From positions 62,001 to 126,000 of the forward strand of contig JAFGGC010000011.1 of assembly GCA_016930715.1 (NCBI GenBank): a DNA stretch of 64,000 bases, read 5' to 3'. Positions within the stretch are counted from its first letter, which is position 1. Every line of letters starts with the position of its first letter. The translations under genes and the position numbers were made by a program. The DNA is from Endomicrobiales bacterium (GTDB taxonomy: Bacteria; Elusimicrobiota; Endomicrobiia; Endomicrobiales; JAFGGC01). This document shows, piece by piece, positions 1 to 64,000 of this stretch. The notes beneath the pieces were generated by a model that searched no databases, was not told the origin of the DNA, and saw nothing but the letters and a program-made list of their open reading frames with translations.

Positions 1-730
1 TAAACACTTCTTTCAGAAGTTTCTGCGCCTCGGGGTTGCCTTCCGGCCTGACGGTGCGCGAATACTGTATCTCTATAGCCGGCGAACCGCTGTTAATCAT
101 GTCTTCCAGCATCCTGACGGACGTTTTAAGGTCGTTTTCCTCAAAACCCGCAACAACACCCGGAACACCGTATTTTTCCGCGACAAATCTGTACGGTGCT
201 ACTCCGATTATCGCGGAAACGTGGCCCGGGAGTATGAAACCGTCTATCCTGCGCTCCTTCATCTCAAGTATGGCTTTGAGCGCGTTAGGTATGGTCTTGA
301 ACATCGGGAGCACGCTGAAATTCTTTATCTTTCTTTTTTTGGCAATCTTCACCGTCGCCGCTATCGTCGGCGACGTCGTTTCAAAACCGATGCCAAGGAA
401 GACCACCTGTTTTTTCGGGTTCTTAACTGCAATGTCGAGGGCGTCAACCGGCGAATACACGATCCTGACGTCGGCGCCTGTCGTGCGTTCCTTATCCAAG
501 CTCGAGTACGAGCCGGGGACCCTTACCATATCACCGAAAGTGGCTATTATTACGTCCTTATTTTTTGAGAGTTCAATCGCCTTGTCTATGTCTTCGACCG
601 GCGTAACGCAGACTGGGCATCCGGGGCCTGATATCAGCTTGACCGACTTCGAAAAAAAACCCTTCAACCCGAAACGGGCTATCGCCATCGTGTGCGTCCC
701 GCAGACTTCCATCAATACCGGCAGTTTCAT
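1..730 (-). CDS. hypD: Hydrogenase maturation protein HypD (3'-truncated at window edge)
   Basis: Reverse-strand frame from ATG at 730 reads MKLPVLMEVCGTHTMAIARFGLKG...SGPGCPVCVTP..., with the HypD CGTHT and GPGCPVC motifs. Open to the left edge, so missing from the ORF track. Confidence 0.93.
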   Translation of the reverse strand, partial: MKLPVLMEVCGTHTMAIARFGLKGFFSKSVKLISGPGCPVCVTPVEDIDKAIELSKNKDVIIATFGDMVRVPGSYSSLDKERTTGADVRIVYSPVDALDIAVKNPKKQVVFLGIGFETTSPTIAATVKIAKKRKIKNFSVLPMFKTIPNALKAILEMKERRIDGFILPGHVSAIIGVAPYRFVAEKYGVPGVVAGFEENDLKTSVRMLEDMINSGSPAIEIQYSRTVRPEGNPEAQKLLKEVF

Positions 731-787
731 CCTGTTAGTCCTTAGCTTCTTTCAATCCAGGGAGTATGCAGACGTTTATTCCGACTC

Positions 788-820
788 CGATGCGGGAAAG
801 AAAAAAACGTTCCCGCATCG
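788..820 (-). other. Perfect 11-bp stem-loop just 3' of the PEP-synthase-like CDS
   Basis: CGATGCGGGAA (788-798) and TTCCCGCATCG (810-820) are exact reverse complements with an 11-nt loop. On the minus strand the T-run lies in the loop, not after the stem. Confidence 0.6.
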
Positions 821-822
821 CA

Positions 823-3429
823 TTATTTCTCCCTCAAATAGCATATTATGCGTTGTTTGACGAGGTCCGAAATTACGTACATCTTGTTCTTTCCGAGGTT
901 GAATACCTTTATCCAGTCCTTCGCCTCGCTGAGCGCCTCGATGTCTGCCGCGTCTTTGCCGGATTTCAGTTTTCCGAGGAGTTTTTCGTTGAAGAAACTC
1001 CCCTTCTTCTGCGAAAATATCGCGGCATAGAAAATATTGGTTTCGACGAGGTCCTGGAAGAAGTGCGTTCCGAAAGAAAGGTCCGGCGACATATCGGTAT
1101 TCTTGAAATCCAGCTCCACCATCATCGAAACGTTGTTTATCTCCGAAAAGCTCACCGGGACGCCCAAAGAAGGAGTCGAGGTTCCCCACCTGCCCGGGCC
1201 TATGATGAGCGCCGAAGTCTTGCGGCGGTCTTCTATGTTCCTGTTCAAACGCCCGACTGCGCGGGCAACGGCGTATTTCTCGTTCATCGTGAGACCGACG
1301 TATGTTTTCGGGTCCACGTAGATTATCTTGTCTATGGCCTCAGATATATTGCCGCCCATGAAATTGCCTGCCGATTCAAACAGCACTTTTTTTGAGTCCG
1401 GCTTTTCGGGGTAGGGCATTCTCTTTCCCTCGCCCATCGTCTGGAGCGGCCTGCACTGCAGGAGGTTTATCTTGAAATTGTTCTCATCGGTGAAGTTGAG
1501 CGTGAACTCGATGTCAACCGGGTATGAATACGCCTTTTCGAGCGTTTTTAGCATCTTCTGCATTTTTTCTATGAACTTTGTTTCCTTTATGAGCTTTTTG
1601 AAGTCTATTATCCAGCTTTCCTCTTCCGTCAGGCCGAGGTCTTTGAGCTTCTGAGTCGCTTCCCGGTCCATCCTGCCGAAATACTCCATGCAAGTGCCGG
1701 TTTTTTCCTTCATCAGCTTGCCTATGTTAGTGGTCTCGAACGAGTTCTGGCTGACGTTCAACAGGTCCACCTTGTGCTGGGAAAAGCGTGCGTCGTCCTC
1801 CTTGCCGGAAGTTGGCGACGTCAAAGGGTCGTCAAGGGCGATTATCTTCGGGTAGTCGTCGTCCACGCGGTTGACTGCCCTAGTTCCGAGGCCGAACACG
1901 AGACGGAGCATACCGCTCTGCGGGTCCATGTTCTCCTTCCAGACGAAAGTATTATAGGATATGCCTACGCCGGCCGCGTCCGGAAAGAAGTAGTGCTTCC
2001 TCTGCGATCCGGAGACCCTCTGTATGAGGAGCGCCATCTGCTCATCCTGCTGGTCGAGGCCCCTCTGCAGGCGGTAGGTGAGCGCGTCGTCGCTCATTGT
2101 GCTCGCGAAAATCTCCTTGATGTATTCTTCGAGCATTCGGTACCGGTGTTCGGGCGAGCCCTGGTTGACGGAGAATATGCTTTCGTATTTGCCCGCGAAG
2201 GCGTTGCCGAAGCTATCTTCAAGAAGAGAGCTCGAGCGTATTATAATCGGCGATTGCCCGAAATACTCTATTATCTGCCATAGTTGTTCCTTGATCTCGT
2301 CCGGGAATCTGCCTTTGAGTATTCTCTCTTTCAGTTCCTTGGCGACCGTGAAATACCCTTCCCTGGTGCGCTGCTGCATGCGCAGGCGCCAAAGTCCGTT
2401 CTGAACGATGTATGTATAGAAAAAATCCGAACCCACGTAAAAAGAGTCGTGCGGCTCGAGCACCTCCGCCCATCTGCCTTCCTTGTCGTTTTCAAGAATC
2501 TTCCTGGAAAGGAGCATCCCTGCGGATTTTCCTCCGACGTAGCCCGTTCCGGTCATCCTTGTTTTCACGGCAATGATGTCCTCAAGCGAAAAATTCGTCC
2601 GGACGAGGTCGAGCATCCTTTTTTCCCTGCCGAGCATCACTTTCGAGAGCTGTTCTATCATTTCCCACTTTTTTTCAAGCGTGCCGGTTGCCTGTACCTC
2701 TTCGGCTTTTATGAAAAGCTTGTCCCAGTAATCCAGTCGCCTTTCCATAATCTCGACGCCGGATTCGGCGAGGTGCGCGAAGAGTTTCGAAGTGTCCATC
2801 GAACTGGTTATCGGCATAAATTTGTCTTTTTCCTGCACGTGCGGAAGGAACATCGTGGGAGAATAACGGTTCCAGACTTTCAGCGGGTGCATGTAATACT
2901 TTTCTTCCACGCGGTAGATGTCTATCAAAAGCTGCGTGGTTTCCCGGATTCTGGCTATTGTCTTGTACGAGTGGCTGTTTCGTATCAGGGCGAAATAGGT
3001 GACGGTGTCAAGTTCAAAAAGATAGGGGCAGGTTACCATGAAGAAATTTCCTATCATAAGGTCCGTCGCCCACGCCGAAAGCAGGTCCGACAGGGAATCG
3101 AAAACGTAGTACACCCCGACCCCTTCGTCCTTTATGATGTTGTGTATCTGCATCGTGAACATCTCGAAACCGCTCTGGGCGTCTAAGTTGTATATCACGA
3201 CGTCGTCGTTCTCGTCAAACAGCGCTTCGTGTTCTGCAAAACGCATGTAAACTACCCGTTTGCCGTCCCTTTTGGCCGCCGCCACGAAGGGCTTGACGAA
3301 ATACTTGTATTCCCCCAGCTCCTGAACCTGCCATACGACGTTATCCCCCAGCCTGAGGTTGTTGATGACCTTGTCCAGGCCTTCGATGCCGGTGGTAGCC
3401 CAGCAAAGCGGGTGTTTGCCGTTTTTCAT
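823..3429 (-). CDS. PEP/pyruvate-binding (PPDK_N-like) protein with N-terminal degenerate KaiC/RecA-like domain
   Basis: N-term TTGIEGLDKVINNL...YYVFDSLSDLLSAW resembles KaiC but lacks a Walker A GKT/S. Mid-protein GGKSAGMLLSRKIL...IIIRSSSLLEDSFGNAFAGKYES is PPDK/PEP-synthase N-domain-like. Confidence 0.75.
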   Translation of the reverse strand: MKNGKHPLCWATTGIEGLDKVINNLRLGDNVVWQVQELGEYKYFVKPFVAAAKRDGKRVVYMRFAEHEALFDENDDVVIYNLDAQSGFEMFTMQIHNIIKDEGVGVYYVFDSLSDLLSAWATDLMIGNFFMVTCPYLFELDTVTYFALIRNSHSYKTIARIRETTQLLIDIYRVEEKYYMHPLKVWNRYSPTMFLPHVQEKDKFMPITSSMDTSKLFAHLAESGVEIMERRLDYWDKLFIKAEEVQATGTLEKKWEMIEQLSKVMLGREKRMLDLVRTNFSLEDIIAVKTRMTGTGYVGGKSAGMLLSRKILENDKEGRWAEVLEPHDSFYVGSDFFYTYIVQNGLWRLRMQQRTREGYFTVAKELKERILKGRFPDEIKEQLWQIIEYFGQSPIIIRSSSLLEDSFGNAFAGKYESIFSVNQGSPEHRYRMLEEYIKEIFASTMSDDALTYRLQRGLDQQDEQMALLIQRVSGSQRKHYFFPDAAGVGISYNTFVWKENMDPQSGMLRLVFGLGTRAVNRVDDDYPKIIALDDPLTSPTSGKEDDARFSQHKVDLLNVSQNSFETTNIGKLMKEKTGTCMEYFGRMDREATQKLKDLGLTEEESWIIDFKKLIKETKFIEKMQKMLKTLEKAYSYPVDIEFTLNFTDENNFKINLLQCRPLQTMGEGKRMPYPEKPDSKKVLFESAGNFMGGNISEAIDKIIYVDPKTYVGLTMNEKYAVARAVGRLNRNIEDRRKTSALIIGPGRWGTSTPSLGVPVSFSEINNVSMMVELDFKNTDMSPDLSFGTHFFQDLVETNIFYAAIFSQKKGSFFNEKLLGKLKSGKDAADIEALSEAKDWIKVFNLGKNKMYVISDLVKQRIICYLREK

Positions 3430-3983
3430 TTCCTTTTGCCCCTGTTGATGATGCTTTCAAGAAGTTTTACCGGATCCTCGTCAATCACGAGCCTGTCGTC
3501 AATCGATTTGGCGAATTTTTCGTCCTTGACGTGCCTTAAAAAACCCACGAGCTTGTCGTAGTAGCCGGAGACGTTGAGGATCCCGACCGGCTTGTCGTTC
3601 ATTCCCAGCATCGTCCGTGACAGGACGTCAAACAGTTCGTCGAGCGTTCCGCTGCCTCCGGGAAGCGCCACGAACGCGTCGGAAATCGAGTACATCCTTG
3701 CTTTTCTTTCCTCGAAAGTACCCACCACAATCATATCGCGGACTTCGGGATGCGCCAGTTCCCTGTTTTTGAGGCAGGCGGGTATAACGCCCGTGACGTC
3801 GCCTCCCGAAGCGATGGCCGCGTCGGCCACCCTGCCCATAAGCCCGATCGAACCGCCGCCATAAACGAGTTTTATCCCGCGCTTGGCGAGCAGTCCGCCG
3901 AATTCGGCTGTTTTTTCGGAATACTCGGGCCTTTTACCCGTTTCGGCCCCGCAGAAAACACAAAGCGATCTAACGGAGCTCAA
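3426..3983 (-). CDS. LOG/TIGR00730-family Rossmann-fold nucleotide phosphoribohydrolase-like protein
   Basis: CVFCGAETGKRPEY..., VYGGGSIGLMG and PGGSGTLDELF (PGGxGTxxE) motifs. Confidence 0.88.
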   Translation of the reverse strand: MSSVRSLCVFCGAETGKRPEYSEKTAEFGGLLAKRGIKLVYGGGSIGLMGRVADAAIASGGDVTGVIPACLKNRELAHPEVRDMIVVGTFEERKARMYSISDAFVALPGGSGTLDELFDVLSRTMLGMNDKPVGILNVSGYYDKLVGFLRHVKDEKFAKSIDDRLVIDEDPVKLLESIINRGKRK

Positions 3984-4525
3984 CGGCCGCTCCTTGTCGC
4001 GGCGTACAGTTTCATATCCCTGAATTTTCCCTTAACACGCAAAAAGGACTTTAACGTGCCTTCATATTTCATGCCTGCTTTTTTCATCACCTTTTCGGAC
4101 GCCCTGTTCTGCACCATGCACTTTGCCTGTATCCTTCGGAGCTTGAGGCTCTCGAAACCGTACCGCATTACCTTTTTTACCGCTTCGGTCATCAGCCCCA
4201 TACCCGAGTAATCGGCCGAAAGAGCGTAGTTCACCTCGGCCCTTTCGTTTTCCAAATCCATCTCAAAAAAACCGCACGTGCCTATCAGTTTGCTCCGGCG
4301 GTATATTCCCCAGTTCTCGGGTACACCGCGCCTGTAGTTGTTGATAACGTGACCGATATACCTTTTTGTTTCACTGATGCCGCGGTGCGGCCGCCAAAGT
4401 GTGAACCTGGAAACCGCGGGGTTCGAGGCATATTCGAACATATCCGCCGCGTCGGAACGCCTGATTTTTTTTAGAACAAGCCTTTTTGTCCTGAGGACCG
4501 GGAATCGCAGCTTATTTGTTTTCAT
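3980..4525 (-). CDS. GNAT (RimJ/RimL-like) N-acetyltransferase
   Basis: LRTKRLVLKKIRRSDAADMFEYASNPAVSRF...GTCGFFEMD...EVNYALSADYSGMGLMTEAV pattern. Confidence 0.88.
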   Translation of the reverse strand: MKTNKLRFPVLRTKRLVLKKIRRSDAADMFEYASNPAVSRFTLWRPHRGISETKRYIGHVINNYRRGVPENWGIYRRSKLIGTCGFFEMDLENERAEVNYALSADYSGMGLMTEAVKKVMRYGFESLKLRRIQAKCMVQNRASEKVMKKAGMKYEGTLKSFLRVKGKFRDMKLYAATRSGR

Positions 4526-4748
4526 CGCCTGGCATATTGAACGCTTCGTCTATGATTTTAAGGGTGTCGAGAGCTTCCTCTTCAGTGAGCTTTTGTATCG
4601 CAAAGCCCGCGTGCACCATGACATAGTCGCCCTTCGTGGCGCCCGGAAGCAGGTCAAGCTGGACCTCCCGCCTCACTCCGCCGAAATCGGCTTCGGCCCT
4701 GCGGTCTTTGCCTATTCTTATGATTTTACCCGGGATTCCTAAACACAT
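4512..4748 (-). CDS. hypC: Hydrogenase assembly chaperone HypC/HupF
   Basis: MCLGIPGKIIRI start, 78 aa, ...GDYVMVHAGFAIQKLTEEEALDTL: classic HypC. Confidence 0.95.
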   Translation of the reverse strand: MCLGIPGKIIRIGKDRRAEADFGGVRREVQLDLLPGATKGDYVMVHAGFAIQKLTEEEALDTLKIIDEAFNMPGDENK

Positions 4749-4761
4749 ATAAGTCAGTTAT

Positions 4762-4848
4762 GAGTAATGTGTAACGAGCAATGAGCAAAACCTTATTTGT
4801 TGTGGATGTGATGTATAACTCATCACGCAAAACTCATTACTCATTGCT
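4762..4848. repeat. Degenerate heptad repeats (GAGYAAY) arranged as an inverted pair
   Basis: Left arm GAGTAAT GTGTAAC GAGCAAT GAGCAAA (4762-4789). Right arm ACTCATTACTCATTGCT (4832-4848) is the same heptad in reverse; the hypF stop codon lies in the right arm. Confidence 0.6.
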
Positions 4849-7161
4849 GTTGTTGGCCGCTAACCACGCCTGGCCGAGCGAAATGCCTCCATCGTTCGGC
4901 GGAACGAGCTCGTTGAAATAAACATCAAAACCGGAAGCTTCGAGCCTTTGAGCCGCAAGCGAATGAAGAATTCTGTTTTGAAACACCCCTCCGCTTAGCG
5001 CTACGGCCCTTATACCGTGTCTCCTTGCCAAGATGACGCATACCGATTTTATTATTTCCGCCAGCGTGTTATGAAAAGCGGAACTCACGGCCCTCAAATC
5101 GGCGCCGTTCCTCTTGTCCTTGAGTATCTGAAGGACCATATCCCTGATCGATATCACGTGCGTGCCGTCAATCGCCGTATCTATTGAAAAATTATATACT
5201 TTTCTGGCGCAAAAATCCAACGCCAGGCTCTCAAGCTCTATCGCTCCCTGCGCCTCGTACGAGACCTCGTCCCTGAGTCCGAGGATGGCGGCGACACCGT
5301 CAAAGATACGGCCCACGCTGGATGTCTTCGGGCAGTTCACGCCCTTTCGTATCATTTCAGAAACGATGTCAACGGGACGTTTCTTGAAAACCTCGCTGAT
5401 TCCGGAGGCGTAAGCAGATTCCAGAAGAGAAAGCCCGCATCTCCATATCTCCCTGACCGCCTGGTCCCCTCCCGGAAGGGCGAAATACTCCATTTGAGCC
5501 GCCCTTTCGATGTTCCCGTTATTCACGGTAAAGAACTCGCCGCCCCACACGTTCCCGTCCTCGCCCAGGCCGTTGCCGTCAAAGGCTACCCCTATCACGG
5601 GTTTTTTGACGCCTTTTTCGGCCATTACCGAAGCCACGTGCGCCTTGTGGTGTTGCACGGCCACGGTCCTTATGCCCGTCTTTGAAGAAAGCTCCCTTGC
5701 GAAAACCGTGGACAGGTAATCAGGGTGCAGGTCGTGAACCGCAACCGACGGCGTTACTTTCAGGTATTCCGTGAACCTCTTAAAAGACTCCTCGTAGAAC
5801 CTAAGCGCCTCTCTGTTGTCAAGATCGCCTATGTACTGCGAGACGTAGGCGTTAACGCCCCTCGTGAGGGTAAATGTGTTCTTGAGCTCGGCCCCCGCAG
5901 CGAAAACGCAGGGCATTTTTCTTGACGGGAATATGCTTATCGAATCCGGGACGTAACCCCTGCTTTTCCTGATGTAGACCGGGCTTGACGGTTCGGGCAG
6001 CATTATTATCGAATCATCGCACCTGTTGTGGATCTCCCTGTCGTGCGTCAGGAAGTAGTCCGCTATGCCCGCGAGCTTTATCTTCGCCTCTTCTTCGGTT
6101 CTCGATATAGGCTCGTCGGCGAGATTTGCGGACGTCATCACGAAGACCGCCGGCGCGTTTTTTCGAATTCTTTTGAAAGAGTCAAAAAGAAGATGGTGCA
6201 ACGGCGCGTAGGGCAGCATTATCCCGAGGAAGGCGTTCTGCGGGGCTATAACGTCGTATGAGGCCTTTTCTAGGTTCTTCCTTTTTTTTAAAAGGATTAT
6301 CGGCCTTGCCGGAGAACAAAGGAGCTTCTTTTCGGCTCGGCTCAAAAGGCAGAGTTTTTTCACGGCTTCGACGTCGGCTGCCATCAGGGCGAAGGGTTTT
6401 GCCGGGCGATTTTTACGCTTTCTCAGGAGCTGCACGGACTTCATGTTCTCCGCGTCGCAGCAGAGGTGATAGCCTCCTATTCCCTTGACGGCCAGTATCC
6501 TGCCTTCGGAAATAAGCCTTGCCGCTGAGACGACCGCTTTCTCTGTCTCGGAAATACCGGCGAAATCCGAGCCGCGTAAAACGATCTCGGGGCCGCATTC
6601 CGGGCAGGCGTCGGGCTGTGCGTGAAACCGCCTGTCAAGCGGCTCCGAGTATTCTTCGCCGCATAACCCGCACATCTTGAAAACAGACATAGTCGTGTTA
6701 GGCCGGTCATAGGGCAGTTTCCTGATTATGGAGAATCTCGGCCCGCATTCGGTGCAGTTTATGAACGGGTATTTATAGCGCCTGTCGGAAGGGTCTTTCA
6801 TCTCCTTAAGGCATTTTCCGCATACGGCGATATCCGGGGGTATTTCGGCGGTCAGTTTATCCTCGGACCTGCTTGAAGAGATGCTGAATGACGGAAATCC
6901 CGCGGGTTTTTTTTCGGCGAGCCTTATGGAAGATATCCTTGATTGTCCGGGCGCGTGCTTTCTGATCTCTTTTACAAACCTCGAAATATCGCTCTTTCTG
7001 CCTTCGGCGTGTATTTCGGCGCCTTGCGGCGTGTTACGGACTTCGCCTTTTATCGAATGTTTTTTCGCTAGCCTGTATACGAACGGCCTGAAGCCTACCC
7101 CCTGCACTCGCCCCGACACGGAAACAAGCGCCGATTTAATCGCCTTCGATGCTTTCGACAT
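4837..7161 (-). CDS. hypF: Carbamoyltransferase HypF
   Basis: Acylphosphatase N-term GRVQGVGFRPFVYRLA, zinc-finger CGKC..CTECGPR, YrdC-like domain, and C-terminal VQHHKAHVASVMAE / LSGGVFQNRIL. Confidence 0.95.
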   Translation of the reverse strand: MSKASKAIKSALVSVSGRVQGVGFRPFVYRLAKKHSIKGEVRNTPQGAEIHAEGRKSDISRFVKEIRKHAPGQSRISSIRLAEKKPAGFPSFSISSSRSEDKLTAEIPPDIAVCGKCLKEMKDPSDRRYKYPFINCTECGPRFSIIRKLPYDRPNTTMSVFKMCGLCGEEYSEPLDRRFHAQPDACPECGPEIVLRGSDFAGISETEKAVVSAARLISEGRILAVKGIGGYHLCCDAENMKSVQLLRKRKNRPAKPFALMAADVEAVKKLCLLSRAEKKLLCSPARPIILLKKRKNLEKASYDVIAPQNAFLGIMLPYAPLHHLLFDSFKRIRKNAPAVFVMTSANLADEPISRTEEEAKIKLAGIADYFLTHDREIHNRCDDSIIMLPEPSSPVYIRKSRGYVPDSISIFPSRKMPCVFAAGAELKNTFTLTRGVNAYVSQYIGDLDNREALRFYEESFKRFTEYLKVTPSVAVHDLHPDYLSTVFARELSSKTGIRTVAVQHHKAHVASVMAEKGVKKPVIGVAFDGNGLGEDGNVWGGEFFTVNNGNIERAAQMEYFALPGGDQAVREIWRCGLSLLESAYASGISEVFKKRPVDIVSEMIRKGVNCPKTSSVGRIFDGVAAILGLRDEVSYEAQGAIELESLALDFCARKVYNFSIDTAIDGTHVISIRDMVLQILKDKRNGADLRAVSSAFHNTLAEIIKSVCVILARRHGIRAVALSGGVFQNRILHSLAAQRLEASGFDVYFNELVPPNDGGISLGQAWLAANNSNE

Positions 7162-7483
7162 ATATTTCTTTTCCGGATACCGCTACGATGTCGGACCCGC
7201 CGCAGGAAGGGCAGGCAAGCGCGACCAATTCGTCCTTGGTGATCTTTTTGGAACAGGTCTTGCAGACCGCGGCAAGAGGCACGGTCTTGTACTCTATGAC
7301 ACATCCTTCGGCTATGGTATTCGGAAAAACGTGGTCTTTAAGGGAATGGTCGAGAAAATCCCTTTCCACCCCGGAGGCCTCTCCTATGACCACGGTTACT
7401 TTCGATATCCGCTTGAGCGAGTTGTTCAGCGCGTGTTTCTCCATAATCTTCCAAAGGTCCTGCGCCATGCCTAGTTCATGCAT
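7136..7483 (-). CDS. hypA: Hydrogenase nickel incorporation protein HypA/HybF
   Basis: MHELGMAQDLWKIM start (internal Met of the 7136..7555 ORF) and zinc motif CKTC..CPSCGG. Confidence 0.93.
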   Translation of the reverse strand: MHELGMAQDLWKIMEKHALNNSLKRISKVTVVIGEASGVERDFLDHSLKDHVFPNTIAEGCVIEYKTVPLAAVCKTCSKKITKDELVALACPSCGGSDIVAVSGKEIYVESIEGD

Positions 7484-7523
7484 TGTTTTCTCCGTTACTA
7501 TTTCAGTTGTTTTATGCCGCGTA

Positions 7524-8147
7524 TTAAGGTTGTTTGGCGGTCTGATTGAAATCAAGGACGATGTGACGGCACTTGGGGCATAAAAGCCGGTAGAGGTCTT
7601 GCCTTTGTATGGGAGGCGGTACCAGCTCTCCAGGAATCTCCGAGGTCAGGTTCATGTCTTTCTGCTCGACGTATATAAGATTGAAATTCCCGAAAGCAAG
7701 CGGTCCGAGGCGTTCAAAAAGCCACATCAGATGCTCCCTGGGGCCGATTATCTCGCCGCAGTCCTTGCATACGATCAGTTCCTTGGTCACCCCCGCGCTC
7801 AATGTCGACCTGTCGAAAGTTGAAAGGTCATATTCGGGGCCGAGCTTCACGCCTTCTTTGGTGGTGCATAAAAGCTCGCATTGACCGCAGTACATGCACA
7901 GGTCATAGTGCCAGATGACGTCCCTTTTAGGGTCGTTGCCTTCGGCGTGATCGATAACCTCTATGGCTCCAGAGGGGCATACCTGCGCGCAGGCCCCGCA
8001 GGCGATGCATTTTTCGTCGTTCGGTTCAGGCCGGCCCCTGAATCCGGGAAACGGCGTGTGTTTTTCGAAAGGGAACTTGGTTGTCATCGCTTTCGAGAAC
8101 AACGCCTTTATCGCGTATCGAAGTTCGTTTATCTTGGGCAGCTTCAT
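7524..8147 (-). CDS. NuoI/MbhN/EchF-like 4Fe-4S subunit of membrane-bound hydrogenase
   Basis: CIACGACAQVCPSGAIEV and CMYCGQCELLCTTKEGV (two 4Fe-4S motifs); additional CKDCGE and CPKC near the C-terminus. Confidence 0.85.
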   Translation of the reverse strand: MKLPKINELRYAIKALFSKAMTTKFPFEKHTPFPGFRGRPEPNDEKCIACGACAQVCPSGAIEVIDHAEGNDPKRDVIWHYDLCMYCGQCELLCTTKEGVKLGPEYDLSTFDRSTLSAGVTKELIVCKDCGEIIGPREHLMWLFERLGPLAFGNFNLIYVEQKDMNLTSEIPGELVPPPIQRQDLYRLLCPKCRHIVLDFNQTAKQP

Positions 8148-8149
8148 CT

Positions 8150-8437
8150 CTAGGTCCTGTCATTCTCCTTTTTTGCCGTCAGCATTCCTATCTCCATTGG
8201 AAAAGTCAGCAATACGAACAAGATGCAGAAGATTGATTTGATCACGAACCCCGCGTTCTGAGCCGCTATCATTGTCCCCGCCAGCACCAATATCAGGCCC
8301 AGCATTAAAAGCCGTATGACACCCACGGCGGAACCGTTGTTTTCCCCGTGAATAACAAAATACGCGCATCCAGCCAGGGCCATTACAACTCCTGATGATA
8401 TTAACGTGAGCGAAGCATAACCTGTTATCGTTTCCAT
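8150..8437 (-). CDS. mrpG: Mrp/Mnh antiporter subunit G-like
   Basis: Small (95 aa) three-TM protein in the MrpG position after MrpE and MrpF. Confidence 0.6.
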   Translation of the reverse strand: METITGYASLTLISSGVVMALAGCAYFVIHGENNGSAVGVIRLLMLGLILVLAGTMIAAQNAGFVIKSIFCILFVLLTFPMEIGMLTAKKENDRT

Positions 8438-8440
8438 TTC

Positions 8441-8767
8441 CTATTCCTTCGGCATTATCTTCTTTTCCAAAACGACGAGCATAATGAACGACTGTATCAT
8501 CCAGGCAAGGGCGATATCGTAATAAATGCTTTTATTGTCGAAAAACGCGTACAGAACGCAGATGACCACCACGCAGGCGTTAATGACCTTCATCGAAAGC
8601 AGCCGGCTGCTTTTGCTCGGGCCGTAAATAAGCCTGAAAAAAGCCGCCAGTATCCCGGCCGCGAGAAGGTAGAAATATTTGGTCATCAGGTTAACGGGCG
8701 CTATCGAACAAGCCGCCACAACGCATATTATGAGCAATACCGCCATCACGCGCCAAAACGTCCTCAT
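8441..8767 (-). CDS. mrpF: Mrp/Mnh antiporter subunit F-like
   Basis: Small TM protein with RLIYGPSKSSRLLSMKVINACVVVICVLYAFFDNKSIYYDIALAWMI; MrpF-like RxxxGPt...R pattern. Confidence 0.7.
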   Translation of the reverse strand: MRTFWRVMAVLLIICVVAACSIAPVNLMTKYFYLLAAGILAAFFRLIYGPSKSSRLLSMKVINACVVVICVLYAFFDNKSIYYDIALAWMIQSFIMLVVLEKKIMPKE

Positions 8768-9261
8768 TTTTCACGCTCCGCGTCCGACAATACGATTTCG
8801 TACTTCTCTATTCTGGCAAGCATTCTTTTTTCCTCGTCTTCGTTCCCGCATCTGTGGGTTATGACAAGACCCGCGTCAGCGAACTGCGATTTAACGTGTT
8901 GAACGTCAGGTATCAGGTATACCGCGTTAATGAACGCCGCCTGAAGTACGGGATTCTTTATTCTCGTGCTGAAATACGTCTCTTTCCCGCCGTTTACCGG
9001 AATGAACAGTATTAGGTCGATGAAAGCTATTATCCCGGACCTGATCACGTCATAGAGATGCATCAGCGTGAAAAGAATAACGTTTTTAAGCGCCGTGAAC
9101 GTGAACAGCCGCATGAACTCAGGCGGGAAAACCCTGTAACTTATTATGACCGCCAGGAAAGACGCCGCGAAGCAAAAAACTGTCTTTTTCAGGTCCAAAG
9201 GCCACTGGAAAGCCATGCTTGCCAACAACAGCAATAAAAAGTATTTTATTTTGTTTTTCAT
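8764..9261 (-). CDS. mrpE: Mrp/Mnh antiporter subunit E-like
   Basis: LLLASMAFQWPLDLKK... then TAFINAVYLIPDVQHVKS...ITHRCG region; MrpE-like length and position. Confidence 0.7.
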   Translation of the reverse strand: MKNKIKYFLLLLLASMAFQWPLDLKKTVFCFAASFLAVIISYRVFPPEFMRLFTFTALKNVILFTLMHLYDVIRSGIIAFIDLILFIPVNGGKETYFSTRIKNPVLQAAFINAVYLIPDVQHVKSQFADAGLVITHRCGNEDEEKRMLARIEKYEIVLSDAEREK

Positions 9262-10751
9262 TTCAGCATACCCTCCGATACCGCGTTGCAGTAGCCCTCT
9301 TTGCCGGACATTATAACGTCAAGCGCCAGGCCGAGGAATGAACGGTCTATCCCCGGTAGCAGTAAAATCCCGAGAAAAACGCATAAGAAAGCCAGTATGA
9401 TCATAGGAACGGTCATGCTCAATGGCGATTCGGTGACGTTTTTATTCTCATCCTTCAGGAAACCGTAAAACGCGTAGCGCTGCACCTTCAAAAAGGACGA
9501 AAGCGTCAATATGCTTCCAGCGGCTGCGATCAGTGCGTAAACGTACATCTCCGCCCTCACGCAGGCGATTATTATCAGCAGCTTGCTCCAAAAACCGTTG
9601 AATGGAGGAACCCCCGATATCGAAAGCGACGCTATCATAGATGAAAATGACGTAACCGGAAGCTTTTTTGAAAGCCCACCCATCTCCTTGAGGTCGCTTT
9701 TCCCCGTAGACGTCTCTATGCTTCCCGCCGTCAAGAACAAGAGGGGTTTGAAAATAGAATGATTTACAAGATGGAACAAAGCACCCAGTATTCCCACGGG
9801 ATTCGCCGCGCTGAAACCGAGAAAGATATAGCCCAGCTGGCTGATGGAATGATACGCAAGAAGCCTTTTGTAATTCCATTGGTAAATTGCCAGCACCACG
9901 CCGATGACGATCGAAACGACGCCGAGAAACGCCAAAAGCTGCATTATGACCCTGTCAAACGCCAGAATATTCGCTGAAAACCTCATCAAAAGGTATACGC
10001 CTAGCCCTTTGTTTATCGCTCCCGAAAAAACCGCTGATATCGGCGAAGGCGCGCTCACGTACGCGTCCGGCGCCCAGAAATGGAACGGGACTATCGCGCT
10101 TTTTATGCATAGCGCCGAAATCAGAACAACAAGCGTGGCCATGTTCCCCACGTTTCTGTATATCGTCCACAGCCCGGATATGTCCGCCAGGCTCAATGAT
10201 GAAATTTTCGAATATATGAAAGCCATAGACAACAGAAGCAACAGCGAGGATATTGTCCCGAACACTATGTATTTTATCGCCGCTTCGTAATTCTCGTCTT
10301 TTCTGTCCATCGCGGTCAGAATGTAGGAGGAGATGGAAGCAAGCTCGACGAATATGAATATTCCTATCAGATCACCCGATATAAGAGTCCCGTTAATGCC
10401 CGCAAAAACCGCGAAAAGAAACATAAAATACTGCTTTACGCCGATCCCCCTCCTTTTTATGTATTCAAGTGAAAATACCGTTACAAGAAGAAGCAGAGAA
10501 TTCACCACCAAAACGAACAATATCGAAAGCCCATCCGCCATGAAATAGTAGTCGTTGAGCCCGAGCACGTTGTGCGCGATTTTCACCACGGGCGTTCCCG
10601 ACAATACACGCGTGAATACCCTGACCGATACGATCAATTCCGCGCAGGCCGTCAAAACGGAAATCGTCTTGATGGTTTTTATTCTTTCTCCGTTTATGAA
10701 CGATATCGCTATAACCGCGAAGATCGGAATGAAGAACAACAACGTTACCAT
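9258..10751 (-). CDS. mrpD: Proton-conducting antiporter-like subunit (MrpD/MbhH/NuoN family)
   Basis: SAIVPFHFWAPDAYVSAPSPISAVFSGAINKGLGVYLL and AYHSISQLGYIFLG: antiporter-like signature. Confidence 0.88.
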   Translation of the reverse strand: MVTLLFFIPIFAVIAISFINGERIKTIKTISVLTACAELIVSVRVFTRVLSGTPVVKIAHNVLGLNDYYFMADGLSILFVLVVNSLLLLVTVFSLEYIKRRGIGVKQYFMFLFAVFAGINGTLISGDLIGIFIFVELASISSYILTAMDRKDENYEAAIKYIVFGTISSLLLLLSMAFIYSKISSLSLADISGLWTIYRNVGNMATLVVLISALCIKSAIVPFHFWAPDAYVSAPSPISAVFSGAINKGLGVYLLMRFSANILAFDRVIMQLLAFLGVVSIVIGVVLAIYQWNYKRLLAYHSISQLGYIFLGFSAANPVGILGALFHLVNHSIFKPLLFLTAGSIETSTGKSDLKEMGGLSKKLPVTSFSSMIASLSISGVPPFNGFWSKLLIIIACVRAEMYVYALIAAAGSILTLSSFLKVQRYAFYGFLKDENKNVTESPLSMTVPMIILAFLCVFLGILLLPGIDRSFLGLALDVIMSGKEGYCNAVSEGMLK

Positions 10752-10752
10752 A

Positions 10753-11100
10753 TTATCCCTTGAGCTTCCTTATTTCGTCCAAGTTCAATGTCCCGTAATG
10801 CTTGTGTATCTTGTAGGCCATAACAGATAAAAGCACGAGGCTCAAAAGTTCGATTAGCAGCAGCAGCATTACCAGGGACTGCACCAGCGGATCGACTATC
10901 CTGAACGACGTTTCGTGCTGTTCAATTATCGGTATCTGGCCCATGTACGTGTAACCCCTAACCACGAAGAAAAGGCATACCGAATAACCCATCAACGAAA
11001 GGCCGATAATCGTCTTTAGGATGTTCTTGTTGAGAACGACCGCGATGAACCCGGCTACGAATATAAACGATGAAAAAATGTACTCGAGTTCCAGTATCAT
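10753..11100 (-). CDS. mrpC: MrpC/MbhG/NuoK-like subunit
   Basis: Three-TM, 115 aa; NKNILKTIIGLSLMGYSVCLFFV...DPLVQSLVMLLLLIELLSLVLLSVMAYKI. Confidence 0.8.
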   Translation of the reverse strand: MILELEYIFSSFIFVAGFIAVVLNKNILKTIIGLSLMGYSVCLFFVVRGYTYMGQIPIIEQHETSFRIVDPLVQSLVMLLLLIELLSLVLLSVMAYKIHKHYGTLNLDEIRKLKG

Positions 11101-11489
11101 TCTTCTTCCATTAACTCCTTTATCATAACGTAAACGGCTATCAATCCCGTCGCCACCGCGAGGTTAAAAAGCATGTTTTGGAGGATCAACCGAGCCGTCG
11201 CCACCTTAACTCCGATCGAAGTAGACTTAGTGAATACCATCATAACCGTCAGCAGGAACAATGCTGCCAGGGCTATCCTTAGCCACATTATCCTTGTTTC
11301 CTTCTCAAAAAGATATCTGTGTTTTTTTTCCAGTATAGTTTCCGAAAGTATTACAGCCATAACCGCAAAAAGCCCTCCGGCCTGACCGGCTCCGTGGCTG
11401 TCGGTCAAACCGACTATCATAAGGAACGCGAACAGAAGTATGAAAGGATAAAGTATCCTTGCTATAGTTTCGAAAGCCCTGTTATTCAT
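11097..11489 (-). CDS. mrpB: MrpB/MnhB-like subunit
   Basis: Four-TM small protein (130 aa) between MbhDE-like and MrpC-like genes; DSHGAGQAGGLFAVMAVIL similar to MnhB HxxPGGGFxGG region. Confidence 0.65.
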   Translation of the reverse strand: MNNRAFETIARILYPFILLFAFLMIVGLTDSHGAGQAGGLFAVMAVILSETILEKKHRYLFEKETRIMWLRIALAALFLLTVMMVFTKSTSIGVKVATARLILQNMLFNLAVATGLIAVYVMIKELMEEE

Positions 11490-12012
11490 TTTCCTTTTTT
11501 CCGAGAAAGTAGTACACTGCCGTGGTTATAATCAATATTATCGTCGATACCACTATTATTTCCGTATATCTTATTTCATAAAGTATCGCGGAAACTATGT
11601 TAGGCAGCCTCAATCCCGAGCGTATAACGTCGATCTGCCTCGCGGCCTGTTTCATCTCAAGCGCCCCGAACCTGAAATCGCCCTTTGTCGACAGCATATA
11701 GATCATCACGACGAAAAGAACCGCGAACATAACCATGAACAGAAAGTCGTATACACGTATATTCCTGAAAGTTACTTCCTCGTCGATAGTAGTGAGCTTG
11801 CTCAGCGCCGCCAGAAATACGATCTCGAGCGTGAACAGCACGATCGCCACTTCTGGTGCCTTTAGAAGCAGCAGTACCAGGCAAAACCCCATTCCAGTGG
11901 TAGCGAACGAAACCAGCACCGTCAGGGTCTTCTTCGCCGTTACAGAAACCAGCGCCGAAAAAAGCATTATCAAGATGGCTACCTTCACGCTTAACATGTT
12001 TATTGCTTCCAC
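11482..12012 (-). CDS. DUF4040 / MbhD-MbhE-like hydrogenase subunit (equivalent to MrpA C-terminus)
   Basis: TM protein; LLLKAPEVAIVLFTLEIVFLAALSKL resembles the APDxAxTxxxVE MbhD motif, followed by an MbhE-like tail. Confidence 0.65.
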   Translation of the reverse strand: MEAINMLSVKVAILIMLFSALVSVTAKKTLTVLVSFATTGMGFCLVLLLLKAPEVAIVLFTLEIVFLAALSKLTTIDEEVTFRNIRVYDFLFMVMFAVLFVVMIYMLSTKGDFRFGALEMKQAARQIDVIRSGLRLPNIVSAILYEIRYTEIIVVSTIILIITTAVYYFLGKKENE

Positions 12013-13829
12013 ATAAAGTAGACGATGAAGAAGATCATTCCTGTCACCATCAGCAGCATATATATATTCAGGCGGCCGTTTTGAACCGACGAAAGGAACC
12101 TTCCGAAGCCCAGGACCGCCCTCGACGACAATTCGTAAAGGTCGAAATATTTCCTTTCAGCAAGGGCAAAGACATTCCTGAAAAATCCGAGCTCGGTTAC
12201 AGTTCCGTAGAATTCGCTTCCGAGCGCTCTTGCTTCATCAACGTCCTTTTCCCCGCCGACAAACGCCGTATCGGTCCTCGTCTGAAGCTTCAGCATAACG
12301 TATATCAATAACCCCAATAAAATACCGACAAAAATGAGCAAGGCTGCTATCTGCGACTGCCACAGACCCGTGAAGTCCACTTTAGCTATCCCGAATTCCC
12401 TTAATGACGGCAATATCAGCTTATTAACGGGAAGCGCGATAGGGAAGGCTCCGAACACCACGCACAAAAACGCCAGTATAGCCATCGGAGCCAGCATCGT
12501 GGCCTTGACTTCTTTCTTCTTCCACTGTCCCGTGTCGCCAGCGGGTTTCGACATAAAAACCGAATGGATCAGTTTCATGAAACTGGCCAGCGTTAGGGCG
12601 GACCCGAATAAAGCCGTCAAAAGCGCGGCAAGATAGACTGTTTTCATTGTAGCTGAAACCGAAGACATGTACTGCGTGACCATTGCCTGATATATCATCC
12701 ATTTTGAGGCGAAACCGTTGAACGGAGGAATCCCCGATATCGACATGGCCGCAATAACACATACCGCGAACGTCACGGGCATGAACGAGTGCAATCCGCC
12801 CAATCTGTCTATGTGAGTCGTTTTTGTCCTTTTTTCGACAGCAGCTGCGGTCAGGAACAACGCGCTTTTATATACCGCGTTGTTGAGCATGTGGAATATC
12901 CCTCCGATCAGCCCTATTATGCTCCCCGTCGAAATCCCTACTATCATGTACCCCACCTGGGACACCGAGTGATAGGCGAGAAGCTTCCTGATATCGTGCT
13001 GGGCCATCGCCATGAAAACGGCGCATATTATGGTAACAGAACCGGTTATCAGGAGCACTAATACCGCCGACTGGCTGAGCACGAATATCTTCGTCGAAAT
13101 GACGACCAGAAGGAATATGCCCAGCAGTTTGTCCAATGCTCCCGGCAGGAACGCGCTGACGCTTATCGGCGCTTCCTTGGCAAAATCAGGTATCCAAGTG
13201 TGAAACGGCATTGCTCCTGCTTTCGTAAGGGCTGCCGTCGCAAGGCTCAGAAAGGCGACCATCGCCAGCGTCCCGTTCTCTGATATGTCTATCTTCATCC
13301 CGTAAAGATCGAAGGATCCGGTTATCTTCCAGAGCAGAACGATCCCCAGCACTAACAAAGAATCCGAACCTCCCACATATATAAAGGTCTTTTTGGCAGC
13401 GTTCGAAGACGAGGGTAAAAGATTAGCCAGCAAATACAGCGTAAGGCCCGAAAGCCCCCAAAAGACAGCAAGCACAATGAAATTCGAGCTCATCACAGCT
13501 GAAATAGAAAATACCGTCGTCAATACTATGAGTGAGTAGTAAACGTTGCAGTTTTCCAGTTCCTTCGCGTATTCGAACGAAAAAATAACGATGAGCAGGC
13601 AGAAAAACGCGCAGGCAAGAGCTATAAAACCCGGAAAAACCGTCGTATTAAAAAAACCCGTGTATGATTCCGCCGCCGGAAAAACAAAATTCCGTGCGGT
13701 GAATATAACGGCAAACAGGGAACCGAGCGCCGCCGTCACTCTTATGAACGACTTGAACTTCACGGGCGTAATATAAATAAACAGCCCCAACAACGTCATT
13801 ACCAGGAGTGGATATTCCGTATAATTCAT
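12000..13829 (-). CDS. NuoL/MrpA N-domain-like proton-conducting subunit
   Basis: AALTKAGAMPFHTWIPDFAKEAPISVSAFLPGALDKLLG and LLAYHSVSQVGYMIVG. Confidence 0.88.
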   Translation of the reverse strand: MNYTEYPLLVMTLLGLFIYITPVKFKSFIRVTAALGSLFAVIFTARNFVFPAAESYTGFFNTTVFPGFIALACAFFCLLIVIFSFEYAKELENCNVYYSLIVLTTVFSISAVMSSNFIVLAVFWGLSGLTLYLLANLLPSSSNAAKKTFIYVGGSDSLLVLGIVLLWKITGSFDLYGMKIDISENGTLAMVAFLSLATAALTKAGAMPFHTWIPDFAKEAPISVSAFLPGALDKLLGIFLLVVISTKIFVLSQSAVLVLLITGSVTIICAVFMAMAQHDIRKLLAYHSVSQVGYMIVGISTGSIIGLIGGIFHMLNNAVYKSALFLTAAAVEKRTKTTHIDRLGGLHSFMPVTFAVCVIAAMSISGIPPFNGFASKWMIYQAMVTQYMSSVSATMKTVYLAALLTALFGSALTLASFMKLIHSVFMSKPAGDTGQWKKKEVKATMLAPMAILAFLCVVFGAFPIALPVNKLILPSLREFGIAKVDFTGLWQSQIAALLIFVGILLGLLIYVMLKLQTRTDTAFVGGEKDVDEARALGSEFYGTVTELGFFRNVFALAERKYFDLYELSSRAVLGFGRFLSSVQNGRLNIYMLLMVTGMIFFIVYFMWKQ

Positions 13830-15020
13830 TTAAAGGCCTTTTTTTCTTATCCTGTCCGTTTTTTCCTGCGAAAGCTTAATAAGGTCGGGGCCCTTCATCA
13901 ATTTACCCTTCTTGTTCACCACAATTACTCTCTCCGTGCAGCAATAGCAGGGGTCAACGGCCGCGAGAACCAACAGCGCGTCCGAAATATGGGAGCCGAC
14001 AACGGCCTTCTGATTAGTAGCCACGTTGACGAACGAAGGAGCCCTGATCTTATGCCTGACCGGCCTGTTGGTCTTATCGCTCCTGACATAATGGAAGCAT
14101 TCTCCCCTCGGAGCTTCATGCCTTCCTATGCCCTCTCCCTCGGGTATTTCCTTCACATTGACGTCCAAAGGCCCCCCGGTGTTCCTCATATGCCCCAGGC
14201 ATTGCCTTATTATTTTCAAAGATTCGAAAAGCTCCAAGATCCTCACGACGGCTTTCCCGTAAATGTCGCCTGAATCACAGGTGCATACTTTCCAGTCAAC
14301 CATTCCATATGCAGCGTACGGGGTGTCTTTTCTCACGTCCATATCGATGCCGGACGCCCTCGCGACGGGTCCCACGGCGCAGTAGTCCTTTATGTCCTCT
14401 TTTGTCAGGACCCCCACTCCCTTTGTCCTTGCGTGAATGACCGGATCCTCGGTTATAGCCTTCAAGAACAGTTCGAGCCCCTTTTCGATTTCGTCTATGT
14501 TGGTCTCGATCCAGGGTATATCGTCGTTCGCTATGTCCCGCCTTACGCCTCCAATCTTCATCATCGCGTAATGCTGCCTGTTACCGGTCACCTTTTCGAA
14601 AACCTCGAGAATGTACTCGCGGTATTTCCACGACCACATCCAGACGGTGTTGTATCCGATAAAATGGCCCGCGAGGCCGAGCCACAACAGGTGCGAATGA
14701 ATCCTTTCCATTTCACCGACGACGCATCTTATCAGCTTCGCCCTGTCCGGTATCTCGATACGCGCCAGGTTTTCAACCGCGTTCACGAACGCTAAAGGGT
14801 GCGACGTGGAGCATATCCCGCAGATCCTCTCTACAAGGAACACGCCCTGGTCGAAATGCTTGTTTTCCGAAATCTTTTCGGTCCCTCGGTGTATGTATCC
14901 GAGCTCTATATCGACGCTCTTCACGATCTCGCCTTCCACGTGCAGCCTGAAATATTCAGGTTCTTCCTGAAGCGGATGGTAGGGTCCTATCGGAATGAAA
15001 TTCTTATTTTTATCAGTCAT
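13830..15020 (-). CDS. Group 4-type [NiFe] hydrogenase large subunit
   Basis: L1 RICGICSTSHPLAFVNAVE and L2 DPCYCCTERVIVV keep both CxxC nickel-ligand pairs. Confidence 0.92.
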   Translation of the reverse strand: MTDKNKNFIPIGPYHPLQEEPEYFRLHVEGEIVKSVDIELGYIHRGTEKISENKHFDQGVFLVERICGICSTSHPLAFVNAVENLARIEIPDRAKLIRCVVGEMERIHSHLLWLGLAGHFIGYNTVWMWSWKYREYILEVFEKVTGNRQHYAMMKIGGVRRDIANDDIPWIETNIDEIEKGLELFLKAITEDPVIHARTKGVGVLTKEDIKDYCAVGPVARASGIDMDVRKDTPYAAYGMVDWKVCTCDSGDIYGKAVVRILELFESLKIIRQCLGHMRNTGGPLDVNVKEIPEGEGIGRHEAPRGECFHYVRSDKTNRPVRHKIRAPSFVNVATNQKAVVGSHISDALLVLAAVDPCYCCTERVIVVNKKGKLMKGPDLIKLSQEKTDRIRKKGL

Positions 15021-15453
15021 TTTCGTGCCTGTAAGGGTAATCGCCTTCCGGCCAGTCCTCTCCGAGAAGGAGGTGGTTAAGGTCCTGGTGTCCCGCGAAT
15101 TTCACGCCGAAAAACTCGTGAACCTCCCTTTCGATCCAGGACGCTCCCTTGATTAATTTTGACAAGCTGTCGATCGCCGGGTCCTTCTTGTTAAAAAGCT
15201 TTGTTTTAATTGAAACAACATCCCCACTTTTGTCATCCGCAAAACTATAAATCAGTTCTATGTGCTTTCTCGCGTCCACTCCCGATATAGTTATGAACCT
15301 GAAACCAAGTTTGTTGTGCATTACCTCCGCTATCTCGCATATGTATGCGGGATTCACTTCGATGTAATGCGTTCCCTTCCTTGCCTCCTCGGAACCTATT
15401 ATCCTCGCCGAGCATTCTGATAAAAGCTCTTGTATTTTACTTGTCATGTTCAT
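15013..15453 (-). CDS. NuoC/MbhK-like subunit
   Basis: Ends ASWIEREVHEFFGVKFAGHQDLNHLLLGEDWPEGDYPYR (30-kDa subunit signature). Internal ATG at 15453 gives an ATGA overlap with the upstream gene. Confidence 0.87.
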   Translation of the reverse strand: MNMTSKIQELLSECSARIIGSEEARKGTHYIEVNPAYICEIAEVMHNKLGFRFITISGVDARKHIELIYSFADDKSGDVVSIKTKLFNKKDPAIDSLSKLIKGASWIEREVHEFFGVKFAGHQDLNHLLLGEDWPEGDYPYRHEND

Positions 15454-15875
15454 CCCGCATTCTTTCTTGATTTTATGTACTTCGCCAAACCGGCTATTAT
15501 CGCCTCGGGCCTCGGAGGGCACCCCGGTATGTATATATCGACCGGTATTATTTTATCAAGAGGGCCGCACGTGTTATATGATTCCCTGAAGATTATTTCC
15601 GAACACGCGCAGCTCCCAACGGCGACTACCACGCACGGTTTTGCCGTCTGTTCGTAAATCATTTTTATCCTGTGAACTACCTTTTTGTTAACGGCTCCCG
15701 TCACCAGAAGCACGTCCGCGTGCCTGGGAGAGCCCACGAGCTGCATCCCCAGCCTTTCGATGTCGTATTTAGGTGCGATGCAGTCCAGTATCTCGATGTC
15801 GCAGTTGTTGCACGGGCTGCAGGCCGCGTGAAAGACAAACAGTGATTTTGTGAATTTATTGTCTATACTCTGCAT
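15450..15875 (-). CDS. [NiFe] hydrogenase small subunit (NuoB/MbhJ-like)
   Basis: AACSPCNNCDIEILDC, VAVGSCACSEIIF and IYIPGCPPRPEAII: 4Fe-4S ligands. Confidence 0.92.
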   Translation of the reverse strand: MQSIDNKFTKSLFVFHAACSPCNNCDIEILDCIAPKYDIERLGMQLVGSPRHADVLLVTGAVNKKVVHRIKMIYEQTAKPCVVVAVGSCACSEIIFRESYNTCGPLDKIIPVDIYIPGCPPRPEAIIAGLAKYIKSRKNAG

Positions 15876-15876
15876 A

Positions 15877-16803
15877 TCAGTAACCTGTTACGGCCAAAAC
15901 CAGCGCCGTCAATGAGGCAACGGCCGCGTACGTCCAGAAGCCTCTCAATGCCTGGTCTATCCTCAGTCTCGGGTTCGTGTTTTTCAAAATTATGACGATA
16001 AGAAGGAGCACGAAGTAAACCGCAAAAATACCCGCCCTGAACCCGGTTGAAGCGAACAGCACAATGATAAACAAAGGCGCGACCACAAGAAGAGACATTT
16101 TTACCAATTTCCATATGGCCAGAAGCGCTCCGGAATACTCTACAAGCACCCCTCCGCATATCTCCGTTTCAGCCTCGGAATAATCAAACGGCACTATTCC
16201 CATCTTCGCCTGAATGCAAAATATCGATGTTATGAAGGCCGTCAATCCTGATAATGACATAAAAATCGGCCCGTTCTGCAGCTGGTGCTGAATTATTGCG
16301 CCCATGGAAATCGACCCTGTTTTTATTACGGGAACCATTATGCACATTAAGAACGGCAGTTCATAGGCAAGCATCGATTTCATTTCCCTGCTTGCCCCGA
16401 GGGAAGCGTAAGGGTTTTTCGATGCCGAGGCCCCTATTATAGAAGCTACGGGTATAGCCGCGAACATGTATATAACCACTATGATATCGCCCACGAAAGA
16501 CCCGGAAGGATCAATGTAGTACTTCAGGACAATGTTGGATATTATCACTATCGAAATTAGAGCGCACATCGGAGCGATAATAAACGACCATTTATTGCCC
16601 CCCTCGGGTATTATTACTTCTTTCAAAAATAGTTTTCTGATGTCATAGTACGGCTGCAGCAGACCTGGGCCGACACGCCACTGCAGGCGCGCCGTTATTT
16701 TCCTGTCTATCCAGGATACGAGCATTCCGGAAGCAACAACGAACAGCAGTCCCGGGAAAACCAGATAATCAAAAAAGTAACTCAAAAGCTCTATTTTTTC
16801 CAT
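15877..16803 (-). CDS. NuoH/MbhM/HycD-like membrane subunit
   Basis: WIDRKITARLQWRVGPGLLQPYYDIRKLFLKE and PFDYSEAETEICGGVLVEYSG. Confidence 0.93.
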   Translation of the reverse strand: MEKIELLSYFFDYLVFPGLLFVVASGMLVSWIDRKITARLQWRVGPGLLQPYYDIRKLFLKEVIIPEGGNKWSFIIAPMCALISIVIISNIVLKYYIDPSGSFVGDIIVVIYMFAAIPVASIIGASASKNPYASLGASREMKSMLAYELPFLMCIMVPVIKTGSISMGAIIQHQLQNGPIFMSLSGLTAFITSIFCIQAKMGIVPFDYSEAETEICGGVLVEYSGALLAIWKLVKMSLLVVAPLFIIVLFASTGFRAGIFAVYFVLLLIVIILKNTNPRLRIDQALRGFWTYAAVASLTALVLAVTGY

Positions 16804-17270
16804 TTTATCACGCGCACGTAGTATTTACCGTCCCTTACCGCGTATATGTCCTTAGCCGGATTCTCTTCCACTTCTATCCACTTAAGCGCGCCCATTGGGC
16901 AGGTTACCGTGCAAACCGGGGGCACAGTGTCATCGGCCCTGTCAGTGCAGTAATCGCACATTGTCGTTTTATATTCCACTATTTCCGGATATATCACCCC
17001 GAACGGGCAGGCGATTGTGCATGTCTTGCACGACGTGCACCTCATGGAATGCCTGTCAAGCATGCCGTCAGGCCGCTTCTCCAGCGCTTCCTGCGGACAT
17101 CCTTTGACGCAAGGAGGGTCGTCGCAGCGCCTGCAGACGTGTTCCTGCGCGGCAAGAGCCAGGCATCTCACGTAGCCCTGCTTTTTCTGTGGATGATAAT
17201 AGTAACTGCACTCGGCGGTGCATTCCTTGCACTGGTAGCACTTCTCGATGTCTATGAACAATTTCTTCAT
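16791..17270 (-). CDS. 4Fe-4S polyferredoxin subunit (HycB/CooF-like)
   Basis: MKKLFIDIEKCYQCKECTAEC..., CRRCDDPPCVKGC, CTSCKTCTIACPFG, CDYC...CTVTCPMGA: four cluster motifs. Start at internal ATG 17270. Confidence 0.87.
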   Translation of the reverse strand: MKKLFIDIEKCYQCKECTAECSYYYHPQKKQGYVRCLALAAQEHVCRRCDDPPCVKGCPQEALEKRPDGMLDRHSMRCTSCKTCTIACPFGVIYPEIVEYKTTMCDYCTDRADDTVPPVCTVTCPMGALKWIEVEENPAKDIYAVRDGKYYVRVIKWKK

Positions 17271-18091
17271 TAAGCGAATGGCTCCGGTATATTCTTTATC
17301 TGCTCGTAAGTGAATACGGGCCCGTCCTTGCAGATGAAATGGTGCCCCAGCTGGCAATGGCCGCATTTCCCGAGGCCGCAGGACATGTTTGCTTCCATCG
17401 AAAGGTAGATGTTCTGCGGTTTGAATCCTACGTCCAGCAGTTTAGTCGTTGAAAATTTCATCATTATGGGCGGACCGCAGACAACTGAAACCGTTTTTGC
17501 GAGATCCACCTTAACCTTGTCGAGCAGGCACGTTACCAGGCCCACCGTTTCGTCCCATTCCCCCACGGGGCACTTGTCCACGCTCTGCATTATCTCAAGG
17601 CCCTTAACCTTTTTCCATTCAGGAAAGAGATACTTATAAACGACGTCTTCAGGCGTCCTTGAGCCGTAGCAGAGGATTATCCTTCCGAATTTTTCCTTTT
17701 GCTCGAGAAGCGTCAGCAAGAATGACCTCAGCGGCGCCATCCCGACCCCGCCGCCCACGATGAGAACGTCCTTTTTGTTCAATTCCTCCACCGGATATCC
17801 CCTTCCGTAGGGCCCTCTTATCCCAAGCGTCTCGCCGCCTTTAAGATTGTGCAGCGCTTCGGTAACATATCCGGCCTTCATTATGGTCACGTCAATCTTG
17901 TCCGTTTTAAAAGGCGACGAAGACGGCGTGAAAGGCGCCTCTCCCACCCCCGGGATGGAAAGCTCCACGAACTGGCCGGTAACGAAAGAGAACTTCTCTT
18001 CGGGCTTGAGGACAAACGTTTTTATGTTTGAAGTTTCCTCTATTACTTCCAGAAGTTCGGCTTTAATAGATTTGTACGGGCTTTTAAACAT
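17270..18091 (-). CDS. FAD/NAD(P)-binding oxidoreductase, sulfhydrogenase HydG / AsrB-like
   Basis: Ferredoxin-reductase fold (GPYGRGYPVE, VGGGVGMAPLRSFL, YGSRTPEDVVYK) plus C-terminal 2Fe-2S motif CGLGKCGHCQLGHHFIC. Confidence 0.88.
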   Translation of the reverse strand: MFKSPYKSIKAELLEVIEETSNIKTFVLKPEEKFSFVTGQFVELSIPGVGEAPFTPSSSPFKTDKIDVTIMKAGYVTEALHNLKGGETLGIRGPYGRGYPVEELNKKDVLIVGGGVGMAPLRSFLLTLLEQKEKFGRIILCYGSRTPEDVVYKYLFPEWKKVKGLEIMQSVDKCPVGEWDETVGLVTCLLDKVKVDLAKTVSVVCGPPIMMKFSTTKLLDVGFKPQNIYLSMEANMSCGLGKCGHCQLGHHFICKDGPVFTYEQIKNIPEPFA

Positions 18092-19094
18092 TTTTCTCCA
18101 GTTTTTTCAGCTTGGCAAGGCTCTGCCTTATGTCTATTTTGCCCTGGCAGACTTCTATGCACCTTCCACATCCGGTGCAGGCATAGAAACCGAAATTTTC
18201 CTTTCTGTACACGAGTTTGCACGCGTAAAAGTTCTTGAGGCGCTTCGCTCTCGTGTTTTTGGGGTTTCCGCCGCCAGCGACCCTCGCGTAGCCGGCAGAC
18301 TGGCACGAATCCCAGGTTCTTATCCTTGACCAGATGTCCTTTGTCTCCGAAAGAATAAAGCAGTAGCACGTTCCGCACACGAACCTGCACGCGTCGCACT
18401 CCACGCACGTTGAAGCTATATCGTCGTCCCAAGCTTTTGAGTTGTACGTTGAGCTGACGATTCTCTGGGGGTCAGTCCAGTTTAGTTCGGAATTGTTATT
18501 TTTTACGAGTTCCGTGATCCTCTTCCTCATTTTTTCCCTTTCCTGAAGTAGGATCGGCTGAGGATCTTGAAAATAATGCTTTCTGACCGAAATAAGCTGT
18601 TCTGCTGTTTTAGTGGCTATTTCAACTATGAATCCCCCCCGCGTCGGGCTCAGGTTTATGTCAAAACCCTTGCTGGGAAAAGGGTCTTCGTCCATACTTG
18701 TGCAAAAACATGTTTTTCTGAAATCATCGCAGTCGGAGGATATTATTATGGTGTTTTCCCTTCTTTTCAGATAATAAGGGTCGGAAACCGGGCTCCCGAC
18801 GAACATCGAATCGGTGGTCTTAAGATGGTTTAAATCGCAGTTCTTGCATCCTATTAGTATGGTTTTTTGGGCGGAAGGTTCAGCGGTTACTTCTTCCTTG
18901 ACAGGGAAGAAGAACTTCTTTATAGGCTGAATCGAACGGTATTTCGTGATCGTTATCGAATGCGAGTTAGCTTCGTTGAGACGTCTCCACTTGAGTTCGC
19001 CTTCGTAGTCGATGAGTCCGAAGACCCTGTATTGCGAAACAAGGGAGGAAATGAAATTGAGCCAGTTGGTTTCTGTTACGAAATATGTCAGCAT
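18084..19094 (-). CDS. 4Fe-4S sulfhydrogenase HydB / AsrA-like subunit
   Basis: GCKNCDLNHLKTTD...CVECDACRFVCGTCYCF...CTGCGRCIEVCQGKIDIR. Confidence 0.85.
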   Translation of the reverse strand: MLTYFVTETNWLNFISSLVSQYRVFGLIDYEGELKWRRLNEANSHSITITKYRSIQPIKKFFFPVKEEVTAEPSAQKTILIGCKNCDLNHLKTTDSMFVGSPVSDPYYLKRRENTIIISSDCDDFRKTCFCTSMDEDPFPSKGFDINLSPTRGGFIVEIATKTAEQLISVRKHYFQDPQPILLQEREKMRKRITELVKNNNSELNWTDPQRIVSSTYNSKAWDDDIASTCVECDACRFVCGTCYCFILSETKDIWSRIRTWDSCQSAGYARVAGGGNPKNTRAKRLKNFYACKLVYRKENFGFYACTGCGRCIEVCQGKIDIRQSLAKLKKLEKNV

Positions 19095-19145
19095 ATCGTG
19101 AATATTTTCACATAAAAACTATAAAAAAAAGCATACTGCCCTTCT

Positions 19146-19174
19146 ATGATATATTTTTTTGATTTTTAAGTCAA
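19146..19174 (-). promoter_or_regulatory. sigma70-type promoter for the hydrogenase operon
   Basis: Minus strand TTGACT-N17-TATCAT, exact 17-nt spacer, about 45 nt predicted leader to the start at 19094. Confidence 0.72.
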
Positions 19175-19177
19175 TTT

Positions 19178-20410
19178 TCAGGAATTTTGTTTCTTTATTT
19201 CTTTGATTATCCAGGGGACAATATCGTACAGATCCCCCTCGATTGCATACGTCGCGACTTTCATCATAGGGCAGTGCGGGTCCTTGTTTATGGCCACTAT
19301 AACGTCGGAGGAGCCCATACCTACAAGATGCTGGATCTGGCCTGATATGCCGCACGCGAAATATATCTTCGGGCTTACCGTCCTCCCTGTCTGCCCGACC
19401 TGATGTGAGTATGGTATCCATCCGGAATCAACCGCCGCCCTCGACGAGCCGACCGCGCCTCCTATCGCTTCGGCAAGTTCTTCTATAATCCTGAAACCCT
19501 CTGGCTTGCCCAGCCCTCTTCCTCCTGAAACTATTATGTCCGCGTCGGCCAGGTTGACTTTAGCGGACGTGTCCTTTATGAACTGAAGGAAGTTGGTCCT
19601 GTTTATCAATTTTTCAGCGTCAAACGGCTTCTTGACGATTTCCCCCTTCCTTGATTCGTCCTTCTGCGAAGGTTTAAAGACCTTGTGCCTGACCGTGGCC
19701 ATCTGGGGTCTGTGCCTGGGCGTCAGGATCGTGGCCATTATGTTTCCGCCGAATGCCGGACGGGTCTGCATTAGGTTGCGGTTCGAGAGGTCGACGTCGA
19801 GCGCCGTGCAGTCAGCGGTAAGCCCGGTCCTTATCTTTGCAGCCACCCTAGAAGCGAACGAACGGCCGATGTTGGTTGCCCCCATAAGTACGATTTCAGG
19901 TTTTTCCTGCTCTAACAGGTGGGCTAGTATGTCCGAGTAAGGATCGTCAAGGAACTCGACAAAAATGGGATGGTCGTACACGTAAACTTTGTCCGCGCCG
20001 TGCTGAATGAGGGTCTGGGCTTTGGATTCGATATTCGACCCGATGAGTATCGCGCTCAAGGGAACGTCCAGCTTCTTTGCAAGCCTTCCGCCCTCGTTAA
20101 GGAGCTCAAAGACGACGGGCGATATCTCGCCGTGCCTCTGCTCGGCGTAAACCCATATGCCCCTGTAATGGGAAGGATCGATGTCAAGATTGATGGGTTC
20201 TTCTTTTATGAGTTCTATGGCGCCGAACTTCTTGCACGCTTCCATGCACGCCCCGCAGAACGTGCACTTGTGCAGGTCTATCACGGCGAGCTTGAGTTTC
20301 TTGGGATGTTCGGGACGGTCAACGAGCACGATGGCCCCGAAAGGGCAGGACTTGACGCACAACGCGCATCCTATGCATTTGTCTTGTATGACTTTAATCT
20401 GGTTTGACAT
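19178..20410 (-). CDS. etfA: Electron transfer flavoprotein alpha with N-terminal 2x[4Fe-4S] domain
   Basis: CIGCALCVKSCPFGAI and CTFCGACMEACKKFGAI, then EtfA core with C-terminal VDSGWIPYSHQVGQTGRTVSPKIYFACGISGQIQHLVGM. Confidence 0.95.
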   Translation of the reverse strand: MSNQIKVIQDKCIGCALCVKSCPFGAIVLVDRPEHPKKLKLAVIDLHKCTFCGACMEACKKFGAIELIKEEPINLDIDPSHYRGIWVYAEQRHGEISPVVFELLNEGGRLAKKLDVPLSAILIGSNIESKAQTLIQHGADKVYVYDHPIFVEFLDDPYSDILAHLLEQEKPEIVLMGATNIGRSFASRVAAKIRTGLTADCTALDVDLSNRNLMQTRPAFGGNIMATILTPRHRPQMATVRHKVFKPSQKDESRKGEIVKKPFDAEKLINRTNFLQFIKDTSAKVNLADADIIVSGGRGLGKPEGFRIIEELAEAIGGAVGSSRAAVDSGWIPYSHQVGQTGRTVSPKIYFACGISGQIQHLVGMGSSDVIVAINKDPHCPMMKVATYAIEGDLYDIVPWIIKEIKKQNS

Positions 20411-20425
20411 TCTTTTCTTCCCGTT

Positions 20426-21211
20426 TTATACCAATTGCGACCCTTTGAGCTTAGAAACAAGCGTTTCTGCGACTTCTTCCGGAGAACCGTCTATCTTCAT
20501 CCCGCCCTGCCTCGGAGGCGGACTAAATACCTTCATAACCTGAGTTGGAGAACCGGTAAGCCCTATGTTGTCCTTTTCAGCTTTTATCTTTTCCGCGGTA
20601 AGCTGGAGTATCTGCGCCTTCTTTGAGTTCATCATTCCTCTTAACGAAGGCAGTCTCGGCGTGTTTATCTCCTTGACCACGGTTATCAGTGCCGGCAGAG
20701 GCATTTCAATTATATCGTATCCGTCTTCCATCATTCGCTCGACTTTCATGTAATTCGGTTTTATTTCTTCTATTTTCTTGACATAGGCTACGTGCGGTAT
20801 ATCAAGCATTTCAGCGACCCCCGGTCCCACCTGGGCGGTATCGCCGTCAGTGGCCTGTTTGCCGCAGATTATGAGGTCGTATTCGGCTATTGTCCTTATG
20901 GCCTGGGCGATAGTGTATGACGTTGCCCAGGTGTCGGCTCCGGCAAACGCCCTGTCGGATACAAGAACGGCATTGTCCACGCCGCGCGCGATGGCTTCCC
21001 TGAGCGCGCTTTCGGCCTGCGGCGGCCCCATGGTCAGTACAGTGACCTTTCCGTTCGTCCTTTCCTTAATCCTGACGGCCTCTTCGATGGCGTACTCGTC
21101 AAAAGGATTGATTATGGATTCCACGCCCTCCCTTTTCAAGGTTCCGGTCGTTGAATCTATCTGGACGTTGGTCGTGTTCGGCACCTGTTTTATGCAGACT
21201 ATTACGTTCAT
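20426..21211 (-). CDS. etfB: Electron transfer flavoprotein beta
   Basis: MNVIVCIKQVPNT..., INPFDEYAIEEAVRIKE, CGKQATDGDTAQVGPGVAE. Confidence 0.96.
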   Translation of the reverse strand: MNVIVCIKQVPNTTNVQIDSTTGTLKREGVESIINPFDEYAIEEAVRIKERTNGKVTVLTMGPPQAESALREAIARGVDNAVLVSDRAFAGADTWATSYTIAQAIRTIAEYDLIICGKQATDGDTAQVGPGVAEMLDIPHVAYVKKIEEIKPNYMKVERMMEDGYDIIEMPLPALITVVKEINTPRLPSLRGMMNSKKAQILQLTAEKIKAEKDNIGLTGSPTQVMKVFSPPPRQGGMKIDGSPEEVAETLVSKLKGSQLV

Positions 21212-21223
21212 CGTGCCCTCTGG

Positions 21224-22384
21224 TTACTTCTTTCCGGCGGATTCCTTTATAAGACTGAGCGCTATTTCGTTTTTCTGTATCTGGCTAGTGCCTTCGTACA
21301 GCGTCGTGATCTTGGCGTCCCTCATCATTTTTTCCACCGGGTATTCGCGTATGTAGCCGTACCCTCCGAATATCTGAACGGCGTTCGTGGTGACCCTAAC
21401 GGCGACCTCGGACGCGTACAGCTTGGACATCGCGGATTCCTTCGTGGTGCGTTTACCGGGGTTCGCATCCATCATCTTCGCGGTCTGATATATCAGGCAC
21501 CTTGCCGCTTCGACTTCCGTGGCCATATCGGCCAGCATATGCTGGATTCCCTGAAAACTCGCTATGGGCTGGCCGTACTGGACCCTTGTTCTGGCGTAAT
21601 CGACCGCTTCTTCAAGCGCTCCCGCCGCTATTCCCAGCGCCTGGGCAGCCACTCCGGGCCTTGATGCGTCAAGAGTCCCCTGCGCTATAATAAGGCCGTG
21701 ACCCTCCTTGCCTATGAGGTTTTCCTTTGGAACCTTGCAGTTGTTGAATATGAGCTCCCTTGTGACGGAAGCCCTTATTCCCATCTTCTTTTCTTTTTTT
21801 CCGAATTCGAAACCCGGCATTCCCTTTTCAAGTATGAAACAGGATATACCTCTTGCTCCCCTGTCGGGATTGGTCTTTGCGAAAACCGTGTAAACATCGG
21901 CTTCGCCGGCGTTCGTGATGAAACACTTCGTGCCGTTGAGTATATAGTGATCCCCTTCCTTTTTGGCGTGGCTTCTCATCGCCGTGGCGTCGGAACCGGC
22001 TTCGGGTTCCGTGAGCCCGAAGGCGGCAAGCTTCTTTCCAGCCGCTATCTCCGGAAGGTATTTTTTCTTTTGCTCTTCGTTTGCCGCGATGAGTATCGGG
22101 AACGTTCCAAGAGCGGTTGCCGCAAGGGCAAGAGCAATACCGCCGTCGACTTTACAAAGCTCCTCAATCACGAGGACGAGCCCCATAACGCCGGCGCCGA
22201 ATCCTCCGTACTCCTGCGGGATGTAAACACCGCAAAGATCGGCCTTCGCCATCTCTTCCACCAGCGGCCAGGGAAATTCCTCCTTTTCGTCATAATGCTC
22301 TCTTACGGGTTTGATTTTCTCTCTGGCGATTTTTCTCGCCAGGTCAATCATCATTTTTTGTTCATCGGTTAAAAAGTAGTCCAT
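21224..22384 (-). CDS. Acyl-CoA dehydrogenase
   Basis: FGLTEPEAGSDATAM, GGYGYIREYPVEKMMRDAKITTLYEGTSQIQ, with the catalytic-Glu region intact. Confidence 0.95.
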   Translation of the reverse strand: MDYFLTDEQKMMIDLARKIAREKIKPVREHYDEKEEFPWPLVEEMAKADLCGVYIPQEYGGFGAGVMGLVLVIEELCKVDGGIALALAATALGTFPILIAANEEQKKKYLPEIAAGKKLAAFGLTEPEAGSDATAMRSHAKKEGDHYILNGTKCFITNAGEADVYTVFAKTNPDRGARGISCFILEKGMPGFEFGKKEKKMGIRASVTRELIFNNCKVPKENLIGKEGHGLIIAQGTLDASRPGVAAQALGIAAGALEEAVDYARTRVQYGQPIASFQGIQHMLADMATEVEAARCLIYQTAKMMDANPGKRTTKESAMSKLYASEVAVRVTTNAVQIFGGYGYIREYPVEKMMRDAKITTLYEGTSQIQKNEIALSLIKESAGKK

Positions 22385-22416
22385 TTTTCCTCCGCCGTGC
22401 TCTTGCTGCTAATATA

Positions 22417-23103
22417 TCAATCAATTTCCTTCAACGCCCTTTTCGCTGCCACCTGCTGCGCGTCTTTTTTTGAACGCCCGGAACCCTTAGCCAGGAGTTT
22501 TCTTTTCAGGTACACGCCTATCTCGAATATCTTCTCGTGGTCCGGGCCAGATTCGTTTAAAACCCTGTACTCCGGAAGAGTCTGGTACTTCAATTGAATC
22601 TGTTCCTGAAGCTTGCTCTTTGGATCGTTTATTACTATTCTTTTCTGTTGCTCTAGATACGCGAGTATGAATGCTCTTGCCGAATCGTAGCCCGAATCGA
22701 GATAAATCGCCGCGATCACGGCCTCAAGCGTGTTCGACAGCAGACTGTCCCTCTTCCTGCCCCCGTTTATTTCCTCGCCCTTGCTGATAAGGAAGTACTG
22801 GCCCAGCTTCAGTTTTTTAGCCCATTTTGCCAGGTTCTGCCTTGATACTATCTGGGATTTAAACTGGGAAAGCTTTCCTTCATCCTGAGAGGGGTGCTTG
22901 AGGTACAGAAAATCCGCTACCACGGCCGAAAGAACGCTGTCACCAAGGAACTCCATCCTTTCATTGCTGAATGGCAGCCCTTTTTCGGCCGCGTAGGACT
23001 TATGCGTGAACGCTTTCTGCAAAAGATCTTTATTTCTGAATTCGTAATCCAACGCTTTCTTTATTTTGTCTACGTCAAGTTCATTTGTCATATCTTTTGG
23101 CAA
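22417..23103 (-). CDS. rnc: Ribonuclease III
   Basis: NERMEFLGDSVLSAVVADFLY signature plus C-terminal dsRBD GRSKKDAQQVAAKRAL. Confidence 0.96.
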   Translation of the reverse strand: MPKDMTNELDVDKIKKALDYEFRNKDLLQKAFTHKSYAAEKGLPFSNERMEFLGDSVLSAVVADFLYLKHPSQDEGKLSQFKSQIVSRQNLAKWAKKLKLGQYFLISKGEEINGGRKRDSLLSNTLEAVIAAIYLDSGYDSARAFILAYLEQQKRIVINDPKSKLQEQIQLKYQTLPEYRVLNESGPDHEKIFEIGVYLKRKLLAKGSGRSKKDAQQVAAKRALKEID

Positions 23104-24322
23104 TAATGACCGCGTTATGCCCGCCGAACCCCAAAGAGTTTGAAAGCCCGCAGTTGAACTTTATATCGCGGGGTTTGTTCGGGACGTAATCAAGGTCGCA
23201 TTCCGGATCGGGCGTTTCGTAATTAATGGTGGGGTGCACGAAACCTTCCTTCATACAAAGGACCATAGCTATGAGTTCGCACGCTCCGGCAGCTCCGAGC
23301 AGATGTCCGGTCATCGATTTTGTCGAAGAAACGGGTATCCTTTTGGCCCTTTCACCGAACACTTTTTTTATCGCCAGCGTTTCGGTTTTGTCGTTGTATT
23401 CAGTTGACGTACCGTGTGCGTTTATATAGTCTATCTCGTCAGGCGAAATGCCGGCGTCTTTTATCGCGGCTCGTATCGCCTGGACCGCCGTTTCGGCTTC
23501 GGGGTGAGGCGCCGTTATGTGATAAGCGTCATCGCTGGCACCATAACCGGCCACTTCGGCGTATATCTTCGCCCCTCTTGCCACGGCATGCTCGAGGGTC
23601 TCAAACACGAGGATGCCGGCTCCTTCGGCCATTAGAAAACCGTCGCGCGTCTTGTCGAAGGGCCTTGAAGCTTTCTGCGGATCGTCGTTTCTCGTAGTAA
23701 GGGCTTTTATGCTGCAAAAACCCGCGAGACCAAGCGGCGTTATCGCCGCTTCCGAACCGCCTGTTATCATTATGTCGGCATCTCCGGAACGAAGAAGCCT
23801 CAGGGCGTCTCCCATCGCATGATTGGCGGACGCGCACGCGCTCGTCACCGCGTAATTGGGCCCGGTGAATCCGTACTCAATGGCTATCTCCCCCGGAAGG
23901 ATATTCGTTATTATCATCGGAATCAGGAATGGGCTGACCCTTTTCGGGCCTTTTGAAAGAAGAACCTGTTCTTCCTCCTCTATAACGTCGAGGCCGCCTA
24001 TCCCAGTCCCCGTAATAACACCTATCCTTGTAAGGTCTTCCTTGGATACGTCAAGTCCGGAGTCCTTTATGGCCATCTTCGCCGCGGATACGCCGAACTG
24101 GGTGAACCTTGCCATACGGCGGGCTTTTTTCCTGTCAAGAAAATCCTCAGGTTTGAAATCCTTGACGGTACCCGCTATCTGCGAAGTGAAGTTAGACACG
24201 TCAAAAACAGTAATGCGGTTTGCTCCGGATACCCCGTTCTTTAGCGACCGAACGTAGTTATCACTACCTATGCCAATAGGTGATATGATACCGATACCGG
24301 TGACTACTATCCGTTTTTTCAT
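23081..24322 (-). CDS. fabF: Beta-ketoacyl-ACP synthase II
   Basis: VTSACASANHAMGDALR, NAHGTSTEYNDKTET, STKSMTGHLLGAAGA. Confidence 0.96.
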   Translation of the reverse strand: MKKRIVVTGIGIISPIGIGSDNYVRSLKNGVSGANRITVFDVSNFTSQIAGTVKDFKPEDFLDRKKARRMARFTQFGVSAAKMAIKDSGLDVSKEDLTRIGVITGTGIGGLDVIEEEEQVLLSKGPKRVSPFLIPMIITNILPGEIAIEYGFTGPNYAVTSACASANHAMGDALRLLRSGDADIMITGGSEAAITPLGLAGFCSIKALTTRNDDPQKASRPFDKTRDGFLMAEGAGILVFETLEHAVARGAKIYAEVAGYGASDDAYHITAPHPEAETAVQAIRAAIKDAGISPDEIDYINAHGTSTEYNDKTETLAIKKVFGERAKRIPVSSTKSMTGHLLGAAGACELIAMVLCMKEGFVHPTINYETPDPECDLDYVPNKPRDIKFNCGLSNSLGFGGHNAVIIAKRYDK

Positions 24323-24342
24323 ATGCTATAGTATTGATTTTG

Positions 24343-24582
24343 CTATTTAGGCTGGTGGTTCTTTATATAGTCGATAGCCTGACCGACCGTTTGGATCTTT
24401 TCGGCGTCTTCATCGGGGATCTCGAGTCCGAATTCTTCCTCAAACGCCATAACTAGTTCAACCGTATCGAGTGAATCGGCACCGAGATCGTTGACGAACG
24501 ACGATTGCGGCGTGACTTCCGCGGGATCTACTCCCAACTGCTCTACTATAATCTCTTTTACCCTTGCCTCTACGTCTGCCAT
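24343..24582 (-). CDS. acpP: Acyl carrier protein
   Basis: [32 protein letters not shown]. Confidence 0.97.
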
Positions 24583-24642
24583 TTTGCTTCCTCCTGTTTT
24601 GTATTGAGGTTGATTGTGCTCAACCGTATTATACTATATATA

Positions 24643-25386
24643 TTATATGTACATACCACCGTTTATAGAAATAACGTGGCCCGTTATGTAAGCGGATTCG
24701 TCGGAACACAGGAAAAGCGCCGCCTTTGCCACATCCTCCGGTTCGCCAAAGCGGCCCAGCGGTATCACATCATAGTATTTCTTCTTGACTTCATCCGTTA
24801 GTGTATCAGTCATCGCGCTTTTTATGAAACCCGGAGCTATGGCGTTCACAAGCACGTTCCTTGACGCGAATTCCTTCGCGCACGTTTTCGTAAGCGCTAT
24901 GACTCCGCCTTTGGAAGCCGAGTAGTTCGCCTGCCCTGGATTGCCCATCATGCCTACAACAGACGCGATATTGACTATCCTGCCGGAGCGCTGTTTCATC
25001 ATTGTTCTTGAAACCGCCTTTGTGCAGTTGAACACGCCTTTCAGGTTTATACCTATAACCAAGTCCCAGTCTTGATCGCTCATTCTCATCAAAAGATTGT
25101 CCCTGGTTATCCCGGCATTGTTAATAAGTATATTTATTTTAGAAAATTTGTCAAGTACCTGCTGCATCATTTTTTCACAGTCTTCGATAATCGCAACGTT
25201 TCCGACGACGAAATGTGTCTCGGTTCCGTATTTTGCCTTGATTTCTTCTGCGGTTTTTTGGGCAAGCTCGGCCTTTATATCCGAAATTATGACTTTTGCC
25301 CCTTCCTTGGAGAATGTTTCGGCTATCGCTCTCCCGATGCCCTGGGCTCCTCCCGTGATTACCGCGACTTGGTCTTTCAATCTCAT
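24643..25386 (-). CDS. fabG: 3-oxoacyl-ACP reductase
   Basis: TGGAQGIGRAIAETF, NNAGITRDNLLMRM, YSASKGGVIALTKT. Confidence 0.95.
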   Translation of the reverse strand: MRLKDQVAVITGGAQGIGRAIAETFSKEGAKVIISDIKAELAQKTAEEIKAKYGTETHFVVGNVAIIEDCEKMMQQVLDKFSKINILINNAGITRDNLLMRMSDQDWDLVIGINLKGVFNCTKAVSRTMMKQRSGRIVNIASVVGMMGNPGQANYSASKGGVIALTKTCAKEFASRNVLVNAIAPGFIKSAMTDTLTDEVKKKYYDVIPLGRFGEPEDVAKAALFLCSDESAYITGHVISINGGMYI

Positions 25387-26327
25387 TTCGTGAGCTCCTC
25401 AAGTGTTTTTTCAAGCGACTTCATATCTTCAATGTTCAGGCATTTTTTAGTCTTATCGATCCTGCGCATAAGGCCGGACAAAACTCGTTGAGGTCCCAGT
25501 TCAATGAAGATCTCTATACCGGAATTGATCATTGCTCTTATGGAATCTTCCCACAAAACTGGGCTGTTTATCTGCCTCACCAGTTTGTCTTTCACCTTTT
25601 CCGAATTCTCCGTCAATTGAGCGTCGCAATTGGTTATTACTTTAAATGACATATTAGAAAATTGATATTTCTTTAATTCTTCGTTCATTAGCTCAGCCGC
25701 CTGTTTCATAAGTGACGAATGGAACGGGCCAGAAACTGCTAGCATAACGGCCTTTGCCGCCCCGGCGACCCGGGCAAGCTCAACCGCTTTTTTGACGGCT
25801 TCCGTTGCGCCCGCGATAACAATCTGTTCGGAAGTATTGTAATTCACGGGCTCGCAGACGCCCATATCCTTCGCCTTCGCGCATACTTCGGTCAACTTGT
25901 CCCTGCCAAGACCGATTATTGCCGCCATCGTCCCGGGATTCGCCTGCGAAGCCTTTTGAATGAATTCGCCCCTTGCTTTTACAAGCTTCAAACCGTCCGC
26001 AAGACTGAACGCTCCGCTCGCGCACAGAGCCGAATATTCTCCGAGGGAATGCCCTGCGCATAAAACCGTATCGCCCGAAACGTCGTATCTTGAACGGAAA
26101 GCATCGAAAATCGCTATGCTCGAAGTGAAAATTGCCGGCTGCGTGTATTGGGTCTGTTTCAGCGTTTCTTCCGGACCTTCAAAAACTATTTTTTTCAGGT
26201 CAAAACCCAGAACTTCATTCGCATTATCATAAACGGATTTTGCCTGCGGGAAGTTGTCATACATCTCCTTGCCCATTCCCACATACTGCGAACCCTGCCC
26301 CGGAAACAATAACCCTATTCTTTTCAT
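25383..26327 (-). CDS. fabD: Malonyl-CoA:ACP transacylase
   Basis: LFPGQGSQYVGMGKE, GHSLGEYSAL. Confidence 0.96.
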   Translation of the reverse strand: MKRIGLLFPGQGSQYVGMGKEMYDNFPQAKSVYDNANEVLGFDLKKIVFEGPEETLKQTQYTQPAIFTSSIAIFDAFRSRYDVSGDTVLCAGHSLGEYSALCASGAFSLADGLKLVKARGEFIQKASQANPGTMAAIIGLGRDKLTEVCAKAKDMGVCEPVNYNTSEQIVIAGATEAVKKAVELARVAGAAKAVMLAVSGPFHSSLMKQAAELMNEELKKYQFSNMSFKVITNCDAQLTENSEKVKDKLVRQINSPVLWEDSIRAMINSGIEIFIELGPQRVLSGLMRRIDKTKKCLNIEDMKSLEKTLEELTK

Positions 26328-26334
26328 GTTTTTC

Positions 26335-27327
26335 CTACAGCTTGATCAAGGTGGCGCCCCAGGTAAATCCTCCGCCGAAGGCTACGAGCTCCACTAAATC
26401 GCCCTTTTTAACAGTTCCGTCTTTTCTTGCCTCGTCAAGGCCTATTATCGTGGTTGCCGCCGAAACGTTCCCGTATTTATCGAGGTTAACGAACACTCTT
26501 TCAAGCGGGAAGTCCAGTTTCTTGGCAATGGCGTCTATTATCCTCTTGTTGGCCTGATGCGGTATGACAAGAGCTATATCCTTCAATTCCTTTCCGGAAA
26601 TTCTTAACGCCTCCTCTGCCGCTTCAACCATTTTCGTCACTGCCACCTTGAAAACCTCTTTGCCGGACATTTTAAGGAAATTAAGTCTTTCGTCGATTGT
26701 TTTCTGGCAGCAGGGGTTCCTTGAACCGCCACCAGGCATGTTCAACAGATAATCGTAATTACCGTCGGCGCCCATGAATACCGAGAGCACCCCGTTTTCC
26801 CCGTTCTCTGATCTTCCAAGCACCATCGCCCCCGCTCCGTCACCGAAAAGCACGCAAGTATTCCTGTCTGTCCAGTCCGTGATTTTCGAAAGGGTTTCCG
26901 CGCCTATCAAAAGGACCTTCTTGTACAATCCCGTTTCGATATGCGTTTTAGCGATAGACATACCGTAAATGAAACCCGAACATGCAGCGGCAATATCGAA
27001 TGCCGCGCAGCTTTTAATGCCAAGGCCCTTCTGAACATAACACGCCGTTGACGGAAAAAACATGTCGGGCGTTATAGTGGCCACTATGATTTCTTCGATC
27101 TCCTCGGCTTTCACGCCGGCTTCTTCAAGCGCTTTCTTTGAAGCCTCTATAGCAAGGTCAGACGTCGCCGTTTTCTCGTCGGCGATCCTTCTTTCCTTTA
27201 TTCCGGTCCTTGTCGTTATCCATTCATCGGAAGTCTGGACCATTTTTTCTAGGTCCGCGTTCGTCAGAACCTTTGGCGGCAAGAACGAGCCCGTGCCTAA
27301 GATGGATACTCCGTACTGTTTAGTCAT
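26335..27327 (-). CDS. fabH: Beta-ketoacyl-ACP synthase III
   Basis: AACSGFIYGMSIA, IPHQANKRIIDAIAKKL, NLDKYGNVSAAT. Confidence 0.96.
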   Translation of the reverse strand: MTKQYGVSILGTGSFLPPKVLTNADLEKMVQTSDEWITTRTGIKERRIADEKTATSDLAIEASKKALEEAGVKAEEIEEIIVATITPDMFFPSTACYVQKGLGIKSCAAFDIAAACSGFIYGMSIAKTHIETGLYKKVLLIGAETLSKITDWTDRNTCVLFGDGAGAMVLGRSENGENGVLSVFMGADGNYDYLLNMPGGGSRNPCCQKTIDERLNFLKMSGKEVFKVAVTKMVEAAEEALRISGKELKDIALVIPHQANKRIIDAIAKKLDFPLERVFVNLDKYGNVSAATTIIGLDEARKDGTVKKGDLVELVAFGGGFTWGATLIKL

Positions 27328-28354
27328 TTTGTCCGTTTACTCCGTTCCTGTTGTTTTCTTCCAGTTTTTGTATTTCCTGAGCTATTTCAACGTTCACGTT
27401 TTTTTCCGCGAAATTACCGGCCGCAAGTATCGCGTTCTTTATTGCCTTGGCGTTAGACCTTCCGTGCGCTATGAGACAGACCCCGTCGATTCCCAAAAGA
27501 GGCGCTCCGCCACGCTCCGCATAGTCCACTTTTTTTCTCAGGTCTTTCAGTGCTGCCCAGAGGAAGGGAAGAGAAACCCACGATATGGGATGCGCTTTGA
27601 ATTCTTCCTTCACAAGCTTCAGCATCATCTCAGCGACGCCTTCTCCGAATTTCAGCACGATATTACCGATAAATCCGTCACTGACCACTACGTCAGCGTT
27701 GCCCTTCGGAATGTCCCTTCCTTCGACGTTGCCTATATAGTTTATACCGCTTGATTTTAAAAGACTATGTGTAGCCAATGTCAATTCATTTCCCTTCGTG
27801 GGTTCTTCGCCTATCGAGAGAAGACCGACACGCGGGTTCTCTATGTTGAAGAGTTCTTTCATATATATGGAACCCATCACGGCAAAGTGCTGCAGGTTTT
27901 TAGGCTTGCAGTCGACGTTTGCCCCCACGTCAAGAAGCGCGCAAACCCCTTCGAGCGTCGGAAACACTGTCAGTATGGCCGGCCTTGAAACTCCGGGCAA
28001 CCTTCTCATGTGAAGAAGTGCGGAAGCCATCGAAGCCCCTGAGTTCCCCGCCGAAACGAACGCTTCAGCCTGCTTATCGGCGACCAGCTTTGCCCCTACG
28101 GCCATTGAGGAATCCTTCTTCTGCCTCACGGCTTGTGCCGGCTGTTCGTCCATGCCTATGAATTCCGAAGCATGCTTTACCGATATGGGCAGGCCCTTGG
28201 CGTAACTCCGCGGTTTTCCAAGTTCCCGGTTTATTTTATCCTGGTCACCGACGAGTATGATTTCGTGACGCGATTCCTTTACTGCCAGAATCGCCCCTTC
28301 GACAGTTACCTGCGGGGCAAGGTCCCCGCCCATCGCATCAAGCGCAATACGCAT
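27320..28354 (-). CDS. plsX: Phosphate acyltransferase PlsX
   Basis: MRIALDAMGGDLAPQVTVEGA, SAGNSGASMASAL, GGAPLLGIDGVCLIAHGRSN. Confidence 0.96.
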   Translation of the reverse strand: MRIALDAMGGDLAPQVTVEGAILAVKESRHEIILVGDQDKINRELGKPRSYAKGLPISVKHASEFIGMDEQPAQAVRQKKDSSMAVGAKLVADKQAEAFVSAGNSGASMASALLHMRRLPGVSRPAILTVFPTLEGVCALLDVGANVDCKPKNLQHFAVMGSIYMKELFNIENPRVGLLSIGEEPTKGNELTLATHSLLKSSGINYIGNVEGRDIPKGNADVVVSDGFIGNIVLKFGEGVAEMMLKLVKEEFKAHPISWVSLPFLWAALKDLRKKVDYAERGGAPLLGIDGVCLIAHGRSNAKAIKNAILAAGNFAEKNVNVEIAQEIQKLEENNRNGVNGQND

Positions 28355-28569
28355 TACTTCGCTTCCTCAGATCCTTCCTTTTTCTTTTTTTCTTTTCTGG
28401 GGACTATAAGCTCCGCATTGTAGAAACCGCAGGCTTTGCAAATCCTGTGAGGGAGCTTGGGCGCGCCGCAGTTGGGGCACTTGCTCGAGTTCATCGCGCT
28501 GATTTTCCAGTTTGCCGCCCTTCTCGTATCGCGCCGCATCGGTGTATGCTTTCGTTTTGGATTTGGCAT
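28354..28569 (-). CDS. rpmF: Ribosomal protein L32
   Basis: MPNPKRKHTPMRRDTRRA...CPNCGAPKLPHRICKACGFYN. Confidence 0.95.
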   Translation of the reverse strand: MPNPKRKHTPMRRDTRRAANWKISAMNSSKCPNCGAPKLPHRICKACGFYNAELIVPRKEKKKKEGSEEAK

Positions 28570-28582
28570 CGTTTCCTCCGCT

Positions 28583-29035
28583 TTATTTGATTATTTTCTG
28601 TAAATCGTCCCACCTGGGATCGTGGAACTCCTGCCTGCAATTACAGGTGCCCTTGTTCCTGTTGATTCCGCAGATCTGGCAGAGCCCCTTGCATTGTTCC
28701 CCGCATAACGGCTTGACCGGTATCGTAAGTATCACTTCCTGCCTGATTTCCTCCTCCACGTCGATAAGAACAGTCGACTCGGGATATACCTTGTTCAACT
28801 TGGCCGTTATGGGCAATCTGAAAGTCTCAAGACACCTTGAGCAACTGATTTCAATTTGACCGCTGACGGAGCCGTTAAGAAGAAAGCTGTCGGCATTCTT
28901 CGTTATTGAGAAGTCCGCTTTGAGGGTATGCGCAGAAACGCTCTCCTGAAGCGAGTTAAGACGGCATTCTTCAACGCTTTGCTCTATTTTTTCAAGGTCT
29001 TTTAATCCGGAAACGTCTATTTGAAGATTTTTCAT
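28583..29035 (-). CDS. DUF177/YceD family protein
   Basis: CSRCLETFRLPI and CKGLCQICGINRNKGTCNC, directly before rpmF. Confidence 0.9.
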   Translation of the reverse strand: MKNLQIDVSGLKDLEKIEQSVEECRLNSLQESVSAHTLKADFSITKNADSFLLNGSVSGQIEISCSRCLETFRLPITAKLNKVYPESTVLIDVEEEIRQEVILTIPVKPLCGEQCKGLCQICGINRNKGTCNCRQEFHDPRWDDLQKIIK

Positions 29036-29047
29036 TATAGTGTATAG

Positions 29048-30250
29048 TTACCCGTTTGTCAATACACGGTGGGTTTCGCGGGCTATCATTAGCTCTTCGT
29101 TGGTCGGTATCACAAGGATCCTGACCCCGGAATCCCCCGACGAAATAGTCCGGTCCTCCGAACCTACTTTTCTGTTGGCTTCCTCGTCTATTTTTATCCC
29201 CAGGGAATCGAGCCCCTGACACGACTTGCTTCTTATAGTGGGAGAGTTTTCGCCTACGCCGGCCGTGAAAACCACGGCATCGGTTCCTTCGAGAACACCC
29301 ATGTAGGACGCGATATACTTCTTTATCCTGTAGCAGTATATCTCTATGGCCAGTTTCGCCTTTTGATTGCCCTCGGCGGAAGCGGTCAGGAGCGTGCGCA
29401 TGTCCGCGCTTATGCCCGAAACCCCGGCAAGCCCGCTTTTCTTGTTCAGGAGCGAATTTAGCGAGTCCGCCGTTATCTTCTCGTGAGTGAGCAGATGCAC
29501 TATGATGGCCGGGTCAATATCCCCCGAACGGGTTCCCATAACAAGGCCTTCCAGTGGTGTAAAACCCATTGATGTATCAATCGATTTGCCGCTTTTAATG
29601 GCCGTGATGCTGCACCCGTTTCCCAGGTGGCAGGTTATCAGGTTCGTATCCTTAAGCGGTTTGCCCAGGAGCTTCGCCGCGCGCTGGGCCACGTACTTGT
29701 GGGACGTTCCGTGAAAACCATAGCGGCGGATGTGGTATTTTTCATAAAGGGAATAGGGAATTGCGTATATGTAGGCGAAATCCGGGATGGTCTGGTGGAA
29801 GGCCGTGTCGAATACCAGCACCTGCTTCACGTCCGGAAGCAGTTTCAATATGGCCTCGATGCCTGCGTAATGATGCGGGTTATGAAGGGGGGCGATAGGT
29901 ATGCATTCCTTGAGGCCTTCCATCACGTTTGCGTCAACCACGACCGAATCCGTGAATTTGTCCCCTCCGTGCACTACCCTGTGGCCCACGGCGGAGATCT
30001 CGTCGGTATGCTTTATAAGGCCTATTTCAGGGTCTATCAGGTTCTTCAGTATCAGATCCACCGCTTCCATATGATTCTGGACCTTACAGGATTCCTTTAC
30101 CTCTTCTTCGCCCGACACCCTGTGCTTGAAATAGGCCTCAGGAAGGCCTATGCATTCAACGATCCCGGAGGCAAGTTTCTTTTCCCCGTTCACGTCGAAA
30201 AAAGTGTATTTTACGGAAGATGACCCGCAGTTGACTACAAGTATTTTCAT
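29048..30250 (-). CDS. ackA: Acetate kinase
   Basis: [46 protein letters not shown]. Confidence 0.97.
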
Positions 30251-30266
30251 TTATCGAGCCTTCCAG

Positions 30267-30710
30267 TTATTTGTCTTTCCAGTCGTCCCAGCCGTAATCG
30301 AACAGCTCGTCCTGCGTGAAAAAATATTCCGTTTCGCGTTTCGCGTTTTCCAGCGAGTCGGAAGCGTGTACCAGGTTCCTTCTGTTGTCGGTGCCGTAAA
30401 GGTTTCTGAGGGTGCCCTTGGCCGCTTCCCGCGAATTCGTGGCGCCTATTATTTCGCGGACCCGCGAGACGGCCTTCTCCCCCTGCCAGACGCTTATTAT
30501 CACGGGCATCGAACTCACGAACTTCATGAACGGTTCGAAAAACTGCTTTCCCTTGTGAATTTCGTAAAATTTTTCGAGTTTTTCCCGCCCGCCGCGTATC
30601 ATTTTCATTCCCACGAGCTTGAAGCCCTGGGACTCGAAATTCTTTATTATCTCCCCGACCACGCGCTTTCCGAGCCCGTCAGGCTTTATTATCAAGCAGG
30701 TTCTTTCCAT
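30267..30710 (-). CDS. ndk: Nucleoside-diphosphate kinase
   Basis: TCLIIKPDGLGKRVVGEII and NLVHASDSLENAKRE active-site region. Confidence 0.92.
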   Translation of the reverse strand: MERTCLIIKPDGLGKRVVGEIIKNFESQGFKLVGMKMIRGGREKLEKFYEIHKGKQFFEPFMKFVSSMPVIISVWQGEKAVSRVREIIGATNSREAAKGTLRNLYGTDNRRNLVHASDSLENAKRETEYFFTQDELFDYGWDDWKDK

Positions 30711-30718
30711 TATATGCT

Positions 30719-31780
30719 CTATTTTCCTTTCATTCCGGCTATTATGGCTTCGCCCATTTCCCTTGTTCCAGCCGTCCCGCCCAGGTCGTAGGTAACCGTT
30801 TTGCCTTCCATTATGACGGCCGCTACGGCGTTCTCGAGTTTTTTTGCGGCCGCGGTTTCGCCCAGGTGATCAAGCATTAGGACGCCCGACAGGATCAGCG
30901 CCGTGGGATTGACCTTGTTCATACCCTTGTACTTCGGGGCCGAACCGTGAACGGCCTCGAAAACCGCAATCTTGTCGCCGAAATTGGCTCCCGGCGCTAT
31001 GCCGAGCCCACCTATGAGGCCGGCGCATAGGTCGGAAATGATGTCACCGTAGAGGTTGGGAAGGACAAGCACGTCATAGAGGTAGGGTTTCTGCACAAGC
31101 TGCATGCACATATTGTCGATGAGCCTCTCCTCGTATTCCACCTTTCCTTCGTAGGCCCTGGCGACTTCTTTCGCGGTATCAAAAAAAAGCCCGTCGGTGA
31201 ATTTCATTATGTTGGCCTTGGTGACGGCCGTAACCTTCTTCCTTCCGTGCTTCACGGCATAGTCAAAAGCGAATTTGACTATCCGTTTGGAGCCTTCTTT
31301 TGAAATCGGTTTTATCGATATCGCGGAATGGTCCCTTATTTTATTTTTGGAAAGCTCGATGATCCTGCGCGATTCTTCAGTATCCGGCGCGTATTCAACG
31401 CCGGCATACAGGTCCTCCGTGTTTTCCCTCACGACGACCAGGTTGATTCCTTCGTATTTCGACTTAACACCGTTGTAGGTTTTGCAGGGCCTCAGACATG
31501 AGAACAGGTCAAGTTCCTTCCTGATGGCGACGTTCACCGACCTGAATCCCGTGCCTATAGGCGTGGTGATGGGGCCTTTCAAGGCCACCCCGTTCTTCCT
31601 GATCGATTCAAGCGTCTTTTCGGGCAGAGGAGTGCCGTATTTTTCCATTATGTCGGCTCCGGCTTCCGCAGTTTCCCATTCGATTCTCGCTCCGGAAGCT
31701 TCGATAACCTTCATTGTCGTTTCCGTTATTTCCGGACCCGTACCGTCGCCCGGTATCACGGTTACTCTGTGAGTGCTCAT
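30719..31780 (-). CDS. Isocitrate/isopropylmalate dehydrogenase family protein
   Basis: [60 protein letters not shown]. Confidence 0.93.
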
Positions 31781-31982
31781 TGTTTCTCCTGACTGCCAGT
31801 TCTTTCTAAGATTCCGCGGCCGGAGCCTTCACGGCCGTTATTTGTTCCTCCGACCTTTTCAAACACATCGTTCCGTCAATTGGCCTGCTTTAAGAGAGTG
31901 AATTCCAGCAGTTTTTTACGGGGTATGTTGAGGTTTATTTGTGTTTGCGCTCAATTTGAGGCTGTTGACTAAGTCAACGGAC

Positions 31983-32059
31983 TCACCCTGAACCGTTGCG
32001 AAGGGTCCTAACTATCATTCTTATTGAGTTTTCAAGACCCTTCACTGCGTCCAGGGTGA
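31983..32059. repeat. REP-like imperfect inverted repeat
   Basis: TCACCCTGAACCGTTGCGAAGGGTC (31983-32007) pairs with GACCCTTCACTGCGTCCAGGGTGA (32036-32059). Flanked by palindrome GTTGACTAAGTCAAC (31964-31978) and hairpin CATTGCC-TTC-GGCAATG (32063-32079). Confidence 0.8.
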
Positions 32060-32116
32060 CAACATTGCCTTCGGCAATGATGTCATTTTTAAGAGTTTTT
32101 ACGACAGAATTATGTG

Positions 32117-32145
32117 ATTTTACTTCATATTGAGTGATTTGTCAA
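32117..32145 (-). promoter_or_regulatory. sigma70-type promoter for the dehydrogenase-ndk-ackA-fab gene run
   Basis: Minus strand TTGACA-N17-TAAAAT, perfect -35, 5/6 -10, 17-nt spacer. Confidence 0.72.
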
Positions 32146-32245
32146 GTTTTTCGGCGCGATTTATGCAAAATACGCTGTTTTTTAATCTCTTTCAGCGCCA
32201 GGGATCGTTTGTTGTTACGGTATTTCCGACCGAGGCATCAAGGGG

Positions 32246-32274
32246 TTTACCATCACCGAATATTTTGTTATACT
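32246..32274 (+). promoter_or_regulatory. sigma70-type extended -10 promoter for the plus-strand GT39-like gene
   Basis: TTTACC-N17-TATACT with extended -10 TGt immediately upstream; ATG at 32306. Confidence 0.6.
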
Positions 32275-32305
32275 CACTTAGCGCATAACGCGGGACGAAC
32301 ACCGG

Positions 32306-33799
32306 ATGAACGGATCGAAGAATGTTTTATTCCTATCGGCTTCAATAATATTTCTGGCGTCGCTTTTTACCTTGCCCAGGATTTTTATCAACTACGGCGT
32401 CGAGCTTGACGCCGTGCTCGGCCCGATGGCGGCCGAACGACTTGTTGAAACGGGCGCATACACGCCTTCCCGTTTTCCGGGGAACCCCCTTTTTGAGTAC
32501 ATACTCGCCCTTATAACCGCCGGCGGCGGGAACCACGCCGCGACTAATATTTTCGTTTTCCTATCCTATCTCATTTCGATCGTGTTCTTCTTTAGAATCG
32601 TGCGCGAATATGAACAAAGGCATATTCTCACCTTCCTCTATTCCCTTACGCCCATAATACTTCTTAACGCCGCGACCACCATTGACTACATACCGGGGCT
32701 TGCCTGCGTCCTGGCGTCGTACATGTTTTTGAAAAGAGGCGCGGTGGTTTTTTCCGCCCTGTCCCTGGCGGCCGCCGTCGGCTTCAGGCCGACAAACGCC
32801 GCTTTTCTCGTGCCATTTTCTGTTTTCATGCTGCTTTCCGGGAACAGGAAGCGTGTTCATGTTTTCATTCTGTTTTCGTTCGCCGCGGGGGCCCTTTTTT
32901 ACGTCCCGATAATCTGCAGGTTCGGCATACTGCCTGTCATAAGCGTCCCGCCTTCGCCTTTGAGCGTTTTTCAAAACTTGCTTCGGGCTTTTTATAACCT
33001 TGCAATGCTTTTCGGGCCGTTAGCCACGGCATTGCTTGTCCTTCTGGCGGCTCTGGCCGTTTTACGCGGCGCCGGTGCTTCTTCGGAAGCGGATATTAAC
33101 TCATCAGCGAAGAAATACGTACTCGGAATAATACCTTCGTGCATAAAATTGGATTCAGACACGGTAGTCGGGATTTTGGCCGTATTAGTTTTTGTTTTCC
33201 TGTTTTTCATGCATCCCGACGAGACTGCATATCTCATTCCCGCCGTGCCTTTTTTATACGTTCTGCTGCCACGTTTCCTGAACAAGAAATCAATCGTTGT
33301 CCTGACCGCCGTCATATTACTTCACGGATTTTTCACGATAGAGCTTAAGGGGGGCTCGTCCGGAAAACGAAGCGTGGTGTTCCGTCCTTCTCACGGGATA
33401 TTGATGAGGGATTACATACTGAGGAAGGACATCGAAGAAATAAAAAAGGCCCTTGGCACGGCCGAATGGCCCCCTAAAACCGTTGTGATGACCGGTGACC
33501 TGCCTCTGTACACGTATAAAAACACCTACGCCGAACTTGAGGCTTCCGCCATACTGCCCGGTTTTAAACTAAAAGGTCGCGACGTGTACTTCGTTTCCGT
33601 TCTGTGCAAGGAATCCGTTGAAGGCCTGCTGGCTGAAGGCTACAGGATATACGTGTTTTCGGAATCCGCGCCTACCACGGCGATAAACCTTTTCGGCTAC
33701 GATCCCTCATCCTACGATATTACGGTATTGAAAGTGTTGAGCGGCGACTCGTTCTGGCGTGATTTGAGATCAACCGTGTCGTCCCGCGGTCAGCTCTGA
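32306..33799 (+). CDS. Polytopic GT39/ArnT-like glycosyltransferase-type membrane protein
   Basis: 497 aa, many TM segments; GVELDAVLGPMAAERLVETGAYTPSRFPGNPLFEY... The only clear plus-strand gene. Confidence 0.72.
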   Translation: MNGSKNVLFLSASIIFLASLFTLPRIFINYGVELDAVLGPMAAERLVETGAYTPSRFPGNPLFEYILALITAGGGNHAATNIFVFLSYLISIVFFFRIVREYEQRHILTFLYSLTPIILLNAATTIDYIPGLACVLASYMFLKRGAVVFSALSLAAAVGFRPTNAAFLVPFSVFMLLSGNRKRVHVFILFSFAAGALFYVPIICRFGILPVISVPPSPLSVFQNLLRAFYNLAMLFGPLATALLVLLAALAVLRGAGASSEADINSSAKKYVLGIIPSCIKLDSDTVVGILAVLVFVFLFFMHPDETAYLIPAVPFLYVLLPRFLNKKSIVVLTAVILLHGFFTIELKGGSSGKRSVVFRPSHGILMRDYILRKDIEEIKKALGTAEWPPKTVVMTGDLPLYTYKNTYAELEASAILPGFKLKGRDVYFVSVLCKESVEGLLAEGYRIYVFSESAPTTAINLFGYDPSSYDITVLKVLSGDSFWRDLRSTVSSRGQL

Positions 33800-34936
33800 G
33801 TATAGTTTTTCCTGTTTTCTTACCATAAGGTCTATGTCGAATTCCTCGGTTACGGTGTCTTTTGCCGCTTTCCCGAGAGATATCATCAAATCCCTGTTTT
33901 TCAGAAGTCCTGACAGTTTTTCGCTCAAAGCCGCGACATCTCCGGGTTCCGCTAGATACCCGTTCCTGCCTTCCAACACCATTTCCCTGTTTCCGTCAAT
34001 TGAATATGCAACGACCGGCAGGCCGGCGCACATCGCCTCAAGCACTGACCTCGGCAGGCCTTCCCACAAAGATGTCAGCACGAACACGTCGCTTACGGCG
34101 AGTATTTCGTCCACGTCGCGCCGCCAGCCCAGCAGTTTCACGAATTCGCCGGCATTGACCTTGCTTATCTCATCTTCAATCATCTTCCTCTGTTCGCCGT
34201 CGCCTACAACCGCGAACACGGCGTTATCGTTCAGCTTCCTTACTCTGGAAGCGAGGCGGACGAAATCAATCAAGTTTTTCTGGGGTTTGAAAGGCCCGAT
34301 TGTCAGGACGAGCTCCGCGTTTTCACCTATTCCGAACGCACGCCTTTTCGCTTTTCTGTCGGCTTTTACGTTCTTATATTTATCTATCTTGATGCCGCTC
34401 CTTATAAGCCTGTATTTTTCCGCAGGTCCGATCTTATGACGGAGGCCTTTGTCGATGTCTTCCCTGGTCACCACTATGAACCTGTCCGTGAGCGGCGCCA
34501 CCATCCGCTCGGCAATGACGAAAATGCTCTTTATGAAGATATTCTGCCTGTCGTTGAAACCGTATCCGTGATAGGTGTGAACAACGGCCGGGACTCCCGC
34601 AAGGAACGCTGTCACCCTTCCCAGTATTCCCGCCTTTGACGAATGCGTATGTACTATATCGGGTTTTTCCCTCTTTATCGAGAAGTATAGCCGGCAAAGA
34701 GCGGCGATATCGAGCAACGGGTTTACTTCCCTGCGCAGCGCTCCCAAAAATACAGCCTTCAATCCTCCGATGCTCTCAGCTTCCTTGTCCAGCATTCCGC
34801 CCCGGCCGGATATCAAAACAGTCTCGAAGCGGTTCTTGTCGAGGTTCGCGACCGTGTGAAGCGTGTTCTGCTGCGCCCCGCCAAGCTCGAGCATCGTTAT
34901 TACGTGGCATACTTTTATTCTATTACTATTTTCCAC
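33770..34936 (-). CDS. GT4 family glycosyltransferase
   Basis: MLELGGAQQNTLHTVANL...TIGPFKPQKNLIDFVRLA...TSLWEGLPRSVLEAMCAGLPVVAYSI. Confidence 0.93.
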   Translation of the reverse strand: MENSNRIKVCHVITMLELGGAQQNTLHTVANLDKNRFETVLISGRGGMLDKEAESIGGLKAVFLGALRREVNPLLDIAALCRLYFSIKREKPDIVHTHSSKAGILGRVTAFLAGVPAVVHTYHGYGFNDRQNIFIKSIFVIAERMVAPLTDRFIVVTREDIDKGLRHKIGPAEKYRLIRSGIKIDKYKNVKADRKAKRRAFGIGENAELVLTIGPFKPQKNLIDFVRLASRVRKLNDNAVFAVVGDGEQRKMIEDEISKVNAGEFVKLLGWRRDVDEILAVSDVFVLTSLWEGLPRSVLEAMCAGLPVVAYSIDGNREMVLEGRNGYLAEPGDVAALSEKLSGLLKNRDLMISLGKAAKDTVTEEFDIDLMVRKQEKLYSELTAGRHG

Positions 34937-36221
34937 AATTCAGCCGTTCCGCCGCGTTTTTCGCGTCCAGTATGTTCTTTTCGATGAATGAATACTCCCA
35001 CGCACCGTACCTTCCGATGGAAAAAACCCTGTTTCTTGCCAGGAAACCGTTTATCACCTTCCTGGCGTGCGAAACATTTGCGTCGTATATCACGTAAGCG
35101 CACGGTATCTTCAGTATGTTCACAAGCTCTATCTTGTCTTTTGAATTCAGAATCCCCGCGTCCTTCAGCCCGCCGATCACGTCGGCAAGTTCCGTCCTGT
35201 CCCCGCCCTTCGCGTTCTCGCTTACCTCCACGTAAAGCGAGTAACAGCCTTCAGGGGCCATGTTTCTTTCGATATTCGAGTACACTCCCACGCGGTAAAA
35301 CCTGTATTTTTTTTCCGGATAATACACCCACTGGAAACCCGCTGCCGTCCTTCCGGCAGCCCTTGCTTTTCTCACGCCTATATTGAAAACCCTTACCCTG
35401 TTCCATCTCAAAACCGCTGCCGCCCTTTTCACTTCGGCAGGAACGTCTTTGATTTGAGCTATCAGCTCCGGCATTGGAATTGTCGAAACAAGGGTGTCAT
35501 AGAAATATTTTTTTCCCGAAGAAGTACTCACGCGGCCCCGTCTGAGATCGATCTGCTCGCTTGCCGTGTTGTAAACTATATCCTGACCCACGTTCTCCGC
35601 CAGAGCTCCGGCAAACGCCCCGATACCGCCTCTCTTCGGATAGCTGAAATACGCATTATATCCTATGTCTTCTTTCGTGTTTTTCCTGGCGCCTTTTATG
35701 ACGTCGCTTTCCGACGGTACCGGCACGAAATGCTTCACCCATTCACTGGTGAGCGTTTTCGAGGAAACCGTCCAAAGCTTCTCGTTATACGGCCTCATGA
35801 AATGCTTCGTTATACCTTCCCCGAAAGTCTCGTTAGACCAATGCAGGAAATCCCCGTATTTGCCGCGATAATCGGGTTTCTGCAGGAATTTTGCAAGACA
35901 TTCCTTTTTTACTTTTTCAGGGAGGTTCGCGAGGTTTATCTGGAAGGGGTACGGTACGTAGACCGAGTGCGTGTATATTGCCGAATTCCTTCTAATTTTC
36001 GATATATTCGACGAAAGAAGCGACTTTACGAATTTTTTCGCGAAAGGCGTCCTCAAGTGCAGGAAATGCCCGGAATAATCAAAAGTAAAACCGCCTATGC
36101 CCACGGACCGGCACAGCCCACCGGGTTCAGAGTCCCTTTCAAGTATCGCGCAGTGTTCCTTAAGGAACCCAGCGGTGGCAAGGCCCGTTATGCCTGCGCC
36201 TAAAACAAGCGTTCTGGACAT
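34926..36221 (-). CDS. FAD-dependent amine-oxidase/UDP-galactopyranose-mutase-like protein
   Basis: LVLGAGITGLATAGFL (GxGxxG), FTFDYSGHFLHLR, FGEGITKHFMRPYNEKLW. Confidence 0.82.
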   Translation of the reverse strand: MSRTLVLGAGITGLATAGFLKEHCAILERDSEPGGLCRSVGIGGFTFDYSGHFLHLRTPFAKKFVKSLLSSNISKIRRNSAIYTHSVYVPYPFQINLANLPEKVKKECLAKFLQKPDYRGKYGDFLHWSNETFGEGITKHFMRPYNEKLWTVSSKTLTSEWVKHFVPVPSESDVIKGARKNTKEDIGYNAYFSYPKRGGIGAFAGALAENVGQDIVYNTASEQIDLRRGRVSTSSGKKYFYDTLVSTIPMPELIAQIKDVPAEVKRAAAVLRWNRVRVFNIGVRKARAAGRTAAGFQWVYYPEKKYRFYRVGVYSNIERNMAPEGCYSLYVEVSENAKGGDRTELADVIGGLKDAGILNSKDKIELVNILKIPCAYVIYDANVSHARKVINGFLARNRVFSIGRYGAWEYSFIEKNILDAKNAAERLNCGK

Positions 36222-36227
36222 TTTTCC

Positions 36228-37289
36228 CTAATCCACCTTGACCTGACCGAGCTTGGACGTTATGTAAACCGTGAGCACGGCGAGTATACCCAGCAGGGTC
36301 AACGCATACATTATCGTCACCCTCGTCACTAAAAAGGCCCCGAAAGACATAACCACGGCGACACCGTAGGACATAATCAGTATCTGCGTCCTGCTGAATC
36401 CCATTTTTTCGAGCCTCAATGCGAAATGGTCCCGGCTGCCCAGAAAAGGCGACATTCCCTTTTTCCACCTCATGTACATTACAAGCATCGTGTCGTACAT
36501 AGGTATCCAAATGATAAGAATCGGCGCCAGGAGCGCTATGTCGTTTAGCTTCGTGTACGACGTCCCCATCGAAAGCGCCGCGACTATGAATCCTATAGTA
36601 AGGCTGCCAGTGTCCCCCATGAATATTTTGCCCTTTTTGGAAAGATTGTAGGGTATAAAACCCAGGCACGCCCCGGCAAGCGCCGCCGCGCAGAAGTTCA
36701 CGTATATCTGTTCGGTGGGAAGCGCTATGAACAGGAACGCGAGGCTCGCTATCACGGCGATTCCGCTCGACAATCCGTCCATTATGTCGATTATGTTGAA
36801 AGCGTTCGTTATGCCTATGACCCATATCAGGCTTATTATCAGCGCCACCGCGTATGGCGATATGAAATGCACCCTTATATCGAACATTATCAGGGCCATC
36901 ACCGCCAGAGCCTGAATCAGAAACTTTGCCTTGAATTTCAGCCCCTTCGGGAGGATGTCGTCTATCAGCCCGAGCAGTATTATAACGACGCTCCCTATCA
37001 TTATACCCCTGAGGCTTCTCAACGTACCCGACGGAAAATGAGTAAACAGTCGCACGATAAAAAGGCTCGTCAGCCACCCCAGCCATATTGCTATCCCGCC
37101 CAGGTACGGCGTCGGGTCCTTGTGGGTCTTGACGTTCGAATGCGGATGGTCGAGTATCCCGAATTTCTGGGCTATAATCCTCAACACCGGCGTCAGCGCG
37201 TACGCGATCGCGAAAGACATTATCACGGTCACGAAATACAGGTATTCCACCCTGCTAGATATTAACTTTATAAACTCCGCAATATTCAT
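36228..37289 (-). CDS. WecA/MraY-like polyprenyl-phosphate sugar-1-phosphate transferase
   Basis: DPTPYLGGIAIWLG, NAFNIIDIMDGLSSG, FMGDTGSLTIGF, HFALRLEKMGFS. Confidence 0.93.
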   Translation of the reverse strand: MNIAEFIKLISSRVEYLYFVTVIMSFAIAYALTPVLRIIAQKFGILDHPHSNVKTHKDPTPYLGGIAIWLGWLTSLFIVRLFTHFPSGTLRSLRGIMIGSVVIILLGLIDDILPKGLKFKAKFLIQALAVMALIMFDIRVHFISPYAVALIISLIWVIGITNAFNIIDIMDGLSSGIAVIASLAFLFIALPTEQIYVNFCAAALAGACLGFIPYNLSKKGKIFMGDTGSLTIGFIVAALSMGTSYTKLNDIALLAPILIIWIPMYDTMLVMYMRWKKGMSPFLGSRDHFALRLEKMGFSRTQILIMSYGVAVVMSFGAFLVTRVTIMYALTLLGILAVLTVYITSKLGQVKVD

Positions 37290-39198
37290 TCTCGTAGATC
37301 CTTTCTGTTTTTTCCCTCACAAAGCGCCTGAGCGTTTCCTTTGCCTTCGCCGTAAGTTGCTTTTCGAAACCGAGCCTTTCAAGCTCGGAATAATTTACGA
37401 ATAGATGCGTTATGCCGTTTTCCCTGAGGCTTTCCGCCAATTCCTCCGTGCCGCCCGCGCCGTTTGACCACGCTACAAGGGGGTTGCTGTCAAAAACGGT
37501 GGGAACTATCGCGTCGTGACTGCAGTAATACCTGCGCGTTTCTCCCCAGTAAAGGACTTTAGCCCCGCCCTCGAGCTGGTTTATACCGCCGTGCACGGCA
37601 TCGTAATAATTCAGTTTCCTGGACAGATAGCTGTTCCTGCCTTCCCCGGATATCACGGGGGAGTAAGGGTCAACCTTAGCCATAACCCAGTGGAATATCG
37701 CGAAATTGTGCAGGAGAGCCAGAACCATGAAAATAATGACGGTAATCCTTAGCAGGTTATTCCTGACGAGATTCTGAACGCCTATGGCCGTCAATATGCA
37801 TATCAGGGGAAATACGGGCACAATGAACCTCAGAACCTTGCCCGTTATCGTCCAGCATGTCAAATAGAATACCACATAATAAATCAATATGATTTTCATT
37901 TTATCAATTTTTACATCGGCAAACAAGGCGGGCAGGAACATCAGAAAAACAGGCCCCAGAATATCGAATCCTCCCCCGAAACTCCAGGGCGAAAACGTCA
38001 TCTTCCAGGGCAGAAGCAGGAGTTGCCTGAAGCTTTCCACCGGAACGCCGTGAGAGCGTATGTGAGTAAAATACTCCGAAGCCTGCTCCGCCGTTATCTT
38101 TGACGCCTTGAAAAGTTCCGTACCCCAGGGTGCTATGGGATTGTTGAACAGCACGGCGTTCTTTATCAGCCACGGAGAGAATACGGAAATTGACACCGCA
38201 AGAAATATCAGCGTCGTCTTAAGCGTTTTTTCGGGTTTTGAGTAATATATGATTACAGGCACGAGCATTACTATGTTGAGAAGCCCGATGTATTTAATCC
38301 CCGTTGCGAAACCGGCGAAAACGGCCGAAAACACCAGCATCTCGTTCTTTTCCGTTTCCGTCCACAAAGAAACGGCGTACACGCTCAATAACACGTAAAA
38401 CGCCAGCCCAAGATCGACGTATGTCCCCGTGGATATGAACATCAACAAAGGCGTCAGCGACCAGATAACGGCGGCTTGTATCGCAACCTGTGAATTCCAG
38501 TATTTCTTCGACATCAAATAGACCAATAAAGCCGTGAGCGGAAAGAATATCCACCCCGCGAGGTTCGCGATTATATCGTTCTGAATCTTCATGCAGAAAC
38601 CGAATATCATCTCCATATTCTGCGGGAACGAAGCGAAGATATTGTCGCTCACGAGAAAATACCTGCCCGCCCTTATGTATTCCTGGGGAAGCGCCAGATG
38701 ATAGACAAGCGAATCGAACTGCGTAGGCGGGGCCAGCGCTCCTATCAGCGTGCTTATGAACGAAACCGCCGATATCGCTGCAAATACTTTAAGCGAATTG
38801 CGTATTCTCCCCCGTACCCTTTTGCCTACCGCGAGAAACTGAACTATCCCGAAAAACAGCAGCGCGAAAAACACTACCCTTCCCATGAAACCCGCTATTG
38901 TCAGCACGAACACGATAACGCTTATAACGCAAAAACCAAGCCCGGTGGCAAAAACGAATCTCTCCGCGTGGTTCAGTTCGGTCTTGCGCCAGAAGCAATT
39001 ACCCCAGCCGTTGGCCGAAAGCACCACCAAAGCTATCACGAAGACATCTGAAACCATTCCGGCATTAAGCGTTATCTTGCGGAGCACCGGCAGCTCGCCC
39101 GCCATGTGCTGTATCGGGAACAAAGCGTAGTAAACCGCCAACACGACGCCTGCCCAGGCGATAAAAACTAAGTACTTCAGCATTTCCTTCGTGTTCAT
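37255..39198 (-). CDS. Polytopic GT39-like glycosyltransferase
   Basis: 647 aa multi-TM; APPTQFDSLVYHLALPQEYIRAGR with N-terminal acidic loop. Confidence 0.8.
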   Translation of the reverse strand: MNTKEMLKYLVFIAWAGVVLAVYYALFPIQHMAGELPVLRKITLNAGMVSDVFVIALVVLSANGWGNCFWRKTELNHAERFVFATGLGFCVISVIVFVLTIAGFMGRVVFFALLFFGIVQFLAVGKRVRGRIRNSLKVFAAISAVSFISTLIGALAPPTQFDSLVYHLALPQEYIRAGRYFLVSDNIFASFPQNMEMIFGFCMKIQNDIIANLAGWIFFPLTALLVYLMSKKYWNSQVAIQAAVIWSLTPLLMFISTGTYVDLGLAFYVLLSVYAVSLWTETEKNEMLVFSAVFAGFATGIKYIGLLNIVMLVPVIIYYSKPEKTLKTTLIFLAVSISVFSPWLIKNAVLFNNPIAPWGTELFKASKITAEQASEYFTHIRSHGVPVESFRQLLLLPWKMTFSPWSFGGGFDILGPVFLMFLPALFADVKIDKMKIILIYYVVFYLTCWTITGKVLRFIVPVFPLICILTAIGVQNLVRNNLLRITVIIFMVLALLHNFAIFHWVMAKVDPYSPVISGEGRNSYLSRKLNYYDAVHGGINQLEGGAKVLYWGETRRYYCSHDAIVPTVFDSNPLVAWSNGAGGTEELAESLRENGITHLFVNYSELERLGFEKQLTAKAKETLRRFVREKTERIYENEYCGVYKVNI

Positions 39199-40253
39199 AG
39201 TTCCTTCAAGGCGTTATCGATGGAATCGAACATCTTCTCGCTGCTAAACCCCCTGCTCTTCTTATAAGCGTTTTCAGCGTATTCCTTTCTTCTATCTTCG
39301 TTCCCAGCAAGTTCGATAACGGCGTCCCTGTACCCGGATGCGTTCCCCGGTTCCACAAGTATGCCTTCCCTGCCGTCTTCCACGAGCTCTCCTATCCCTC
39401 CTACCTTAGCCGCTATGACCGGTAATCCCGCCGCCATGGCCTCGAGGGCCGCCTGAGGAAAGCTCTCTTCCCTTGACGGAAGAAGAAAGACGTCGCACGC
39501 TGGAAGGAGGTCCTGGACGTCCTCTCTCATCCCAAGAAGCCTGAACCTCCGCTCTATGCCGTATTTTTTGATTCTGTTTTCTATCAGCCTTCTTTGCGGG
39601 CCGTCGCCCGCGATCACGAAAATGGCGTCGCTCACGCCTCTTGCTATTTCCGGCAGATAATCGGTGCCCTTGTCGTAATGAAGGCGCGCCACGCATATTA
39701 CAGCCTTCCTGCCTTTTTCTATGCCGAGCGCCGACCTCAGCTCCTCCCTTTTATCCGGCCTCCTGTCGAAACGCTTGAAATCCACCCCGTTGTGCACCAC
39801 ACGTACCCTGCTCCTGTCGATCCCCTCAACGCCGACGAGCCGATTTTCCGCTGCGTGCGAATTAGCCACTACCATATCGCACCACCTGAGCGTGGACTTG
39901 TCAATGAGCGTGTAAAACGGGTTTTTCCATATGTCTATCGCCTGCTGAAACGCCATCACCTTAGTCCCCGAAAGCCTGCCAGCCAGCCGCCCGAAAATGT
40001 GCCCCCAGTACAAAAAGGTCAGGATGCAGTCGTAACCGTTCTTTTTCAGGGTCTTCGCCAGTTCAAGCGGATTGCCGGATTTCTCGACGTTCACGCCCGA
40101 CCGCTCAATCCTTCTTCCGATTTCACCGTTCCTGTTAATATACCCCACGGTTATGTCATTGCCGCCCTTCAGGTGCGCGACGAGGCACTCAAGGAAGCGT
40201 TCCGAACCTCCGATATTGAGGTTCGTGGTTAAAAAATAGATTTTCTTTTTCAT
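39195..40253 (-). CDS. GT4 family glycosyltransferase
   Basis: NIGGSERFLECLVAHL...FLLPSREESFPQAALEAMAAGLPVIAAKVGGIGELV. Confidence 0.94.
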   Translation of the reverse strand: MKKKIYFLTTNLNIGGSERFLECLVAHLKGGNDITVGYINRNGEIGRRIERSGVNVEKSGNPLELAKTLKKNGYDCILTFLYWGHIFGRLAGRLSGTKVMAFQQAIDIWKNPFYTLIDKSTLRWCDMVVANSHAAENRLVGVEGIDRSRVRVVHNGVDFKRFDRRPDKREELRSALGIEKGRKAVICVARLHYDKGTDYLPEIARGVSDAIFVIAGDGPQRRLIENRIKKYGIERRFRLLGMREDVQDLLPACDVFLLPSREESFPQAALEAMAAGLPVIAAKVGGIGELVEDGREGILVEPGNASGYRDAVIELAGNEDRRKEYAENAYKKSRGFSSEKMFDSIDNALKEL

Positions 40254-41173
40254 TTTATGGTTTCAATCTCTTTGGCTTCTTCCTTGAACTTAGCAAGGCT
40301 CCAACCGGTCTCTGCGAGCTCCCAAAGGCCGCCCGCTATCCCGAGCACGTAGTTTACCGCCACTATGCAGGCTGTTATCAAGAAGGCCTGCGGGTCGCTG
40401 GCCCCGTATTTTGGCAGTATTGCTATGTAGAACCCTTCTCTTATGCTCACGCCCAGAACTGATATCGGTATGAGGCCCGTCAGCGCCCCGAGCGAAACCA
40501 GGCCTCCGACCTCAAGAACGTCCAGGTCCAGACCGAAGCACCTGAACATGAAATACCCGGAAATAATGAAGCTTGTCTGGCTGAAAATCGAAAAGAATAC
40601 CGCTTTCAGCACACCCCTTAAAGAGTACTTCGAAAAATCAAGGACTATCTCCTTCCATATTTTTATCTTCCTTCTCAGCATGTATCCGGCGAAGAGTATT
40701 ACCACCAGGACCAGCCACATCTTCTGGCTCTTGAAAGGCGCGGGCAGTGTCATATACAGCAGAAACCAAGTAACCACACCTACAACGCGGTCCGTGGTCA
40801 CTATAACGCCCGCGTTGATGTAATCCCTTGATTTTTGCCGGCCGATCTTGAATATCCTGACCGCGTCGCCCGCAACGGTCGTAGGAAAGAACAGCATGTA
40901 GAATATGCTTAAAAGGTTTATCGAATAATATCTTATAAGCCCAATAGCGTTGCCGGGCCATATCTCACGCCCGAGAATCATTGTCCTTCCCGATATGATT
41001 AATATCGCGGCAAAGCCGGCAAGTATCGACAGCGAGCCGAAGTGGTATTTCGCCTGTCTGAATATGTCGTCAAGAAGGCTCACGTCAACCTTGAAGAATA
41101 TCCACGAAAAAATAGCACAGATGAACGCGGCCTTCAAAACGAGCAGCATAACCTTGACTTTAAGTTTTTTCAT
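40250..41173 (-). CDS. UPF0104/lysylphosphatidylglycerol synthase TM-region (flippase-like) protein
   Basis: Multi-TM; INLLSIFYMLFFPTTVAGDAVRIFKIGR and LGALTGLIPISVLGVSIREGFY. Confidence 0.85.
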   Translation of the reverse strand: MKKLKVKVMLLVLKAAFICAIFSWIFFKVDVSLLDDIFRQAKYHFGSLSILAGFAAILIISGRTMILGREIWPGNAIGLIRYYSINLLSIFYMLFFPTTVAGDAVRIFKIGRQKSRDYINAGVIVTTDRVVGVVTWFLLYMTLPAPFKSQKMWLVLVVILFAGYMLRRKIKIWKEIVLDFSKYSLRGVLKAVFFSIFSQTSFIISGYFMFRCFGLDLDVLEVGGLVSLGALTGLIPISVLGVSIREGFYIAILPKYGASDPQAFLITACIVAVNYVLGIAGGLWELAETGWSLAKFKEEAKEIETIK

Positions 41174-41176
41174 AAA

Positions 41177-42580
41177 TTACCATCCTGTCCTGAAGAACGC
41201 CTTTACGTGCCCCCAGAAAACCCCCCTGATCATCGTCATCACTATCATTTTCAGTATGTAAGACGGCCTGAAGTAGTACGCGATATGGAGCTTCCTGTAA
41301 TACTCGTTTATCTTCTGCCAGGAAAGGTTTTCGTGGGTGAATAGGCACTCCGGCGAAGACGCGAAAGTGTACTTGCTCCAGTCCGTGGTCAATATCCTGT
41401 TCTCTTCCTTCAGCTTCTTGAACATTTCCGTCCCGGGCAACGGCACGGTTATCGCGAATTTGACGTAGTCCGTATTCAGCTTTTTCGCGAATGCAAGGGT
41501 CCTTCGCATGCTTTCCTCTGTTTCGCCGGGCAGCCCTATCATGAAGTAGGCCTCGGTTATCATGCCCGCTTTCTTGGCCCATTTTACCGCGTTCTCAGCC
41601 TGTTCGAGTTTTATGCCCTTCTGTATGTTCTTGAGCACATCCGGGTCGCCGGTTTCTATCCCGAAGGGTATGCGGTAGCACCCTGATTTCCTCATTTTCG
41701 ATAAAAGCTCGTAAGACACCCTGTCCACCCTTATCCCGCCGCGCACGTACCACGGCAGGCCGAGTTTCCTCCTTATTATCTCGTCGCATATCTCATCAGC
41801 TCTGTTCATGTCCGTAGTAAAACCGTCGTCGATTATGTGTATTTCGTTGAAACCGAGTTCTTTCGCCCTAAACATCTCGTCTATCACTCTTTTCACGGAC
41901 TTCGTCCTGAACTTGTATCCGAATATGTTCTTGTTGCAGTACGTGCAGCGCGAAAAGCAGCCCCTGCTTGTTTCGATCGCCGTCACGGGCGACGCCTTTG
42001 CCGTTATCGCCGGATAGGCATACTCATTTATCCTGAATATCTGCAGAGCCGGGAACGGCAGCGAATCCAAATTTTCTATAAAGCTGTTTTTCGGGTTTGT
42101 CACGATCCGCCCATCCGAGGTTTTGTAGGATATGCCGTTTATCGATCCGAGGGGCTTCCGGCCCGCTATGTCAGACATTGTAAAATCCCCCTCGCCTATA
42201 ACCGCTATATCTGCTTTCGACTCCTTAAGGCATTCCTCCGGCAGCGCTGTAGCATGCGGTCCGCCTATCACCACGCAGATGCCTTCCGAAACCGCCTTTA
42301 TGCGCTCTATCAGCATTTTTATCGTAGCAAACAACGGCGTCGTGCATGTCAGACCCGCGAAGTCAGGTTTAAAGCCTTTGATGGCTTCGTCGAGCGCGGT
42401 TCCAGAATCGGCTTCGAGATTAAGGTCCAGGAACCTCACCTCGTGTCCCTTTTCCATCAATGTAGCCGCTATCGTCGCGGGCCACATCACAAGCACACCC
42501 CTTCCCAGGGCGGATTTCGTCTTCGAGTGTTTGAATATCGTCTCGTAATATGGCGGATTTATAAGCAGCACTTTAGCCAT
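41177..42580 (-). CDS. Cobalamin-binding-domain radical SAM protein
   Basis: N-terminal VLLINPPYYET...GGPHATALPEE; radical SAM CFSRCTYC. Confidence 0.95.
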   Translation of the reverse strand: MAKVLLINPPYYETIFKHSKTKSALGRGVLVMWPATIAATLMEKGHEVRFLDLNLEADSGTALDEAIKGFKPDFAGLTCTTPLFATIKMLIERIKAVSEGICVVIGGPHATALPEECLKESKADIAVIGEGDFTMSDIAGRKPLGSINGISYKTSDGRIVTNPKNSFIENLDSLPFPALQIFRINEYAYPAITAKASPVTAIETSRGCFSRCTYCNKNIFGYKFRTKSVKRVIDEMFRAKELGFNEIHIIDDGFTTDMNRADEICDEIIRRKLGLPWYVRGGIRVDRVSYELLSKMRKSGCYRIPFGIETGDPDVLKNIQKGIKLEQAENAVKWAKKAGMITEAYFMIGLPGETEESMRRTLAFAKKLNTDYVKFAITVPLPGTEMFKKLKEENRILTTDWSKYTFASSPECLFTHENLSWQKINEYYRKLHIAYYFRPSYILKMIVMTMIRGVFWGHVKAFFRTGW

Positions 42581-43832
42581 GTCGATTTCGTAATCCTTTT
42601 TTCCGGCCTATGGCCGAATTTATTCTATTGTACATTTCCAATGACGCCATAGACGCGAACATCAGAACGAAAGGAATCGCCGGAAGATGGAACCTGTTAC
42701 AAGGGTCGAAGGCTACGTGGCCCGTGAAATAGATAATTATCGCCGCAAAAAACACGGTTTTCTTCCAGGTTTTCAGGGAAAATAGCATTCCCGCAGCGGC
42801 GAGTGCTAGTATCGTTCCTTGATACAACAACAGCAACAGCCGGAAGGTGACGGCTCTGTTGTCGCCTTTTTTTCTATATTCTGACAAAGGCCTGTCTATG
42901 CCGTAAACGCTTGAATGGCTCGTCCACCAGAAACGCGGTATTTTTTTCAACGCGTTAAAAGCATAAGCGGCGGGATTTTCTTTTATCCATTCAACGCCTT
43001 GCGTGAACATTTTTTTCTCATAATCGATAAAATCAATCGGGAACAGGGTCTCCATAGCCCTCCCCTTCTCCATTCCTTCTTCGTAAGTTCCCATACCCGC
43101 AGCCGCATAACCGCTTGACCACAAACCAAGCCCCGGCCCGATAGTGCAAATTGGAATAATCTTATTAAAATTAATATAGTTACGAACAGTCCATGGCGCC
43201 ATAGACACGATCATAAAAAAACACATTAGAAGCCATTTAGCGAACTTTACCCTATTAGCAATTACCGGAACAAGAACTATTAACGGCAATAATGTGGTTG
43301 TTCCTCTCGTCAGGGCGCTTAAACCGATTAAGAATCCGCCTATGCCGAACAGCATAGCAGAGTCCCTTTCGATTGCCTGCACTATTAGAACTACCGAAAA
43401 CAGAAGCAGGAAGATAAAAAGCACCTCGCTCAGCACCATGTGAGAATATGGTATTATCGGCAGATAAGTGGCGTAAAGGATCGCTGATAAAACGGCTGCT
43501 CTCTTGCCAACTGCCGTTGTCACTATCATAAACAGCAACACGCACGACAATGAATCAATTACTGACTGAACAAACTGGAGAAAACCGAAACTCCTCCCTA
43601 TCGTAGAATAAATTGAAGCCAGAAAAAAGGAATAAAAAGGCGCTCTCACTGGGGTTGGCACGCCGGGTTCCAGTGAAAATCCCTCGCCTTCCGCCATGTT
43701 AACTGCTATCTTGTCATAAGTCTGCCCGTCAACAGTCATAACGTGCCTGCCCGGGTTCAGCCCGTATGACAACCTTAAAACAAGCGCTATCAAAAAGATG
43801 ATAATTTCAAATTTATGCTTTCTAATGTTCAT
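42573..43832 (-). CDS. Polytopic GT39/ArnT-like glycosyltransferase
   Basis: DGQTYDKIAVNMAEGEGFSLEPGVPTPVRAPFYSFFLASIY; similar to 55991..57274. Confidence 0.87.
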   Translation of the reverse strand: MNIRKHKFEIIIFLIALVLRLSYGLNPGRHVMTVDGQTYDKIAVNMAEGEGFSLEPGVPTPVRAPFYSFFLASIYSTIGRSFGFLQFVQSVIDSLSCVLLFMIVTTAVGKRAAVLSAILYATYLPIIPYSHMVLSEVLFIFLLLFSVVLIVQAIERDSAMLFGIGGFLIGLSALTRGTTTLLPLIVLVPVIANRVKFAKWLLMCFFMIVSMAPWTVRNYINFNKIIPICTIGPGLGLWSSGYAAAGMGTYEEGMEKGRAMETLFPIDFIDYEKKMFTQGVEWIKENPAAYAFNALKKIPRFWWTSHSSVYGIDRPLSEYRKKGDNRAVTFRLLLLLYQGTILALAAAGMLFSLKTWKKTVFFAAIIIYFTGHVAFDPCNRFHLPAIPFVLMFASMASLEMYNRINSAIGRKKGLRNRHG

Positions 43833-43835
43833 TTG

Positions 43836-45233
43836 CTAATCAATAACGACATAACCCCTGAATTCCTTTCTCAATTCAGACGCTTTTAAGCCATTTGTAA
43901 TCGCTTCTGCCGTTCTGAACCCGATGTCGACGCAATCAATCATTCCGGAGTAATTGAAATCACCGTTCCTGCCGACGCTGTAAAGATTCTCTATTGAATC
44001 CAGGTATCCGAAAACAACTTCCTTGTTCCTTTCATAATTCACGTCGTATATAGGGTAAACATCCTCAAGCCGCCTATCGAAATGCTCCAGGACGTCCTCG
44101 CGGCCGGCTATGCCGCAATCCTCGATTATTTTTATGACCTTTTCGAAAACGTCATTCTCGCTCATCTTCGAAACAGAGTCACCTCTATGGTGGGTAATTT
44201 CAAAACAAAGCGCGGTTCTATCCTTCGGGCCCATGAACGGGCTGAAATTCTTCTGTTCGAACATCCTGTTGAACAACACGTCCTCTTCGGGAAAGAATAT
44301 CCAGTTATCTTTCGTCAACGATCCCTTTTTGAATATAACGTATTCCAATACGAGGTCCTTGGTTTTCAACTCATCTATTGCGTCCCTTACTTTTTCCGTC
44401 ATCGGAGTCATTATTGACTTCAATATCCTGAGCGGCGAAGTGTTTATCAGAATGTCTCCGGGATTAACTTGCACGCTTTCACCGCCGTTCACGTCGAACC
44501 TTGCGATTTTCCCGCCCTCAACCGCGATACCGACTATCTCCGAGGATAATCTGAGCTTTCCCCCCGCTTTTAAATGTTCACCCGCCAGTCTTTCTGAAAT
44601 AATGGCCGCGCCGTGCTTCGGAAAATGGAACTCTTCCGCGTTGATAACGCGGCCGCGCCTTATGCCAAAAATGAACTCCTTTATCATTTTCAGCAGGTTC
44701 GGAGCGGCTATTCTTCTTTCCGCTATCTCTACGTGCAGGTTCGCGGGCTCCCCCCAGAGCTTTTTCGCGTAAGGCTTGAAAACAAGCTCGTATATGCACT
44801 TCCCGAACCTACCTGTCACCCAGTCTTCGAAATTTTCGCTTTTCTCCCCTCTTGCCAATCCCGCCGCCGCAGCTTTCAAGTAACTGACAAAACACTTCAC
44901 GGCCAAAACAGGGCCGAAGGCCGCAAGTATGCCTTTCAACCCCACGGGATAGTCGAGAAAGTTGCCTCTCAATCTTATCCTGCTTCTCTTTTTTACCTTC
45001 AGTGCTTCGGGACCAAGCAAATCAAGAACTTTTGACTGGGTGTCTTCAATTACCGAAAAAATCTTATGCGGTCCGAGGTCGAGCTTGAAACCGCCACTTT
45101 CAAAGGTCGATGCCATCCCACCCACATAGGCGTTCCCTTCGTACACGGTTACGTCATAGCCTCCGCGCGACAGCGCCGATGCCGCTGAAAGGCCCGTCAG
45201 TCCCGCGCCGATTATATGTATCTTATTCTTCAT
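43836..45233 (-). CDS. FAD-dependent protoporphyrinogen-oxidase/UGM-like protein
   Basis: IIGAGLTGLSAASAL, GGFKLDLGPHKIF, FGKCIYELVFKPYAKKLW, GRNGDFNYSGMIDCVDIG. Confidence 0.87.
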   Translation of the reverse strand: MKNKIHIIGAGLTGLSAASALSRGGYDVTVYEGNAYVGGMASTFESGGFKLDLGPHKIFSVIEDTQSKVLDLLGPEALKVKKRSRIRLRGNFLDYPVGLKGILAAFGPVLAVKCFVSYLKAAAAGLARGEKSENFEDWVTGRFGKCIYELVFKPYAKKLWGEPANLHVEIAERRIAAPNLLKMIKEFIFGIRRGRVINAEEFHFPKHGAAIISERLAGEHLKAGGKLRLSSEIVGIAVEGGKIARFDVNGGESVQVNPGDILINTSPLRILKSIMTPMTEKVRDAIDELKTKDLVLEYVIFKKGSLTKDNWIFFPEEDVLFNRMFEQKNFSPFMGPKDRTALCFEITHHRGDSVSKMSENDVFEKVIKIIEDCGIAGREDVLEHFDRRLEDVYPIYDVNYERNKEVVFGYLDSIENLYSVGRNGDFNYSGMIDCVDIGFRTAEAITNGLKASELRKEFRGYVVID

Positions 45234-46131
45234 TTTTCACCGCTATTACGTTCGTCTGGCTTGCATAGTACTTTATCAGAATGTTGGCAATCCCGGCTCC
45301 CTCTACGATCCCTGAAACCAGTTTCGACACCGGTTTGCTGTAAAGACCTATCATCTTGGCTAAATAACCCAGCTGAAGGGTCTGGAAATGCATCCCCTTT
45401 TTTCGAACTCTGAACCCAGTTTTCGACAGGATATTCTTTATCGATCTTCCATCGAAATAGTACAGGTGGTTCGACAGGAGGAACCACCAGTACCTGCCGG
45501 CTGTTTTTGCCAGCAACGTCCCTATATCGGGAAAATTGACTACCAGCATTCCGTCTTTCTTCAATATCCTTCTCATTTCCGCGAGTTCGGCGGAAGGATC
45601 GGTCGAATGCTCGAGCATGTCCCAGACCGTTATAACGTCAAAATAGGCGTCCGGATACCTCGCTTCAGAAAGAGTTCCCGCGAATATGTTAACGCCGTAG
45701 TTCCTGTTCCCATGTTCCGCAAGACTCTTTGACGGTTCCGCACCGCTTACTTCCCATCCTCTTTCCTTTGCGTGCTTAAGGAAATTACCGGATGCCGCCC
45801 CCACGTCCAGTATCCTGCCCTTAACCTGTTTTTCCCTTTCAACTATTTCAATGCATTTCCTGAAGGTTATGTCCCGGGCGGCAGATTGCGATAGATAATT
45901 CTCGTCCACTGAATCCCTGTACGCCTTAACGACAAAACCGGCTTTGAGCCTCGGCCTCACGTATTTTAACCCGCAAACGGAGCATTTTACGATCTGCTGC
46001 GTACCCATTATTCCCCCTGCCGCCGAAATGATCTTCGAAGGGTCAAAATCCTTCCTTTCGGGTTTTATGACTACTTCGTACTCATTGCTCCCGCAGATAT
46101 TGCAAGGTATGTCTTCGTACATGTCGTTCAT
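45223..46131 (-). CDS. Class I SAM methyltransferase with N-terminal zinc ribbon
   Basis: CNICGSNEYEV...CSVCGLKYVRPR, ILDVGAASGNFLKHAKERGWEVSGAEPS, DVITVWDMLEH. Confidence 0.92.
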   Translation of the reverse strand: MNDMYEDIPCNICGSNEYEVVIKPERKDFDPSKIISAAGGIMGTQQIVKCSVCGLKYVRPRLKAGFVVKAYRDSVDENYLSQSAARDITFRKCIEIVEREKQVKGRILDVGAASGNFLKHAKERGWEVSGAEPSKSLAEHGNRNYGVNIFAGTLSEARYPDAYFDVITVWDMLEHSTDPSAELAEMRRILKKDGMLVVNFPDIGTLLAKTAGRYWWFLLSNHLYYFDGRSIKNILSKTGFRVRKKGMHFQTLQLGYLAKMIGLYSKPVSKLVSGIVEGAGIANILIKYYASQTNVIAVKNEE

Positions 46132-46133
46132 TA

Positions 46134-46826
46134 TTAATCCGCGAACCTGTATTTTAGAAGCTTCCAGACCGTTTCAAAGCCGTTTACCCACTGTATCTTT
46201 TTGCCTTCCTTGTAGGTCCTGGGTTTGAAACTGACCGGTACCTCGTGTATTCTGTAGCCTTTTTTCCTTACTTTCGCCGTAACTTCAGCGCAAAAATCGA
46301 ATCCGTTGCTTTCCAGTTCAAGCGAACGGTATATCTCCAGACTCATAACCTTATAGCCGCACGCCTCGTCAGTTATCCTCGCGCCGTATAGGATATTGGC
46401 GAGAAAAGTCACAAGCCAGTTCGCGAATTTGCTGTAGAACGCTATTTTCGGCGGATTCTCAAGGAATCTCGACCCGAATACCACCTTTTCTCCCTTTTTA
46501 AAGGGCTCCAGAAGCTTTTCGTACGAATCTGGATTAAGTTCAAGGTCGGCGTCCTGCGTGATGACTATTTCGCCGTTTGCGACCGACAGGCCTCTTCTTA
46601 TCGCAGCGCCTTTTCCCATATTTTTTTCGTTATAAAGCACCTTTGTCCCTTTTGCCGCGAACCCGGCTTCTTTTGCCTTTAGGAGCTCCTTTGTCCCGTC
46701 GGTGGAACCGTCGCACACCACTATCATCTCCTTGTCTATTTTGACCGCTTCCACCCGCGTGAGTATCTCCATTATGGTGTTTTTCTCGTTATAACACGGA
46801 ACTATGACGCTTATCTTTGGGCGCAT
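46134..46826 (-). CDS. GT2 glycosyltransferase (DPM1/DPG-synthase-like)
   Basis: ISVIVPCYNEKNTI, GKGAAIRRGL, ITQDADLELNPDSY, DEACGYKVM. Confidence 0.94.
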   Translation of the reverse strand: MRPKISVIVPCYNEKNTIMEILTRVEAVKIDKEMIVVCDGSTDGTKELLKAKEAGFAAKGTKVLYNEKNMGKGAAIRRGLSVANGEIVITQDADLELNPDSYEKLLEPFKKGEKVVFGSRFLENPPKIAFYSKFANWLVTFLANILYGARITDEACGYKVMSLEIYRSLELESNGFDFCAEVTAKVRKKGYRIHEVPVSFKPRTYKEGKKIQWVNGFETVWKLLKYRFAD

Positions 46827-48289
46827 CTGAGTATTCCCTTCCCGCGCAGGATAACATTAAGCGAACGCTTTAAAGCCATTTCCATTTTCAGCTGCGCCTT
46901 TCCGGTCATTATGTTCATTACGGACAGTATCATTTTAAGCGGATGGAACATCATCTTTGCCGCAAAAAACTTCAAGTACATCCACATTCTTGCTTTTGAA
47001 AGCACCTTGAAATCAGACCTCCATACCGGGGTAAAGGTCATTTCTTCGAGTTTTACGTTTTCATTTGCTTCGGAATAAAGCTTCGAACCGGGAACCGGAG
47101 TTATTATGAACACGGCCGGCTCGTCCGCGCCTTTCATTGCAAGTTCTGTTATGTACCTGTTTGAAAGCTTGACGTCCTCTCCGGTCTCGCCGGGAAAACC
47201 CAGAACGAAGCATACCTGGCTTTTTATTCCAACCTTCGACATTTCGCCTATTATCCTTAAACCGTGCTCGTGGTCGAATTTTTTGCCCATCATTTCCAAT
47301 ACTACCTTGGAACCTGTTTCCGGCGAAATCGACACGTAATTGAACCCAGCTGACCTCATTTCCTTAAGAAGCCCCGCGTCGAGCGTTTCCGCCTTCGTTC
47401 CGGAGGCTATCTTAATTTTCAAATCAAGCCCTTTTTTCTTTATCATCGAGCACATATCGGATATCCTTTCCCGCGATATAGTCGGGTTCAGGTCTTCGAT
47501 GTGGAATTCTCTTACCCCGTGCTTTCCGTAAAAGTATTCCATTTCAGAAACCACGCTTTCGGCGCTCCGCGGCCTCCATTTTGACCCCGTGCACGCCGGG
47601 GCCACGCAGAAACGACAGTTATACGGGCACCCTCTCGACGTTAGAATAGGGAGGTAGTTCTTCCCTTCGAAAGGCCCGTGAGCGTAACCAAGCGACCAGT
47701 ATTTTTCCAAAGGGAACAGATCCCACGCCGGATAAGGCAGTTTGTCAAGATTTTCTACATTTCCGGCGAAAACTTTACAGCCTTTTTCGCCGATATCGCC
47801 GTCAAACGCGTTTATTGCTTTGATAATCCCGTCTTCGGCATCCCCGGTGACCAAAACATCAGCGCCGTTTGAAAAAAACTCTTCCTTGACGCTTTCCAGG
47901 CAATAAGCGCTCACCGCCTGCGCGTTCTCCATTACTACTATTTTCGCGTCTTTATGCCTGCCCCTTATCCCGCGCAATATAGAAAGTATTGCTCCGTGTG
48001 CTATCACTATCGAGGCGTATATGACGATGATGTCCGTCCCAGGTTCGATCCTTTCGGATATCTCTTCGTAATTCAGGCCGTGAGAATAGTACTTAGCGTC
48101 ACGGAATACGTTCCCCTTGCCTTCCGCGAACGAGTCGATGACCTTTACAGCATAGCCTTTCGACCTCAATGCAGACGCGGCGCTTGCCAGCACCACAGGC
48201 ATATACACTATGCCTGTCGTTATCGTGTCGCTGGCTTGTATCATCAGATTCGGATTAACTAAGGCCAATTTTCTTATCATTCGCCTCAA
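46811..48289 (-). CDS. Cobalamin-binding-domain radical SAM protein
   Basis: LALVNPNLMIQASDTITTGIVYMPVVLASAASALRSKGYAVKVIDSF; TSRGCPYNCRFC. Confidence 0.94.
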   Translation of the reverse strand: MRRMIRKLALVNPNLMIQASDTITTGIVYMPVVLASAASALRSKGYAVKVIDSFAEGKGNVFRDAKYYSHGLNYEEISERIEPGTDIIVIYASIVIAHGAILSILRGIRGRHKDAKIVVMENAQAVSAYCLESVKEEFFSNGADVLVTGDAEDGIIKAINAFDGDIGEKGCKVFAGNVENLDKLPYPAWDLFPLEKYWSLGYAHGPFEGKNYLPILTSRGCPYNCRFCVAPACTGSKWRPRSAESVVSEMEYFYGKHGVREFHIEDLNPTISRERISDMCSMIKKKGLDLKIKIASGTKAETLDAGLLKEMRSAGFNYVSISPETGSKVVLEMMGKKFDHEHGLRIIGEMSKVGIKSQVCFVLGFPGETGEDVKLSNRYITELAMKGADEPAVFIITPVPGSKLYSEANENVKLEEMTFTPVWRSDFKVLSKARMWMYLKFFAAKMMFHPLKMILSVMNIMTGKAQLKMEMALKRSLNVILRGKGILRCAQR

Positions 48290-50028
48290 GCCTTCTTTTC
48301 AAACACCCTAACGGTGTTGTCGAGAAATTTTATCCTGTAGTTCACGAATATTTTGTCCAGGACGTTCCTTTTTCTCCTGAATTCCCTGACTATTCTGTAT
48401 CCAGCCAAAAATTCAGCATCTCTCAGCTTTGGGTCACCGTCATTTACGGATAAGTAGTACGTAGGCACATCTTTCTTGTTGATTCTCAGCCGTATTGTCG
48501 AAAACGGCGGATACCCGCCGTCGCTTACATATCCGTAAAAAGGAAAATCCCTCGTTCCCACATCAGCGTTCTCGGGGATGTTTTCATTTATCCACCTTCC
48601 GGCTTCGTTTAAATATCCGTCATGGCTCCTGATTATGACCGCGTAGAACACGTTGTTCATCAGCGTATACGTTATTATCAATGCAAGCACTGAATTGACG
48701 ACCAGCCTGTATTTCGAGAATTTTCCAGCCATCTCGGACGCGAACCACGCAGACAGCAGTACGAAATACGGGACCATAGGCATATCGTAATGCGACGTGT
48801 ACCACAATCCGCCGGATATGTAAAAATACATCACCAGTATGACGGGAATGACAATCAGGTTCTCCTTTTTCAATTTTATCATTGAATATAAAAACCCTGC
48901 CACTGACAGTGAATAAAGCAGGTAACCGAATTCTACGTGGAACTCGTATACGAAATGATGCAGAAAGTTCGACAGCGACGGTTCGAACGGCACGACCTTC
49001 GACAGGTACGTGAATTCCCAGATCATTCCCTTGAAATTTAGAAGATAGTACGGGTTTACAAGAATAAAAGCCGCCACGAACGACGCCAAAACCGCCGCTA
49101 TCGGGAGCATTTTAGGCGAAACACCTGCAGGTTTTTGGCTTTTAAGGCATATCAGGTACGCCGCCAAAGGCGAGAGAATGCTCGCGCCGGTGTATATCAT
49201 CGTTCCGGCGCAGAGTCCCGAGGCCGCGCCCGCGAGAATATAATCGGCTGTTCTGCCGTATTTCAATATCCTTGCGGAAAAATACAGCGGAACAAGCAGC
49301 ATCGTCACTATGACTCCGTGCGGTTTTACCGAATGCGCTTCTATCGGAAGGCAGGGTATCACCGCAAGCATTATCGCCGCCAACAAACCGGCGCTTTCCC
49401 CGTATAGCTCCCGGGCGCAGAGGAAAATAAGAGGAATGCCAAGCGCTATCATAAGCGCTCCGTAGCTCTTGGCTACCACGTAGAGCATCTTCATATCGCG
49501 CGGATGCGAGAAGTAATGCTCTACGTTCCCGGACACGTGTATCATGCCCAAAATCTGCGCTATCTTCAGCGTAATCCCTACAGGATATATGTAGGCCCCG
49601 CCGTATGTATAGAATTTCGGGTCGAAATCACGCCTGGCCGGCCTGATTCTTCCTATCGAAAGCATGGCCTTCTGTTCGTCCGGAAACCTCGGCTGCATCA
49701 TTATCGAACGTATGGAATGTATCTTTATCGATTCTATTTCCTTTTTCCCCGACGGCGCTTCAATTACTACCGGTCTTTCATCCGGGACATACAGCTGAGG
49801 AACGTCCCTTTTAAACTGTTCCTTGTATTTCTCGTAAACATCCTCGCGGCTTTTTGCCAGCACTTCAAGAAGCGAAGGCAGGAGTTCCGGATCTCCGAGG
49901 ACAAGGGCTGTTTTTTCTTCAGACGGCAGACCTGTTCCTATGCCTGAGAAATTGAAAAACAGCGACATCAGGGTCAGTGCCGATACGGCTATCAATATAT
50001 TCTTATTCAAAAATGCTCCGTCCGTCAT
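48286..50028 (-). CDS. Polytopic GT39-like protein with long N-terminal extracytoplasmic region
   Basis: GTGLPSEEKTALVL...DEQKAMLSIGRIRPARRDFDPKFYTYGGAYIYPVG; paralogue of 60655..62421. Confidence 0.78.
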   Translation of the reverse strand: MTDGAFLNKNILIAVSALTLMSLFFNFSGIGTGLPSEEKTALVLGDPELLPSLLEVLAKSREDVYEKYKEQFKRDVPQLYVPDERPVVIEAPSGKKEIESIKIHSIRSIMMQPRFPDEQKAMLSIGRIRPARRDFDPKFYTYGGAYIYPVGITLKIAQILGMIHVSGNVEHYFSHPRDMKMLYVVAKSYGALMIALGIPLIFLCARELYGESAGLLAAIMLAVIPCLPIEAHSVKPHGVIVTMLLVPLYFSARILKYGRTADYILAGAASGLCAGTMIYTGASILSPLAAYLICLKSQKPAGVSPKMLPIAAVLASFVAAFILVNPYYLLNFKGMIWEFTYLSKVVPFEPSLSNFLHHFVYEFHVEFGYLLYSLSVAGFLYSMIKLKKENLIVIPVILVMYFYISGGLWYTSHYDMPMVPYFVLLSAWFASEMAGKFSKYRLVVNSVLALIITYTLMNNVFYAVIIRSHDGYLNEAGRWINENIPENADVGTRDFPFYGYVSDGGYPPFSTIRLRINKKDVPTYYLSVNDGDPKLRDAEFLAGYRIVREFRRKRNVLDKIFVNYRIKFLDNTVRVFEKKA

Positions 50029-50897
50029 TTTTTAAGCCTTATGATGTCTATCACAAGACCCATCATAAAAAGCCCGACGCTCGCGTTGACCACTATCAAA
50101 AGCCATATGAGATAGGCAAGACCGAAATTGCTCATCCCGGAAACCTTCGCCACGTGCACTGCGGCGAACGACACGAACGGCATTAAACAAAAGGGCAGGA
50201 CAAGCTTCAGCGGATTGTAATACAAAAGCGATTCGACCAGCACCTGCGATACCCTCAAGGTGTCGCGTATTATCCTTATCTTTGATTTTCCCTGCCTTTC
50301 GACGTATTCTATCGGCACGAACTTAACGAATTTTCCGGTCGATATGAACATCAGCGTCAGGGTGGTCGAGAACGAAAAGCCGCGGCAGAACAGCGGATCG
50401 TTCGGTATGGAGTTCTTCTTGAAGATACGCAAGCCCGAATTCGCGTCCGGTATGTTCTGGCCCGTGGCGTATTCGGAAAGCCAGAGGAATATCAGCCTTG
50501 CGGGCGACTTGAACATCGAGCCCCAGAAGTGCCTTCCCTTTCTTGCCCCTATCACCATGTCAAAATCCGGCGCGTGAGCAAGAAGCTTCGTCAGCTCGGA
50601 CGGAGGGTAAGAGCCGTCCGCATCGATTATCGCTATCGTTTCATATTTGGCTTTTTCGACCCCGGTAATTATCGCCTGGCCGTAGCCCACATTAATGGGA
50701 TGAGAAATCACCGTGACCCCGGTTTCACTCGCTATTTCGCCAGTCCTGTCCCTGGAACCGTCGTTAACGACGATTATCTCGTAGCGTTTCAGGTTCTCGT
50801 CAAGCACTTCTTTCAGGTCGTTCAAAACTTTCCTGATTCCCTGCTCTTCATTGTAGGCGGGCACGACAACGGTTAAATCGTTCGTCTTTCTATCCAT
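50025..50897 (-). CDS. GT2 glycosyltransferase (DPM1-like with C-terminal TM helices)
   Basis: LTVVVPAYNEEQGI, VNDGSRDRTGEIA, AIIDADGSYPPSEL; C-terminal hydrophobic segments. Confidence 0.94.
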   Translation of the reverse strand: MDRKTNDLTVVVPAYNEEQGIRKVLNDLKEVLDENLKRYEIIVVNDGSRDRTGEIASETGVTVISHPINVGYGQAIITGVEKAKYETIAIIDADGSYPPSELTKLLAHAPDFDMVIGARKGRHFWGSMFKSPARLIFLWLSEYATGQNIPDANSGLRIFKKNSIPNDPLFCRGFSFSTTLTLMFISTGKFVKFVPIEYVERQGKSKIRIIRDTLRVSQVLVESLLYYNPLKLVLPFCLMPFVSFAAVHVAKVSGMSNFGLAYLIWLLIVVNASVGLFMMGLVIDIIRLKK

Positions 50898-50906
50898 TTT
50901 TCCTCC

Positions 50907-52610
50907 TCATTGTTCCACTAGATAATTTTCTATCGAAAGGCAGTCGAGATGCCCCAGTTTATAGGCCCTTATCGCATCCGACGGAGTGCAGACTATGGGT
51001 TCCTCGTGCATGTTAAAACTCGTGTTAATCAGCACCGAAAGGCCGGTCATCTTTTTATATTCCCGCAATATCTTTTCGTACGGCGCATTTACCCCGTTCT
51101 TCACCACCTGAGGCCTCGCGGTGCCGTCTACGTGCACGACGGCAGGCGCCTCTTTCCTGCACAGCTGCGTCGCGTTGTAAGTTATCGTCATGAATTCGGA
51201 CGCGTGGCTCGAGCTTCCACCGTAGCCTTCGAAATATTTTCCCGCGTCTTCATGCAGGACTACCGGGGCAAACGGCATAAATTCCGTTCTTTTAAGTCTC
51301 TTGTTCAGCCAATCGTTCACGGAAGGTTCGGTCGCCTGGTAAAGTATCGACCTGTTCCCGAGAGCCCTCGGCCCGTATTCCATCCTTCCCGAAAACCTGG
51401 CCGCGACTTTTCCTTTCGCAAGTCTTTTTGCCGTTTCCTTTTCTATGTCTTCGAAATAAGAGTACCTGCATCCCTGCCTTTTGAGTTCAGCTTCGATTGC
51501 GTCGGCAGAATAGCAAGGGCCTAGATACACGTCCTTCATCGGAGTGTCGTATCTCATTTCGCCCTTGAGGCAGGCAAGATGCAGTGCGGCTCCTACGGCA
51601 AGGCCGCCGTCCCCCATGTGCGGATGCACCCAGACGCCTTCCACGCCGGGAAGTTCCCTTATTCTCTGGTTCATTTTCACGTTGGCGAATACCCCTCCTG
51701 CCAGCGCTACGCGCCCCATTCCGGTCCTTTTTACCGCATCTGCCACATACGACGAGACAATGTCCTCAAGATGCTGCTGCATTCCCGCCGATATGTCTTC
51801 CCTCGAAAAACCTTTGAGTTTCTTCTCGAGCCTCCATATCTCCGGCCACAGGTAACCGCCCTTGTTCACGAAGGAGAACCTTCTCGGATCGTATTCCAGT
51901 TCTTCCCTGAACACCCCTATGGTCTTCTCGGGGTCGCCGTGCGCCGCAAGGCCGGTTATCTTGCCCTCGTGCCTGCCGGCCCTGAAGCCGCACAGGTGCG
52001 TGACGTAGCTGTAATAATAACCGGGTGAGTGATAGAACGGTATGTGGTGTATTTCTTTCATCGAGCCGTTTTTGCACCTGAATATCTTCGAACAGTACCC
52101 GTCCCCGAACGCGTCAAGCGTCACTGCAAGGCATTCTTGATATCCAGAAGTGGCGTACGCCGAAACCGCGTGAGCGTCGTGGTGTTCAACGAAGACCGGC
52201 TTGCGCGCAATCCTTTTTTTCTTTAGTATTTTCGTCATTTCCAGGAATTTCTTTCCCTTCGGCAGGAGATGTTTCACCGCGAATCTCGACAGCTCGACCC
52301 CGCCCGCTCCTGACAGTAACCATCTCGACAACCTGCTTTCCGGGAAAAATTGAAGCACCCTGCTATACGGGTCCCTCCACACGTCCTCAAAAGTTATGAT
52401 CGGGTTGCCCGTGGCAAGGTTAGAGAATACCACGGCGTCGATATCGTCGGGACCGTATTTGCCGAGTATATCCTCAATGGAAAGCTCCGGTATCCCCCAG
52501 AACATTTTTTCCCTGTTCAAACGCTCCTCGTTCACGGCATATGCTACCACTCCATTATCGATCAACGCCGCTCCCGCGTCGTGTTGGAGAGAGAGTCCGA
52601 GTATTTTCAT
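50907..52610 (-). CDS. NodU/CmcH-family carbamoyltransferase
   Basis: [69 protein letters not shown]. Confidence 0.95.
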
Positions 52611-53395
52611 TTTCTTCCTTCCTTTTCCTTCTTAAAAACATATTCGTTGCAGGCAATAGGAGTCCTTCCCTTCAGCACCTTCGTGGTTTTAAAGCCAAAA
52701 CCTTCGACCAGAGCTATTATCTTCTCGGCTGTTTCGTATTCGTACGGATACCCCCCGAGCCAGTCCACCGTGTCCACCATAAAATCCATTCCTCTTTCGT
52801 TCCTCAGGGGGTTCCTTCCGGTTACCGCATATTTCGCGGCCAGTATTACGGGAAGAAAGACAGCAAGCATCGCTTTTTTCAGGACGCGCGGTACAACGTT
52901 GTACAGGTACTTTATCATTCTCCATACCGGAGAAGTGAAGTGCCTGTTGTAAATCGACAGGACTATCACTCCGCCTTCCCCTACAAGACCGCAGGCGTTC
53001 GTTATGGCTTTTCTCATATTGCCCGTGTGATGGAGCGAGCCCCACGCGTAAACCGTGTCAAATCCCATTTTTTTAAGTTCCCGCACGGCCGCTTCGTCCA
53101 GAATGGACGCTTTCCTGAACTCGGGTTTCAACGGGCCGCTGGCGTATTTTGCCGAGTTTGACTCCGAAACGCGCACGCATTCCACGTCAACGTCTATGCC
53201 CACCACCCTCCTCGCGCCAAGATCCGCCGCGCATATGGAGAATATTCCGGAACCGCACCCGATATCAATAACGTTCCTGCCCTCGAAAGAACCTTTTCCC
53301 GCAAGCTCGATAAGCGAATTCCTCGCTTCCGCGAGCCTCCGCTCGTCCAGGACTTTTTCCGAATAGTCCTTCCAGTTTTTTCCGAAACCAAACAC
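52607..53395 (-). CDS. Class I SAM methyltransferase
   Basis: [46 protein letters not shown]. Confidence 0.93.
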
Positions 53396-53408
53396 CGCGT
53401 TTTCCCTT

Positions 53409-54866
53409 TTAGTCCTTTATGCCGAACAGTTTTACTTTTATGAATGCGAGCCCGAAATAGAAATATTTTATTAATCCTCGGAAAGTGAGCAGGTCCCTGA
53501 AAATGTACGGTATTCTTTTTAGAAACGGGTCGCACGATATCTGCTGCCACTGGAATATCAATCCGCTCATTTCTTTCATGCTCAACCTGTCCGTGTAGAC
53601 CGGGACGTCACCCTGCATCGGAAGCGATTCGAGATCCTTGTACCTTTTCGTCCAGGAATAATCCTTCGGCAGGATCCCCTGGTCGTGTGCTTTTTTTTCG
53701 ATGTCGGTCCCGGGATATATCCTCATTATGCCAAGCCCCACGCTTCCCCTGCCTTCCTTTTCAACATAAAATTCCTTCATAAGGTCTATCGAAAGCCTTG
53801 CCTCTTCCATCCCCTCAGTGGGGTGGCTCAGCACGAAAAACGCGTGCGGTATTATGTCAAGCTCCTTGCACCACCTGATGCAGTCGCGGACCTGTCCGGT
53901 GTTTATTCGCTTGTTTATCACTTCTTTTAGTATCCTGTCTGACCCGGACTCGACGCCCAGCCCCACAAGATAACAGCCTGCCTCTTTCATCTTGGCAAGC
54001 AGCTCCTTAGACATGTTGTCCACTCTTATGTTGCATCTCCACGGCAGCACCAGCCCCCTTTTGATTATCAGGTCGCAGATATCAATGACCCTCCGGGGAT
54101 CGGTCGTGAACACCGAATCATAGAACCAATACGCCTGCATCTTCCATTCATCTACAAGATGCCGAATTTCCCCGACCACGCTTTCAGGCGATCTGAACCT
54201 TATCTTGTTCTGCCAGATCCGGCTCTCTGAGCAGAAATTGCACTTGAAAACGCAGCCCCTGCTCGTCATCAAATGACCTATCCTTAGGCTTTTGCCCCTT
54301 ATCAGGATCCCGCTTTTTTCGGGCCAGTCACCGAAAAGATGCCTTGCCGGATACGGCAGGGAATCAAGATCCGATATCTGCCTTCTCGGTGACGCTAATT
54401 TTATCTTACCTGCGTCCCTGTATGCGACACCTTCTATTTTCCCGGCTTCTTTCCTTCCGCATTTCAGGTTTATCAGGTCCACTATCGCCTCTTCGCCTTC
54501 GCCTATGACCGCTATGTCAACGGAACCTATGTTCTTCAGCATGTCTTCGGCCGCAAGCGTAGGATGAGGCCCTCCCGCGACTACAAGCGCGTCAGGCAGG
54601 ACCTTCTTTATTTTTTCCGACAAGGAGAACGCCTCGAACCTGTTCTCGCTCCCGAACGAAAGGCCCACGATGTCTGCTCCGTATCCTGCCACCCTTTTTA
54701 TAATTTCCTTTTCCCTGAGGTTCTCGATAAAGTTGTCAATTACACTGACCTGGTGTCCAGCCGCTTCAACCGCAGAGGCGACATAACCGACCCCCAGCGT
54801 GGGCAGGAAAGGGATGCTCTCTTTTATTCCCTGATATCCCGAAGGGACAATGAGCTGGATCTTCAT
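53409..54866 (-). CDS. Cobalamin-binding-domain radical SAM protein
   Basis: [32 protein letters not shown]. Confidence 0.95.
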
Positions 54867-55994
54867 CTATCTCTCACCTCTGAGGACTTTCCTGACCGAG
54901 TCTGCCGCGTCTTTCCACTGCCATTTTCCGGACATTTTAACCGAGTTCTCACAGAACTTCTTCAACATTTCCCTGTCGGATAAGAGTTTTTTTAAAGCTC
55001 CACCGAGGGCTTCGACCGTACCGTCTTTAATCAAATAGCCGTTGTATCCGTCCCTGACCAGTTCCGGTATCCCGCCGACATCCGTCCCGACTACCGCCAG
55101 TCCAGCAGCCAGCGCTTCGTTGACAACGTTAGGCATCCCTTCGTCGACCGAAGGCACCAGAATCGCGTGAGATCTCGCGTAGTGTCCTTTCAGCTCTTCG
55201 CGCCCGGCCCAATTCACGAAACTCACCCTCTCGGCCTCCCCCATCCTCTCCGCCATAGATTTCAGTTTTCTCTCCATAGGACCCGAACCGATAATGGTCA
55301 AACTGATTCCCGGTTTCTTGATTTCCGAAAAGGCCTTCAAGACAACGTCGGGCCGCTTCTGAGTCACAAGACGGCCTATGAACAGGAGATTGATCGTTTC
55401 CGCGCTTTTCATTGCCGGGTCCGCGTGAAAATCCTCTGTATAGTTGCCGTTCGGGATAACGTTCACTTTCTTGTCCGTACTTTTCTGCGCCAGCTCGCCC
55501 ATGTAGCGGCTATTCGCTATTAGTGCGTCGGCCGATTTCCACACCTTCATTATCAACGGCTTAAGGACCATCTGGTACGCGAGCAGTTCCTCCTTCAGGA
55601 AACCCGGGACGTCCCCGCCTCTCAACGATATGGCGTATGGTACCCCGGACGATCTCTTCATCTCGTACGCTATCAGACCCTCGGGCAGCGTGAAATACGC
55701 AAGTGTCTTTTCGGGTTTGAAACCGCCTGAAACCGTTCTTAGGTATTTTCCGGCTGTCAGATAATACTTGAAAAGCTCCGTCACGCCGCATCCGAACATC
55801 CTTTTTCTGTTTATATCAAGCCGCACCAGCCTGTAACCGTAGATGTCTTCTTCGTTTTTCAGGCCGCCATAACCCGTGCTGACGAACAGGACCTTTTCCC
55901 CCATTGCAGCGAGGTGCCTTGCTGTCTGCGCCGCGGCGTTTCCCGCGCCGCCTCCCAGCGGCGGATGCTCGTGGCAAAGAAGAAGTATGTTCAC
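54867..55994 (-). CDS. GT4 family glycosyltransferase (GTG start)
   Basis: VNILLLCHEHPPLGGGAGNAAAQTARHL...VPSVDEGMPNVVNEALAAGLAVVGTDVGGIPELV. GTG at 55994 forms a GTGA overlap with the upstream stop; the first ~104 codons of the listed ORF are shadow. Confidence 0.9.
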   Translation of the reverse strand: MNILLLCHEHPPLGGGAGNAAAQTARHLAAMGEKVLFVSTGYGGLKNEEDIYGYRLVRLDINRKRMFGCGVTELFKYYLTAGKYLRTVSGGFKPEKTLAYFTLPEGLIAYEMKRSSGVPYAISLRGGDVPGFLKEELLAYQMVLKPLIMKVWKSADALIANSRYMGELAQKSTDKKVNVIPNGNYTEDFHADPAMKSAETINLLFIGRLVTQKRPDVVLKAFSEIKKPGISLTIIGSGPMERKLKSMAERMGEAERVSFVNWAGREELKGHYARSHAILVPSVDEGMPNVVNEALAAGLAVVGTDVGGIPELVRDGYNGYLIKDGTVEALGGALKKLLSDREMLKKFCENSVKMSGKWQWKDAADSVRKVLRGER

Positions 55995-57274
55995 GCGCCC
56001 CTCCGCTTCGCGCAGTATCGCTCCGCCAGCAAGAAAACCGCGTAAGAGGCGTATATCATCATGAAGGGCATCATCGGCAGGCGGTACCGTACCATCGGAT
56101 AAAATACCACGAAAAGGATCGTCTGGCTCATAATGAACGCCAGGAAAGCGTACTGCCTGGGCGCCGCACCCACTGAAAGCACTATGCCCGCTATGCCCAG
56201 CATTATTACCACGCCGTCCGACAAGAAGCTCGTTATCCTTACGGCCCAGGTCGGCATTCCCGAAATGTTGTTTATCCTCGGGTGCTCCCTCGGCCAAAAA
56301 CCCCACAGGCGCCAGAGTTTTATCAAATGCCTTTTCACCGTAGCGAGCGGCGAACCGAAAATCAACCCTATGGCTTTTTTTCTTGAGAACGCGTCCCTTT
56401 CGCCAGGCGGCACTCTTTCAAGCTCTTTCGACACTTCCAGGTTCACGTAATTTTCCTCGGTTAGAATGTCCGACGATCCGATGTATTCGTTGTTCCCCTG
56501 CCAGAGAAGCACCCATATGCCGCTCTTGTTCGGAGTGGCCTGGGCGCTCCTTAAAAGCATCGAGTCCGATATTTTGTAGTTCCTCCAGACCCAGGGCGCC
56601 AACACCGCCGCGAAGGACATAAAAACAACAAATGACATCAGTATCCTGCGGCTTACCCTGCCGCTTTCCAGCATCAGGACCAGCAGAACCGCGAACGGAA
56701 CGAAAACGACGAACACCTCCCGTGTCAGTGACGCAAAGCCCGACGCGATCCCGGCCGCGGCGTACAACGCCGTTTTCCCGGTCCTCAATGCCTCGATGAA
56801 AACGGCGATGCTCAGGACGACAAGCATCGTGAAAAAGGTTTCCGAAAGAAGGTGGGCGCTGTAAAAAACGAAGTACGGGTTCAGTGCCATCAGAAACGAC
56901 GCGCAAAGACCTATCCCGGTACCGAAAACGCTTTTTGCCGCGTAGAACAATAGCAGAATGGTCAACGCCGAAAGCAGGGCCTGAACCAGCCTCGCCGCGA
57001 AAACACTGTGCCCGAAAACCGCGTAAATGCCGGACAGGAAAACCGGGTAGCCCGGAACCCTTGCGGTCGAAGGTTTCCCGTCCATTTCAACGTATCCCCT
57101 GCCCTGCGTGAGGTTCCACGCGAGAGTGTCGTAACCTCCGGCATCCGGAAAAATGAGCGTAGAATTCCTGTTATGCCAGGAAAATCCAAGCCTCAATATC
57201 AGCCCTAACGCGAACACCGCCAGAAGCAGTCTGGTCGATTTTTTGGTCATTATTTCCGTGTTAAATACCTTCAT
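55991..57274 (-). CDS. Polytopic GT39/ArnT-like glycosyltransferase
   Basis: FPDAGGYDTLAWNLTQGRGYVEMDGKPSTARVPGYPVFLSGIYAVFG. Confidence 0.88.
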   Translation of the reverse strand: MKVFNTEIMTKKSTRLLLAVFALGLILRLGFSWHNRNSTLIFPDAGGYDTLAWNLTQGRGYVEMDGKPSTARVPGYPVFLSGIYAVFGHSVFAARLVQALLSALTILLLFYAAKSVFGTGIGLCASFLMALNPYFVFYSAHLLSETFFTMLVVLSIAVFIEALRTGKTALYAAAGIASGFASLTREVFVVFVPFAVLLVLMLESGRVSRRILMSFVVFMSFAAVLAPWVWRNYKISDSMLLRSAQATPNKSGIWVLLWQGNNEYIGSSDILTEENYVNLEVSKELERVPPGERDAFSRKKAIGLIFGSPLATVKRHLIKLWRLWGFWPREHPRINNISGMPTWAVRITSFLSDGVVIMLGIAGIVLSVGAAPRQYAFLAFIMSQTILFVVFYPMVRYRLPMMPFMMIYASYAVFLLAERYCAKRRGA

Positions 57275-57275
57275 T

Positions 57276-58373
57276 TCAGGCGTTCCTTGCGAAAAAACGC
57301 CAGCTCCTGCCCATCCTTCCCGGATACCGGCATGTGATGTCTATTTGCTTCAGGGACGTTTCCTTCGCGAAGCTTTCGACGTCTCCCTTTTTAAAAAAGT
57401 TTATTATGGGCACCGTGATGTGGTCCTGGCAGATCCAGCATACTCCCGCCCAGCTGCGGTCAGCGTACTGGTTGAAAGGCACGCATTCGGCCGCTTTCGA
57501 AAATCCAGGTAGTTTTCTTAGTGCCCTGTACAGAACATTGAACAGGTAGAGCGCCGTGCCGAACAGGTAACTCAAGCCCCTTGACCATCCGAAAGGTATC
57601 CTGCGCGTTACAACCCTGATGGCTTTCAGGGGGTATTTGATGCCGCTGTGTCCGTAGACCCAAAGAAAAAGCGCGGCCCCGGGTTTCAGGAAACACGCAA
57701 GATGCTGGACTCCCTCATTGGGCGAAGGAAGATGGTGTATCACACCTATGCAGTATATGATGTCGAATATTTTTTTCAGCGGAAGGTAGTATATGTCGCC
57801 CTGAAAAAAGTACGCGTTCTCGGAATTCTTGAATATCGTGTTTTGCGCCACGAGAACTGCTTCGCTCATATCGAACGCGATGAGCGTTTTCGCGCCGTAT
57901 TTTTTCGCGAAATACGCGAACCTGCCCATTCCGCATCCGGCGTCCAGCACGACCTTATCCTTGAAATCCGCCGGCGAGAGGTGTTCCCCGAGCACGTGCC
58001 TGAACTCTGATTCGTATTCCGCCAGCATGCTGGAATATATAGACCACCCGTATTCGTAGCCCTTGGCGACTTCCTTTGAGCGCAGCGACCTGTCTTTTTT
58101 AACGTCGGGAACACCCCTGTGTTCTATGTTGAGGCCGTATTTCGAGACAAAACCGTCATAACCGCGCACGAGCTCGCCGATTATTTCCTTGCGGAGTATC
58201 CTCGGAACGGACTCGATTATCGGATATGCCGACCCGCATTTGGCGCATTCCAGCACACCCTCTGCCACGTCGCCTGAATCCCCGGACGAAGCGTCGTCGG
58301 TCAGGAAAACCTTCAGGCTGAATTCTGAACCGCACTCAGGACATACCACGTATTCAAGAAAACGTCTTTTCAT
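57276..58373 (-). CDS. Class I SAM methyltransferase with Trm112-like N-terminus
   Basis: YVVCPECGSEFSL...ECAKCGSAYPIIESVPRIL; VVLDAGCGMGRFAYFAKKYGAKTLIAFDMS. Confidence 0.93.
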   Translation of the reverse strand: MKRRFLEYVVCPECGSEFSLKVFLTDDASSGDSGDVAEGVLECAKCGSAYPIIESVPRILRKEIIGELVRGYDGFVSKYGLNIEHRGVPDVKKDRSLRSKEVAKGYEYGWSIYSSMLAEYESEFRHVLGEHLSPADFKDKVVLDAGCGMGRFAYFAKKYGAKTLIAFDMSEAVLVAQNTIFKNSENAYFFQGDIYYLPLKKIFDIIYCIGVIHHLPSPNEGVQHLACFLKPGAALFLWVYGHSGIKYPLKAIRVVTRRIPFGWSRGLSYLFGTALYLFNVLYRALRKLPGFSKAAECVPFNQYADRSWAGVCWICQDHITVPIINFFKKGDVESFAKETSLKQIDITCRYPGRMGRSWRFFARNA

Positions 58374-58417
58374 GGTTGAGAAATACTTCCTCGGAATTAT
58401 ATTGATATTTCTATAAG

Positions 58418-58446
58418 ATTATATATATTTGGAAGAGCTATTTCAA
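58418..58446 (-). promoter_or_regulatory. sigma70-type promoter inside the glycan locus
   Basis: Minus strand TTGAAA-N17-TATAAT, consensus -10, 17-nt spacer, about 38 nt leader to ATG 58373, in the largest intergenic gap of the block. Confidence 0.75.
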
Positions 58447-58544
58447 GACGCCTGCGAGAGCGGAAAATTCGGTTGGCGGTTTGTTGGATGGTGCGCGGCA
58501 GGGAACCGATGAGCGCGGAATGGACTGCGGTTCGTATTGTATTT

Positions 58545-59975
58545 TCAAGCTTTATTTTGTCCGATGAAAACTTTCATCAGACCGGCGGCCCCCTTTATTT
58601 CGCCGATCAAGGCGTCCAAGGTCCTTGCTTTCATCAGACGCCTCAACACGATCCTTGGCCTGAAATAAAAATCCCTGTGGACCTTTCCGTAATAGAACAA
58701 CAATCTTTCCCTGGAAACCGTCGGCAAGTTTATGTTGCTTTCCGACATTGTGTAGCATGACCATCTGCAGGCGGAAAGATATCCCTTCGTTTTCGCCCAT
58801 TCGTACAATTCCGTGCCGGGATAGGCGGTAGTTATATTGAAATGCACCTGGTCGGGATCCAGACGAAATGCGAAATTTATTGTCTTTTTTATCGTTTCTT
58901 CGGTCTCGCCGGGATTTCCCAGCATGAAAGACGCCCTGGTCTCTATGCCGGCTTTCCTTGCTTCCTTGACCGCTTTTTTCACCTTTTCCAGGTCAATCTT
59001 CTTGTTTATGCTTTCAAGTATTTCTTCGTCCGCGCTCTCGACGCCAAAGAGAACGAGATGGCATCCCGCGGATTTCATTCGTTTCAGAAGTTCCTCGTCT
59101 ATCAGGTCGGCCCTCGTGAAACACGACCAAGACACGTCCAGTTTTTTCTCGTTCAGCAGGTCGCAGAACTCCATCACGGTTTTTCTGAAAACGGTGAAAG
59201 CGTCGTCATAAAACGCTATCTCGCGGACTCCGTACCTGTTACGGAGCAGCTCGACCTCCTCCATTATGTTCCGCGCGCTCCTTTTCCTTGTCTTTCCGAA
59301 AAAAGTCCTGTAGCAGAAGGTGCACCTTCCGGGGCAGCCCCTTGTCGCGAATATGCTCATCGCCGGGAGCCTCTTGTACGAACCTATCGCCGGATAATAC
59401 TTTTTCATCGGCAGGAGATGATACGCCGGCGGCGGTATCTTGTCAAGATCGCCTATGAGAGGCCTGTCCGGGTTGTGCCGTGTTTTCTGAGCGCCGTCCC
59501 TGTACGATATTCCGGCGATTTTTCCAGGATCAGCGCCGCTCACGATCTCCGCCATCGTTTCTTCGCCTTCCCCCCTCACTACCATATCCACGTTTTTCGA
59601 AGAAAGAACCTCTTCGGGCATCACCGTTGGATGCACTCCTCCCATTACTACTTTTACATTCGGAAATATCCTTTTTGCAATCTCCGCTATCCTGAGCGCG
59701 TTTTCTATCAACGGCGTCGTCGCCGTCAAACCCAGGTATTTCGGACGGAATTCCGCCTTGCGCAGTATTGCTTCCAAATCCGCGATCGAATATTTCTCTG
59801 CGGTGGAATCGATTATCCTGCATGAGAATCCTTTTCCCTCCAGGTATCCGGCCACGTAAGCCATACCGAGGCTGGGCAGGCAGCTGCCGATCTGTTTCCA
59901 GAAATTCCTGTCGGATTCTATTATCCAGGGCGGGTCTATGAACAGCACGTCTATCGCTTTTTTGTTTTCACTCAT
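58545..59975 (-). CDS. Cobalamin-binding-domain radical SAM protein
   Basis: DVLFIDPPWIIESDRNFWKQIGSCLPSLGMAYVAGYLE...GGVHPTVMPEE; ATRGCPGRCTFC. ATG at 59975 overlaps the upstream stop (ATGA). Confidence 0.94.
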   Translation of the reverse strand: MSENKKAIDVLFIDPPWIIESDRNFWKQIGSCLPSLGMAYVAGYLEGKGFSCRIIDSTAEKYSIADLEAILRKAEFRPKYLGLTATTPLIENALRIAEIAKRIFPNVKVVMGGVHPTVMPEEVLSSKNVDMVVRGEGEETMAEIVSGADPGKIAGISYRDGAQKTRHNPDRPLIGDLDKIPPPAYHLLPMKKYYPAIGSYKRLPAMSIFATRGCPGRCTFCYRTFFGKTRKRSARNIMEEVELLRNRYGVREIAFYDDAFTVFRKTVMEFCDLLNEKKLDVSWSCFTRADLIDEELLKRMKSAGCHLVLFGVESADEEILESINKKIDLEKVKKAVKEARKAGIETRASFMLGNPGETEETIKKTINFAFRLDPDQVHFNITTAYPGTELYEWAKTKGYLSACRWSCYTMSESNINLPTVSRERLLFYYGKVHRDFYFRPRIVLRRLMKARTLDALIGEIKGAAGLMKVFIGQNKA

Positions 59976-60658
59976 TTCCAGAACCTGTATTTTAACAGCG
60001 TCCATATCGCTATGAACCCGTCTTTGACCTTTATCTTTTTTCCTTCCGAGAACTTCCTTGGATTGTACGAGATAGGCACCTCTGCTATCTTTATCCCTTT
60101 TTTCAGTATCTTCGCAGTTACTTCCGGGCAGAACTCGAACCCGTCGCTTTCGATTGTTATTGACTTGATAATGTCAGTTTTGAAAACCTTGTATCCGGTC
60201 GGCTCATCAGTTATGAAAGTCAAGTACAATAAGTCCGTCAGTATCGTCAGCAGCACCCCGCCCAGCGCGAACGAAAGTACCGAGTACCTGTTCTTCCGGC
60301 TCAGGGTTCTTGAACCGTAGACAACCTTTGCCCCGATCTTCTCGAAAGGCTCCAGCAGCTTCGGGTACTCGTCGGGGTCGTATTCCAGGTCCGCGTCCTG
60401 TATTATCACCACGTCCCCGCTGACTACCCCTATCCCTTCGCGTATGGCGGCGCCCTTTCCCGAGTTTTTTTCCCTGCAAACAAGCCTTATCCTCTTATCA
60501 CCGGCCGCCAGCCTCTTGAGTATCTCCCGAGTGCCGTCGACGGAACCGTCGTCCACCACCAGGATCTCCGACACCTCCGGCCTTGCGCGGACCTTGCCAA
60601 TCAGCTTTTCTATGTAATTCTTTTCGTTATAAACGGGTATTAAAACCGACGTTTTCAT
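59972..60658 (-). CDS. GT2 glycosyltransferase (DPM1/DPG-synthase-like)
   Basis: MKTSVLIPVYNEKNYIEKLI, VDDGSVDGTREIL, IIQDADLEYDPDEYPKLLEPF; start at internal ATG 60658. Confidence 0.94.
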   Translation of the reverse strand: MKTSVLIPVYNEKNYIEKLIGKVRARPEVSEILVVDDGSVDGTREILKRLAAGDKRIRLVCREKNSGKGAAIREGIGVVSGDVVIIQDADLEYDPDEYPKLLEPFEKIGAKVVYGSRTLSRKNRYSVLSFALGGVLLTILTDLLYLTFITDEPTGYKVFKTDIIKSITIESDGFEFCPEVTAKILKKGIKIAEVPISYNPRKFSEGKKIKVKDGFIAIWTLLKYRFWK

Positions 60659-62421
60659 TGCGATCTCCGGTAAATGTCTATATCCGGATTCAGCTGCGAA
60701 AAAGGAATATGCGCCTTGAATATCCACGACCTTTTCACGGACTCAAAACGCTTTATCAACCCGTACTCGCCCTTGATAACTTCGGGGTCTATCGTAGACG
60801 TCCCGTCGCCGCGCGTTACGATATATTCCACCTTTTTCATATCTTCCGATAAAGGGTTTCTTATCAGGGCGATCCTGTAGTCCGCGAACCTGAAAGGGGG
60901 CACGAACGCCGGTTCCGGCATCGCCGCCAGCCCTATCACGGCACCCTGCTTTATGTTAACGTTTATCCATTCGGCCGACAACGTCCTCGTTGAATGTGGA
61001 GAGCATTCAACGGCGTACTTCTTCATCAGAACCGCGTCGTTATTCACTGGTTGGACAAGAAAAGCCGCTGATAAGGCAAGGAACAATGCCTTTTTCGCGA
61101 ATATTCCGTCGATGAACCTCGCGGCGAGCATTATCGCCAGCACGTGAGCCGGCAGAAAGAAGCGAGAAAGATGCATCGTGTCCGGGCTTCCCTGAAGCAG
61201 ATAGACGAAGGCCGCCCCGGATGTTAGCGACACGCCCAGCATCACCAGGTCCGCCTTTTCTCGTTTAAGGCCCGCGTATAGAATACCAAGCGCCGACATC
61301 ACGAAAACGGCCGGCGTCATTATGTTGGGAGTGTTCTCGAACAGAATCTTCGATATCCCGCTAAAAGACAAACCCGACGCGTAGACCCCCCTGGAACCCT
61401 TCATTTCGGAAACAAGATCCGTGAACTTCAATATCCAGTAAGGATTGGTGACAACGAACAGCAATCCGGCCGCCAGAAACGCCACCGCAAGGTTTTTTTC
61501 GGAGGCGTAACCGTCTTTCTTCCTTGTCAAGATATAAGAAATGAACGGCGCTACCAGCACCGTGGAGTATATCACTATCGACGACGCCGACAGAGCTCCG
61601 AAAGCCCCTGCAAGCGCGAAATACTTCGTTTTCGGGGCCCTTGTCACCATAAGAAGCGAAAAATACACGCAGGCCAAAAAGAACATTAGTGATATAACGT
61701 AAGGTTTCATAATGTGCGCCTGGAACACGAGCCCGGGATACAACGCCACGGCCGACGCCGCGAGATACGCCGCCCTGAGCGAATATGAGTTCTTCACTAT
61801 CAGGTACACCAGAACTATAATGACCGCCACGGCAGCAGCGTTAACCCGCCTGCCCAGTTCAAATATTTTTCCCATCTGCCCGGGATTTTTGAAATAGTAC
61901 CTGATGTCCCTTTGCAGCTTTATGGCGCCTGTCAAATGAGCGGCCCCGAAAACCGCTCCCATTCCGTAGATGTATGCCCCGCCGTACGCGAACATCCTGG
62001 GATTCAGGTCGAGCTTCCCGGGCTTCATTGAGGAAAGCGACACCAGCGTCATCTGTTCGTCCGTGTGAGTTGACCTGAGATAATACGGCCTCATGAAATT
62101 GGCGAGCGTTCTCTCGCCGCCGTCAAAAAATATGTTTCCGCCGGAAGTAATACCCATGCTTTTCAGGACGGGCGTCATATACGGCTTCGAGCCGTCCCTG
62201 AGCCTGCCGACGGGACTGCCCCCCTCGGAATGTTCGTATATATTGTCTCTTGTCCGCTTCATCGTATCGAAGAACGAGTCCACGGCGTGTTCTTGGCATG
62301 AAAGAAGCGAGATCCTTTCGGCGGAAGGAAGACCCCAACCCGCTCCGGTTCCTGATATTACAGCCGCCGCAAGCGCTATCAACGCCACCGATACGGCTTC
62401 AACATATTTTTTCTTACTCAT
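60655..62421 (-). CDS. Polytopic GT39-like protein with long N-terminal extracytoplasmic region
   Basis: GAGWGLPSAERISLLSCQEHAVDSFFDTMKRTRDNIYE...DEQMTLVSLSSMKPGKLDLNPRMFAYGGAYIYGMG. Confidence 0.78.
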   Translation of the reverse strand: MSKKKYVEAVSVALIALAAAVISGTGAGWGLPSAERISLLSCQEHAVDSFFDTMKRTRDNIYEHSEGGSPVGRLRDGSKPYMTPVLKSMGITSGGNIFFDGGERTLANFMRPYYLRSTHTDEQMTLVSLSSMKPGKLDLNPRMFAYGGAYIYGMGAVFGAAHLTGAIKLQRDIRYYFKNPGQMGKIFELGRRVNAAAVAVIIVLVYLIVKNSYSLRAAYLAASAVALYPGLVFQAHIMKPYVISLMFFLACVYFSLLMVTRAPKTKYFALAGAFGALSASSIVIYSTVLVAPFISYILTRKKDGYASEKNLAVAFLAAGLLFVVTNPYWILKFTDLVSEMKGSRGVYASGLSFSGISKILFENTPNIMTPAVFVMSALGILYAGLKREKADLVMLGVSLTSGAAFVYLLQGSPDTMHLSRFFLPAHVLAIMLAARFIDGIFAKKALFLALSAAFLVQPVNNDAVLMKKYAVECSPHSTRTLSAEWINVNIKQGAVIGLAAMPEPAFVPPFRFADYRIALIRNPLSEDMKKVEYIVTRGDGTSTIDPEVIKGEYGLIKRFESVKRSWIFKAHIPFSQLNPDIDIYRRSQ

Positions 62422-63154
62422 TGAATTTTCCCACGGCTATTATCGACTGACCGTAAAAACTTGAAAACATTTTATCGAAAGTCCTGATTACCGGTATGGC
62501 GTATCTGTCGAACAGTCTGGCCATAGCCCCGGAGGATTTGTCGTGTATCCTGACGCCCATTATCCTGTTGGCCACGAACCACCCTATGGCGCCGAAGAAA
62601 TTGAAATAGAACACTTTTTCCCCCGTTATCCCCGCCTTCGAGAACAGTTCTGCGACGTCTTTCTTTTCAAACCTTAAAAAGTGCCCGGCTTCCCTGTCGA
62701 TGCTCCCGTAAAGCATTTTTCCGGCCGGCGCTAATATAACCACCCTTGCCTTCGGCGCGCAGCGTCCCACGGCCTTCAAGAACCCGGCCATATCCTCAAT
62801 GTGCTCGAGGACGTTCATCATGAACACGGTGTCATACCCTCCGCCCACAAGCTCCTTTTCCAGATTCGGGTCAGCGTTGCCGGCAAGCGAGCCCTGCCTG
62901 AAACTCGCGTGCTTTTCGCCACCGAACTTCTCCTTCAGGTGCTCTATGACGTCGGCACTTATGTCCAGACCAGCGTATCTTTCGGACCGCGGGACTATTC
63001 TTTCAGCCATGCTCCCGTAACCCGGCCCGATCTCGATGACCCTTCTTCCCAAGTACGACCCTATAGTGTCGAATATCCAGTCGTAATAATTCCTGATGCC
63101 GGTCTGAGCCGGTATTATCAGCGACAGCCCTTTTATTTCTTGACTTTTGTTCAT
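62414..63154 (-). CDS. Class I SAM methyltransferase
   Basis: VIEIGPGYGSMAERIVPRSERYAGLDIS; YDTVFMMNVLEHIEDMAGFL. Confidence 0.93.
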   Translation of the reverse strand: MNKSQEIKGLSLIIPAQTGIRNYYDWIFDTIGSYLGRRVIEIGPGYGSMAERIVPRSERYAGLDISADVIEHLKEKFGGEKHASFRQGSLAGNADPNLEKELVGGGYDTVFMMNVLEHIEDMAGFLKAVGRCAPKARVVILAPAGKMLYGSIDREAGHFLRFEKKDVAELFSKAGITGEKVFYFNFFGAIGWFVANRIMGVRIHDKSSGAMARLFDRYAIPVIRTFDKMFSSFYGQSIIAVGKFNE

Positions 63155-64000
63155 AAGATTTCGTTAATGGCATGCACCAGCTTTTCGGTTGCCTTGTGGA
63201 ATGAATAGACCTGTTCGGCGTCTTTCCTCGCGTTCGCGCCCATTCTCGCTCTTTCGCCCGGATTGTTTATCAAGTATTCTATTTTCTCCAGCCACTCGCC
63301 TGCGTTTCCCGCCAGGTAGCCGTTATGGCCGTCTCTTATCAATTGCCGGTTTATGCCCACCGGCGACGCCACCGACGGTATCCCCATCGCCATGTACTGA
63401 AGCAGTTTGTACCCTCCCTTGCCCCTCGTCCATTCATCGTCTTTCAATGGCATTACGCCTATGTCAAACCTCGCGAGGTTCCCTACTTCCGTGTCGAGTT
63501 TCCATTCCGCTATCTCAAAGCCCGCAAGATCCGCCATCTCCGGATCCGCACCTATCAAAAGGACTTCCGCTTTCCCGTATTTCCGCGTTACCCGCCTTAA
63601 CAGCTCGGTTATCTCCTTCAAATATATCGTCGTCGTCCTGCTGCCTATCCATCCGATGACCACTTTTTCTTTCACCGTATTTTTTCGCGGCGCGTATCGT
63701 TCAGTGTCAATGGGCCCCGTTATCTTTAAAACGTTGCTTTTGCCCACGTGTTCAGCGTTATGGTCGTTCTCTAGCACTATCAAGTCGCTGTTTCCGACAA
63801 TATTGTCGAAACGTTTCTTAATTTCCTCTTCTTTTTCCTTCAGCCCGGAGTCCGTTTCGTGTATCCTGAAAATTGCGTCGTCAAAATCAAAAACTATTTT
63901 TTTACCTGTTTTTTTAAGTTTTTTGACCGTGTCGTGGTCAAGAAGCACCTTTTGCATGAACAATACGTCGTATCTTCCCGCCAGGCTCACGAATCTGAAA
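63151..64000 (-). CDS. GT4 family glycosyltransferase (5'-truncated at window edge)
   Basis: IVFDFDDAIF...KVVIGWIGSRTTTIYLKEI...GYKLLQYMAMGIPSVASPVGINRQLI. The frame stays open to 64000 (FRFVSLAGRYDVLFMQK). Confidence 0.9.
   Translation of the reverse strand, partial: FRFVSLAGRYDVLFMQKVLLDHDTVKKLKKTGKKIVFDFDDAIFRIHETDSGLKEKEEEIKKRFDNIVGNSDLIVLENDHNAEHVGKSNVLKITGPIDTERYAPRKNTVKEKVVIGWIGSRTTTIYLKEITELLRRVTRKYGKAEVLLIGADPEMADLAGFEIAEWKLDTEVGNLARFDIGVMPLKDDEWTRGKGGYKLLQYMAMGIPSVASPVGINRQLIRDGHNGYLAGNAGEWLEKIEYLINNPGERARMGANARKDAEQVYSFHKATEKLVHAINEIL

Follow-up and report, generated by a model that had tools for sequence, protein, structure and literature searches.

The window analysed here, a stretch of 64,000 nucleotides from an Elusimicrobiota MAG, contains at positions 33770-64000 a block of 30 kb in which every gene lies on the minus strand, and which represents most of a gene cluster of about 46.5 kb. 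The gene counts of the original prediction were confirmed by Pfam: the block encodes four GT4, three GT2 and five PMT_2/GT39-like glycosyltransferases, four class I methyltransferases, four radical SAM proteins, two flavoproteins, and one each of a carbamoyltransferase, a WecA-type protein and a UPF0104 (LPG_synthase_TM) protein. Overlapping starts and stops are indeed common, as they occur at 15 of the 24 junctions within the block. All four radical SAM proteins had been described as cobalamin-binding; this holds for three of them, which carry a B12-binding domain, but not for the protein encoded at 46811-48289, in which none is detectable. The genes, together with two located in the part of the locus beyond the window (denoted here as L009), are as follows.

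33770-34936, minus strand: GT4_a, GT4 glycosyltransferase (Pfam Glycos_transf_1), third gene of the phylum-wide core
34926-36221, minus strand: FAD_a, UDP-galactopyranose-mutase-like flavoprotein, Arg176 replaced by Phe (PDB 4dsg profile, residue check)
36228-37289, minus strand: WecA-type polyprenyl-phosphate sugar-1-phosphate transferase, the initiator (PF00953, 111 bits)
37255-39198, minus strand: GT39_a, GT-C glycosyltransferase of the conserved end (PMT_2)
39195-40253, minus strand: GT4_b glycosyltransferase (Pfam)
40250-41173, minus strand: UPF0104_a membrane protein, possible lipid-sugar flippase (PF03706)
41177-42580, minus strand: rSAM_a, B12-binding radical SAM protein (PF04055 and PF02310; CxxxCxxC)
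42573-43832, minus strand: GT39_b, one end of a low-GC3 cassette (PMT_2; GC3 0.498)
43836-45233, minus strand: FAD_b, UGM-like flavoprotein keeping the Arg176 equivalent (PDB UGM, E 3.5e-20; residue check)
45223-46131, minus strand: MT_a, class I methyltransferase (PF13489)
46134-46826, minus strand: GT2_a, DPM1-like polyprenyl-phosphate-sugar synthase candidate (PF00535; PDB 5mlz)
46811-48289, minus strand: rSAM_b, radical SAM protein, no B12 domain detected (PF04055 only)
48286-50028, minus strand: GT39_c, opposite end of the low-GC3 cassette (PMT_2)
50025-50897, minus strand: GT2_b, ArnC-like glycosyltransferase (PDB 9bhc ArnC)
50907-52610, minus strand: O-carbamoyltransferase, NodU/TobZ family (PF02543 and PF16861; PDB 9s2t, E 2.2e-69)
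52607-53395, minus strand: MT_b, class I methyltransferase (PF13489)
53409-54866, minus strand: rSAM_c, B12-binding radical SAM protein (PF02310 and PF04055)
54867-55997, minus strand: GT4_c glycosyltransferase (PF00534); start codon set near 55997, the ORF list having a longer reading
55991-57274, minus strand: GT39_d, GT-C glycosyltransferase (PMT_2)
57276-58373, minus strand: MT_c, methyltransferase with a Trm112-like N-terminus (PF13649 and PF03966)
58545-60005, minus strand: rSAM_d, B12-binding radical SAM protein (PF04055 and PF02310)
59972-60727, minus strand: GT2_c, GT2_a paralog, 52% (PF00535)
60655-62421, minus strand: GT39_e, GT-C glycosyltransferase (PMT_2)
62414-63154, minus strand: MT_d, class I methyltransferase (PF08242)
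63151-64000, minus strand: GT4_d, GT4 glycosyltransferase, truncated at the window edge and continuing to L009:218 (Pfam)
L009:2908-4440: MurJ-like flippase (169 bits)
L009:14704-16263: Wzy_C protein (Wzy_C domain)

It had also been stated that no Wzx, Wzy, Wzz or ABC exporter is seen. This is correct inside the block, but extension of the flanks revealed that the locus runs 16.3 kb past the window end, to C22:142263 (window-extended coordinate 80263), and that a MurJ/MOP flippase and a Wzy_C protein are encoded just beyond it. The apparent lack of Wzx/Wzy was therefore an edge artefact, since the window edge cuts the locus. In addition to these two genes, L009 contains those for two methyltransferases, rSAM_e, a DegT protein, GT4, UPF0104 and GT2 proteins, two YfhO-like proteins and an AsnB-like protein. 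The AsnB-like gene resembles the amidotransferase of the exosortase/PEP-CTERM system; an XrtA/PEP-CTERM system was rejected, as the genome has no exosortase (PF09721) match and the AsnB-like protein scores 583 against a cut-off of 817. With 169 bits for MurJ, the flippase stays under the murJ equivalog cut-off; two other copies in the genome reach 409 and 302, so the one in the locus is the divergent, spare copy. The Wzy_C domain is common to polymerases, ligases and oligosaccharyltransferases and does not tell these apart, and the genome has eight Wzy_C matches, so the partner may be a copy outside the locus. No Wzm/Wzt was found among the scanned locus proteins, nor was Wzz found in the locus; the two Wzz matches in the genome lie elsewhere, on contigs C39 and C9, the former harboring a separate locus with Wzz and Wzy_C matches and a WecA-like gene. 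Wzz is a usual, not a strictly defining feature, and some Wzy loci keep it elsewhere.

The pairing of DPM1/ArnC-type synthases with GT-C partners is the logic of the CsbB-YfhO and ArnC-ArnT systems. The locus is similar to these in that the best PDB match of GT2_a is the dolichol-phosphate-mannose synthase 5mlz (E 2.9e-21), GT2_b, with two membrane helices predicted from hydropathy, matches ArnC (9bhc, E 6.3e-17), and several GT39/YfhO-like proteins are encoded close by; GT39_d gave only a chance-level match in the PDB. As for the radical SAM proteins, rSAM_a, rSAM_c, rSAM_d and rSAM_e contain both the CxxxCxxC motif and a B12-binding domain, the features of cobalamin-binding radical SAM proteins. 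The nearest named families of rSAM_d are HpnJ (NCBIfam, 278 bits, below the cut-off of 577), BchE and AprD4 (PDB 6fd2, E 2.4e-30). HpnJ and AprD4 share with the locus proteins the radical SAM core and a similar architecture, and both act on sugars, the substrate of HpnJ being a lipid-linked amino sugar (PMC12583986). However, the locus proteins score far below the NCBIfam cut-offs, and neither of the two radical SAM proteins scanned reaches that of any named family. A search of the literature on radical SAM proteins in Elusimicrobia or Omnitrophota glycan loci yielded nothing useful. The many B12-radical-SAM enzymes suggest unusual sugar chemistry.

The repeating methyltransferase/GT39/GT/radical SAM neighbourhood noticed in the original prediction is genuine. 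All four kinds occur together in each of four non-overlapping blocks no longer than five genes, an arrangement reached in 0.55% of gene-order shuffles (permutation p about 0.005, for a statistic chosen post hoc). The exact order MT-GT39-GT-rSAM occurs twice in the block, which is not unusual (7.7% of shuffles). Growth by module duplication had been proposed from these repeats; as a recent process it is not supported, because four of the six GT39/GT2 paralogs group in trees, with support, with genes of other bacterial families rather than with each other. These are GT39_b and GT39_c (partners in the genome G004, 36% for GT39_c) and GT39_e and GT2_c (G002 homologs, 34% and 61%, respectively); GT39_d and GT2_a group only weakly with other-family genes. 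Identity among the window paralogs is about 22-35%, except for GT2_a and GT2_c (52%). rSAM_a and rSAM_d are reciprocal best BLAST hits in a family whose tree lacks resolution, and an old duplication is thus possible for the radical SAM proteins. Overall, reshuffled, independently recruited cassettes fit the data better than module duplication.

In G004, a genome from a different family, a locus akin to this one occupies the equivalent position behind PilQ; its ends are like those described here (WecA 63%, GT4_a 53%, AsnB 54%), and its middle is reshuffled. One end reads WzyC-YfhO-AsnB-unk672-UPF0104_b-GT4_e and the other GT4_c-CarbT-GT2_b-GT4_b-GT39_a-WecA-FAD_a-GT4_a, and the genes between them encode, among others, a genuine Wzx (PF01943), an epimerase resembling WecB and a UDP-sugar dehydrogenase. 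Orthologs in G004 were also identified for the O-carbamoyltransferase (65%), GT2_b (56%), GT4_b (46%), GT4_c (43%) and UPF0104_a (35%, beside GT2_b), and GT39_a orthologs (40-43%) lie beside WecA in both G002 and G004. The pattern of alike ends and a variable middle is found in part in G002 and G003 as well.

A new point emerging from these comparisons is a WecA-flavoprotein-GT4 core present across most of the phylum. FAD_a was found in 153 of 201 phylum genomes and is adjoined by GT4_a in 11 of the 14 genomes of the order, a contig end cutting off two more; WecA is matched in 56 of 81 relatives, with the close type in about 49. FAD_a had no match in 13 genomes of other phyla, a weak negative as these were chosen only for a WecA-type gene. 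Its profile matches the UDP-galactopyranose mutase (UGM) 4dsg nearly end to end (E 4.8e-67), and His62, Asn201, Arg327, Tyr395, Arg423 and Tyr429 (TcUGM numbers) are invariant in 34 sequences. However, unlike the eukaryotic/long-type enzymes (4dsg, 3ute), FAD_a keeps only six of the seven catalytic residues, Arg176 being replaced in all 34 sequences by Phe (30) or Tyr (4). FAD_b retains equivalents of Arg176, Arg327, Tyr395, Arg423, Tyr429 and His62, and two alignments disagree on its Asn201 column. It is conceivable, if rather unlikely, that FAD_a represents a separate kind of sugar ring mutase of the flavin N5 type, acting on the WecA-made polyprenyl-pyrophosphate-linked sugar instead of a UDP-sugar. 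If so, the loss of the Arg176 contact and the gain of an aromatic residue would mark its substrate change, and FAD_a would define a step at the core of envelope glycans throughout the Elusimicrobiota.

These observations could be integrated by assuming that the locus directs the synthesis of a heavily decorated surface heteropolysaccharide of the Wzx/Wzy type, the product most likely being an O-antigen-like polymer, a reading to which we assign a probability of about 0.72. Wzx/Wzy-type O-antigen and capsule loci combine a WecA-type initiator, a MOP flippase, Wzy_C and many glycosyltransferases. The cluster described here encodes all of these, its flippase being of the MOP group, and it also shares their alike ends and variable middle, although it differs in its many B12-radical-SAM and GT39 genes, the absence of Wzz and the adjoining type IV pilus operon. 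The reading is supported by the presence of initiator, flippase, Wzy_C and glycosyltransferases in one cluster, by the divergent, spare character of that flippase, by the related locus in G004, and by the fact that WecA and Wzy_C are kept or lost together: among 16 genomes of the symbiont genus, at least 90% complete, both are present in eight and both absent in eight, a split that, these genomes being related, does not represent 16 independent events. The envelope polymer originally foreseen, with polyprenyl (pyro)phosphate as its carrier, agrees with the WecA-type initiator, the DPM1/ArnC-like GT2 proteins and the GT39 proteins. Briefly, WecA would load a sugar-phosphate onto polyprenyl phosphate, and GT4/GT2 enzymes would extend the chain at the cytoplasmic face, with the flavin mutase(s) supplying or making a furanose-type unit and the methyltransferases, carbamoyltransferase, AsnB-like amidotransferase and B12-radical-SAM enzymes decorating it. 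The MurJ/MOP protein, perhaps with UPF0104 proteins, would flip the product, GT39/YfhO-like GT-C enzymes would add to it, on the outer side, the polyprenyl-phosphate sugars made by the DPM1/ArnC-like GT2 proteins, and Wzy_C would carry out polymerisation or ligation. The gene content, the extent of the locus, its alike ends around a reshuffled middle and the joint retention of WecA and Wzy_C are observations; all of these reactions, and also attachment to LPS, we infer. LpxC, by which alone the lipid A pathway was judged, is encoded in this genome and matched in 72 of the 81 genomes searched, including all 16 of the symbiont genus (fragmentary in two). The absence of LptD from Endomicrobiaceae in a published survey (PMC11257099) counts against this reading in that it leaves the LPS route of the lineage in doubt.

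The type IV pilus genes raise the question of whether Wzy_C is instead a TfpO/PglL-like enzyme moving a lipid-linked glycan onto type IV pilins, in a locus for pilin O-glycosylation. Immediately upstream of Wzy_C, this genome has PilM/N/O/Q genes, and G003 and G004 have PilQ. In G025 the neighbours of Wzy_C include a prepilin peptidase and a PilT-like ATPase, and three further families have a PilQ-like secretin close to the WecA core. However, PilM had no match in any of the 16 symbiont genomes, eight of which keep WecA and Wzy_C, and the enzymes far exceed in number the needs of a short pilin glycan, which leaves this explanation unlikely. The absence of PilM does not settle the matter, since these symbionts have retained pilins and competence functions according to a published survey (PMC11257099).

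The adjoining secretin gene, together with GH2-like genes close to pilM, would also suit a non-LPS capsule or a secreted exopolysaccharide exported via a secretin-like or Wza-like route. This is quite improbable, given that the secretin belongs to the PilM-N-O-Q type IV pilus operon and that the Wzz, Wzy_C and WecA-like genes expected of a capsule or exopolysaccharide locus are found on C39. Finally, HpnJ being among the nearest named relatives of rSAM_d would be in keeping with synthesis of a specialised glycolipid rather than a polymer, with the lipid as substrate of the radical SAM enzymes, but the sub-threshold scores of the two proteins scanned, and the MurJ and Wzy_C genes, which argue for a flipped, polymerised or transferred glycan, make this hardly plausible.

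The general plan of this probable Wzx/Wzy-type locus is ordinary, that of yet another variable cluster for surface glycans, in a phylum in which the chemistry of the envelope has received little attention. Its contribution lies in a specific gene core that is open to testing, consisting of WecA, an Arg176-less UGM-like flavoprotein and GT4. Because the flavoprotein occurs in most of the Elusimicrobiota genomes searched, and reduced symbionts lose WecA along with Wzy_C, this core is a marker of a common envelope step and provides an enzyme with testable chemistry.

The block at 33770-64000 comprises 25 genes, all on the minus strand, and its contents are those originally listed. Position 33770 is also the left end of the locus, marked by a 30 bp overlap with a convergent plus-strand gene. 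To the right of the window edge, the locus extends for another 16.3 kb, reaching ~46.5 kb in all (C22:95770-142263) in a genome of 2.30 Mb (45 contigs, 92.5% complete), of which the window covers C22:62001-126000. The extension holds:

Beyond the window edge: two methyltransferases and a fifth radical SAM protein
2.9 kb past the edge: MurJ/MOP flippase
After the flippase: DegT aminotransferase, then a 568 bp gap
After the gap: GT4, UPF0104 and GT2
After this GT2: a 672 aa, YfhO-related protein (unk672)
Last genes, in this order: AsnB-like amidotransferase, YfhO-like protein, Wzy_C protein

A flippase and a Wzy protein had been thought missing because the window edge cuts the locus; a MurJ/MOP flippase and a Wzy_C protein lie past that edge. 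The locus flippase gave a MurJ score of 169 bits, compared to 409 bits for a copy on contig C38, which is probably the true MurJ of the genome. The locus is of an ordinary kind, with an unusual enzyme content. Elsewhere in the genome, six large proteins in a row (556-721 aa; three with PMT_2 matches) are followed by a GT2 gene (L035, C24:143088-156891), and in a second glycan gene group (L039, C37:165198-178635), a 774 aa GT39-like protein and two that look like radical SAM enzymes accompany proteins similar to GT9 transferases. At C24:42037-46667 (L033), two Wzy_C proteins of large size, 749 and 790 aa, stand side by side, and similar adjoining pairs also occur in G001, G002, G003, G004, G006 and G007.

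In G004, a genome of the same order, the locus likewise begins after PilQ, and its two ends correspond to those of the window genome's locus. Identities are 34% (YfhO), 54% (AsnB), 41% (unk672), 54% (UPF0104_b) and 42% (GT4_e) at the Wzy_C side, and 43% (GT4_c), 65% (carbamoyltransferase), 35% (UPF0104_a), 56% (GT2_b), 46% (GT4_b), 40% (GT39_a), 63% (WecA), 46% (FAD_a) and 53% (GT4_a) at the WecA side. The middle is different, carrying in G004 a PF01943 Wzx, a UDP-sugar dehydrogenase and an epimerase that, read by eye, appears WecB-like. G003 has a compact locus (~18 kb) with the same ends, and G002 has the WecA end plus many additional radical SAM genes. O-antigen and capsule loci show this same arrangement of alike ends flanking a differing middle. 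In the window genome, on a contig other than that of WecA, a GT2 gene with a GT39-like neighbour (L044, C42:3905-6110) shows 77% identity to the WecA-adjoining GT2 of G001.

GT2_b and UPF0104_a adjoin in G004, while seven extra genes separate them in the window. Six consecutive genes among these (42573-50028) have a mean third-position GC of 0.564, against 0.637 for the rest, a drop matched in 0.02% of gene-order shuffles when scanning all positions, the run length of six having been picked after the values were seen. This composition fits an inserted cassette. The original prediction also proposed that repeating methyltransferase-GT39-GT-radical SAM neighbourhoods grew by module duplication. 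Their regularity does exceed chance in gene-order shuffles, with a statistic picked after the order was seen, and G004 has its own GT39-GT2-rSAM-MT run, but the trees do not support recent duplication in place: GT39_c, GT39_b and GT2_b form supported pairings with G004 genes, and GT39_e and GT2_c with G002 genes (the GT39_c/e tree being a small one of four rows). GT39_d and GT2_a show the same tendency weakly, and the radical SAM tree gave no resolution.

Of the named radical SAM families, HpnJ, BchE and AprD4 come closest to rSAM_d, with scores far under the NCBIfam cut-offs. HpnJ forms a cyclitol ether from lipid-linked glucosamine (PMC12583986). The radical SAM proteins of the locus might methylate a sugar at carbon, deoxygenate it or change its ring.

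The surroundings raised the notion that the locus serves pilin glycosylation, since the type IV pilus genes PilQ, PilO, PilN and PilM lie directly upstream of the Wzy_C gene (L009:16336-19870, L011:3-1007), G003 and G004 show the same PilQ-Wzy_C adjacency, and three further families have secretin genes close to the WecA core. However, among 16 symbiont-genus genomes, each at least 90% complete, none gave a PilM match, but WecA and Wzy_C are jointly present in eight and jointly absent in eight (Fisher p 0.00016, kinship ignored); LpxC matched in all 16, fragmentarily in two. This joint retention counts against pilin glycosylation, though it is no more than suggestive because the genomes are related. 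Near pilM, three GH2/GH72-like proteins stand side by side (L011:2169-6840), and after them comes a protein of 1089 aa (L011:7184-10453) for which Pfam gave no match.

The most interesting part of the locus, not singled out originally, is the flavoprotein FAD_a of the WecA-FAD_a-GT4_a core:

34926..36221, minus strand: FAD_a, UDP-galactopyranose mutase (UGM)-like
43836..45233, minus strand: FAD_b, a second UGM-like flavoprotein

The profile of FAD_a aligns with UGM along almost its entire length (E 4.8e-67). When the catalytic residues of TcUGM (PMC4192007) were mapped onto the alignment, correcting a +3 chain offset, six of the seven checked proved invariant in 34 FAD_a sequences. In contrast, the position of Arg176, whose mutation to Ala is reported to impair TcUGM strongly (PMC4192007), is occupied by Phe in 30 and Tyr in four, while FAD_b keeps the Arg. 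Because of this replacement in all 34, the sequence does not justify naming FAD_a a UGM, and UGM-like is the better description. WecA adjoins FAD_a in 14/14 genomes examined from the order, with GT4_a directly next in 11; as these were picked for the best WecA matches, they show that the pairing, rather than presence, is conserved. A further 20 genomes, picked for having FAD_a, represent 17 other families in the phylum; WecA directly precedes FAD_a in 16 of them, and GT4_a lies a few genes or less from the core in 13. Across the phylum, FAD_a occurs in 153 of 201 genomes and 61 of 65 genera.
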